A stretch of 38,095 nucleotides of DNA from Treponema sp. UBA3813 (lineage in GTDB: Bacteria > Spirochaetota > Spirochaetia > Treponematales > Treponemataceae), in assembly GCA_002368605.1 (NCBI GenBank), contig DFEB01000020.1, forward strand, positions 43,096-81,190, written 5' to 3'. Positions 1 through 38,095 of the stretch are shown here, piece after piece (within the stretch, counting starts at the first letter, position 1; each line of letters opens with the position of its first letter). Position numbers and translations under genes: made by a program. Below the pieces are notes generated by a model. It made no database searches and was not told where the DNA came from. It saw only the letters and a list, made by a program, of their open reading frames with translations.

Positions 1-1547
1 AATTCCGGGTGGAACTGAACACCCACATGGAAGTGTCCGTCCTCTCCGCCCGCCTCCACGGCTTCCACAAGGCTTGTGTCAGGGCTAGTTCCGCTGATAA
101 CAAGGCCTGCTTCTTCCAGCTGGCTTCTATAGTCGTTGTTGAATTCGTAGCGGTGTCGGTGACGTTCGTTGATAAGGCTTGACTGATAGGCTTTTTCCAA
201 AATCGTGTCAGGCGTGACCTTACAGGGGTAGCTTCCCAAGCGCATTGTTCCGCCCTTGATTACGCCTTCCTGATTTTTCATCAAATCGATGACAGGATGC
301 TCGCAAAGTTCGTCAAATTCCCTGGAGTTGGCGTCCTTCCAGCCAAGAACCGAGCGGGCAAATTCAATCACCGCAATCTGCATTCCAAGACAGATTCCAA
401 AATACGGAACTTTATGAGTCCGGGCATAACGGCAAGAGGCAATCATTCCTTCGATTCCCCGCTGACCGAATCCCCCCGGAAGGATAATTCCCCTGCAATC
501 CTTAAAGACTTCTTCCGCCGTCTCGTCAGTCACTGAGTCCGAATCCACCCACTTGATTTTTACATTTTTTCCCACCACAAAAGAAGCGTGATTCAGGCTT
601 TCCACAATGCTGAGGTATGAGTCGTGAAGTTTCACATATTTTCCCACCAGAGCAACCTGAATTTCTCCTTTTCGTCCGTGAATTCTCTCCACCATATTTG
701 CCCAGTCTGCAAGAAGGGGATAATGAGAGTCTCCCCTTCCCTGCTCGATTCCCAAATCACGGCAGACAACATCGTCCATATTCTGGGCGTGAAGCATGAG
801 GGGAACTTCGTAAAGGCTCTTACAGGTCGTGTTGTTGATAACGCAGTCTTCGCCCACATTGCAGAAAAGCGAAATCTTCTTTCGGATGTCCAAAGGAATT
901 TCTTTGTCGCAGCGGGCAACGATGATGTCCGGGTGGATTCCAACCGCCATCAGCTCCTTTACAGAATGTTGGGTCGGCTTGGACTTGTATTCGTCCGAGC
1001 CACTGATATAAGGCACGAGGCAGACATGAATGAAAAGGCAGTTGCGTCGGCCAACCTCAATTGCCAGCTGGCGGATTGCCTCAAGGAAGGGCTGGCTTTC
1101 AATGTCACCGATAGTTCCGCCCACTTCCACAAGGCTCACATCAGCCCCGCTCACCTCGGCATTTTTCATGATAAAATCTTTAATCTCGTTGGTAACATGG
1201 GGGATAATCTGCACGGTCTGCCCCAAATACTCGCCCTGCCGCTCCTTGTTCAGCACATTCCAGTAAACACGGCCGCTGGTCAGATTTGAATAGCGGGTAA
1301 GATTCTCATCGATAAATCGCTCATAATGCCCCAAATCAAGGTCGGTTTCCGCTCCGTCATCAGTAACAAAGACTTCGCCATGCTGAAAAGGGCTCATGGT
1401 GCCGGGGTCAACATTCATATAAGGGTCGAGTTTTTGGCTCACGACCTTCAAACCGCGGCACTTCAAAAGACGCCCCAAACTCGCCGCCGTAATTCCCTTT
1501 CCAAGTCCTGAGACAACACCGCCGGTCACAAAAATAAATTTCGTCAT
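1..1547 (-). CDS. pyrG: CTP synthase, 3' end cut by window edge
   Basis: CTP synthase aminates UTP to CTP using ATP and glutamine in the cytosol. The frame is open from the ATG at 1547 to the window edge, giving 515 codons. The N-terminus ([18 protein letters not shown]) is the canonical synthetase-domain start with its P-loop. Further on are [15 protein letters not shown] and [10 protein letters not shown], typical of the amidoligase domain. The C-terminal class I glutamine amidotransferase shows the nucleophile motif GICLGMQ near base 390 and ends inside VQFHPE, which supplies the catalytic His and Glu. The family is usually about 535-545 residues, so only some 20-30 residues are missing. 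A strong GGAGG lies 5 nt before the ATG. It follows the ykgJ-like gene by 32 bp, so it is probably expressed from the promoter at 2324-2352 and its leader hairpin. Confidence 0.97.
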
Positions 1548-1579
1548 ATTTTCCTCCATTCAAATCTAAAAATCGTCAC

Positions 1580-2233
1580 TTAATTTCCTGAAGCCATGCT
1601 GCAAATCCACCTGATGCGCTGGATTGATTTGGGCAAAATCTCCCTCAGCATTTTTGTTTCTATGTTGTCAGGATTTATGGAAATCGCTTTCTCCATCGTA
1701 TCCGTTGAAATCGGCGGCAAAATCCCGAAAATCTTCCGCACTTCCCCCTCGCTGTACTGACGATGAGAGAGAGGAGGCTTGTGGGAAGAAAGAATTTCTG
1801 CGGGATAGAATTTGCAGGGCTTGAAAATGAGTTCCCCAGTCTTTGACTTTGCGCCATAAGCTCCGAAAAACCTGCACACAAAGGCCCGTCCGCCATAAAT
1901 CGAGCAATGATTGTCGTCATTCTCATTCCAGAAAGGGCAGCCCTTGTTCTCAGGAAAGGGAAATTCTCCGTCTGAGACCTTTTCCGCCACATCCGCCTTA
2001 TTTTCCAAAAGCCAGGCCGCCATATAATCCGCCTCACATTCCAAAAGGTCTGGCTCAAAATTCCTGCAGCACTCGCCGCAGCCACGCGGGCAGGTAAAAC
2101 CCGATTTTTCGTACCAGACAGCCTGTTTTTGGGCAATCTGGGCGTAAAGCGTCATCATCGCACGCAAGATTTCTTCTTCTCGCGTGCCGCTTAATTTCGT
2201 TAAAATGTCGCTTATATCACTGTCAATTTCCAT
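1580..2233 (-). CDS. YkgJ-family cysteine-cluster protein
   Basis: 217-residue protein of the YkgJ/CxxCxxCC family, a putative zinc- or iron-binding cytosolic fold of unknown biochemical role. The first cluster reads CPRGCGECC and the second is GCPFWN....HCSIYGGRAFVCRFFG, so about eight cysteines fall in the conserved spacing. I chose the ATG at 2233 (MEIDSD), preceded by AAAGGA. An in-frame ATG at 2269 exists, but it lies inside the 3' arm of the leader hairpin, and the extra peptide (MEWASFFALKDF) is just the translated hairpin and T-tract. It is the first gene of a unit with pyrG (32-bp gap). Family assignment is secure; function is not known. Confidence 0.85.
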   Translation of the reverse strand: MEIDSDISDILTKLSGTREEEILRAMMTLYAQIAQKQAVWYEKSGFTCPRGCGECCRNFEPDLLECEADYMAAWLLENKADVAEKVSDGEFPFPENKGCPFWNENDDNHCSIYGGRAFVCRFFGAYGAKSKTGELIFKPCKFYPAEILSSHKPPLSHRQYSEGEVRKIFGILPPISTDTMEKAISINPDNIETKMLREILPKSIQRIRWICSMASGN

Positions 2234-2248
2234 AAAATCCTTTAAAGC

Positions 2249-2308
2249 AAAAAAAGACGCCCATTCCATTCAACGGCGACAATGCCATTAAATCGAATGA
2301 GCGTCTTT
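2249..2308 (-). promoter_or_regulatory. Leader hairpin with terminator-like U-tract (ykgJ-pyrG)
   Basis: Read on the minus strand, 5' arm AAAGACGCTCATT pairs with 3' arm AATGGGCGTCTTT (13 pairs, one G-U) and runs on through CGATTTAATGGC against GCCGTTGAATGG with a single G-G mismatch, closing on the six-base loop ATTGTC. Seven Ts follow the 3' arm. It begins about 15 nt after the predicted -10 and ends about 16 nt before the ATG at 2233. It matches the carA leader at 11655-11712 in layout, in the ATTCGATTT segment and in the G-G mismatch. Attenuator role is inferred. Confidence 0.7.
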
Positions 2309-2323
2309 GCTCTTTATGGGGAT

Positions 2324-2352
2324 ATTTTACGCAAAGGAGGTGGTCTTGTCAA
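2324..2352 (-). promoter_or_regulatory. Promoter of ykgJ-pyrG unit
   Basis: Minus strand: -35 TTGACA (2352-2347), 17-bp spacer, -10 TAAAAT (2329-2324). The predicted start point is just upstream of the leader hairpin. The -35 lies only 17 bp beyond the stop of the upstream cNMP-binding gene, so read-through from that operon is possible; no terminator is visible between them. Confidence 0.75.
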
Positions 2353-2369
2353 TGGTGCGTATCTTTTGG

Positions 2370-2888
2370 CTAATTCCCTGCGATTTCGTTGAAAAGAGCC
2401 TGATAGAGCATGGCCTTATCCTTGTTGGTGCTGCGGATTGTGTTTGAAAGCCGCTGAGCCAGCTTGAGCAGAACCTTGTAGCCCAAAATGCTCTCTTTCT
2501 GGCACAATTCGTGAAATTTTTTACTGGTCAGAACGAGAACCTGGCACTCGTCAATCGCCGTAACAGTCGCGCTTCTCTTGTCGTTGCTGACAAGTGCCGT
2601 CTCGCCGAAGAAGACATTCATGCTGGCGTCTAAATCTGCAAGGGCAATAGTGTCTCCTGCCGGCGTGTCGCGGTAAATGAGAACCGAGCCTGAATAAAGG
2701 ATGTAAAACTCGTCGCCAACATCGCCTTCTTTGATTATAACCTGCCCTGGCTTAAATTTTTTCATGCTGATGCTTTCGTAGAGCTGAGTCAGGATTTCCC
2801 GGTCACCTTCCTTCTTGGGGTCAAAGTCAGAGAAAAGCGAGATTTTGGCAAGTTTTGGCAGAACTTCATCGAGATTTTTCGTTTCCAT
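2370..2888 (-). CDS. Stand-alone cyclic nucleotide-binding domain protein
   Basis: 172-residue protein that is essentially one cNMP-binding (CAP_ED) beta-roll, residues about 17-140. The phosphate-binding cassette is visible at 94-109 (FGETALVSNDKRSATV) with the Arg-Ser-Ala that normally grips the cyclic phosphate. There is no C-terminal helix-turn-helix, so it is not a CRP/FNR transcription factor, and no transmembrane segment. It follows the two channel-like genes by 15 bp in the same operon. I infer that it acts as a detached ligand-sensing partner of those channels, in place of the fused C-terminal domain seen in CNG/HCN-type channels. The ligand could be cAMP, cGMP or something else. Confidence 0.85.
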   Translation of the reverse strand: METKNLDEVLPKLAKISLFSDFDPKKEGDREILTQLYESISMKKFKPGQVIIKEGDVGDEFYILYSGSVLIYRDTPAGDTIALADLDASMNVFFGETALVSNDKRSATVTAIDECQVLVLTSKKFHELCQKESILGYKVLLKLAQRLSNTIRSTNKDKAMLYQALFNEIAGN

Positions 2889-2903
2889 TTATTATTCCCC
2901 CTT

Positions 2904-4091
2904 TCAGTTTGCCTTGCCACGGACGAAAATGGCTTTTGAGTGGCTCGGAATTATGTAGCTTGAAGACGGAGCCAGAATCGGCTCGTTGCTTTTGAGCAGC
3001 TTGACTTTCTGAAGATTGTCGATGATTTTACTGATATCAGGATTTTTCTGAGCCTCCCGCAAGGCTTCCGTTCGCCTGTGGTGGAAGTTGCCGGAATTGA
3101 GCAAAAGCCCTATTAAAAGCCCCTGCTCTTCCCGTCTTTCTTCCTCGTAGGCCTTTAATTCACCGTAAGTTTTTCCCACGAAGGATTCAGGAATATCCCC
3201 GATTAAAATGCCGGAAGTGGCGTCGTTACCGCTAATCAGGGTGCTGATGACATGGCTGTAGCCCTGACCGCTGGATGCCGTGGCAAGCAGGCTCTTTTCG
3301 TAATCCTGCATGAGAATTATTTCGTCGCAGTGAGCCATTTTCAAATGTTTTTCAAATTTCGGACTCATAAGCTCGGCCACCACATAAAGTCCGTGGTTCA
3401 GATTTTCGATTGTAAGCACGGCAAGGACTGTGCGGGAGTCAATTTCAAGGTCAGAATAATCTTTTGATTTGTCGGAAATTACAAGAACCCGCTCCGCGTC
3501 CTGAATTTTTGCCCTTTTTAGGGTGGATTCGTCGGTAAAATCCCCGGCAACAAAATGAAGATCCTTGTAAGTGTCATGACTTTTAAGCAGCTGAACCTGC
3601 TCTGCAGCCTCGTTTATCAGCACAATCATGTCCATGCTGATTTCCGGATTTGATTTTAGAACCGTCTTTAAGATTTTGTCAAAGCCCGGTCTCCATCCGC
3701 AAATTATAAAATGTCCGCTCATGTCTTTTAATGTTTCCAATCCCTTGTCCTTTTTTTCCTGAATATCAACGAAAAGCGCCGTGATATTACCACGGATATA
3801 GCTGAAAAAGAAAGTGCCTGTAATCAGCAGAGTGATTGCGGCAGCCCGCCCCGAAAGTGACTCACAAACATACTCAAAGTAGCCCGCAAATACGGCGACG
3901 CACATGAAGTAGAAACTGTCGAACTTTGTTTCGATTCCGCTTCCTGTTTTGGTCTCCACATTGTAGACGATTATGGTCATGCTCACTATGAGAAGGATAA
4001 TCGCCAGATAGGCATAAGTTGACGGAGTTTTAAGAAGAATCCTGAGTAAGTGAAAAAATCGATTCCGCTTTCCGTCCTTTTTTTTACCCAT
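2904..4091 (-). CDS. Pore-loop/RCK ion channel-like subunit 2
   Basis: 395 residues. A basic N-terminus is followed by TM1 (about 24-44), a pore region and TM2 (about 82-104), then a cytosolic RCK/TrkA-N Rossmann domain (starting GHFIICGWRPG near 126) and a C-terminal TrkA-C-like part. This is the layout of MthK-type channels. The filter position that reads TTVGYGD in potassium channels reads VFAGYFE here (67-73), with the following GR of TM2 at the correct distance. The second filter Gly is an aromatic and the motif is not potassium-selective by any known rule. It is a close paralogue of the gene directly upstream (15-bp gap), suggesting a heteromeric channel. Ion and gating are unknown. Confidence 0.8.
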   Translation of the reverse strand: MGKKKDGKRNRFFHLLRILLKTPSTYAYLAIILLIVSMTIIVYNVETKTGSGIETKFDSFYFMCVAVFAGYFEYVCESLSGRAAAITLLITGTFFFSYIRGNITALFVDIQEKKDKGLETLKDMSGHFIICGWRPGFDKILKTVLKSNPEISMDMIVLINEAAEQVQLLKSHDTYKDLHFVAGDFTDESTLKRAKIQDAERVLVISDKSKDYSDLEIDSRTVLAVLTIENLNHGLYVVAELMSPKFEKHLKMAHCDEIILMQDYEKSLLATASSGQGYSHVISTLISGNDATSGILIGDIPESFVGKTYGELKAYEEERREEQGLLIGLLLNSGNFHHRRTEALREAQKNPDISKIIDNLQKVKLLKSNEPILAPSSSYIIPSHSKAIFVRGKAN

Positions 4092-4106
4092 GCTTTTTTG
4101 CCCCCC

Positions 4107-5237
4107 TTAGCTTATGCAGTTAGAGCAAACCAGAATGGATTTTGCGTATTTTGGAATTATGTAAGAGCCCTTTGGAGTGAGAAGAGGCTCATTGCAGCTT
4201 CCTTCAAGAGAATCTTTTTTCATCTGCTGGTAATTGCCGGAATTCAAGAGAAGGCCCACGAGAATTTCGGATTCGCCTTTTTTGCTGTAAAAATCCTCCA
4301 GCTCCTGATAGCTTTTTCCGACAAAAGACTGGGGAAAATCAGAGACAATGATTCCTGTGTCAGAGTCATCGCTGATAAGCGACTTGATGACATTGCTGTA
4401 GCCCTGACCGCTGGATGCCGTGGCAAGAAGGCTGTGCTCATATTCCTGAGTGAGGATGATTTCATCGCAATGGGCGAGCCGCAAATGCTCGGCAAGTTTT
4501 TCGTCCAAAAGCTCGGCAGAAATGTAAACGGAAGGATTCATGTTCTTCATGGTAATGACGGCAAGGACTGTGCGGGAATCCACTTCCATGTTGCTTGACT
4601 TGCCATTTCCAGAATCCGCAAGAACCAGAATGCGGGAAGCAGTCTCGATGTGGGCGCGCTTGAGCGTATCGGCGTCAGAAAAATCCCCGGCCACATATTT
4701 TACGCTCTTGAATTCGATGTTCTCTTTGAGTTGCTCCACCAGCTGGGAAGGGGCATTGTTCACCAGAACAATCATGTCAGGCGTGATGTCTGGATTAGAC
4801 CTCAGTACCGTCGCTAAAAGTTCCTCAAAGCCGTTTTTCCATCCGCAAAGTAAAAACTGTCCTTTCATAGGCCGTATTTTTTTTAATCCCCTGTTATTTT
4901 TCGACTGAATATCCATGATTACGGAAGTAATCTTACCGATGATGACCGCCCATAAAGCCATTCCGAAGAGCAGCAGCACTAATGAAGCAAAGCGGCCGGG
5001 AACGGACTTTACGTAAAAGTCATAGTAAGCCGCAACCACCGCGACAATCGTGTGCCAGACCGCATCAAAAAGCCCCGTGATGCCCGAATCTGTCTTGGTC
5101 TCCGTCTTGTAAACCACATAAGTCGCAAGTACGATGAGAGCCAGAATAAGAAGGAGCAGATAACTGAAGGGATTTTTCAGCCATCTTTTAAGGCTTCGAA
5201 ACAGCTTTCGGCGCAGTTTATTGCTTTTTTTGCTCAT
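4107..5237 (-). CDS. Pore-loop/RCK ion channel-like subunit 1
   Basis: 376 residues, first gene of the three-gene channel operon. Basic N-terminus, TM1 about 24-43, pore region, TM2 about 83-105, then an RCK domain beginning GQFLLCGWKNG near 126 and a TrkA-C-like tail. The expected TTVGYGD filter reads VVAAYYD at 67-73, in register with the GR at 81-82. Its paralogue has VFAGYFE in the same place, so both members depart from the potassium signature at the same positions while keeping the Tyr and the acidic residue. The RCK nucleotide loop is GWKNG rather than GxGxxG. Good Shine-Dalgarno (AAGGAGC). Alternatives are a non-selective or differently selective channel, or a sensor that no longer conducts. 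Confidence 0.8.
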   Translation of the reverse strand: MSKKSNKLRRKLFRSLKRWLKNPFSYLLLLILALIVLATYVVYKTETKTDSGITGLFDAVWHTIVAVVAAYYDFYVKSVPGRFASLVLLLFGMALWAVIIGKITSVIMDIQSKNNRGLKKIRPMKGQFLLCGWKNGFEELLATVLRSNPDITPDMIVLVNNAPSQLVEQLKENIEFKSVKYVAGDFSDADTLKRAHIETASRILVLADSGNGKSSNMEVDSRTVLAVITMKNMNPSVYISAELLDEKLAEHLRLAHCDEIILTQEYEHSLLATASSGQGYSNVIKSLISDDSDTGIIVSDFPQSFVGKSYQELEDFYSKKGESEILVGLLLNSGNYQQMKKDSLEGSCNEPLLTPKGSYIIPKYAKSILVCSNCIS

Positions 5238-5297
5238 TTAAAAGCTCCTTGTAAATGCTGCCGGTGTTGGGCAATTTCAAACCAACTGTCCCCTTCT

Positions 5298-5326
5298 ATG
5301 ATACAAGAATATCCAATTTTTGAAAA
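5298..5326 (-). promoter_or_regulatory. Probable promoter of channel operon
   Basis: Minus strand: -35 TTTTCA (5326-5321), 17-bp spacer, -10 TATCAT (5303-5298), about 60 nt before the ATG at 5237. The match to consensus is moderate. No strong terminator separates it from the carB C-half stop at 5369. Confidence 0.45.
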
Positions 5327-5368
5327 TAATTTTAAATCACAAAAAAATCAAAAGCAAAAATATCCGGC

Positions 5369-6952
5369 CTAAAAATGATTTATATCCACGAGGCTAGTAT
5401 TCTCCAGCGAATAGGGAGAAGCCAGGCAGTCCGCAAGGGCATTTGCCGTGTCGATGGAAGTCAGGCAGTCGATGTCACGCTCAACGGCAAGTCGGCGGAG
5501 TTTTACGCTTTCTGCAACCGGGTCACGGCCTTTGGCACTGGTTGAAACTACATAAACCACCCGCCCGCTTTCAAGGAGAGTCATCACATTGTCGCTGAAA
5601 TTCTCATGGACTTTTGCCACATGGGTTACGGTCATGCCGCTTCTCTCGATAGTCGCCGCATTTCCTGTGGTGGCGTAGAGCTTAAAGCCCAGGTCGTAGA
5701 ATTTTCTGGCAAGGGCGGGAAGTTCCGGCAGGTCAGACTCCCGCACGGAAAAGAGGACACCAAAGGGGGAAGTCTCCCCCTCACTTTTCTTTGGTCGAAT
5801 CATCTTCCAGCCGGCGGCGGCCATTCCATTAAAAATCGCTTCTTCCCTCGTGGCGGCAATTCCCAAGACTTCACCGGTGCTTTTCATCTCAGGTCCTAAG
5901 TGGGTGTCCACATCCATGAGTTTTTCAAAACTGAAGACCGGGACTTTTGCGGCAAAATAGGGTGGCTTTCGGTAGAGTCCTGTGCCGTAGCCCATTTGAG
6001 AAAGCCTCTCGCCCAGCATGGCTCTGGTGGCAAGGTCTATCATGGGAAGCCCTGAAACTTTTGAAAGATAAGGCACAGTGCGGCTGGAACGGGGATTTGC
6101 TTCTATTATATACAAGTCATTTTCGTAAATCAGATACTGAATGTTGACCAGACCTTTCGTTCCCAGAGCAAGGGCCAGGTCTGTGGACTGACGGACGATT
6201 TTTTCTTCGATTTCTGGAGTGAACTCGCCTGGATAAAGGGCGATGGAATCCCCGGAGTGAATGCCCGTGCGCTCGATATGCTCCATGATTCCCGGAATCA
6301 AAACCGATTCGCCGTCGGAAATGCAGTCTACTTCCAGCTCTTTTCCTTCCATATATTTGTCGATGAGGACAGGATTTTCGATTCCGCCCCGCAAGATGAT
6401 TTTCATGTATTCTTTCACATCCGCATTGTTGCGGGCGATAATCATGTTCTGTCCGCCAAGAACATAGCTCGGTCTCATCAGAACCGGGTAGCCGATTTTT
6501 TCCGCCGCTTCAAGGGCCTCAACTTCGGTAAAAACCGTGAGCCCGCGGGGGCGTTTGATTGAAAGACGGTCACAAAGTTCTTCAAAACGCTCACGGTCTT
6601 CGGCAAGGTCGATGGCGTCGGCGCTTGTTCCCAAAATGCGAACTCCCTGACTGTCTAAAAATTTTGCCAGCTTGATTGCAGTTCCGCCACCAAAAGCCAC
6701 CACCACGCCCAAAGGTTTTTCCACGGCGAGAACATTCATAACATCGACTGGAGTAAGCGGCTCAAAATAAAGTCGGTCAGCCGTGTCAAAATCAGTGGAG
6801 ACGGTCTCAGGATTGTTGTTGATTATGGCGACCTCGTAGCCCAGCCTTTTAAGAGCCTGAACGCACTGAACTGAAGCATAGTCGAATTCAATTCCCTGCC
6901 CGATGCGGATAGGTCCTGAGCCAAGCACGACAATAGTATTAGTACGCATCAT
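5369..6952 (-). CDS. carB: Carbamoyl-phosphate synthase large chain, C-terminal half
   Basis: 528-residue protein equal to the second half of CarB: the ATP-grasp unit that phosphorylates carbamate, plus the C-terminal MGS-like allosteric domain. It opens with RTNTIVVLGSGPIRIGQGIEFDY, the exact start of the second CarB repeat, and carries the ATP-grasp block NPRSSRTVPYLSKVSG. The regulatory domain (GVLFSV...ATTGNAATIERSG) is complete. I start it at ATG 6952, with GGAGG 8 nt upstream; the longer open frame is only asnB read out of frame. It overlaps the last codons of asnB by 14 bp, which implies coupled translation. The hinge before the allosteric domain encodes EGETSP from a palindromic repeat. 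The partner N-half is two genes upstream. Confidence 0.95.
   Translation of the reverse strand: MMRTNTIVVLGSGPIRIGQGIEFDYASVQCVQALKRLGYEVAIINNNPETVSTDFDTADRLYFEPLTPVDVMNVLAVEKPLGVVVAFGGGTAIKLAKFLDSQGVRILGTSADAIDLAEDRERFEELCDRLSIKRPRGLTVFTEVEALEAAEKIGYPVLMRPSYVLGGQNMIIARNNADVKEYMKIILRGGIENPVLIDKYMEGKELEVDCISDGESVLIPGIMEHIERTGIHSGDSIALYPGEFTPEIEEKIVRQSTDLALALGTKGLVNIQYLIYENDLYIIEANPRSSRTVPYLSKVSGLPMIDLATRAMLGERLSQMGYGTGLYRKPPYFAAKVPVFSFEKLMDVDTHLGPEMKSTGEVLGIAATREEAIFNGMAAAGWKMIRPKKSEGETSPFGVLFSVRESDLPELPALARKFYDLGFKLYATTGNAATIERSGMTVTHVAKVHENFSDNVMTLLESGRVVYVVSTSAKGRDPVAESVKLRRLAVERDIDCLTSIDTANALADCLASPYSLENTSLVDINHF
5765..5780. repeat. Palindrome GGGGGAAGTCTCCCCC inside carB C-half
   Basis: A 16-bp near-perfect inverted repeat, in frame, at the linker between the ATP-grasp and allosteric domains. 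The same 16 bases occur inside carA at 10954-10969, and both copies encode EGETSP in the same reading phase. Confidence 0.8.
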
Positions 6953-8714
6953 TGTGGACTCCTCCGATTGCTCTTCCGCTGGGTTCGTCCATGTTTTTCC
7001 AGGCGGCATCCCATTCCAGGGCTTTTGCCGTTGAGCAGGCTACTCCCGCTTCGTGGGGAACACATTTGGCGGCAGAGTCGCTGGGGAAAAGGCGGCTGTA
7101 GATTTCGCGGTAGTAATATTCTTCTTTTGTTTTGGGCGGATTTACGGGGAAGCGGTTTTCACGGCGGGCAAATTCCTGATCGCTTACTTTTTCCTCGGTG
7201 ATTTTTTTGAGGGTGTCAATCCAGTTGTATCCAACACCGTCAGAGAACTGCTCTTTTTGCCGCCATGCGATGTTTTCTGGGAGCAGGTCTTCAAAGGCCT
7301 TGCGCAAAATCCATTTTTCAATCCGCTGCTTTCCGTCGCCCAGGCGGATGCTCATTTTGTCATTTGGATTAAGGCTCATGGCGATGTCGATAAAATCCTT
7401 GTCAAGAAATGGAACCCTGCCTTCAACGCCCCAGGCCATAAGGCTTTTGTTCGCGCGGAGACAGTCATAAAGATGAAGCTTGCTCATTTTTCGCACCAGC
7501 TCTTCGTGGAATTCTTTAGCATTTGGGGCTTTATGGAAGTAAAGATAGCCGCCGAAAAGCTCGTCGCTTCCCTCGCCAGAAAGAACCATCTTGATTCCCA
7601 TGGATTTTATAACGCGGGCAAGAAGATACATGGGCGTACTTGCCCGCACGGTGGTGATGTCGTAGGTTTCGATGTGATAGATTACATCAGGCAGGGCGTC
7701 CAGCGCTTCCTGAATGGTGAAGTGGACTTCGTGATGAACGGTGCCGATATAGTCGGCGGCCTTTTGGGCGGCGATTAAGTCCGGCGAGCCTTCCAAGCCG
7801 ATTGCGAAAGAGTGGAGCTGAGGCCACCACGCGCTTTCCTTACTGTCGCTTTCGATTCGCTTTTTGGAGAATCTCTGGGTGATTGCGGCGATTATTGAGG
7901 AATCCAGACCGCCTGAAAGAAGCACGCCGTAGGGAACATCGCTCATAAGCTGGGCTTTTACCGCCGTTTCCAAGCCGTTCCTAACTTTTTCAATCACGGC
8001 GGGGTTGATGATTTCTCCCTTATCGTCTGTGGCTTTGGGAGAATTCTTAACAAAGTCGTAGCTTTTCCAGTCGCGGTGATACCATTTCACGGGTTTGCCT
8101 TTGTCGGAGGAGACTTTCCCCTCCTTGCTATACAAATAGCTTCCGTTGGGGAATTCTTCGATTGTAACGCACTCGCCTTCCAGGGCTTTCAGCTCGCTTG
8201 CGACATAGTAGCGGCCGGCCTTGTCCCAGCCCTGATACAAGGGAATTACGCCGATTTCGTCCCTGGCAATCAGGTAGGCGTCGCGCTCGCTGTCGTAGAG
8301 GGCAAAGGCGAAAATGCCTGAAAGTTCTTCAATCATGGCGGAAAAGTCGCCGCTCTCCCGGTATTTTTTGTAAAGGGGCAGGATTACCTCGCAGTCGCTC
8401 CCGGTAAGGAAATGATAGCTTTGGGCGAACTGGGCGCGGAGATTTTTATGATTGTAGATTTCGCCGTTTGCCGCAAGAATCAGCTTTCCGTCGTCGCTTA
8501 CAAGGGGCTGCTTTCCGCTAAGAGGGTCAACGATTGAAAGACGCTCGTGGCTCAAAATCGCATTGTCGCCGGTGTAAACGCCGCTCCAGTCCGGCCCCCG
8601 GTGACGGATTTTCTTACTCATTTCCAGAACCTGAGCACGAAGTTCTTCTTTCAAGCCCTGAGCTATGGGCTGGCTTCCGCTTGATAAATCAAAACATCCT
8701 ACAAATCCACACAT
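6939..8714 (-). CDS. asnB: Asparagine synthetase B, glutamine-hydrolysing
   Basis: 591 residues. AsnB makes asparagine from aspartate, ATP and glutamine. Cys2 follows the initiator Met directly (MCGFVGCFD), as required for the N-terminal class II amidotransferase nucleophile; AANGEIYNH and the RHRGPD block belong to the same domain (2 to about 195). The synthetase domain carries the pyrophosphate loop LLSGGLDSS (265-273) and SGEGSDELFGGY. AGGAG precedes the ATG. It begins 9 bp after the carB N-half stop and ends inside the start of the carB C-half, so it is embedded in the carbamoyl-phosphate synthase operon. A glycine/serine-rich stretch near 198-204 (EGKVSSDKG) is encoded by a degenerate palindrome at about 8107-8125. 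Slightly longer than the E. coli enzyme (554). Confidence 0.96.
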   Translation of the reverse strand: MCGFVGCFDLSSGSQPIAQGLKEELRAQVLEMSKKIRHRGPDWSGVYTGDNAILSHERLSIVDPLSGKQPLVSDDGKLILAANGEIYNHKNLRAQFAQSYHFLTGSDCEVILPLYKKYRESGDFSAMIEELSGIFAFALYDSERDAYLIARDEIGVIPLYQGWDKAGRYYVASELKALEGECVTIEEFPNGSYLYSKEGKVSSDKGKPVKWYHRDWKSYDFVKNSPKATDDKGEIINPAVIEKVRNGLETAVKAQLMSDVPYGVLLSGGLDSSIIAAITQRFSKKRIESDSKESAWWPQLHSFAIGLEGSPDLIAAQKAADYIGTVHHEVHFTIQEALDALPDVIYHIETYDITTVRASTPMYLLARVIKSMGIKMVLSGEGSDELFGGYLYFHKAPNAKEFHEELVRKMSKLHLYDCLRANKSLMAWGVEGRVPFLDKDFIDIAMSLNPNDKMSIRLGDGKQRIEKWILRKAFEDLLPENIAWRQKEQFSDGVGYNWIDTLKKITEEKVSDQEFARRENRFPVNPPKTKEEYYYREIYSRLFPSDSAAKCVPHEAGVACSTAKALEWDAAWKNMDEPSGRAIGGVHNDAY

Positions 8715-8723
8715 ATTTTTCTC

Positions 8724-10295
8724 CTATTTGTTTTTGTTTAAAAATTCCTCAGCCTCATTTTCGCCGCCTGTGACAGAGTAAAAATAAGGCGTTTCTGCGT
8801 CAAATTCTCCCGCACAGGTATCGACCATTTTGAAAGAGCGTGGCGGATAGAGCATTTCCTTCTTCTCATGAGACGGCTCAGTCTCCGCCTGAGAAATTTT
8901 TTCCAGCTTCCACAAGAACCACTCGTCGATTTTCGTAATCTCATGGATTTCTTCAACACTGAGAAGTTTTCGCTTTAAAGCCTGATAAATGGCGAAGATT
9001 CTCTGATCGGTGCACTGGGCCACCCGCTCACGGATTTTCTGGTCGCCCTCTTTGACGAAGGCCGGAAGATTCAAGTCCTTTACGCCAACTTCAAGACCAC
9101 GCGCCGCCTTTAAAATCGCTTCCTCAAAATTCTGACCGATTGCCATGACTTCGCCGGTTGCCTTCATCTGGGTTCCAAGTTTGCGGGCGGCGTAGACGAA
9201 TTTATCAAAGGGAAATTTTGGCATTTTTACCACGACATAATCCAAAACCGGCTCAAAGCAGGCCTTTGTTTTCTTTGTAACGAAGTTTGGAATCTCGTCC
9301 AGCGTAAAGCCCACGGCGATAAGAGCCGCAACTTTCGCGATTGGGTAACCTGTGGCCTTACTTGCAAGGGCAGATGAGCGGGAAACGCGAGGATTCACTT
9401 CAATCACGGCGTATTCAAAGCTGTCCGGGTTCAAGGCGAACTGGCAGTTACAGCCGCCCTCAATCTCAAGGGCAGAAATTATGTTCAGTGCCGCTGAGCG
9501 CAGCATCTGATATTCCTTGTCGGCAAGAGTAACCGTGGGGGCGATGACGATTGAATCTCCCGTGTGAACGCCAACCGGGTCAAAGTTTTCCATGGAACAG
9601 ACCGTAATCACATTGCCCTTTGAATCCCGCATGACCTCAAACTCAACTTCCTTCCAGCCCGAAATACATTTTTCCACCAGAATCTGATGAATTGGAGAGC
9701 GGTGAAGTCCGTTATGGGCGATTTCGTCCAGTTCCCGGTCATTGTTTACGATTCCACCGCCGGTTCCGCCCAGAGTAAAGGCCGGCCGGATAATGGCAGG
9801 AAAGCCGATTTCATCGTGAACAAAAGCGGCCGCATCCTCGTAAGTCGTCACGACCTTTGAGGGAATGCAGGGCTCGCCGATTGCTTCCATCGTGTCCTTA
9901 AAAAGCTGGCGGTCTTCGGCCTTGTCGATTGTAAGAGGCCGCGCTCCCAGAAGCTTGACTCCGTAGCTTTCCAAAAATCCCGATTTCGCAAGCTCCATGC
10001 TGAGGGTAAGCCCCGTCTGACCTCCCAAAGTCGAAAGCAGACTGTCCGGCTTCTCCTTTTCGATGATTCGCTCCAGCGTTGTGAGAGTCAGCGGCTCAAG
10101 GTAGATTTCGTCCGCCATGGAATGGTCTGTCATAAGGGTGGCCGGATTCGAGTTTACAAGGCAGACTTCAAGCCCCAGAGATTTCAAAGCCTTGCAGGCC
10201 TGATTTCCCGCATAGTCAAATTCCGCAGCCTGACCGATTACGATTGGGCCGCTTCCGATTATCATTACTTTATGAATATCTTTATTTAGTGGCAT
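8724..10295 (-). CDS. carB: Carbamoyl-phosphate synthase large chain, N-terminal half
   Basis: 523 residues equal to the first half of CarB: the ATP-grasp unit that makes carboxyphosphate, and the oligomerization region. It begins [22 protein letters not shown], as in full-length CarB, and has [21 protein letters not shown] and [17 protein letters not shown]. It ends shortly after [18 protein letters not shown], the block that normally runs straight into the second half, so the break is at the domain boundary and not a random frameshift. The start overlaps carA by 14 bp, with a GGAG Shine-Dalgarno inside carA. The second half is encoded at 5369-6952, after asnB. A working enzyme would need CarA plus both halves. 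Confidence 0.95.
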
Positions 10296-11640
10296 TTTCT
10301 TTCTCCTTTTTCATCATTCCAACGAAGCGGTCGAACAAAAAATTCGTGTCGTGGGGGCCGCCGCAGGCTTCCGGGTGGAATTGCACGCTAAAGGCCGGAA
10401 TGTCGGTGTAGGTGATTCCCTCGCAAGTCTCGTCGTTGGCATTGACAAAGGACAAGCGCGCAGATTCCGGGAGGGAAGCCGTCTCCACCGCGTAGCCGTG
10501 ATTCTGGCTTGTGATGTAGATTCTGCCACTTTCCAAGTCCTTGCAGGGATGGTTTCCGCCTCTGTGCCCGTATTTGAGTTTTGAGGTTTTTGCGCCACGG
10601 GCAAGGGCCAGCATCTGGTGTCCCAAGCAGATTCCAAAAATCGGGATTGCCTTTTTTGTTATTGTCTCGCTTGCCTTTCCTGTCATTGTCGGACTTGATC
10701 CGACAATCTCCTTATTCCATTCGCATAATTTTCTGATTTCTTCAATCACAGCCGTATTTTCCGCCGGGTCGCCGGGCCCGTTTGAAAGCATGATTCCGTC
10801 AGGCTTTAGTCTTATGACTTCTTCCGTCTTTGTGTCGTAAGGAAGAATCGTCACCTTACAGCCCCGCTTTTCCAGTTCCCGGCCAATATTTGCCTTTGCT
10901 CCAAAATCTAAGAGACAGACGGAAAATCGAGAGTCAGAAGATGAAACTTTATTGGGGGAAGTCTCCCCCTCGGCTGCAATGGCTTCGCCATTTCCGCCTG
11001 CCCCCTCTCCTAAGGGGCTTCGCCCCTTAAAATCCCCGGACACACTGTTTTCCCTTTGCTGAACGCTTTTCACTGCATTTTCGATTTTGTAGGCACGGAT
11101 TTCTTCGAGGTGCCGAATCAAGTTCGGCATGACATTTTTTTCAGCCTGCATGACATTTTTTTCAATCGGTTTGGCAGTTTTTCCTGCCGTTTTGACGGCT
11201 GTTTCTGTCGGCATATCAGCTGTTTCTGTTCCCGACACAATCATTCCGTTCATGACGCCGGCTTCCCGGAGTTTTTTGGTGAGTTTTCTTGTGTCGATTC
11301 CGCAGATTCCCACGATTCCCTGTTTTTTTAAGAATGAGTCCAAATCGCCTGAACAGCGGAAATTGCTTGGCTTTTCGCATATTTCGCGCACGATGTAGCC
11401 GGAAGCCCAGATTTTTTTGCTCTCAAAATCTTCGGGGATAAGACCGTAGTTTCCAATCAGGGGGAAAGTCTGCGTGATGATTTGCCCGAAATAGCTGGGA
11501 TCGGTGAGGGTTTCGATGTAGCCGGTCATTCCTGTGGTGAAGACCGTCTCGCCGATTGTTTTCCCCCGTGCGCCGATTGCCTTTCCTTCAAAAACGCTGC
11601 CGTCCGCAAGAATCAAAAAAGCCTTGTCGCTCAAAAACAT
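10282..11640 (-). CDS. carA: Carbamoyl-phosphate synthase small chain with repeat-derived insertions
   Basis: 452 residues against the usual 360-385. CarA hydrolyses glutamine and channels ammonia to CarB. The N-terminal domain ([12 protein letters not shown]...[16 protein letters not shown]) and the amidotransferase domain are intact, with nucleophile Cys338 in GICLGHQ and His422/Glu424 in QFHPEA. Two segments are not family-like: about 136-239, between [10 protein letters not shown] and [14 protein letters not shown], and about 309-331, just before [11 protein letters not shown]. Both coincide with DNA palindromes and repeats (10682-10710, 10954-11029, 11109-11160), so they look like in-frame repeat insertions in linkers. 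All catalytic blocks survive, so the enzyme is probably active. It is first in the carA-carBN-asnB-carBC operon and has its own leader hairpin. Confidence 0.95.
10682..10710 (+). repeat. RPE-like palindrome in carA, copy 1
   Basis: GTC followed by arms ATTGTCGGA (10685-10693) and TCCGACAAT (10699-10707) around loop CTTGA. In the carA frame it encodes IVGSSPTMT directly before the conserved [11 protein letters not shown] block. The same loop and arm length recur at 16028-16054 and, inverted, at 11109-11134. Confidence 0.85.
10954..11029. repeat. Cluster of three palindromes in carA linker
   Basis: Three adjacent inverted repeats: GGGGGAAGTCTCCCCC (10954-10969), AATGGC and GCCATT around TTC (about 10978-10993), and TAAGGGGC and GCCCCTTA around TTC (11011-11029). 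All lie within the non-family linker of carA and remain in frame ([21 protein letters not shown]). Confidence 0.8.
11109..11160 (-). repeat. RPE-like palindrome in carA, copy 2, with tandem repeat
   Basis: Read on the minus strand: GTC, then ATGCCGAA, loop CTTGA, TTCGGCA(C), the same family as the copy at 10682-10710 but inverted. Next to it the 17-mer TGAAAAAAATGTCATGC is present twice in tandem, encoding the doubled peptide EKNVM of carA. Confidence 0.8.
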
Positions 11641-11654
11641 AATTCCCCCAAAAT

Positions 11655-11712
11655 AAAAAGGCGTTCACCCCATCTGCCGACACTTATAGCGGCAAATCGA
11701 ATGAACGCCTTT
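11655..11712 (-). promoter_or_regulatory. Leader hairpin with U-tract (carA operon)
   Basis: Minus strand: AAAGGCGTTCA (11712-11702) pairs with TGAACGCCTTT; next TTCGATTT opposes AGATGGGG with one G-G mismatch; inner stem GCCG with CGGC closes a ten-base loop. Five Ts follow. It starts about 11 nt after the -10 and ends 14 nt before the ATG, just before a GGGGG Shine-Dalgarno. Same design as 2249-2308; the different bases in the arms keep pairing. Confidence 0.7.
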
Positions 11713-11722
11713 GTTCTTGAAA

Positions 11723-11751
11723 GTTATACCCTCTTTGCCCAATGTGGTCAA
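11723..11751 (-). promoter_or_regulatory. Promoter of carA-carBN-asnB-carBC
   Basis: Minus strand: -35 TTGACC (11751-11746), 17-bp spacer, -10 TATAAC (11728-11723). It diverges from the amt promoter 60 bp away, so one short region governs both units. The 320 bp between carA and amt is fully taken up by these promoters and leaders. Confidence 0.8.
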
Positions 11752-11810
11752 GAGCGAAAGGAAGAAATAGAAAAGGAAGTGTTTTTTTGCAAAATAAAAT
11801 TTTTCTTCGC

Positions 11811-11839
11811 TTGACAAAAATTTTTCTTCACGCTATAAA
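11811..11839 (+). promoter_or_regulatory. Promoter of amt
   Basis: -35 TTGACA (11811-11816), 17-bp A/T-rich spacer, -10 TATAAA (11834-11839). The glnN promoter has the same -35, spacer length and -10, and both are followed 20-25 nt later by AATGAGGTCGCA. Confidence 0.85.
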
Positions 11840-11859
11840 TGAGCCAACACAAGACAATG

Positions 11860-11893
11860 AGGTCGCAAAGTTCACGCTTTGCGACCTTTTTTT
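11860..11893 (+). promoter_or_regulatory. amt leader hairpin 1 (terminator-like)
   Basis: Arms AGGTCGCAAAG (11860-11870) and CTTTGCGACCT (11877-11887) enclose loop TTCACG, and seven Ts run to 11893. It is a textbook intrinsic terminator only about 14 nt after the predicted start, so most transcripts would stop unless something intervenes. Its sequence is nearly identical to the glnN leader hairpin. Confidence 0.8.
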
Positions 11894-11897
11894 ATTC

Positions 11898-11950
11898 GGC
11901 GATGATGTCGGGCATGTGCGCAGTGTCTGATGTCACCGCCAATTTTTTTT
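11898..11950 (+). promoter_or_regulatory. amt leader hairpin 2
   Basis: Outer GGCG (11898-11901) with CGCC (11937-11940), inner GGGCA with TGTCT (including G-U pairs) and a large internal loop, followed by eight Ts right before the GGAGG of amt. Weaker than hairpin 1; the fold is my reading only. Confidence 0.4.
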
Positions 11951-11961
11951 GGAGGTAAAAA

Positions 11962-13692
11962 ATGAATGATTTATGGTCGGTTTGGTTTTTAATCGGCGCG
12001 GCTTTCGTCTTCTGGATGCAGGCCGGATTCGCCATGGTGGAAACGGGATTTACCAGGGCGAAAAACGCGGGCAACATCATAATGAAAAACCTGATGGACT
12101 TCTGCATCGGCACGGTCATGTGGTTTTTGATTGGAGCGTCTTTCATGCTCTCTTTCACAGACCCGGCAAGCGGCGAAGTGAGCAGGGGAATCTGGAGCGT
12201 CTTCGGAAAGCCGGGATTTTCGGTCTTCACGGATTACGCCCACTTTGACTTCTCGAACTTTGTCTTCAACCTGGTTTTCTGCGCCACGACGGCAACAATC
12301 GTAAGCGGGGCCATGGCAGAGCGGACGAAATTCAGCTCTTACTGCATTTATTCGGCAATCATTTCGGGAATCATCTACCCGATTGAGGCTCACTGGACTT
12401 GGGGCGGCGGATTCTTGGCACAATGGGGCTTCCACGACTACGCAGGTTCGGCCTGTATTCACATGGTAGGCGGAATCTGCGCCCTGATTGGTGCGGCTAT
12501 GGTAGGACCAAGAATCGGAAAATTCACCAGAGATGAGGGCGGTAAGGTCGTAAAGGTAAAGGCTTTTCCCGGCCACAACCTGACAATAGGTGCTTTGGGT
12601 GTCTTTATCCTCTGGCTGGGCTGGTACGGCTTCAACGGTGCGGCGGCTACAGATGTTCCGACTTTGGGAAGCGTTTTCCTGACCACGACAGTAGCCCCGG
12701 CAGTGGCGACTGTCGTCACCATGATTTTCACATGGATTAAGTACGGAAAGCCTGATGTTTCCATGTGCCTCAACGCTTCCCTTGCGGGTCTGGTAGCAAT
12801 CACGGCTCCCTGTGATGTGACAGACTGTGCGGGGGCTGCAATCATCGGTGCGGTGGCGGGTCTTCTCGTCGTCTTCGGAATCTGGCTTTTGGACTACAAG
12901 CTCCACATTGATGACCCGGTAGGTGCGGTGGCAGTCCACATGATGAACGGAATCTGGGGAACAATAGCCGTGGGACTTTTCGCCACAAAATCTGCCCCTG
13001 GCTTTGAGACGGCTGGAATCGCCGAGGGTCTTTTCTACGGCGGCGGATTTGGTCAGCTCATTAAACAGTTGGGCGGCATGTTCGTGATTATCGCCTGGAC
13101 TGTGGTGACGATTTTGATTGTCTTTTCTGTGATTAAAAAGCTTCACGGCTTACGCGTTTCTACAGAAGAAGAAATCATCGGTCTGGATAAGATTGAGCAC
13201 GGCCTGGACTCAAGCTACGCAGGATTCGACATCGCCCAGAACTATTCCAGCGCGGAAGTTGCGGCGGCAAAGAGGGACGGTGTTAAAATTCCTGCAGAAA
13301 AGGCAGTTCCTGTGGTCAAGGTTCCGTCAAGTAAGCCGGACGCAAAATTCCACAAAGTCGTCATCGTGACCCGACAGACAAAATTCGATGAAATTAAGTC
13401 TGCAATGAACGACATCGGCGTGACCGGCATGACCGTAACCAATGTTTTGGGCTGCGGAGTCCAGCACGGAGCCGGGGAATTCTACCGAGGCGCCCAAATC
13501 GACATGACTCTTTTACCGAAAATCAAGGTTGAAATCGTCGTGAGCGAAGTTCCGGTCGATCTGGTTGTGACAGCCGCAAAAGAAGTGCTCTACACCGGTC
13601 ACATCGGCGACGGCAAAATCTTCGTATACGATGTGGAGAATGTAATCAAAGTCCGCACTGGCGAAGAAGGCTATGAAGCCCTGCAGGATTAA
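11962..13692 (+). CDS. amt: Ammonium transporter fused to a C-terminal PII domain
   Basis: 576 residues. Residues 1-400 are an Amt/Mep/Rh channel with about 11 membrane spans; the paired pore histidines are visible at H167 (ACIHMVGG) and H326 (VAVHMMNGIWG). After a linker (about 421-461) comes a complete GlnK/PII domain (463-573): FHKVVIVTRQTKFDEIKSAM, a T-loop with EFYRGAQ (Tyr508 at the usual uridylylation position), and LLPKIKVEIVV. PII proteins normally plug AmtB as separate trimers; here the regulator is covalently attached to each channel. No separate glnK is adjacent. Strong GGAGG Shine-Dalgarno 6 nt before the ATG. Upstream is a promoter and terminator-like leader shared with glnN, the next gene. 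No terminator is seen between amt and the glnN leader. Confidence 0.96.
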   Translation: MNDLWSVWFLIGAAFVFWMQAGFAMVETGFTRAKNAGNIIMKNLMDFCIGTVMWFLIGASFMLSFTDPASGEVSRGIWSVFGKPGFSVFTDYAHFDFSNFVFNLVFCATTATIVSGAMAERTKFSSYCIYSAIISGIIYPIEAHWTWGGGFLAQWGFHDYAGSACIHMVGGICALIGAAMVGPRIGKFTRDEGGKVVKVKAFPGHNLTIGALGVFILWLGWYGFNGAAATDVPTLGSVFLTTTVAPAVATVVTMIFTWIKYGKPDVSMCLNASLAGLVAITAPCDVTDCAGAAIIGAVAGLLVVFGIWLLDYKLHIDDPVGAVAVHMMNGIWGTIAVGLFATKSAPGFETAGIAEGLFYGGGFGQLIKQLGGMFVIIAWTVVTILIVFSVIKKLHGLRVSTEEEIIGLDKIEHGLDSSYAGFDIAQNYSSAEVAAAKRDGVKIPAEKAVPVVKVPSSKPDAKFHKVVIVTRQTKFDEIKSAMNDIGVTGMTVTNVLGCGVQHGAGEFYRGAQIDMTLLPKIKVEIVVSEVPVDLVVTAAKEVLYTGHIGDGKIFVYDVENVIKVRTGEEGYEALQD

Positions 13693-13722
13693 ACTCTTGT
13701 TGATAAAAAATCACAATTCCGC

Positions 13723-13751
13723 TTGACAAAAAAAAATCAAAACGATATAAA
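13723..13751 (+). promoter_or_regulatory. Promoter of glnN
   Basis: -35 TTGACA (13723-13728), 17-bp spacer, -10 TATAAA (13746-13751), the same arrangement as the amt promoter. Confidence 0.85.
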
Positions 13752-13770
13752 AGAACCATCAAACGGCAAT

Positions 13771-13810
13771 GAGGTCGCAGAGTTCACGCTTTGCGACCTC
13801 TTCTGTTTTT
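13771..13810 (+). promoter_or_regulatory. glnN leader hairpin 1
   Basis: Arms GAGGTCGCAGAG (13771-13782) and CTTTGCGACCTC (13789-13800), one G-U pair, loop TTCACG, then TCTTCTGTTTTT. The arms and loop are almost base-for-base those of the amt leader (only one arm base differs), while the flanking DNA differs. Confidence 0.8.
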
Positions 13811-13818
13811 AAATCGGC

Positions 13819-13880
13819 AAAGACGCCGCATTTTCTGACTGGTGTACAACGGTCTGGAGAATGCGGCGCTTTTTGTTTTT
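13819..13880 (+). promoter_or_regulatory. glnN leader hairpin 2 with U-tract
   Basis: GCCGCATT (13825-13832) pairs with AATGCGGC (13859-13866), continued inward by TTCT and GACTG against CGGTC and TGGAG, then CTTTTTGTTTTT. It opens with GCAAAGACGC, as the ykgJ leader does. It lies about 20 nt before the glnN ATG. A second in-frame ATG at 13861 lies within its 3' arm and is not the gene start. Confidence 0.65.
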
Positions 13881-13899
13881 CAAAAATACGGAGAAAACT

Positions 13900-15987
13900 A
13901 TGGACAAAGTAACTTCAATTTTCGGAGAGAATGTTTTTAACGAGACTGTTATGAAAGCTCGCCTGCCAAAAGAGACTTTCAAGCAGCTGATGAAGACCAT
14001 TGATGACGGCGAAAAACTCAGCCCCACGGTGGCAAATGTCGTTGCGAACGCAATGAAGGACTGGGCAATCGAAAAAGGCGTTACGCATTTTACCCACTGG
14101 TTCCAGCCGCTCACAGGCACAACAGCCGAAAAGCACGATTCATTTATCACACCTTCAAGCGAGGGAAAGGTGATTATGGAATTTTCGGGCAAGGAGCTGG
14201 TTCAGGGCGAGCCGGACGCATCTTCCTTCCCTTCCGGCGGAATCCGGGCCACATTCGAGGCACGCGGCTACACTGCATGGGATCCGACTTCCTACGCTTT
14301 CATTAAAGACGGCGTTCTCTGCATTCCGACAGCCTTCTGCTCTTACACCGGCGAGGCTCTGGACAAAAAGACTCCGCTTTTGCGCTCAATGGAAGCAATT
14401 TCAAAACAGGCCGTGCGTGTCCTTCACCTTTTCGGAAACAATGAAGTCACCAGCGTAAAAACCACGGTTGGCCCTGAGCAGGAATATTTCCTTGTGGACA
14501 AGGCCGCATGGGAAAAGCGGGAGGATCTTATTTTTACTGGCCGAACCCTTTTTGGCGCAAAATCACCGAAAGGACAGGAGCTTGAAGACCATTATTTCGG
14601 CATGATTAAGCCCCGCGTTCAGGCTTTCATGAAGGACTTGAACGAAGAGCTTTGGAAGCTGGGAATCCTTGCCAAGACCGAGCACAACGAAGTCGCCCCT
14701 GCCCAGCACGAGCTTGCCCCTATTTTCACCACCACCAACATCGCCTGTGACCACAACCAGCTTACTATGGAAATGATGAAAAAAGTCGCGGCAAAGCATG
14801 GAATGGTATGTTTGCTTCACGAAAAGCCTTTTGCGGGCGTAAACGGAAGCGGTAAACATAACAACTGGTCCATTTCCACCAACACTGGAAAGAACCTTCT
14901 TGATCCCGGTGCCACGCCCCAAAGCAACGCGCAATTTCTCCTATTCTTGTGCGCTGTGATTAAGGCCGTGGACGAGTATCAGGATTTGCTGAGAATCTCT
15001 GTCGCATCTGCCGGAAACGATCACCGTCTTGGTGCAAACGAGGCACCTCCAGCAATCGTCTCAATGTTCATTGGCGACGAGCTTTCTGAAATCCTGGACT
15101 GCCTTGAAGAAGGAAAACCTTACGGAAGCCACGAAAAAGAGAAGATGCAGATTGGAGTCACGGTTTTGCCCGACTTCAACAAGGACACCACCGACCGAAA
15201 CCGCACTTCACCATTTGCATTCACAGGCAACAAATTCGAATTCCGTATGCTGGGGTCAAGCGAGTCAATTTCATGTGCAAATGTCTTTTTGAACACGGCT
15301 GTGGCGGAGGAACTGAGTCAATTTGCAGACCTTTTGGAACATTCGGCTAATTTCAAGAGCGACCTTCACGACTTGATTCTGAAGACAATTAAGGAGCACA
15401 AGAGAATCATCTTCAACGGAAACGGCTACGATGATTCATGGGTCAAGGAAGCCGAAAAGCGGGGACTTTTGAATCTTAAAAGCACGCCTGAAGCCCTTCA
15501 GCACACTCTGGACGAAAAGAACATCGCCCTCTTTGAAAAGCACGGGGTTTACTCAAAGGTTGAGCTTACAAGCCGCAACGAGATTCACTACGAGAACTAC
15601 TCGAAAATCATCAACATTGAGGCTCTGACGATGATTGACATGGCCAAAAAACTCTACCTTCCGGCCGGAGCAAAATACGCCAAGTTCCTTGCAGACTCTG
15701 TTTCGGTCAAAAAGACTTTGGGAGCGGACGACAGCTACGAAGCCGACTCCCTCAAAAAAGTCAGCTCGCTTACAGGAAAGATTTACGAGCAGGTTCAGGC
15801 TCTTGAAAAGGCTGTGGACGGAGCTGCAAAAGTCTCAGGCGCTGAAGAAAACGCCCTTTATTATAGAAGAGAAGTGTTCAGCGCCATGGGAAAGCTGCGG
15901 GAGGCAGTGGACTGTCTTGAAGGCTTCATCCCCGCAAGCGAATGGCCGGTTCCAAGCTACGGAGATTTGCTTTTCAGCGTGAAGTAA
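13900..15987 (+). CDS. glnN: Type III glutamine synthetase
   Basis: 695 residues, the size of the GSIII family (about 700-730) and much longer than GSI. It forms glutamine from glutamate, ammonia and ATP. Diagnostic blocks include [67 protein letters not shown] and [21 protein letters not shown] start at ATG 13900 (MDKVTSIFG) with CGGAG 6 nt upstream; the longer frame (MRRFLFF...) is translated leader hairpin. It follows the ammonium transporter and is preceded by the same kind of promoter and attenuator-like hairpin. No clear intrinsic terminator follows. Confidence 0.97.
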
Positions 15988-16027
15988 AAAAAATGGCGGC
16001 TGGGGATGACCAATAAGTTCAAAAAGT

Positions 16028-16054
16028 GTCATTTTCGGGCTTGACCCGAAAATC
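16028..16054 (+). repeat. RPE-like palindrome between glnN and aroF-pheA
   Basis: GTC, then arms ATTTTCGGG (16031-16039) and CCCGAAAAT (16045-16053) around CTTGA. Compared with the copy inside carA (10682-10710), two arm positions differ on both sides so that pairing is kept. No T-tract follows, so it is not a good terminator on this strand. The rest of 15988-16104 shows nothing I recognise. Confidence 0.8.
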
Positions 16055-16104
16055 CATTCATAGATTTTAGCTTCTTTCAATCCCTAGCCGAATACTTTTC
16101 TTTC

Positions 16105-16113
16105 TGTTATACT
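16105..16113 (+). promoter_or_regulatory. Extended -10 of aroF-pheA, leaderless start
   Basis: TGTTATACT, an extended -10 (TGn + TATACT), ends 7 nt before the ATG at 16121. No -35-like hexamer at 17 bp (TAGCCG) and no Shine-Dalgarno. The predicted start point coincides with the ATG. Confidence 0.65.
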
Positions 16114-16120
16114 CACTTTC

Positions 16121-18046
16121 ATGGTTATCGTATTAAAAAACGGAATTAGCGAAAGCGAAAAATCAAATATCAAAACTTTGCTTGCAAACCGCAAGTTCAA
16201 AATAAATGAAGTCAAGGGCGAGGAAAGCACGGTTCTTGCCGCCGTAGGAAAACTGGCCATGGATGTGCGCGAGGTCGAAGTCCTGCCTGGCGTGGAAAAA
16301 GTCATTCCTATTTCAAAGCCCTACAAAATGGCAAGCCGTGAGTTCAAGCCGGAAAACACAATCGTGGAAATTCCAAACAACCGGGGGCAGATTATCCGCG
16401 TGGGCGGCAGCCGTCTTATCGCCATTGCAGGCCCTTGTGCCGTTGAGAGCCGGCAGCAGATGCTTGACGCGGCTGAGGCTGTGGCGGCCAGCGGAGCCAC
16501 AATGCTTCGCGGCGGAGCCTACAAGCCCCGCACTTCTCCCTATTCATTTCAGGGCTTGGGGGAAGAAGGTCTGAAATATCTTAAGGAAGCTGGCGAAAAG
16601 CACGGTCTTCCGGTCGTCACGGAAATCGTAGCCAGTGAATATATTCCCGTCATGAAAGACTATGTTGATGTTTATCAGGTGGGAGCGCGCAACATGCAGA
16701 ACTTTGAGCTTTTAAAGCGGCTGGGCGCTCTCGGAAAGCCTGTCATCTTAAAGCGGGGTCTTTCTGCCACCATCGAAGAATGGCTCATGAGCGCGGAATA
16801 TCTTCTTTCTTCCGGCACTGACAAGGTAATTCTCTGCGAGCGGGGAATCCGCACTTACGAAAAGGCAACGCGAAACACTCTGGATTTGAGCGCGATTCCT
16901 GTTCTCCGCAGCATGACCCACCTTCCAATCATCGTTGACCCAAGCCATGCTCTTGGCGTCCGCGACAAGATTCCGCCTATGGCTCTGGCTTCCATCGCGG
17001 CAGGAGCGGACGGCATCATCGTTGAAGTTCACTGCCACCCGGAAGAGGCTCTTTCTGACGCGGCTCAGGCCCTTTACCCGGCTCAGTTCGATAAAATCAT
17101 GCGGGATATGGAAAGCCTTGCCCCTGTAATCGGAAAGGAAGTCGCTCATATCAGGGCGGAAGATGCAAGCAAAAAAGAAAAGGCCTCTGTCGCCCACAAA
17201 AAGCCGGTCTGCGTTTTCTCAGGCAAAAAAGGCGCTTATGCAGAGCAGGCCATCGAGAATTTCTTTGAGGATTCAGCCGTGGCCGAACCTGTAGATTCCT
17301 TTGACGAGATTTTTCAGGCCGTGGTTGACGGAAAGGCAGAGTACGGCATGGTTCCAATCGAAAATTCAACCGCAGGATCGGTCTACAACAACTACGACAA
17401 CCTCACCCGCTACGAAGACATTTCCATCGTGGGCGCGCTCACTCTCCGCATCCAGCACTCCCTTTTGGGCGTAAAGGGTTCCAGCCTCGACACAATCAAA
17501 AATGTCTACTCTCATCCGCAGGGCTTGGCTCAGTGCTCAACTTTCCTCAAAAATCAAAAATGGACGGCGGTGGATACTGTTTCAACGGCAACTGCGGCTT
17601 CTCTCGTGGCAGAAAAGGCCTCTATTGAAAACGCCGCAATCTGCAACGCACGGAACGCAAAAATCTACGGTCTTGAAGTCATAAAAGAAGTCATTCAGAA
17701 CGAGCAGAACAATTACACCCGCTTCGTAGTGATTGCCGCAAATCACATTGAAGAGCCTGTCAAACAGTGGGGCGAAAAAAAGCCCAACATGGCAAGTTTT
17801 GTTTTCACCACAAAGAACGAGGCCGGTGCCCTTTACGATGCCCTTGGCGTCTTTAAGGCAGAAAAATTGAGCATGAATCGCCTTGAATCCCGCCCAATTG
17901 CGGGAAAGCCATGGAAATACTGGTTCTACTGCGATGTGATGATTCCAAGCGAGTGCGAGAATCCCGCTCAAATGATTAAAAATTTCAGCGAGAAATTAAA
18001 ATCTGTGGCCGAGGATATAAGAATTCTTGGCGTATACGCAGAGTAA
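16121..18046 (+). CDS. aroF-pheA: DAHP synthase - prephenate dehydratase fusion
   Basis: 641 residues. Residues 1-340 are a type I-beta DAHP synthase with the N-terminal ferredoxin-like regulatory domain (MVIVLKNGISESE aligns with the known start of the Thermotoga-type enzyme) and blocks AGPCAVES (103-110), RGGAYKPRTSPYSFQG, CERGIRT and VDPSHALG. After a lysine-rich linker, 362-540 is prephenate dehydratase (FSGKKGAYAEQA, ENSTAGSV, HPQGLAQC, TRF at 533-535). A C-terminal ACT domain (about 555-641) has the ESRP motif for phenylalanine binding. There is no chorismate mutase domain, so the fusion joins the first step of the shikimate pathway to the second-last step of phenylalanine synthesis. 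The start is fixed by family alignment although no Shine-Dalgarno exists. Confidence 0.95.
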   Translation: MVIVLKNGISESEKSNIKTLLANRKFKINEVKGEESTVLAAVGKLAMDVREVEVLPGVEKVIPISKPYKMASREFKPENTIVEIPNNRGQIIRVGGSRLIAIAGPCAVESRQQMLDAAEAVAASGATMLRGGAYKPRTSPYSFQGLGEEGLKYLKEAGEKHGLPVVTEIVASEYIPVMKDYVDVYQVGARNMQNFELLKRLGALGKPVILKRGLSATIEEWLMSAEYLLSSGTDKVILCERGIRTYEKATRNTLDLSAIPVLRSMTHLPIIVDPSHALGVRDKIPPMALASIAAGADGIIVEVHCHPEEALSDAAQALYPAQFDKIMRDMESLAPVIGKEVAHIRAEDASKKEKASVAHKKPVCVFSGKKGAYAEQAIENFFEDSAVAEPVDSFDEIFQAVVDGKAEYGMVPIENSTAGSVYNNYDNLTRYEDISIVGALTLRIQHSLLGVKGSSLDTIKNVYSHPQGLAQCSTFLKNQKWTAVDTVSTATAASLVAEKASIENAAICNARNAKIYGLEVIKEVIQNEQNNYTRFVVIAANHIEEPVKQWGEKKPNMASFVFTTKNEAGALYDALGVFKAEKLSMNRLESRPIAGKPWKYWFYCDVMIPSECENPAQMIKNFSEKLKSVAEDIRILGVYAE

Positions 18047-18054
18047 TCGGACAT

Positions 18055-18120
18055 CCTGTCCTGACAGGTTTTCATGCTGAAAACTTGCGGTCGGCTGTCT
18101 TTACGCCACATCCATGTGGC
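18055..18120 (+). repeat. Three-hairpin cluster upstream of ilvH
   Basis: CCTGT with ACAGG around CCTG (18055-18068), GTTTTCA with TGAAAAC around TGC (18068-18084), and GCCACAT with ATGTGGC around CC (18105-18120). The three hairpins fill the 18047-18159 gap. The first could serve as a weak terminator of aroF-pheA (TTTT follows). It could be a repeat array or an ilvH leader; I see no leader peptide rich in Ile, Val or Leu. Confidence 0.6.
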
Positions 18121-18159
18121 AATTACTTTTAAAATTTAAATTAGAGGAGCTATATAAAA

Positions 18160-18651
18160 ATGAAAAAATATGTACTTTCAGTTTTGGTCGAAGACCATGC
18201 AGGCGTTTTGAGCCGCGTTTCAGGCCTTTTCAGCCGCCGAGGATTCAACATCGATTCTCTCACTGTTTGCGAGACCCACAATCCCGGTCAGTCACGCATG
18301 ACCATCGTTGTTCAGGGCGATGAATATGTTTTGGAGCAGATTAAAAAGCAGCTCTCAAAGCTCGTGGAAGTAATTTCAATCACCCACTGCCACAAAGAAA
18401 GCTCAACCCAGCGGGAAATGGCTCTCATCAAGGTTAAGGCAGCAGGAACTGACCGAGCCGTCATCATCGAAACCTGCGAGATTTTCCGCGCCCACATCGT
18501 CGATGTTGCCCAGAATTCTGTCATCGTTGAGGCAACTGGTAGCGAAGAAAAAATCGCAAGCCTTATCCGTCTCCTTGAGCCTTACGGAATCCTTGAGCTT
18601 TGCAAAACAGGTCTCACCGCAATGGAACGAGGCGAAAAAGTCCTCAAATAA
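18160..18651 (+). CDS. ilvH: Acetolactate synthase small (regulatory) subunit
   Basis: 163 residues, full length for the family. The N-terminal ACT domain is clear (KKYVLSVLVEDHAGVLSRVSGLFSRRGFNIDSL, 1-75), with the classic VSGLFSRRGFNIDSLTV and QSRMTIVV blocks, followed by the second ACT-like half (IETCEIFRAHIVDV...). It binds the catalytic IlvB subunit and confers valine sensitivity. No ilvB lies in the window, so the catalytic gene is elsewhere, or the standard ilvBH pair has been separated. GAGGAG Shine-Dalgarno lies about 10 nt upstream. A MATE gene follows after only 3 bp. Confidence 0.95.
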   Translation: MKKYVLSVLVEDHAGVLSRVSGLFSRRGFNIDSLTVCETHNPGQSRMTIVVQGDEYVLEQIKKQLSKLVEVISITHCHKESSTQREMALIKVKAAGTDRAVIIETCEIFRAHIVDVAQNSVIVEATGSEEKIASLIRLLEPYGILELCKTGLTAMERGEKVLK

Positions 18652-18654
18652 AAA

Positions 18655-20070
18655 ATGAGCGAGCCGGAATCAAGCGAACTCTCAAAAAAAGAATCTTTGC
18701 GCCGCGAACTCATGCTTTCGGGCAGCCAGTTCAAGGCCCTTCTTCTCATTTCCCTGCCCCTTGTATTCTATGCCTGCATCGGGCAGATTTTTCAACTGAT
18801 AGACACTTTCATCGCTTCCAGCATGAGCGCGGAGACGATTTCTACCGTCAGTTTCGTAAACCAGCTGGAAAAAATGCTGATTTCAGTGGCAGCGGCTCTT
18901 TCCATCGGCGGCGGCGTTCTTATCGGAAAGAGTTTCGGCTCTGGTGACATGGAAAAAGTCCGCCGTCAAATCAGCACTCTCTTTTTCCTTAGTATTTTTA
19001 TCGGCACGGCTATTCTTATCATCTTCATTCCCCTTATGTATCCCCTCTTGTGCCTTTTAGGTCTGCCGCCGGAACTCCGCTTTCAGGGGACGATTTATTC
19101 TGACCTCGTTGTCGTAAGCCTTATCTTTCAGTTCATCAATACGATTTTCTTTGCGGTACAGAAATCCAGGGGAAACACAAAAATCATCATGTGGGGAAAT
19201 CTGCTGGTTCTCTTCATAAAAACTTCGCTTAACATGCTCACGATTAGTCTGGTCTCAAAAGGGCTTATCGCCAGCGAAAATGGAATTTACTTTCTTCCAG
19301 TCGCGACAATCGCCGCCCATTTTGTCCTCACGATTATCGCCCTCGCAAATTTAAGCTCAAAAAAGACTCCTTTCAGAATCAGCCTAAAAGTCTGCGAGTT
19401 CAAGACCACATTTCTTCGCCCCCTCTCAATGATGAGCATTCCGATCTTCTTCGAGAAATTCATCTTCGCTTTCGGAAAAGCCTTCGTCAATTCCCTTTGT
19501 GCCAGTATGGGAACGACGGTCGTAGGTGCCTTGGGTGTCAGCGACCGAATTTGCGGACTGGCGACAAATCCAATCACCGGCTTTCAGGAAGCTGAAACTT
19601 CGCTAATCTCAAACAATCTGGGCAACAAAAATCTCCGCCGGGCAATTACTTTCCTTTATTATACAATCGCTTTTACGGCGGTCTACTGTCTCTTTTTCTT
19701 CGCCCTCACAGGAATTTTCCGCCTGGCCATAATCGGCTCATTCGCAAAGGGAAACGCCGCCTTCGCCGACGAAATCGACCAAATCTACCGCTGGGAACGC
19801 TTCGACACGATTTTAAACGCCCTTTATGTCAGCGTCATGGGCTTTCTCTACGCCTTCGGAAAAACAAAAATCAGCATGACCTTAAATATAAGCCGGCTTT
19901 TCCTCTTCAGAATCCCGATTTTGCTGATTCTTATGAAAGTTCCCGCCTTCTTCAATGTGCTGGGAATCCAAAGCGTGGGAATCGCCATGTGCCTCTCAAA
20001 CGGCTTGGTGGGACTCTGTGCCGGAATCGTTGCCTTTTTCATCATAAAAAAAGAGATGAAAAAAATCTGA
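18655..20070 (+). CDS. MATE-family multidrug/cation antiporter
   Basis: 471 residues with about 12 hydrophobic segments in two similar halves, the layout of the MATE exporters that expel organic cations in exchange for sodium or protons. Typical features are SLPLVFYACIGQIFQLIDTFIAS in TM1, SIGGGVLIGKSFGSGD in the first half and GVSDRICGLATNPITGFQEAETSLISNNLGN in the second. It begins 3 bp after ilvH and is probably co-transcribed with it; no evident Shine-Dalgarno apart from the end of ilvH. Substrate cannot be told from sequence. A lipid II-flippase-type relative is unlikely, given the MATE-specific motifs. Confidence 0.9.
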   Translation: MSEPESSELSKKESLRRELMLSGSQFKALLLISLPLVFYACIGQIFQLIDTFIASSMSAETISTVSFVNQLEKMLISVAAALSIGGGVLIGKSFGSGDMEKVRRQISTLFFLSIFIGTAILIIFIPLMYPLLCLLGLPPELRFQGTIYSDLVVVSLIFQFINTIFFAVQKSRGNTKIIMWGNLLVLFIKTSLNMLTISLVSKGLIASENGIYFLPVATIAAHFVLTIIALANLSSKKTPFRISLKVCEFKTTFLRPLSMMSIPIFFEKFIFAFGKAFVNSLCASMGTTVVGALGVSDRICGLATNPITGFQEAETSLISNNLGNKNLRRAITFLYYTIAFTAVYCLFFFALTGIFRLAIIGSFAKGNAAFADEIDQIYRWERFDTILNALYVSVMGFLYAFGKTKISMTLNISRLFLFRIPILLILMKVPAFFNVLGIQSVGIAMCLSNGLVGLCAGIVAFFIIKKEMKKI

Positions 20071-20084
20071 AATTTTGTTAAGAT
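20056..20084 (+). promoter_or_regulatory. Promoter of dacA-like gene, leaderless start
   Basis: Weak -35 ATGAAA (20056-20061), 17-bp spacer ending in TGT, -10 TAAGAT (20079-20084), then 6 nt to the ATG at 20091. No Shine-Dalgarno. It lies in the end of the MATE gene and the 20-bp gap. Confidence 0.55.
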
Positions 20085-20090
20085 ATTTCC

Positions 20091-21665
20091 ATGGAATTTT
20101 ACGATATTACTGATGAATTTATCGATGAGCGCACCAAGCGGGCAAAAAAATCTGACACAAAGGAAAAAAAATCCAAAGTAAAATATATTTCTGAACTTGA
20201 CGGTGAATTCGAATCTTCTGCAAAAAGAAAAAATTCTAAAAATCCTTCAAAAAATCCAATCGCGATTTTTATGCGCATGTCGCCCTTTGGAAAGAAATTC
20301 GTACTCGCCCTTCTCGGTCTCTTTATCCTTGCAATTCTTGTCTGTGCTTTTTTGGCTTACTCGGCGACTTTTACCAAAAGCGAGAATGTAAAGCCACTTT
20401 CTGACGAAGCACTTATCTCTCTAAACGAAAAACTTGATTCAAGCTACCCGGAGCAGAGAACTGCAATCCTAAAAGAGCTTCCATATTCTGTCACAAAAGC
20501 AAATCTTGATGTCTGGGCGGGCTCTGCCATTCTCATTGACGCTTCCAACGGATGCGTTCTATTTGAAAAAAATGCCGATAAAATCATTCCGCCGGCTTCA
20601 ATCGCAAAACTTTTCGTCATGTACATTGTCTTTAAAGATGTAGAAGCAGGAAGATTCTCCCTTGACGATGTGGTTCCCCTGCCAGAGCGAAGCTGGGCAA
20701 TCAATATGCCAAGCGACGCTTCCCTCATGTTCTTAGGTCAGGGGCAGATTGTAACTTTGCGGGAACTTTTAAAAGGTCTTGCCGTTGCATCCGGGAACGA
20801 TGCCGCCCTTGCCGTGGCCGCTTACATTTCTGGCAGCACGAAAGCATTTGTCGAGCGCATGAACGAAGAATGTGCCGCATTGGGGCTGAAGCACACGCAT
20901 TTTGTGGAGCCAAGCGGCTACGACGAGCACAATGTCACCACCGCAAGAGAACTGGCCGCTTTCTGCTGTGAATACATAAGGCGATTTCCCCAGAGCGTAG
21001 AAGAATTCCACTCCGCTCCCAGCATAAAATATCCCCTTGAAAAAAATCTTCCCTCTTGGCAGAAGTCAAAAGGTGACTCATCAGCAATCTATCAGAAAAA
21101 CACGAATCCACTTTTGGGAGTGATGGAAGGCTGTGACGGAATTAAAACAGGCTTTATCTACGAGAGCCGCTACAATCTCGCCCTCACCGCAAAAAGAAAC
21201 GGAGTGCGCTATATTTCCGTCACCATGATGGGAACAGGCGTTGGCTCAAAACAGGGAAATGCGGGCCGTGTTCATGACGGCACCGAAATGATGGAATGGG
21301 CTTTCTCTTCATTTGCGGATTTTGCCCCGGAAAGCAGTCTACCGGAATTCTACCCTGTGGCAGCCCTTGGCTCAAAAAACACAAACGGAGCCTTCGTAAA
21401 ACTCATTCCCGCATGGAACAACACGATTACAGTTCCCCACATAAACGGAGAATCCGCCCTTGCCGACGCCAAGGCCGTAAAAGCCACTGTGAGCATACCG
21501 AAATTCATTTACGGCGGAGTCGAAGCAGGCAAAGCCTACGGGCAGATTCAATACAAACTTGGGGATGTAGTCCTGGAAACCGTGCCTCTGGTAGCCGACA
21601 GAAGCTACGAGCAGGCAGGCTTGTTCGGAAGAATAATAGATTCTCTGGTAAGCTGGCGATTTTAG
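20091..21665 (+). CDS. dacA: D-alanyl-D-alanine carboxypeptidase (PBP5 type, S11)
   Basis: 524 residues. Trims the terminal D-Ala of peptidoglycan peptides at the outer face of the membrane. The three active-site motifs are present: SIAK (Ser170/Lys173), SGN (234-236) and KTG (352-354, GIKTGFIYESRYNLAL). Unusually for the family, the N-terminus is not a cleavable signal peptide but a charged, lysine-rich cytosolic tail of about 65 residues followed by one membrane span (about 69-91), so the enzyme is a bitopic anchor. A C-terminal beta-rich PBP5_C-like domain (about 420-510) follows. It converges with aroC, and the two stop codons overlap by 4 bp. Confidence 0.92.
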   Translation: MEFYDITDEFIDERTKRAKKSDTKEKKSKVKYISELDGEFESSAKRKNSKNPSKNPIAIFMRMSPFGKKFVLALLGLFILAILVCAFLAYSATFTKSENVKPLSDEALISLNEKLDSSYPEQRTAILKELPYSVTKANLDVWAGSAILIDASNGCVLFEKNADKIIPPASIAKLFVMYIVFKDVEAGRFSLDDVVPLPERSWAINMPSDASLMFLGQGQIVTLRELLKGLAVASGNDAALAVAAYISGSTKAFVERMNEECAALGLKHTHFVEPSGYDEHNVTTARELAAFCCEYIRRFPQSVEEFHSAPSIKYPLEKNLPSWQKSKGDSSAIYQKNTNPLLGVMEGCDGIKTGFIYESRYNLALTAKRNGVRYISVTMMGTGVGSKQGNAGRVHDGTEMMEWAFSSFADFAPESSLPEFYPVAALGSKNTNGAFVKLIPAWNNTITVPHINGESALADAKAVKATVSIPKFIYGGVEAGKAYGQIQYKLGDVVLETVPLVADRSYEQAGLFGRIIDSLVSWRF

Positions 21666-22765
21666 ACTCTGCTCGCCCGGTTCTGTAGCATCAAATCTGC
21701 CAGGACAATGGCCGTCATCGCTTCGATTACGGGAACGATTCGCGGACAGAGACAGACATCATGGCGGCCTTCGATTACCAAATCACAGTCAGTATAGGTT
21801 CCCGCCTCGTCCACGCTGATTGTCTTCTGGCTCTGGAAAATGCTGGGAACAGGCTTTACCGCCACACGGAAGAAAATATCGTTTCCGTTTGACATTCCCC
21901 CTGTGATTCCGCCGGCATTATTGCTTTCAAAAGTTACTTTCCCATTAGAATCAGTACGCATATTGTCATTGTTTACGCTTCCTGTTAAATCCGCCGCTCC
22001 GAATCCAGCTCCAAATTCGATTCCTTTGACCGCGCCCACGCTTAAGATTGCCTTGGCAAGTTCTGCGTCAAGTTTTCCGAAGACAGGCTCACCCACTCCG
22101 GCAGGAATTCCACTTACACGACAGGCAATAACACCTCCAGCGCTGTCTTTCTTTGAGCGAATTTCTTCGATTTTGGCATTCATTTTTGCAGCCGCCTCAT
22201 TGTCCGGAGCGCGAAGGGCATTTTCTTCAATCTGGGAAAAATCAACTTTACCAATGGAAACTCCGGCCGCCCTCTCTGTGTATGCGGTGATTTTTATGTC
22301 GCCAAGAGATTCGAGGATTTGAAGGGCGATTGCACCCGCCGCGACTCTGGCCGCTGTCTCCCGACCGCTAGAGCGACCGCCGCCCCTGTAATCACGGAAG
22401 CCATATTTTGAATAAAAAGAAAAATCCGCGTGTCCGGGTCTGAAAGTCCTTGCAAGATTTCCATAATCCTTTGAATGCTGGCTTGTGTTTCGGATGACGA
22501 TTCCAATGGGAGTGCCCTCGCTCTTTCCCTCAAAAATGCCGCTTAAAATCTCGGCCTTATCATCTTCCTTTCGGGCAGTGACAGAAGCGTTGTTCTTTCC
22601 GCCAAAAGACTGACCGGGCTTTCGCCTGTCGAGAGCGGCTTGTATTTTAGCCTCGTCAATTTTGATTCCGGCGGGAACTCCGTCTACGATGCAGCCCAAT
22701 CCAGCACCGTGACTTTCGCCGAATGTCGTTACTTTAAAAATCGTTCCGATTGTGTTTTGTGCCAT
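21662..22765 (-). CDS. aroC: Chorismate synthase
   Basis: 367 residues, normal for the family. Converts EPSP to chorismate with reduced FMN, the last common shikimate step. Signature blocks: IGTIFKVTTFGESHGAGLGCIVDGVPAG, RRKPGQSF, FRPGHADFSFYSKYGFRDYRGGGRSSGRETAARVAAGA and GGITGGMSNGNDI. I start at ATG 22765 (MAQNTIG), where the family begins; the in-frame extension upstream (MTVRLFFVIMLF) would cover the -10 box and terminator. The ATG lies 7 nt after an extended -10 with no Shine-Dalgarno. It belongs to the same pathway as the aroF-pheA fusion 4 kb away. The stop overlaps that of dacA. Confidence 0.96.
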   Translation of the reverse strand: MAQNTIGTIFKVTTFGESHGAGLGCIVDGVPAGIKIDEAKIQAALDRRKPGQSFGGKNNASVTARKEDDKAEILSGIFEGKSEGTPIGIVIRNTSQHSKDYGNLARTFRPGHADFSFYSKYGFRDYRGGGRSSGRETAARVAAGAIALQILESLGDIKITAYTERAAGVSIGKVDFSQIEENALRAPDNEAAAKMNAKIEEIRSKKDSAGGVIACRVSGIPAGVGEPVFGKLDAELAKAILSVGAVKGIEFGAGFGAADLTGSVNNDNMRTDSNGKVTFESNNAGGITGGMSNGNDIFFRVAVKPVPSIFQSQKTISVDEAGTYTDCDLVIEGRHDVCLCPRIVPVIEAMTAIVLADLMLQNRASRV

Positions 22766-22772
22766 GAAAAGC

Positions 22773-22801
22773 ATTATAACAAAAAAAAGCCGCACTGTCA
22801 T
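22773..22801 (-). promoter_or_regulatory. Promoter of aroC overlapping upstream terminator
   Basis: Minus strand: -35 ATGACA (22801-22796), 17-bp spacer, extended -10 TGT + TATAAT (22778-22773), 7 nt to the ATG. The -35 sits in the loop and 3' arm of the pectinesterase terminator, and its T-tract is the spacer. Confidence 0.75.
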
Positions 22802-22812
22802 TTAGTGCGGCT
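22781..22812 (-). terminator. Intrinsic terminator of pectinesterase gene
   Basis: Minus strand: AGCCGCACT (22812-22804), loop AAATGAC, AGTGCGGCT (22796-22788), then eight Ts. Nine perfect pairs. It lies about 20 nt after the stop of the pectinesterase. Confidence 0.9.
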
Positions 22813-22830
22813 CAATTTCGATTCTATCGC

Positions 22831-25800
22831 TTATTTTATAGAATCCAGCATTTTCTGGGTGTAAGAAGTCCAGTATTCGCTGTCACAAGAGAATTTGCCC
22901 ATGCTGTCAACAGTGAACATGAGCGAACCATTTGAATTTTCGCCAATGGTCTTTACTGGATGCACGACGCTCTTTGCCAGGGCTGGAATCTGAGTTTTGA
23001 TTGCCTGAGCGAACAAGCCTGCGATAATGAAACCGCCCAGCTTGTTGTTGTGAGTGCTGTCGCCTTCAAACATGAGTTTTTTGGCTTCGGAATTGCCCTT
23101 GCGGTCAGAATATGCCTTTTCGTAGAGATTCTTCGTAAGCTCAAATCCGTCAATCAAAAGGACTTTTTCTTCTTTTGCAAGCTGGCGCACAGCCGTAACA
23201 TAGGCATTGTTTTCAGTTGTCTGCGTGCCTGTATTTGTGTCCGTTGAATCGTGATGAGGCCGAATCTTTCCGTCTTCGGTAAAATACTGGCGGGAAACCG
23301 GAGTTACGAGAACAGGAGTTGCCCCAGCCTTTTTAGCCACTTCGATATACTGCTTGAGGTACCACTTGTATGTTCCGCCACAATCATAAGAATAGAAAGT
23401 CTCGCCATATTTTGAAACATAGCTTGCAGGAGTCGCCACTTTTTTGCCTTCAATAACAGGGTAAATGCCTTTTTTGTCAGGTTTTCCCAAAGGAACATAG
23501 CGGTCTTCAAGGTAGCCGGAAGCGTTTGAACAGTCATTGTGACCGAACTGAATGAAGAGATAGTCGCCTTTTGCGATATTTGCCGCAATTTTGTCCAAAG
23601 AGCCTTCATTGATGAAGTTTCGGCATGAGCGTCCACCGTTGGCATAGTTCTGAACCGCCACGGCTCCGTTAAAGTAGGCCTGCAAGAATTCACCCCAAGC
23701 GCCTTCATTACGAACCTGTCCGCCATTCCACATACCCAATGCGCTGTAATCTTTACAAGTTGAGTCAGAAGCGAGGAATACATTTACCGCACCGTTTACG
23801 CGGGGACGGTCAGCGGCGGCATTTGCCGGAATCGCATAGCCTTCATTGATTTTTTTGTCAAGTTTGGCTTCGATGGGCTTTGCTGTGTCACCGGCGCGAG
23901 TCTGGGGAAGAATGAGACAACGGATGATTCCGCCGGCGTCATCTCCCTGAATCAAATAAGTTTTGTCGGCAAAGCCCGTGCTCTGCTTTACGAGTACAGA
24001 TTTTCCGTCTTTATCACGATACCACTTGATAAGAGAAGTATCGTCTTCGTCCGCGTTACCCAATGTGTAATGAAGGGTGATTGTGTGCCCCGGATAAGGC
24101 GTGTTGATGTCATCATCGCTCGTGAAGCTTGCTTTCTTTGCCTTAATCTTTACGGATTTTGGCTCACTGTAGAATTCCGGCTTCCACTGACCGAGATAAT
24201 ATTTGACATTAAAATCTTTTGTAATCTGGGGAATCGTGCCTTCTGGTCTGGAAGAAAGATTTACAGGACTTCCAGCCCATGTTGTATTGATTTCGCGGAA
24301 GCGGGCATTTTCCGGCTTGTTTCCGCTCATGCTTGTCCAGCCTTCGTCTAAAATCATGCCTTCTGAGCCGAGAACCGTATCCACAAAGGCGACGGCAGCT
24401 TCTTTGCCCCAGGGCCGACCAAAATATCCCGGAGCATTCTGGGAATTATCATCATTTGAAATAAGACAATTATAGAAGAGATAGCCCTTGTTTTCGGGAT
24501 TCGTGCGGTTAGCCGTAATATATCCGCCGACAGCCTTGTCGCTGTAGCCCGCAAAGTGAATCTCACAGTTCTCGAAGACAAAATCACCTCCACCGAAGAT
24601 GAAATCCGTGTTTCCTTCGATGAAACAGTTTTTCAAATAGCCTTTTGAATCAGAACCAGTGTAGAAAGTATCCTGACTTCCAAGGAATTTACAGTTTTTG
24701 AATTCAGCTTCCATTGCTTCAATAGCAATAGCGCAAGAGCGTTCTGTCGCGACTTTTGAGCGGACATCTGAATTGAGTTTTCGCGCGAAGTTGAACGAGC
24801 CGTCCATCTCAACTCCATCAGCGATTTCCTCATCAGTCACATATTTATTGAAAGAAGTTTCAAAGGTGATTCCCTCTGCGCGGAATGCTTTTGCATCGCT
24901 CTTGATGTAAGTCGCCACACCCCATTTCGCAGGTCCTTTTTTGCCGAATTTGTCATAAGCCAGATCATCGTCATAAAAGCCGTTTTTGTCTACGGAATAA
25001 TAATTGTAGCCGATTCCGTAGTACCAGGTGAGTTTGACTTCTTTTGCAGGCTCAGCATTTTTGAGGGTGATGTATGGAACATCGATGATGAGCTGGTTTC
25101 TGTAAACTCCCGGAGTAATCATGATGGTGATTCGCTCCCGTTCCTGTAAGGGATTCATAGCCTTTGCAGCAGCCACAGCCTCCGCAACAGAAGCATACTG
25201 ACCGCGTTTTGGGCCGACCCAGAGTTCCCGTTTTGGAGGAAGGGGGCGGATTGTTTTTTCTTTGAGGGAAAGTTTGATGTCTTTAATTATTGCAGAATCA
25301 TTAACTACAATATGATTGATTGATTTTGCAATTGAAGTCTCACAGATGACTTCATAAGTGCCCTTTCTGAGTTCTACGGAATAATTGAGGGTAGAAACCC
25401 GGCCATCGTAAATATAGCCGTCTTCCATATTCTTGAACTGAACGCTTTTTGGAAATTCCTTGATTTCACCGAAGAATTTTCCAGAGACATCAAAGGTCTT
25501 TCTGGAAGTGACAGTGATATCCTTCGTAAAGGCCTGAGTTCCTTCAAAAACGACATCGCTGGAAATTTCGTAATCATTTGCGCCTGATATAGAAGCTTTA
25601 TATTCGACTGAGGGTTCAATCAAGTCTTCAAAAAAATACTCGCCGTTATTCTCTTTGATTTGTGCTTCAACCGGCATATAAACAGAGCCTTTAGGCGGTG
25701 TGAGCAGAACTTTTGCACTATCTTGAGGATTAAAGTCTCCTGCAAAACCAGAGATTTTGCCCGAAACAAGGAAAGTCTTCTGCTCAGAGATTGCGATATC

Positions 25801-26667
25801 TTTTTTAAGAGAAGAGCCAGGCTTAGAGTTTTTTGAATCAAGTCCAAACTGTTTTGAAAGAGGGCTTACACCGTAGCCCTTGATTCCCGTAAAAACCGCC
25901 GTGAATGAATATCCGGCCGGAAGATTTGCCTTATACGACTTTCCAGAAAGACTGGCCGCTATTTCCTGATTTGTCTCTTTTACGACAAATTTCAGCTCGC
26001 CAGAACCGGCAGGAAGAGATGTGAGGGAACCTGAAACTTCCACACCCGGAGTGCGGACAATTCGATAGTATACAGGCTTTCCTACAGTCGCCTCGCAGTA
26101 AACTTTATATGAGCCAGAGGTAAGGGCAATATATGAATAGCGCGTAGACTCATTTGAAATAACCGCGACTTCATCCTGAATATCATTTTTGAGACCTTCA
26201 GCATCCACTGAAGAAAAATGGATTTTCTCGTCGCCAGAGTTGCTTAAACGGGCATAAAAAGTAACGACATCGCCGGCCCTTACATTTTTAAGAAGAAGAT
26301 AGCGCTGTTTTTCGCCACCCTTGCCGTTACAGTACCAGATGCCATTTGCAGAATATCCGTCGTCAAAATCAGCCTTTACATAGCCTTGTGAGCCATAATT
26401 CTTTTTTCCGCTGTAATATGCACGGTCGTTCTTAACGAAACTGACTGACAAATCGCCAAAATCAAGCAGGGCATTGTCAGCGATTTTTCCGTCAGCACCA
26501 ATCAGGGCAAGATTATCGATATCAGAAACAGAAATGTGATTATTGGCACCGTTCTCCTCGACGCCTCCGAAATCCCAGACATCGACCTTACGAGCCTGAG
26601 CAGAAATCGCAGAAACCGCCCCGAAAGCAAGCAGCCCCGCAATTAATGTGTGCAGCAACTTTTTCAT
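22831..26667 (-). CDS. Exported pectin methylesterase + CE12-type acetylesterase
   Basis: 1278 residues. Signal peptide 1-24 (cleavage after ISAQA). 25 to about 475 is a set of beta-sandwich modules without catalytic motifs, perhaps carbohydrate binding. 481 to about 825 is a CE8 pectin methylesterase: WVGPKRGQYASVAEAV, GSQDT (Gln665, Asp666), GNTDFIFGG (Asp688), GRPWG (Arg751, Trp753). An Ig-like linker covers about 835-945. 961 to about 1235 is an SGNH esterase of the CE12/rhamnogalacturonan acetylesterase group: SDST (Ser969), GGRS (1011-1014), GHND (1042-1045), GDSTHNN (Asp1203, His1206). It would remove methyl and acetyl groups from pectin, opening it to lyases. Promoter TGCTATAAT at 26690-26698; AGAGG 10 nt before the ATG. 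No pectate lyase is nearby. Confidence 0.93.
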   Translation of the reverse strand: MKKLLHTLIAGLLAFGAVSAISAQARKVDVWDFGGVEENGANNHISVSDIDNLALIGADGKIADNALLDFGDLSVSFVKNDRAYYSGKKNYGSQGYVKADFDDGYSANGIWYCNGKGGEKQRYLLLKNVRAGDVVTFYARLSNSGDEKIHFSSVDAEGLKNDIQDEVAVISNESTRYSYIALTSGSYKVYCEATVGKPVYYRIVRTPGVEVSGSLTSLPAGSGELKFVVKETNQEIAASLSGKSYKANLPAGYSFTAVFTGIKGYGVSPLSKQFGLDSKNSKPGSSLKKDIAISEQKTFLVSGKISGFAGDFNPQDSAKVLLTPPKGSVYMPVEAQIKENNGEYFFEDLIEPSVEYKASISGANDYEISSDVVFEGTQAFTKDITVTSRKTFDVSGKFFGEIKEFPKSVQFKNMEDGYIYDGRVSTLNYSVELRKGTYEVICETSIAKSINHIVVNDSAIIKDIKLSLKEKTIRPLPPKRELWVGPKRGQYASVAEAVAAAKAMNPLQERERITIMITPGVYRNQLIIDVPYITLKNAEPAKEVKLTWYYGIGYNYYSVDKNGFYDDDLAYDKFGKKGPAKWGVATYIKSDAKAFRAEGITFETSFNKYVTDEEIADGVEMDGSFNFARKLNSDVRSKVATERSCAIAIEAMEAEFKNCKFLGSQDTFYTGSDSKGYLKNCFIEGNTDFIFGGGDFVFENCEIHFAGYSDKAVGGYITANRTNPENKGYLFYNCLISNDDNSQNAPGYFGRPWGKEAAVAFVDTVLGSEGMILDEGWTSMSGNKPENARFREINTTWAGSPVNLSSRPEGTIPQITKDFNVKYYLGQWKPEFYSEPKSVKIKAKKASFTSDDDINTPYPGHTITLHYTLGNADEDDTSLIKWYRDKDGKSVLVKQSTGFADKTYLIQGDDAGGIIRCLILPQTRAGDTAKPIEAKLDKKINEGYAIPANAAADRPRVNGAVNVFLASDSTCKDYSALGMWNGGQVRNEGAWGEFLQAYFNGAVAVQNYANGGRSCRNFINEGSLDKIAANIAKGDYLFIQFGHNDCSNASGYLEDRYVPLGKPDKKGIYPVIEGKKVATPASYVSKYGETFYSYDCGGTYKWYLKQYIEVAKKAGATPVLVTPVSRQYFTEDGKIRPHHDSTDTNTGTQTTENNAYVTAVRQLAKEEKVLLIDGFELTKNLYEKAYSDRKGNSEAKKLMFEGDSTHNNKLGGFIIAGLFAQAIKTQIPALAKSVVHPVKTIGENSNGSLMFTVDSMGKFSCDSEYWTSYTQKMLDSIK

Positions 26668-26689
26668 ATAGATTTAACCTCTGAAAAAT

Positions 26690-26698
26690 ATTATAGCA
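26690..26698 (-). promoter_or_regulatory. Extended -10 of pectinesterase gene
   Basis: Minus strand TGCTATAAT, about 23 nt before the ATG at 26667, leaving a short leader with AGAGG. The bases CAGAGGT around this Shine-Dalgarno are complementary to ACCTCTG upstream of the promoter (about 26726-26732), so only read-through RNA from the upstream gene could mask the site. Confidence 0.6.
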
Positions 26699-26746
26699 CA
26701 GAAAACAAGGAAAAGACTCGAAAACAGAGGTGGTTATAAAAAAAAC

Positions 26747-29002
26747 TTATTTTAAATCCCGAACAAGCTTAAATTCATAGCCAAAATCTAAAAAATCTCC
26801 AATCAGAAGAGAAAGTTTTTCGTAGAGAAAATCACGCCTCGTGCCGTCAGAAAGCCCTACAGTAACAGGAATAATCATGTCAGGCTCTGCGGAATCCACA
26901 TAGAGTTTGACCAAATCCCTTGCCGAAAGATACCATTTTTTTCCGTCCGCTGCTTTTTCGAGAGTGTAAGAGTCCAGTGAAAGGCGCCCCGCCTCAATAT
27001 ATTTGTATCCGCTTAACTCACCCGCTTTTTTAATTTCGCTGTTTGCCTTATAGAATGGCGCGTGCCACAAAAGGGAAAGTTCCCGCCCGGTGGCCGCATA
27101 GAATTCATCTTCGTTTCGGGCCAGGCCTCGGCGAATAAAATTCTCATCAATGATAAAGCCCTTCTCTGTCAAATCTGTCACCGAAAAATACATGGAAGCA
27201 CAATCGTGACCGCTTTCAATAATCTGCTTGCACTCCTGAGGGTAACGACGGATAAATTCTCCGTTAAGAAAGAATGTCGCCTTGATGTCATAGTTTGCAA
27301 GGACTGCTAAGATGTGGGTAAGCCCGTCTGCGCTATCAATTGCGTCAAAAATAAGGGCGAGTTTTTTCCGCTCATCGCTGGGTTTTACGGTCTCCGGGTA
27401 GACGGCATAAGAAGTTCCATTCCCTGAAAAATTTCGGATATAAAGGGCATTTTCGTAGAGTTTGTTGTCGGTAAGTCCTGTGTAAACCCGGTACCGGGCA
27501 TTTTGAACCGCATAAACCGAAACTTCAGCTTTTTTCATAAATTCAAAGGAAGTCCGCGAATCATCTGCGCTAGTCTGCCACACATTTTTAAATGGGTCAT
27601 AATCATAAAAAGTCGCCTTGTTGGTTGCACTTTGGGCACATACAATGTTTTCTGCGTTGGGCTTCCAGAAAGCAGTGTTAGCCGAAGAAAGAAAAAGCAT
27701 TTTTCCATCTTTGGGAAAGCGATTGTTCTCAGCCTTCCACTCCCTCACGGTGGATTCGCCACCGATATATAGAAGATTTGAGCCACTCCAAGCATAAGAA
27801 TAGACTTTTTCGCCAGAAATGCGCCCCAACTCAAGCCAAGTTCCTAAATCGTAGACAAAAGCAAATTTCTGAGAAGCGAAGACGATTTTCCGTCCGTCCG
27901 GTGAAAGAAGAGGCCGTGTAGCATTTTCCACCCGAATCAATTCTTTTAAGTCAGAAGAAAGCCTGTATACCGAAGAATTTCGTTTTCCGTCAAGAAGACC
28001 GATTAAGTTGACCCAGAGAATCTGGCTTCCGTCCGAGCAAAAAAAGACATCGTAATCAACCGCCGAGGCAGAAATATCTTTGAAAGGTTTTGAATAAACG
28101 CTGGTAAAATAAGAAGAAGCCGTGCCGTTGATTTTATAGCTTGAGATAACAGAATTTGCCGAAACCGTAACGATTTGGTTTACTTGCGGACTGACCCAGA
28201 ATTTATCCTTGTGAGAGTCAAAGCCTATGGGAAGCCGGCCTATGACGATTCCGATTCCCACCACCGGAGAGTAAAGCCCTCTAGTGTAAAGCTCTTTTGC
28301 GCTGATTTTGTAGACTAAATCACGGTTTATATAAATAAGATATTTTCCGTTGGCCCATTGCACGCAATTTATCGTGCCCTCGCCGATTTTGCGGAATTCC
28401 TCCCCCATCTGCACCTTCTGATAGACAGCTTTTGGGTCACCGAAGTAGAGATTTCCCGCCTTTTCGTAGACAAAAACGGAGCCGTCGCCAGCCCACTTTG
28501 CAGGCACTTCGTCGTAATCAAAGTCAGATTTATCGTTGAGAAGGAATTCCTCCAGAGTGGACATGTTTTTAAGGTAAAGCTCACCGCTGGCCGCGTCAGT
28601 TTTTTTGACAAAGCAGGCCCATTTTCCGTCTGGGCTTACGGCCTGTGGGAGCATTGCCTTTGCGTCGGCAGGGATTGAATCTTCCCGCTTAATCCATGAA
28701 AGAGTTGAGTCGGCAACAGAATAGCGGGCCGTGCCATAACGGTTACGCACCTGCAAGACAGAGCCGTTTGAGAGCAGTTCCATTTTCTCTGGAAAGCAAG
28801 TGAGGATTCTGGTTGACTCGGACTGAGTGGCGTCCGCCATAAAAAGAGTTTTGTAAGAGACAGTTCCGCCCAGCTTGTGGTTCACCGTAAAAAGAACCTT
28901 GCTCTCCGCGTTTATCTGGGGATTCTCAAATTTTACCTGGGCATGAAGAAAAGTGATGTTGAGAAAAATTAAAATGAGAATTACGATTTTTCTTGACATC
29001 AT
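26747..29002 (-). CDS. Secreted beta-propeller protein with degenerate NodB domain
   Basis: 751 residues. Signal peptide 1-21 (ending LHAQ). About 30-530 has repeated TolB/WD-like beta strands (SPDGKWACFVKK at 123-134, SPDGRKIVFASQKFAFVYDLG at 367-387), so a beta-propeller is likely. About 546-751 has the polysaccharide deacetylase (NodB) fold: ALIFDAIDSADGLTHILAVLANYDIKATFFLNGEFI, then SGHDCASMYFS and LLWHAPFY. The metal triad is broken: TFDD becomes IFDAID (Asp553, then Ala) and the HxxxH-type motif 2 lacks its second His. It may bind rather than hydrolyse glycans or use altered chemistry. It follows the zinc-ribbon gene by 16 bp. Start ATG 29002 or the adjacent 28999. Confidence 0.8.
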   Translation of the reverse strand: MMSRKIVILILIFLNITFLHAQVKFENPQINAESKVLFTVNHKLGGTVSYKTLFMADATQSESTRILTCFPEKMELLSNGSVLQVRNRYGTARYSVADSTLSWIKREDSIPADAKAMLPQAVSPDGKWACFVKKTDAASGELYLKNMSTLEEFLLNDKSDFDYDEVPAKWAGDGSVFVYEKAGNLYFGDPKAVYQKVQMGEEFRKIGEGTINCVQWANGKYLIYINRDLVYKISAKELYTRGLYSPVVGIGIVIGRLPIGFDSHKDKFWVSPQVNQIVTVSANSVISSYKINGTASSYFTSVYSKPFKDISASAVDYDVFFCSDGSQILWVNLIGLLDGKRNSSVYRLSSDLKELIRVENATRPLLSPDGRKIVFASQKFAFVYDLGTWLELGRISGEKVYSYAWSGSNLLYIGGESTVREWKAENNRFPKDGKMLFLSSANTAFWKPNAENIVCAQSATNKATFYDYDPFKNVWQTSADDSRTSFEFMKKAEVSVYAVQNARYRVYTGLTDNKLYENALYIRNFSGNGTSYAVYPETVKPSDERKKLALIFDAIDSADGLTHILAVLANYDIKATFFLNGEFIRRYPQECKQIIESGHDCASMYFSVTDLTEKGFIIDENFIRRGLARNEDEFYAATGRELSLLWHAPFYKANSEIKKAGELSGYKYIEAGRLSLDSYTLEKAADGKKWYLSARDLVKLYVDSAEPDMIIPVTVGLSDGTRRDFLYEKLSLLIGDFLDFGYEFKLVRDLK

Positions 29003-29040
29003 TGCTAATTCCTAATTTCTAATTGCTGATTCCCAATTCT
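29003..29040. repeat. Degenerate 7-bp tandem repeat
   Basis: Plus strand CTAATTC, CTAATTT, CTAATTG, CTGATTC, CCAATTC in a row. It encodes the end of the zinc-ribbon protein and supplies the AGGA-like ribosome site of the next gene. Confidence 0.6.
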
Positions 29041-29252
29041 TTAAGGCTGTTTTCAATTTCGGCAATTTTTGATTCGATTTTTTTTACGCGGGCAGTGCGG
29101 TCATTTGTCTGTTTTGCCTCCAGCTGACCAAAGACATTTTCGAGAACCATGCGGTCATCCGGCTCAGCGTTCGCAGTTCCGCACCATGGACAATAGAAAA
29201 AATTCCTCTGAATCGTTTTTCTGCAATTATTACAAACACATACAAAATCCAT
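29019..29252 (-). CDS. Small zinc-ribbon/coiled-coil protein
   Basis: 77 residues from ATG 29252 (MDFVCVCNNCRK), which has AGAGG 8 nt upstream; a further in-frame ATG at 29270 overlaps the -10 box and is less likely. Two knuckles, CNNC and CPWCG, make a zinc ribbon in the first 35 residues, and the rest is a charged helix (about 45-72) likely to form a coiled coil. Function is unknown. It is followed 16 bp later by the propeller/NodB gene and has its own promoter (TGTTACAAT, 29277-29269). Confidence 0.7.
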   Translation of the reverse strand: MDFVCVCNNCRKTIQRNFFYCPWCGTANAEPDDRMVLENVFGQLEAKQTNDRTARVKKIESKIAEIENSLKELGISN

Positions 29253-29268
29253 AGAAAGCCTCTGTTCC

Positions 29269-29277
29269 ATTGTAACA
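29269..29277 (-). promoter_or_regulatory. Extended -10 of zinc-ribbon gene
   Basis: Minus strand TGTTACAAT, 16 nt before the ATG at 29252, leaving a leader of about ten bases that begins with the AGAGG ribosome site. Confidence 0.5.
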
Positions 29278-29293
29278 CAGCTTCAGAAGAAAA

Positions 29294-30484
29294 TCATCTT
29301 TTTAAAAGAGTAAGCGGATCAACAAGCTTGCCGTTTTTATAGACAGTGAAATGCAAGTGAGGGCCTGTTGAATATCCCGTTGAGCCGACCAAACCGATTT
29401 TTGTCGAACTGTCAACGGCTTGTCCCTTTTTAGCGATAATTTTTGTCATGTGACCGTAGAGAGTCTGATAGCCGTTTCCATGGTTGATAATCACATAATT
29501 TCCAAATACATTTGACCAGCCGGCATAGACAACAGTTCCGCTCATTGCGGCGCGAATTGGCGTTCCCGTAGGACAAGCCAGGTCGATTCCAGTGTGGCTT
29601 GAAGCGACTCCGGTAAAGGGGTCCTTTCTTGGACCAAATCTTGAAGTAAGCCGCCAGCTGGCAGTAATCGGGTAAACGAAAAGCTCTCCCATAGCCTTTT
29701 TTAATGAAGTTGCGTCCATTTTTGCGCCTGGGATAAAAAGCTCCATTCCCTTTGAGAGAGTGTCTGAGTCCAAATCATTCGCATCAAGGATTTCCTCTAC
29801 ACTCACATGATATTTCACAGAAAGGGCATTGAGAGAGTCGCCAGATTGAACTTTATAAACCAGTCCGTCAGTCGAAGGAATCTTCAGTTTCTGTCCTGAG
29901 CGGAGAGTACGCACATTTGAAATATCGTTTACGGCAATCAAAGTCGAAATATTTGAAAGTCCGAATTTCCGCGAAATCGTACTGATTGAATCCCCTGCCT
30001 TTACCGTATAAGTCTGGAAAGTAACTGCCTCACCGATTCTGATTCCGGAAGTTGAGAGAACAGAGCCGTCATCCGAAAGCACATTACCGTTCTCATCAAT
30101 ATTGTCCGTCAGGATTCCGTCCATGGCAAAGCGGGACATGGCAGAATTAAGGGCTTCGAATTCATAATCTGAAGAAAAATCCAAAGGAATCGAAGCCAGA
30201 TGGCTGTCATAAAAAGAAAGAGCATTAAAAACAGTAAGCGGAACGGTCACAAGGACAAGGCCAAGCGCAAGCATGGAGAAAATTTTTGCAAGACCAGCGA
30301 TGGCGAATTGTTTTTCTGTTTTTGAAGCAGTTCGTGGAAGGATGACCGAAAAAGAAGGGGCAAGAGACAGCTGACGACCTGCAAGTTTTTTGGCTTTTTT
30401 TGAAAATCTCGGAAGAGTAAATGAAAAACTCGGTGAACTTTTTTTAACTGCGCTCGATGCGCCAACGAAACTAATTATCTCCAT
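29294..30484 (-). CDS. LysM-LysM-M23 peptidoglycan endopeptidase
   Basis: 396 residues. A basic cytosolic tail of about 65 residues, one membrane span (about 66-88), then two LysM domains (YTVKAGDSISTISRKFGLS, about 159-203; YKVQSGDSLNALSVKYHVS, about 209-252) and an M23 zinc peptidase domain (about 285-393). The metal and catalytic motifs are complete: HTGID (His297, Asp301), YGHM (His345) and PHLHF (His376, His378). It would cut wall cross-links at the outer face. Like the dacA protein in this window it uses an uncleaved anchor with a long basic tail. Divergent from lepB. No clear Shine-Dalgarno before ATG 30484. Confidence 0.93.
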   Translation of the reverse strand: MEIISFVGASSAVKKSSPSFSFTLPRFSKKAKKLAGRQLSLAPSFSVILPRTASKTEKQFAIAGLAKIFSMLALGLVLVTVPLTVFNALSFYDSHLASIPLDFSSDYEFEALNSAMSRFAMDGILTDNIDENGNVLSDDGSVLSTSGIRIGEAVTFQTYTVKAGDSISTISRKFGLSNISTLIAVNDISNVRTLRSGQKLKIPSTDGLVYKVQSGDSLNALSVKYHVSVEEILDANDLDSDTLSKGMELFIPGAKMDATSLKKAMGELFVYPITASWRLTSRFGPRKDPFTGVASSHTGIDLACPTGTPIRAAMSGTVVYAGWSNVFGNYVIINHGNGYQTLYGHMTKIIAKKGQAVDSSTKIGLVGSTGYSTGPHLHFTVYKNGKLVDPLTLLKR

Positions 30485-30569
30485 ACATCTTTTATCGGTA
30501 AAAAAAAAGTGGTAAATTAGTAAAATGAAAAATTAGGAATGAGGAGTCAGAAAATCAGGAGTGTACGAT

Positions 30570-30661
30570 GGCGGTCCCGTGCTTTTGCACGGTCGCTATG
30601 TTCGCCCTTCGCTCACGCTCATACCGCTTCGCACTGCTTCGGGGCTGCCAGCGCTACCGCA
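30570..30661. repeat. GC-rich palindromic element upstream of lepB
   Basis: A G/C-rich block in an otherwise A/T-rich gap, starting GGCGGTCCCGTGC and ending GCGCTACCGC, with the hairpin CCGTGC / GCACGG around TTTT at 30577-30592. It is open in the lepB frame and would encode RSRAFARSLCSPFAHAHTA. The remainder of 30485-30569 holds only A/T-rich sequence and an AATTAGGAATGAGG motif. Confidence 0.6.
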
Positions 30662-30667
30662 TTTTTT

Positions 30668-31195
30668 ATGGAAAACAGTTTTTTCTCACCGAAATCAAAT
30701 AAATTTCTCTATTTCATAATCTGTATCGGTCTTTTAGTCGGTCTCTTTCTCAAGCTCTTTGTCTTTGAAATTCTCACTGTCTCAGGTGAATCAATGTATC
30801 CAAGCATAAAAGACGGAGACAAAATTTTAATAAACAAAGTCGCTTACGGAATCGTGGAGCCTTATGGCGATGAGCTTTTGTGCAGCTGGAATCACCCAGA
30901 ACGCGGCGACATAGTCATCTATCTGTATAACAATAAAATAGTCGTGAAAAGATGCCTTGCGGTCAGTGGAGATACGCTAGAAGTCTTTAGCGATAGTGAG
31001 TATAATTATACATTAAAGGTGGGAGATTCCAGCATCAGGCTTAACCAGAGCCAGTATCTTAATCTCAAAAATTCTGTTTCTGTACCGGAAGGCTACATTC
31101 TCGCAATCGGTGACAATCATGAAGTTTCCGTTGATTCACGCACTTACGGATTTGTTTCCGAAAAGAATGTATTAGGAAAGGTTATATGCAAGTAA
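30668..31195 (+). CDS. lepB: Signal peptidase I
   Basis: 175 residues from ATG 30668. One N-terminal membrane span (about 12-34), then the catalytic Ser42 in SGESMYPSIKDGD and the general base Lys94 in NNKIVVKRCLAVSGD, plus IGDNHEVSVDSRTYG. It removes signal peptides from exported proteins at the outer membrane-facing side of the inner membrane. The ATG has no Shine-Dalgarno; an in-frame ATG at 30539 with AGGA next to it would add 43 residues, encoded by the GC-rich repeat. I prefer 30668 because family members begin just before the membrane span. The ftsI-type gene starts inside its end (10-bp overlap). Confidence 0.92.
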   Translation: MENSFFSPKSNKFLYFIICIGLLVGLFLKLFVFEILTVSGESMYPSIKDGDKILINKVAYGIVEPYGDELLCSWNHPERGDIVIYLYNNKIVVKRCLAVSGDTLEVFSDSEYNYTLKVGDSSIRLNQSQYLNLKNSVSVPEGYILAIGDNHEVSVDSRTYGFVSEKNVLGKVICK

Positions 31196-33060
31196 ACGGC
31201 TATATCAAAAAAGGTCCGCTCATTTTCCTCATTATATGTGCAATTCTTTTTTCATCTTATGTTCTCATAGAATACGGTTTTTTTGCAGTCACAGAACCAC
31301 CAGCTCCACTGGCAGAACAAGAAGATGTCCAGCGCGGATCAATCCTTGACCGTAACGGAAAAGCCCTCGCCGTTCCCACTGCATTCTATCACTTCGGGGC
31401 CTCACCCCAATCCATCAAAAACAAAGAAGAATTTGCTCAAATTGTCGGACCGATTTTAAATGAGAGCGAAAAATCAATCATTGACCTTCTCAAAAAAAAC
31501 GAAAATTCCTCTTTCGTTTACATTAAAAAGAAAATCGACTCAAACACTTACGAAGAATTGCGCAAAGCATGCAGCAAAAGCGGTTATTCTGCCGTGGTAA
31601 AATTCGACAAACTCCCCGGCAGGGTTTATCCGGAGAACGAACTTGCTTCTCAGCTCATCGGATTCGTAGGCGCAGACGGCCAAGGCTTAGCAGGAATCGA
31701 ATATTCAATGCAAGAAACTTTGCTTCCTTCTCAAAAAGAAGGCGAAAATCCTATTCAAGGCAAAAATATTTACCTTACGATTGACGCGAATTTGCAGTCA
31801 AATCTTGAAAAAATCGCTCACGAGGCAATGGAAACGACTCAGGCCGAATCCATGATGCTGATTGCAGCCGAAGCAAAAACAGGAGAAGTGCTTTCTTACA
31901 TCAGCTTGCCATCCGCAAACCTCAATGACTTCTCAAGCGCGTCAAAAACAGAATTAAAAAACAAGCCTGCCAGCGACAGTTACGAGCCAGGTTCTGTCTT
32001 CAAGATTTTCTCCGTTGCTTCATTTTTGGACACGGATTCAATCACCACAAAAGACATTTTCAACTGTGACGGCATTTATTCTAAAAAAACAGGGCGCGAA
32101 ACCATCAGAATCACCTGTCTCGGTCATCATGGATGGGAAACTGCTCGCGAAGCCCTTAAATATTCATGCAATGACGCACTGGCACAAATGAGCGAAAAAA
32201 TAGACTCTGAGCCATTCCTTGCAAAACTCCACCAGCTAGGCTTCGGTGAACGCCCCGGAACAGAAATTTCAGGCGAAACACCGGGAGTTTTACGCAATCC
32301 AAACGACCGACTCTGGTCTGCCCGCTCAAAACCCACGATCGCAATCGGTCAGGAAATTACAGTAAGCGCCTTGCAGATGGTTCAAGCAGCAACGGCAATC
32401 GCTAATGGTGGCATTCCAGTGCAGCTCACTTTCGTAAACAAAATTACCGATTATGAAGGCCGCGAAGAATTTGTACACACACCGGCGCTACGAAATCGAG
32501 TTTTCAAAAAAGAAACCACTGACTATATTCTCGACTGTATGGAAACTGTTGCCACCAGCGGTACGGGCGCAAAATCTCGTCTTGAAGATGTCTCAATGGG
32601 CGTAAAAACAGGAACGGCTCAAATGGCAGACCCTGTAACAGGCGGTTATTCAACCACTGATTTCGTCTCCAACTGTATGGCGATTTTCCCAATTGAAAAC
32701 CCAGAAATCATTCTCTACATCGTCATCGAAAAAGCAAAGGGCGAGACTTATGCAGGCCGAATCGTTGCCCCAGTCATCAAGCAGGCCGCGGATGTCATCA
32801 TTGACCATCTTGGCATGAGTCGCGGAAAAGCTTCCAGCCTAGCCCATTCAGGACAGGTCTCTATCGCGGGCACAAAGCCAATCGCCCTTGAAGGCACTGT
32901 TCCCGACTTCCGTGGTATGCCAAAAAGGCAGCTGCTGCCCTTGCTCAACTACAAAAATATCCGCATTAAAATCAACGGCGACGGCTGGGTAAAAACGCAA
33001 GATCCAGCCCCAGGCACGCCACTTTCGGAGAACATGGAAATTGAACTCTATCTGGAATAA
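31186..33060 (+). CDS. ftsI: FtsI/PBP3-type transpeptidase with PASTA domain
   Basis: 624 residues. Short cytosolic start, one span (about 11-33), PBP dimer domain (about 48-180) and penicillin-binding transpeptidase with SVFK (Ser270/Lys273), SCN (327-329) and KTG (474-476, GVKTGTAQM). A single PASTA domain (about 567-624, LEGTVPDFRGMPKRQLLPLL) ends the protein. It crosslinks septal peptidoglycan; a role in elongation (PBP2) cannot be excluded, but the PASTA tail favours the FtsI/Spo VD group. Starts within lepB (AAAGG before ATG 31186), overlaps the DUF115 gene by 20 bp. Confidence 0.92.
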   Translation: MQVNGYIKKGPLIFLIICAILFSSYVLIEYGFFAVTEPPAPLAEQEDVQRGSILDRNGKALAVPTAFYHFGASPQSIKNKEEFAQIVGPILNESEKSIIDLLKKNENSSFVYIKKKIDSNTYEELRKACSKSGYSAVVKFDKLPGRVYPENELASQLIGFVGADGQGLAGIEYSMQETLLPSQKEGENPIQGKNIYLTIDANLQSNLEKIAHEAMETTQAESMMLIAAEAKTGEVLSYISLPSANLNDFSSASKTELKNKPASDSYEPGSVFKIFSVASFLDTDSITTKDIFNCDGIYSKKTGRETIRITCLGHHGWETAREALKYSCNDALAQMSEKIDSEPFLAKLHQLGFGERPGTEISGETPGVLRNPNDRLWSARSKPTIAIGQEITVSALQMVQAATAIANGGIPVQLTFVNKITDYEGREEFVHTPALRNRVFKKETTDYILDCMETVATSGTGAKSRLEDVSMGVKTGTAQMADPVTGGYSTTDFVSNCMAIFPIENPEIILYIVIEKAKGETYAGRIVAPVIKQAADVIIDHLGMSRGKASSLAHSGQVSIAGTKPIALEGTVPDFRGMPKRQLLPLLNYKNIRIKINGDGWVKTQDPAPGTPLSENMEIELYLE

Positions 33061-34912
33061 AAATCTTCTTCTTTTTATGCGCCGATTTCCTGACTTGGCG
33101 CGCATGTTCTCTCTCAATTCTGAATCCGACATTCCAGAAGATATTCCCGGCCATCTTATAGCCCCTCTGGAAATTCTTCCCTCAAAACAAGGAATCCTTA
33201 CGGCAAAAGACAGCGGAAAACTGCTTCATTCCCTTTACAATCCCATTCGCGAGGCAGAACAGGCGGCTCGCAGCGCAAAATCTTCAATTACAGATTGTTA
33301 TGGCTGCGCTTTTTTTTCTTTCGGGCTAGGCTACGCGGCTCTTTCTTACGCCGCCCTTTTTCCAAATGACACTCTTATCTTAGTCGAAAACGATCCCAGA
33401 TATTTTTTTACAGCCCTTTCCCTTGTCGATTGGTCGCCGATTTTCTCCATAAAAAACTGCATTATCGCCTTAGGAACAGGTGTTGACTCCGTTGTCTCCC
33501 TTATCGAAAACACAGGCGGAATCAAGCACACAGCTCTTCTCGAAAACCCGGCCCAGTCTGCCCATTCCGCAGATTATTTTTCGGCATTACGCTCTCTTAT
33601 TGAGCGAAACCGCCGCAAAGTTGAGATTAACGCCTCTACTCTGGAAAAGTTCTCCACTCTCTGGCTAAAAAACACCTGCAAAAACCTGAAATATCTTAAA
33701 TATTTGGATGGCATTTCAATTTTTCAGGATTCCTGCCCGCCCTTTCTCCCTGTGGTAATTCTTGCGGCGGGGCCTACTTTAGAGGGAATTCTCCCTCACC
33801 TTGCGCAAATCAAAAAACGGGCGATTCTTGTCGCCGTGGACACAGCCCTGCGCGCCTGCCTGCGCTCTGGAGTTGAGCCGGATTTTGTCGTGCTGGCTGA
33901 CCCACAATATTATGCCTACCGCCACATTGCAGGGCTTTCCTCTCCATCAAGCATTCTAATCACAGAAAGTGCGGCTTATCCCGCCGTCTACCGCTTCAAA
34001 TGCAAAAAAATTGTCTTGTGCGCATCCCTTTTCCCACTGGGTCAGTATATCGAGTCAAAAATCGGGAGCAAGGGTGCGCTCGTGGCAGGCGGTTCGGTCT
34101 CAACGACGGCATGGGATTTTGCCCGCTTCATCGGAGCAAAAGAAATTTTCTGCGCCGGCCTTGATTTGGGCTATCCTCACTTTCAGACCCACATCCGCGG
34201 CTCAACCTTTGAAGAGAATATTCACACAAAATCAGGACGGCTCTCCCCGGCAGAAGAACTTGGCTCTTCCCTCTTGTTTGGCGCCGACATTCAAAAGGCA
34301 AGCGATTACAAAGGCGAAAGAATCCTAACCGACAGCAAAATGAAAATGTTCGCCTGGTGGTTTGAGAGCAAGGCCGAAGAGTTCAAGGACTCAATAAAAA
34401 GCTACTCCCTCTCAGAAAATTCCCTTAAAATCCCAAATTTCTCGGTCAAAAACATTGGAGAATTGCTCGCCCGACCGGAACTTTCCTCTCAAAAAGAAGA
34501 ATTCTTCAAAAAGTGCGATGCAAGGAGAATAGGGAGCGACCACGATTGCGGGGGCAAAACCAGTGAGTCAGCAAAAGCGGAAATTTTCGACGCAGCCCTT
34601 GAAAATCTCAAAGCAGGGCTTGAAGAACTCTACTCCACCGCAAAAAAAGGCATTCGTCTCGCCGAGCAGGGGCTTCTCTCTCAAAATCCAGGCGCGTTTC
34701 TCACGGATCTTTCCAAAATCGACTCTCAGATTCTTCATTCTGAATACAAAGAAATCGCTTCCCTGGTCTTCCCCACCGAAAAAAAACTGGCCGCCCTTTT
34801 TGAAAATCTCACGCCAATGCGCGATGAAATCAAGGCTTCATTCCAAAAGTCAAAAATCATCTACAAAGAACTTATGAATGGAATCACGCTATATCAGGCG
34901 CATTTAACTTAA
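33041..34912 (+). CDS. DUF115/Maf-like (MptE-type) protein
   Basis: 623 residues matching the DUF115 family, which includes the motility-accessory (Maf) flagellin glycosyltransferases and MptE-like pterin enzymes. The central domain (about 235-400) shows VVILAAGPTLEGILPHLAQIKKRAILVAVDTALRACLRSGVEPDFVVLADPQ and KEIFCAGLDLGYP, the family's core. No signal peptide or span. I use the TTG at 33041, 10 nt after GGAG within ftsI; an ATG at 33077 is the alternative but has no ribosome site. It is co-transcribed with lepB and ftsI. In spirochaetes a flagellin-glycosylation role is plausible, but no flagellar gene lies here. Confidence 0.82.
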   Translation: MNSIWNKNLLLFMRRFPDLARMFSLNSESDIPEDIPGHLIAPLEILPSKQGILTAKDSGKLLHSLYNPIREAEQAARSAKSSITDCYGCAFFSFGLGYAALSYAALFPNDTLILVENDPRYFFTALSLVDWSPIFSIKNCIIALGTGVDSVVSLIENTGGIKHTALLENPAQSAHSADYFSALRSLIERNRRKVEINASTLEKFSTLWLKNTCKNLKYLKYLDGISIFQDSCPPFLPVVILAAGPTLEGILPHLAQIKKRAILVAVDTALRACLRSGVEPDFVVLADPQYYAYRHIAGLSSPSSILITESAAYPAVYRFKCKKIVLCASLFPLGQYIESKIGSKGALVAGGSVSTTAWDFARFIGAKEIFCAGLDLGYPHFQTHIRGSTFEENIHTKSGRLSPAEELGSSLLFGADIQKASDYKGERILTDSKMKMFAWWFESKAEEFKDSIKSYSLSENSLKIPNFSVKNIGELLARPELSSQKEEFFKKCDARRIGSDHDCGGKTSESAKAEIFDAALENLKAGLEELYSTAKKGIRLAEQGLLSQNPGAFLTDLSKIDSQILHSEYKEIASLVFPTEKKLAALFENLTPMRDEIKASFQKSKIIYKELMNGITLYQAHLT

Positions 34913-34981
34913 GTACAGAAAAATTCCCCCTAATTCGTTTTTTTTTCTAAAGTCTCGCCACCAGCAAGCCGAAAATAATAA

Positions 34982-35040
34982 TGTACCGCACAGTACAGGA
35001 TGTGCCCTTTTTTCGGGCAGAACATCCAGACACCCTGTAC
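34982..35040 (+). ncRNA. Structured leader region, unknown
   Basis: Two competing folds: a short hairpin TGTAC (34982-34986) with GTACA (34993-34997), or a long one in which GTACA/TGTAC, GGATGT/ACATCC and GCCC/GGGC stack around the loop TTTTTTC (34993-35040). The GTACA segment belongs to both. It opens a 300-bp gap between the DUF115 gene and the HD-GYP gene. No known riboswitch class recognised. Confidence 0.45.
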
Positions 35041-35067
35041 CGTGGAAATGTGATTCTTGTAGCTGTG

Positions 35068-35090
35068 AAATGCAAGATGTTGCATTTTTT
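35068..35090 (+). terminator. Terminator-like hairpin 1 in HD-GYP leader
   Basis: AAATGCAA (35068-35075), loop GATG, TTGCATTT, with six Ts in all. Eight pairs, A/T-rich. Confidence 0.55.
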
Positions 35091-35106
35091 GGTCTCCATG
35101 ATTTTG

Positions 35107-35143
35107 AAAGACAAAGAGCGTGTAAGGCTTTTTGTCTTTTTTA
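35107..35143 (+). terminator. Terminator hairpin 2 in HD-GYP leader
   Basis: AAAGACAAAGAGC (35107-35119), loop GTGTAAG, GCTTTTTGTCTTT (35127-35139), thirteen pairs with one G-U, followed by TTTATTTT. It lies 70 nt before the HD-GYP ATG, so it either ends the lepB-ftsI-DUF115 transcript or attenuates the next gene. Confidence 0.75.
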
Positions 35144-35212
35144 TTTTAAAGGTCATTCAGCACACATTCAAGATTTTCACACTTTATGCCGATATTAAGA
35201 ACGGAGATTTAT

Positions 35213-36466
35213 ATGACTTCGTTTTCAGTAGCAGAATTAAAAGACGGACAGCATTTTCCTGGCCGAGTTATTCTCGACAAGAACTTTGTCCTTCTCGATG
35301 GTAACCTTTCTTTCTCAAAGACATTACAATCTCGACTCGTTGAATGGGGATTTAAAGAAATTCACTGTGAAGCAGAAGCCCCGTCTACACCCATAAAATC
35401 TCAGCCAGTTTCCACAGATACATCTGAACCAGTTGATTTAGACATTGACGCCCTGAATCAGGAATATGAAAACAAAACAAAAACCCTGAACTCAGCATTA
35501 AAAGTCTCCGTAGCAAAGGCTGAACAGTCAATAAAATCATTCCCCAATAAAAACCGAATGGAAATAGTAACCGGAGTTTACAATGATTTTCTTGATTATA
35601 CGCAAAAAGTCTTTACCCGCTATGTCACCCATCAGGAATTAAACATCGATGATTTATCCGAATCGATTTCCCTTCTCATTGATTTTGTTAAAGAAAACAA
35701 AAAATATTTGCTGAGAATACAACCAACGGAAGAGCATAAACTCGACAAGAATTTCCTCACAAGCCACTGTTTGCGCTCGACGATTATCGCAATCGTTATC
35801 GCACTTCAGATTAAAATGCCGCCTGCAAAAATCATAGAACTGGGAGTTGCGGGCCTTGTGCATGAAATCGGTCAGATAAAACTTCCTCCGCAGCTTTACC
35901 TCACAGACAAGCCGCTTTCACCACAGGCTAAAAATCTTCTTGCGACACATACAGTTCTCGGATTCAATATTGTCAAGGAAGCAGGCTTTCCACTTCCTAT
36001 TCAAGTTGGAATTCTTGAGCATCATGAAAGGGAAAACGGTCAGGGCTACCCGCGTCATTTACCAGGAAACAAAATCTCTGCCTACGGAAAGATTCTTTCG
36101 GTGGCGTGCAGTTATGAAGCAATTACTTCTCCGCGTCATTATAAAGCAGCACGCTCTCTCTATGAGGCCACGATTGAAATGCTCATGAATAAGAACAAGC
36201 AATATGATGATATCGTTCTCAGGGCGCTTGTATCTGCAGTCTCCCTCTTTCCAATCGGAACCTATGTCTATCTCGCAAACGGAAAAATCGCGCAAGTCTC
36301 GGAAAGCAATCCGGCAGATCCGCGATTGCCAATGGTTGAGCTTGTCGGCGAAAAAAATGAGCTTGGAAATCCAAAAACAATCATTACTGACAATGATAAA
36401 TATAAAATCGTCCGCGTCTTAAACAAAGAAGAACTGAAAGGCGTTCAGGCCTATATAAACAATTAG
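35213..36466 (+). CDS. Variant HD-GYP domain protein
   Basis: 417 residues from ATG 35213 (MTSFSVAELKDG), with GGAG 7 nt upstream. An N-terminal DUF3391-like module (about 1-55) and a helical region precede the HD-GYP domain (about 175-330), which in other bacteria hydrolyses c-di-GMP. The core differs from consensus: HDIGK reads HEIGQ (217-221), and the second motif reads HHERENGQGYP (270-280), where GYP and both His are kept but the usual HHExxDGxGYP has N for D. HTVLGFNIV keeps its His. The HD-to-HE change hits a metal ligand, so activity is uncertain; it might be a c-di-GMP sensor. Its stop overlaps that of the convergent aldo-keto reductase by 4 bp. Confidence 0.85.
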   Translation: MTSFSVAELKDGQHFPGRVILDKNFVLLDGNLSFSKTLQSRLVEWGFKEIHCEAEAPSTPIKSQPVSTDTSEPVDLDIDALNQEYENKTKTLNSALKVSVAKAEQSIKSFPNKNRMEIVTGVYNDFLDYTQKVFTRYVTHQELNIDDLSESISLLIDFVKENKKYLLRIQPTEEHKLDKNFLTSHCLRSTIIAIVIALQIKMPPAKIIELGVAGLVHEIGQIKLPPQLYLTDKPLSPQAKNLLATHTVLGFNIVKEAGFPLPIQVGILEHHERENGQGYPRHLPGNKISAYGKILSVACSYEAITSPRHYKAARSLYEATIEMLMNKNKQYDDIVLRALVSAVSLFPIGTYVYLANGKIAQVSESNPADPRLPMVELVGEKNELGNPKTIITDNDKYKIVRVLNKEELKGVQAYINN

Positions 36467-37227
36467 TTGAAGAAAGCCCTGATTTTTTCAGCTTCCTCGT
36501 AAAACTGTTCGTCCAGACGGGGCGGATTTTTCGTAAAATAAAGGATTTGCTGGAGCTCGTCGGGATTTCTCGCTCCCCAAAGCGGAACTACATTCTCAAA
36601 AGGCAAAAAATATCCCAGTGCAAGGGGAAGATTTGTAAGAACACCGCCGCACAAAGGCTGCATAGCGATAAAACCTATGTCTTTTTCGTAAAAACGCCGG
36701 GTCAGATTTTCCACGCTCTCAGGGCAAAGCATGTTAAAAGGAAACTGAATCGTCTCCCAGCCCGCGTCAGAATACAAAACACGCTCGGCCAAATCCATAG
36801 AATCAGTGACTATTCCAAAGTGGCGGATAAGGCCAGAAGATTTTAATTCGACAAGTTTTTCAATGATTTCAGTGCCGTCGTTGATTTTAGGAAGGTTCTC
36901 AGGATTTTCAAGCTGATACAAATCGATGTAGCCAGTCCCCAGATTGCGAAGGCTCACATCCACATCGATTGCAAGCTCTCCCCCGTTGCGAGGAGAGCTT
37001 TTCGTGGCGATAAAAACATTTTCCCGCACATCGGAAAGTGCCGCCCCCAGCCGTCGCTCGCTTTCAGGAGCTCTGGTAGAAGTGTCAAAGAAATTCACAC
37101 CGTCTTCGTAAGCCATGCGAACCATCTGATGAGCAAGTTCAGGGTCTTCAATATCCCCAATCCGCTGGGCACCAAATGCCGACCGAGAAACCAATAAATT
37201 AGACTTACCAAGCGAGATGTAATCCAT
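36463..37227 (-). CDS. Aldo-keto reductase family protein lacking catalytic Tyr and His
   Basis: 254 residues, a shortened AKR TIM barrel. The family scaffold is clear (MDYISLGKSNLLVSRSAFGAQRIGD, GYIDLYQLENPE, IRHFGIVTDS, IGFIAMQPLCGGVL). In the catalytic tetrad Asp48 and Lys76 remain, but the FDTAxxYGxSE motif reads FDTSTRAPESE, so Tyr53 is Ala, and the active-site His of YQLHNP is Glu107. Without Tyr and His the normal hydride-transfer chemistry is not expected. It could be a binding or regulatory descendant. The C-terminal NADP-binding segment (LWGARNPDELQQIL) is shortened but recognisable. No Shine-Dalgarno; the ATG lies in A/T-rich repeats. Confidence 0.82.
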   Translation of the reverse strand: MDYISLGKSNLLVSRSAFGAQRIGDIEDPELAHQMVRMAYEDGVNFFDTSTRAPESERRLGAALSDVRENVFIATKSSPRNGGELAIDVDVSLRNLGTGYIDLYQLENPENLPKINDGTEIIEKLVELKSSGLIRHFGIVTDSMDLAERVLYSDAGWETIQFPFNMLCPESVENLTRRFYEKDIGFIAMQPLCGGVLTNLPLALGYFLPFENVVPLWGARNPDELQQILYFTKNPPRLDEQFYEEAEKIRAFFN

Positions 37228-37250
37228 AATTCAATTCATAATTCAAAATG

Positions 37251-37297
37251 CACAATGCATAGATGACAGAAAAAAAGGCCTGAAACTATGCATTGTG
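37251..37297. repeat. Inverted repeat between glyQS and AKR gene
   Basis: CACAATGCATAG (37251-37262) and CTATGCATTGTG (37286-37297), twelve perfect pairs, with a 23-base spacer and flanking AATTCA/ATGCATT simple repeats. No T-tract after either arm, so a poor terminator. It fills the 86-bp gap. Confidence 0.75.
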
Positions 37298-37313
37298 AAT
37301 TAAGCATTATGCA

Positions 37314-38095
37314 TTACCTTTCTACAGGCTTGTAGTTTTTGATAGCGGTGAAGAGGAAGGTGTGCAGGTCTTCAATTTTGACCCTCTCCTGCTCCATGCT
37401 GTCTCGGAAACGGACGGTGACGGTGCCGTAGTTTTTGTTTTCTGAGCCGTCGTCGTTCTTTTCGTTGATTGTGTCGTAGTCAACTGTAACGCAGAAAGGA
37501 GTTCCGACCTCGTCCTGACGGCGATAGCGCTTACCGACAGTGCCGCTCAAGTCGTAGTCAGTTACGAAATCCTCTTTGAGCATGTGCTGGATTTCCTTTG
37601 CCTTTTCTGCAAGGCCGTCTTTCTTCATGAGAGGAAGCACGGCGACAGTAATCGGAGCCAGTTTCGGATGCAGGTGGAGGACTGTTCGATAGTCTTCTTT
37701 TCCGTCTTTGCCCACATTTTCTTCTTCGTAAGCCTCGCAAAGGAACATGAGGAAGTTGCGGTTAAGGCCGGCTGAGGTTTCGATTACATAAGGAATGAAC
37801 TTTTTGTTTCCGTCTTCCTGATCGATGTAGCTCATGTCCTTCTTTGAATATTCCTGATGCTGGCTCAAATCGAAGTCCGTGCGGCTGTGGACTCCCTCAA
37901 CCTCTTCAAAGCCAATGGGGAAGTTGTAGGTGACATCGTAAGCGTCTTTTGCGTAGTGGGCCAGCTTGTCGTGGTGATGCCATTTGAGGTTTTTCTCGGC
38001 GATACCGTATTTGAGGTAGAAATTCCAGCGGTCTTTTCTCCATCGCTCGAAAGTCTCGTCCTCAGTGCCCGGCTTACAGAAATATTCCATTTCCA
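37314..38095 (-). CDS. glyS: Glycyl-tRNA synthetase (single-chain type), 5' end cut
   Basis: The 260 residues in the window are the C-terminal half of a class II, alpha2-type GlyRS. The frame is open at the window edge and enters with EMEYFCKPGTEDETFERW, then FPIGFEEVEGVHSRTDFDLSQHQEYSKKDM, YVIETSAGLNRNFLMFL (motif 3 region) and the anticodon-binding domain HLHPKLAPITVAVLPL...FVTDYDLSGTVGKRYRRQDEVGTPFCVTVD. An ATG at 38090 is internal (the Met of EMEYF), not the start. The protein charges tRNA-Gly in the cytosol. It is not the separate GlyQ/GlyS alpha-beta enzyme of most Gram-negatives. Confidence 0.95.
   Translation of the reverse strand, partial: EMEYFCKPGTEDETFERWRKDRWNFYLKYGIAEKNLKWHHHDKLAHYAKDAYDVTYNFPIGFEEVEGVHSRTDFDLSQHQEYSKKDMSYIDQEDGNKKFIPYVIETSAGLNRNFLMFLCEAYEEENVGKDGKEDYRTVLHLHPKLAPITVAVLPLMKKDGLAEKAKEIQHMLKEDFVTDYDLSGTVGKRYRRQDEVGTPFCVTVDYDTINEKNDDGSENKNYGTVTVRFRDSMEQERVKIEDLHTFLFTAIKNYKPVER

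Follow-up and report, generated by a model that had tools for sequence, protein, structure and literature searches.

A candidate ANTAR antitermination regulon for nitrogen genes in Treponema, with one hexaloop hairpin per terminator

The closest described systems are the dual-hairpin ANTAR targets of EutV/EutW in Enterococcus faecalis, as set out in the relevant parts of Ramesh 2012 (PMC3369931) and Walshe 2022 (PMC8934654). The E. faecalis targets are said there to require two hairpins joined by a linker of 5-12 nt (Ramesh 2012 PMC3369931), and the pertinent section of an actinobacterial study gives a linker of 2-25 nt between two hexaloop hairpins (PMC8164766). Passages of the same literature already list P-II, ammonium transporters, and glutamate and glutamine synthases as ANTAR targets (PMC3369931, PMC8934654), and NitR of Clostridium is described as inducing GS/GOGAT genes when nitrogen is limiting (PMC6316151, PMC4676874). 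The phylum treated here is absent from the ANTAR-target list in the quoted part of a commentary (PMC3369936).

This work concerns 38,095 nt of Treponema sp. UBA3813 (contig DFEB01000020.1, positions 43,096-81,190). We call this whole stretch the window, and coordinates below are counted within it. An earlier note on this DNA had proposed that four units, ykgJ-pyrG, carA-carB-asnB, amt-PII and glnN, form one regulon with a glutamine or nitrogen theme controlled by transcription attenuation, and that the system is of an undescribed kind. The regulon, the attenuation and the theme are all supported by what we present. The novelty of the system is not: the hexaloop, its overlap with a terminator and an ANTAR gene linked to glnA all point to ANTAR antitermination, which is known for nitrogen genes. 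We are highly confident that the four leaders are one ANTAR antitermination regulon. Its features are these, the antiterminator role of the hairpins being predicted.

2324..2352, minus strand: ykgJ-pyrG promoter TTGACA-17-TAAAAT
2299..2312, minus strand: ykgJ-pyrG antiterminator hairpin GAGC[AAAGAC]GCTC, 11 nt past the -10
2246..2308, minus strand: ykgJ-pyrG terminator and U-tract, sharing bases with the hexaloop hairpin, 53.4 bits in our covariance model
1580..2233, minus strand: ykgJ-like CxxCxxCC protein, first gene of its operon
3..1559, minus strand: pyrG, CTP synthase, running off the window
11723..11751, minus strand: carA promoter TTGACC-17-TATAAC
11703..11716, minus strand: carA antiterminator hairpin GAAC[AAAGGC]GTTC, 6 nt past the -10
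11650..11712, minus strand: carA terminator and U-tract, 54.5 bits
10282..11640, minus strand: carA
8724..10295, minus strand: N-terminal half of carB, a split gene
6939..8714, minus strand: asnB, asparagine synthase B
5369..7009, minus strand: C-terminal half of carB
11811..11839, plus strand: amt-PII promoter TTGACA-17-TATAAA
11853..11864, plus strand: amt antiterminator hairpin GAC[AATGAG]GTC with a 3 bp stem, 13 nt past the -10
11859..11898, plus strand: amt terminator 1 and U-tract, 34.9 bits
11897..11910, plus strand: amt second hairpin CGGC[GATGAT]GTCG, ahead of a second U-tract
11962..13692, plus strand: amt-PII fusion
13723..13751, plus strand: glnN promoter TTGACA-17-TATAAA
13764..13777, plus strand: glnN switch 1 hairpin CGGC[AATGAG]GTCG, 12 nt past the -10
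13771..13810, plus strand: glnN terminator 1 and U-tract, 40.9 bits
13815..13828, plus strand: glnN switch 2 hairpin CGGC[AAAGAC]GCCG
13819..13880, plus strand: glnN terminator 2 and U-tract, 47.6 bits
13900..15987, plus strand: glnN, type III glutamine synthetase

Judging from the sequence, the true start of ykgJ is likely 2233 and not the mechanical 2269, which falls inside the terminator, and that of glnN is likely 13900 and not the mechanical 13861.

At all four units we find the near-consensus promoter, the 17-bp spacer and the early hairpin with U-tract that had been described for them. Each leader carries a hairpin of 3-4 bp whose hexaloop reads A-N-N-G-N-N above a closing C-G pair, so A1 and G4 are present in four of four. 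The hairpin begins 6-13 nt past the -10, and a terminator with its U-tract comes next. The two structures are mutually exclusive because the 3' strand of the hairpin is also the base of the terminator. For the ykgJ-pyrG leader the predicted dG is -38.6 with the terminator and -24.7 with the hairpin paired, and predicted energies back the exclusion for 10 of 11 switches. The carA hairpin stands so close to its -10 that the transcript may begin with it; this counts against the model, since a later transcription start would truncate the stem. The second amt hairpin is not a canonical hexaloop because its loop begins with G. The earlier note had linked two hairpin families through GCAAAGACGC, common to the ykgJ leader and glnN hairpin 2; this is the hexaloop AAAGAC plus its flanks, and the two families are one. 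The covariance model has five matches in the 38-kb window, of 34.9-54.5 bits and all within the four leaders. The next best reaches 15.7 bits; the channel operon and those past glnN therefore lack the switch, as had been claimed. No Rfam leader RNA scores above its gathering score in the window.

The Treponema leaders are like the EutV targets, as the cited passages present those, in having an ANTAR protein, an A1/G4 hexaloop and a hairpin sharing bases with an intrinsic terminator. They differ in that each terminator has a single hexaloop, not a pair joined by a short linker, the hairpin is placed at the 5' end of the predicted transcript, the regulator has a degenerate receiver and adjoins glnA, and the target set includes pyrG, carA, purF, asnB and gdhA. 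The likeness to Clostridium NitR, within the excerpts cited, is an ANTAR protein tied to ammonia assimilation. We recognised no report in the openly licensed literature of ANTAR control in Treponema, or of pyrG, carA, purF or asnB.

The same switch precedes the glnA-ANTAR operon of this assembly, and the covariance model finds others before gltB-purF, gdhA, an isochorismatase-family amidase and a CP-ATP-grasp operon. The total is at least 11 switches in at least nine units. The gltB, gdhA, amidase, amt and CP-ATP-grasp switches were recovered though they lie outside the training set. Switch counts are lower bounds because the genome-wide search, in which the model was applied to a subset of the initial candidates (150 of 1273 for this genome, 88 per genome in the genus, 35 in the phylum), missed the amt and CP-ATP-grasp switches, which were found on directly examined DNA. 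Among relatives, switches stand ahead of asnB, gltB, gltD, purF, glnA, carA, pyrG and glnN, and similar leaders are present in Lachnospiraceae. Of the further members that had been predicted, gltB and purF hold: gltB-purF carries two tandem switches here. The trpG gene, also named beforehand, was encountered only within an operon, and its own start there has no switch. A gene at locus L320 considered as guaA is instead trpG-like, and gltD has no close copy in this assembly, the single match being of 38% identity. Two further candidates were rejected as targets: G000:C2:15507 (24 bits) has no hexaloop stem and no frame observed directly behind it, and G000:C19:31101 (16.2 bits) is background.

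Early hairpins are not equally common before unrelated genes of this genome, which is what would have told against the proposal. Counting genes whose upstream gap is 80 nt or longer, a promoter with an early hairpin occurs at 3 of 87 genes in a 240 kb sample (stem scores 24.5-28.5) and at 7 of 23 in the target regions (30.0-52.0), all seven being regulon members. The script left unflagged ykgJ, with its mechanical start inside the terminator, and the CP-ATP-grasp gene. The same 240 kb holds no strong hexaloop-terminator site, and model matches in it do not exceed 16.5 bits.

The hexaloop hairpin itself is well separated from chance. A1/G4 hairpins occur in 61 of 79 amt leaders (80, less one dropped as too short), against 14-31 in 20 shuffles and 16 on the reverse strand. 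The closing pair is C-G in 171 of 171 hairpin-terminator elements, many of them orthologous, although the scan did not require it. Hairpin pairing in the alignment is partly circular because that alignment was selected by the scan. Matches on DNA outside model building are the better test of pairing and covariation. There, all four hairpin pairs form in 64 of 77 matches (75 loci; two rows repeat others on the reverse strand), whereas 2000 shuffles give a mean of 23.5 and a maximum of 35, and none of these pairs is part of the model. The covariation score on such DNA is 0.669 against 0.306 when shuffled, and covariation is seen for both helices, hairpin and terminator. All 77 matches have A1/G4, though the sequence component of the model is biased towards it. 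Sequence conservation is slight except in the hexaloop, the strands that pair and the U-tract.

A single ANTAR gene was detected in this assembly (88.5% complete): G000:C33, the one match to pass the Pfam cut-off. It shares an operon with glnA, and that operon carries a switch. At all of 30 loci, drawn from 55 ANTAR matches, a GlnA-like frame stands no more than 1.5 kb from ANTAR. Across the genus, the median number of model matches is at least six in the 51 genomes with ANTAR (range 1-14, lower bounds), while the eight with none detected have 2, 2, 0, 1, 7, 0, 8 and 0, also lower bounds (p = 0.004). Among genomes at least 90% complete, 24 with ANTAR and six without, p = 1.8e-4. In the phylum (149 genomes) a best match below 1e-5 occurs in six of seven genomes with ANTAR and in none of 142 without. 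There are exceptions. Phylum genome G132 has ANTAR and no match among 35 candidates scored. G013, G039 and G043 (92, 65 and 72% complete) keep strong switches with no ANTAR detected, and are also represented in the training set; G007 and G034, again with none detected, keep weak ones. ANTAR is present in 35 of 38 amt-locus genomes (33 of 36 in the non-Treponema subset). Of the other three, L043 has a match before amt (27.8 bits), and L047 and L049 have no model match there.

The passages of PMC8934654 that we cite name four EutV residues as G4 contacts: Lys149, Glu160, Tyr164 and Arg142. On an alignment that rests on an inferred numbering offset, this ANTAR protein keeps Lys149 and Glu160 and has Tyr164 replaced by His and Arg142 by Ile, the two replacements weighing against the model. 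Unlike a phosphorylation-controlled response regulator of the EutV type, it has no receiver domain matched by Pfam at E <= 0.001. In the ANTAR proteins of 30 relatives, judged by the customary receiver landmarks, the usual acidic pair is absent and the phosphorylation-site aspartate mostly kept.

Three other explanations have to be weighed. The leaders could be classical dual-hexaloop targets whose second hairpin has gone unrecognised, for example in tandem switches or at a terminator tip. We consider this unlikely. The two serial switches of glnN and gltB fit it, as does the ykgJ terminator tip ATTGTC, which has A1/G4; yet related carA and pyrG leaders carry other loops at that tip, and we reject it as a second hexaloop. 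An upstream A1/G4 hairpin (linker of at most 20 nt, stem of at least 3) occurs in 7 of 169 elements (two of the 171 lay at a locus edge and were left out), against 9 of 169 on the reverse strand. Of 98 elements with a promoter-like site, 48 have their -10 at 11-13 nt from the hairpin, on its upstream side, and carA, glnA and gdhA have one canonical hairpin each.

It is very improbable that the leader RNA senses glutamine, CTP or another metabolite without a protein, as a riboswitch or by attenuation dependent on start site or slippage. Both carA and pyrG are pyrimidine genes with unusually similar leaders, and their strong terminators directly after the start recall the CTP-sensitive reiterative attenuation of B. 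subtilis pyrG, as cited in a passage of PMC4448216. Attenuation specific to pyrimidines is nevertheless rejected because the same element precedes non-pyrimidine genes, among them gltB, gdhA, glnA, amt and glnN. The lack of an Rfam family in the window, the scant conservation beyond the paired parts, loop and U-tract, and the way the element tracks the ANTAR gene all argue against RNA sensing in general. That these are plain terminators belonging to upstream transcripts, or leaders that are constitutive and alike by chance composition, is hardly credible: they are good intrinsic terminators, but each follows a near-consensus promoter and precedes the gene which that promoter drives, the 240 kb sample has no strong hexaloop-terminator element, and the hairpin strand outside the terminator covaries.

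We are left with a switch family in which terminator read-through probably depends on a single ANTAR RNA-binding protein. Transcription would start at the hexaloop hairpin or a few bases before it. By default the downstream strand of the far more stable terminator would capture the hairpin's 3' strand and RNA polymerase would stop. An active ANTAR protein, encoded beside glnA, would bind the emerging hexaloop through A1, G4 and the closing C-G pair; with the hairpin bound, the base of the terminator stem would be kept from forming and the operon would be transcribed. Glutamine makers, glutamine spenders and the ANTAR operon itself would be switched together. The signal may be low glutamine or low nitrogen, a direction taken by analogy with Clostridium NitR. 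It is not obviously sensible to activate the spenders with the makers under nitrogen limitation, and this weighs against the model.

How the protein is controlled can be approached by analogy as well. AmiR is an ANTAR protein held by a sensor partner. In Bacillus, feedback-inhibited GS controls TnrA/GlnR. TnrA is likewise mentioned in a passage of PMC6316151, and NasT is an ANTAR protein held by the sensor NasS (PMC3795266, in the part cited). Control by a partner is the likeness we have in mind for the Treponema protein, its contact with GlnA being hypothetical; it shares an EAH stretch with AmiR, and its constant neighbour (30 of 30 loci) is glutamine synthetase in place of an amide or nitrate sensor. 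A tentative and rather doubtful scenario is that single 5'-terminal hexaloops are served by an ANTAR protein, that glutamine synthetase, its operon partner, acts as the glutamine sensor by holding or releasing the degenerate receiver of this protein, and that regulator and cis-elements entered this Treponema genus as one package from Clostridia-like donors.

The probable mechanism is a known one, ANTAR antitermination, and what sets these leaders apart from the described targets is the single 5' hexaloop per terminator and the wider set of genes. In the sections cited, Walshe 2022 reduced the minimal ANTAR site to one hexaloop and asked for a bioinformatic survey of natural single-hexaloop use (PMC8934654). 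A genus-wide regulon with one hexaloop per terminator, together with the similar leaders of Lachnospiraceae, makes such use directly testable. For these Treponema it offers a candidate nitrogen control circuit, and it would extend ANTAR control to the synthesis of CTP, carbamoyl-phosphate, purines and asparagine.

The earlier note proposed that four operons within the first 16 kb are built alike (a promoter, then an early hairpin with U-tract, then the gene) and form a glutamine/nitrogen attenuation regulon. We confirm the common plan, which is stronger than stated; the gene identities hold for all four operons, and our analysis supports the regulon. One operon joins pyrG to the gene of a CxxCxxCC protein (ykgJ-pyrG), one is carA, a split carB and asnB, and the other two encode an Amt-PII fusion and type III glutamine synthetase (glnN). 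By Amt-PII the nearest named relative is Treponema zioleckii (88% identity). All four promoters have 17-bp spacers, and the hairpin starts 11 nt (ykgJ-pyrG), 6 nt (carA), 13 nt (amt) or 12 nt (glnN) after the -10. The hairpins, with hexaloops in brackets, are these:

ykgJ-pyrG, leader start: GAGC[AAAGAC]GCTC
carA, leader start: GAAC[AAAGGC]GTTC
amt, leader start, three pairs: GAC[AATGAG]GTC
glnN, two hairpins: CGGC[AATGAG]GTCG and CGGC[AAAGAC]GCCG

In these leaders one strand serves two structures, forming both the 3' side of the hexaloop hairpin and the 5' base of the terminator. When ten of this genome's switches were folded, the terminator came to -20.1 to -40.3 kcal/mol and the hairpin-paired form to -5.5 to -24.7; the terminator is always the more stable, and in nine of the ten the hairpin occupies the base of the terminator stem while the upper stem remains. 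A scan of both strands of the window for a hairpin with an overlapping terminator found four strong sites, scoring 30.0-49.5, and every one falls in these leaders (two in glnN, one each in carA and ykgJ). Four weak sites lie elsewhere (16-16.5). The amt hairpin is absent from the strong sites because it has three pairs and the scan requires four. We also built a covariance model from 64 elements of the genus, covering the terminator and the loop sequence but not the hairpin pairs; the 64 include carA, ykgJ, both glnN switches and glnA of this genome and omit amt. The model has five matches in the window (34.9-54.5 bits) and no further one there above 15.7 bits.

The ykgJ-pyrG and carA leaders (2246-2312 and 11650-11716, minus strand) are similar across the entire terminator, sharing ATTCGATTT, and the same two leaders resemble each other in relatives. 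This likeness in sequence suggests leader duplication or conversion. The operon at 5369-10295 carries carB as two genes (halves of 523 and 546 aa) with asnB between them. Copies of GAAGTCTCCCCC lie within the carA, carB and gltB frames and elsewhere (10958, 5769; 3196 of fetched locus L236), five in 320 kb, and in many relatives the listed CarA matches break off near residues 142-178 and 310-330; repeat-encoded inserts may therefore be present in some proteins of this genome. Another repeat, GACCAATAAGTTCAAAAAGTG, at 16008-16053 and at 4024 of locus L239 (two copies in 320 kb), adjoins a palindrome at 16031-16053.

The hairpins are commoner than in the controls. Hexaloops with A first and G fourth (A1/G4) occur in 61 of 79 amt leaders of other genomes (80 loci, one left out as too short), whereas 20 shuffles gave 14-31 and the reverse strand 16; the next commonest loop class, A1/A4, reaches 45. 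The closing pair is C-G in 171 of 171 elements from the loci fetched by that stage, and the scan did not require it. Among 77 model matches on 75 loci outside training, all four hairpin pairs form in 64 (shuffled mean 23.5), with a covariation score of 0.669 versus 0.306 shuffled. A 240-kb sample of the same genome held no strong element and a top model score of 16.5 bits.

The genome-wide model search scored 150 of 1273 candidates, and its counts are lower bounds. Matches of at least 34.5 bits precede carA, ykgJ-pyrG, gltB (followed by purF), glnN (both switches), gdhA, an amidase gene and glnA-ANTAR; background begins at 16.2 bits. One match at 24 bits was rejected as a switch. Local searches added amt (34.9 bits) and AAGC[AAAGGC]GTTT (32.6 bits) before a CP-ATP-grasp/Alpha-E/transglutaminase set 3' of the amidase. 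A second gltB switch, CGGT[AATGAA]GCCG, was spotted by eye and is foldable; the model does not report it. The total is at least 11 canonical switches in 9 units, or 8 should the amidase promoter also drive the CP-ATP-grasp gene. That region (L238:42-4705, on contig C29 of this assembly) encodes an isochorismatase-family amidase, likely with a signal peptide, then the CP-ATP-grasp, Alpha-E, transglutaminase and AstE/AspA-like set; one switch lies 5' of the amidase and another 5' of the CP-ATP-grasp gene, which connects a gene set of unknown function with nitrogen control. Fragments of other glnN-like genes end contigs C40 and C22; the C22 fragment lacks its start, and the DNA fetched upstream of the C40 fragment has no switch.

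Relatives carry the switch too. We took 20 stretches around listed matches outside glnN, carA and pyrG, one being left out as too short. Among the matches listed, the 21 examined on 19 loci precede gltB (7), asnB (7), gltD (3), purF (2), glnA (1) and an acyl-ACP thioesterase-like gene (1); six frames were named by family searches and the others by similar N-termini. The strict scan detects an upstream switch at 24 of 29 glnN loci (the thirtieth lacks a gene start), and two of the five without one have at most 160 nt of upstream DNA. For carA and pyrG it finds 9/30 and 11/30 loci, many of which end early.

One ANTAR-domain gene was detected in the assembly (88.5% complete). It lies directly 3' of type I glnA, in an operon that carries a switch of its own, ACGGC[AAAGAG]GTCGT, with a U-tract ending at the mechanically called glnA start. 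Sequence relatives of known structure are 1s8n (a putative antiterminator), 6wsh (EutV), 1qo0 (AmiR) and 4akk (a nitrate regulatory protein). Pfam found no receiver domain in the protein; an alignment of 30 relatives shows the phospho-aspartate position mostly retained and no acidic pair close to the N-terminus. All 30 loci have a GlnA-like frame beside ANTAR. Given this invariable glnA neighbour and the degenerate receiver, ANTAR may be controlled through contact with another protein, GlnA or PII being candidates.

Regulator and switch occur together. For 17 further leaders of glnN type, the strict scan located a switch in 9 of the 11 whose genomes have ANTAR and in 1 of the 6 whose genomes do not. 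Across 59 genomes of the genus, the 51 with ANTAR have a median of 6 model matches among the matches listed, and the eight without detected ANTAR have 2, 2, 0, 1, 7, 0, 8 and 0. Completeness is 65% for the genome with 7 matches and 72% for that with 8, which makes an overlooked ANTAR gene a likely candidate cause of their switches. Across 149 genomes of the phylum, strong matches (E < 1e-5) occur in 6 of 7 with ANTAR and 0 of 142 without, 11 of which have a single weak match (E of 4.5e-4 at best). Of the genomes sampled, 5 of 8 in the genus and 2 of 141 elsewhere in the phylum have ANTAR. Outside Treponema, Lachnospiraceae and other Clostridia supply most of the nearest Amt-PII proteins (some genomes, such as that of locus L005, are labelled uncultured bacterium only), and ANTAR is in 33 of 36 such genomes searched, from 75 non-Treponema loci. 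A model match lies within 420 nt upstream of amt in 35 of 80 loci; the three amt genomes that lack ANTAR divide into one with a match there and two with none. The simple reading of this distribution would be transfer from Clostridia.

We propose that with ANTAR inactive the leaders would terminate, and that active ANTAR would capture the first hairpin emerging from the polymerase and hold the base of the terminator open. That the hairpin comes earliest would matter because the terminator is far more stable. In Clostridium, NitR reportedly induces GS/GOGAT genes under nitrogen limitation (PMC6316151), so by analogy we would expect read-through at low glutamine. A joint rise of spenders (pyrG, carA, purF, asnB) and makers may sustain spender flux at low glutamine; the sign of control for these four is the weakest part of the proposal.

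The E. faecalis ANTAR target is described as two hairpins, both required, with a linker of 5-12 nt (PMC3369931). The leaders here instead show one hexaloop per terminator. A second hexaloop lies upstream in 7 of 169 elements, the control strand giving 9 of 169. The -10 stands 11-13 nt 5' of the hairpin in 48 of 98 elements with a promoter-like site, which leaves no room for another upstream hairpin. Tandem switches, 51 nt apart in glnN and 78 nt in gltB, each have a separate terminator. We therefore do not assign this RNA to the dual-hexaloop family. The system appears to share its regulator and mode of working with ANTAR antitermination, and in our view a single-hexaloop form of that mechanism is the most likely reading. 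Walshe 2022 (PMC8934654) redefines the minimal ANTAR site as a single hexaloop and calls for bioinformatics on such sites; the leaders here are such a case.
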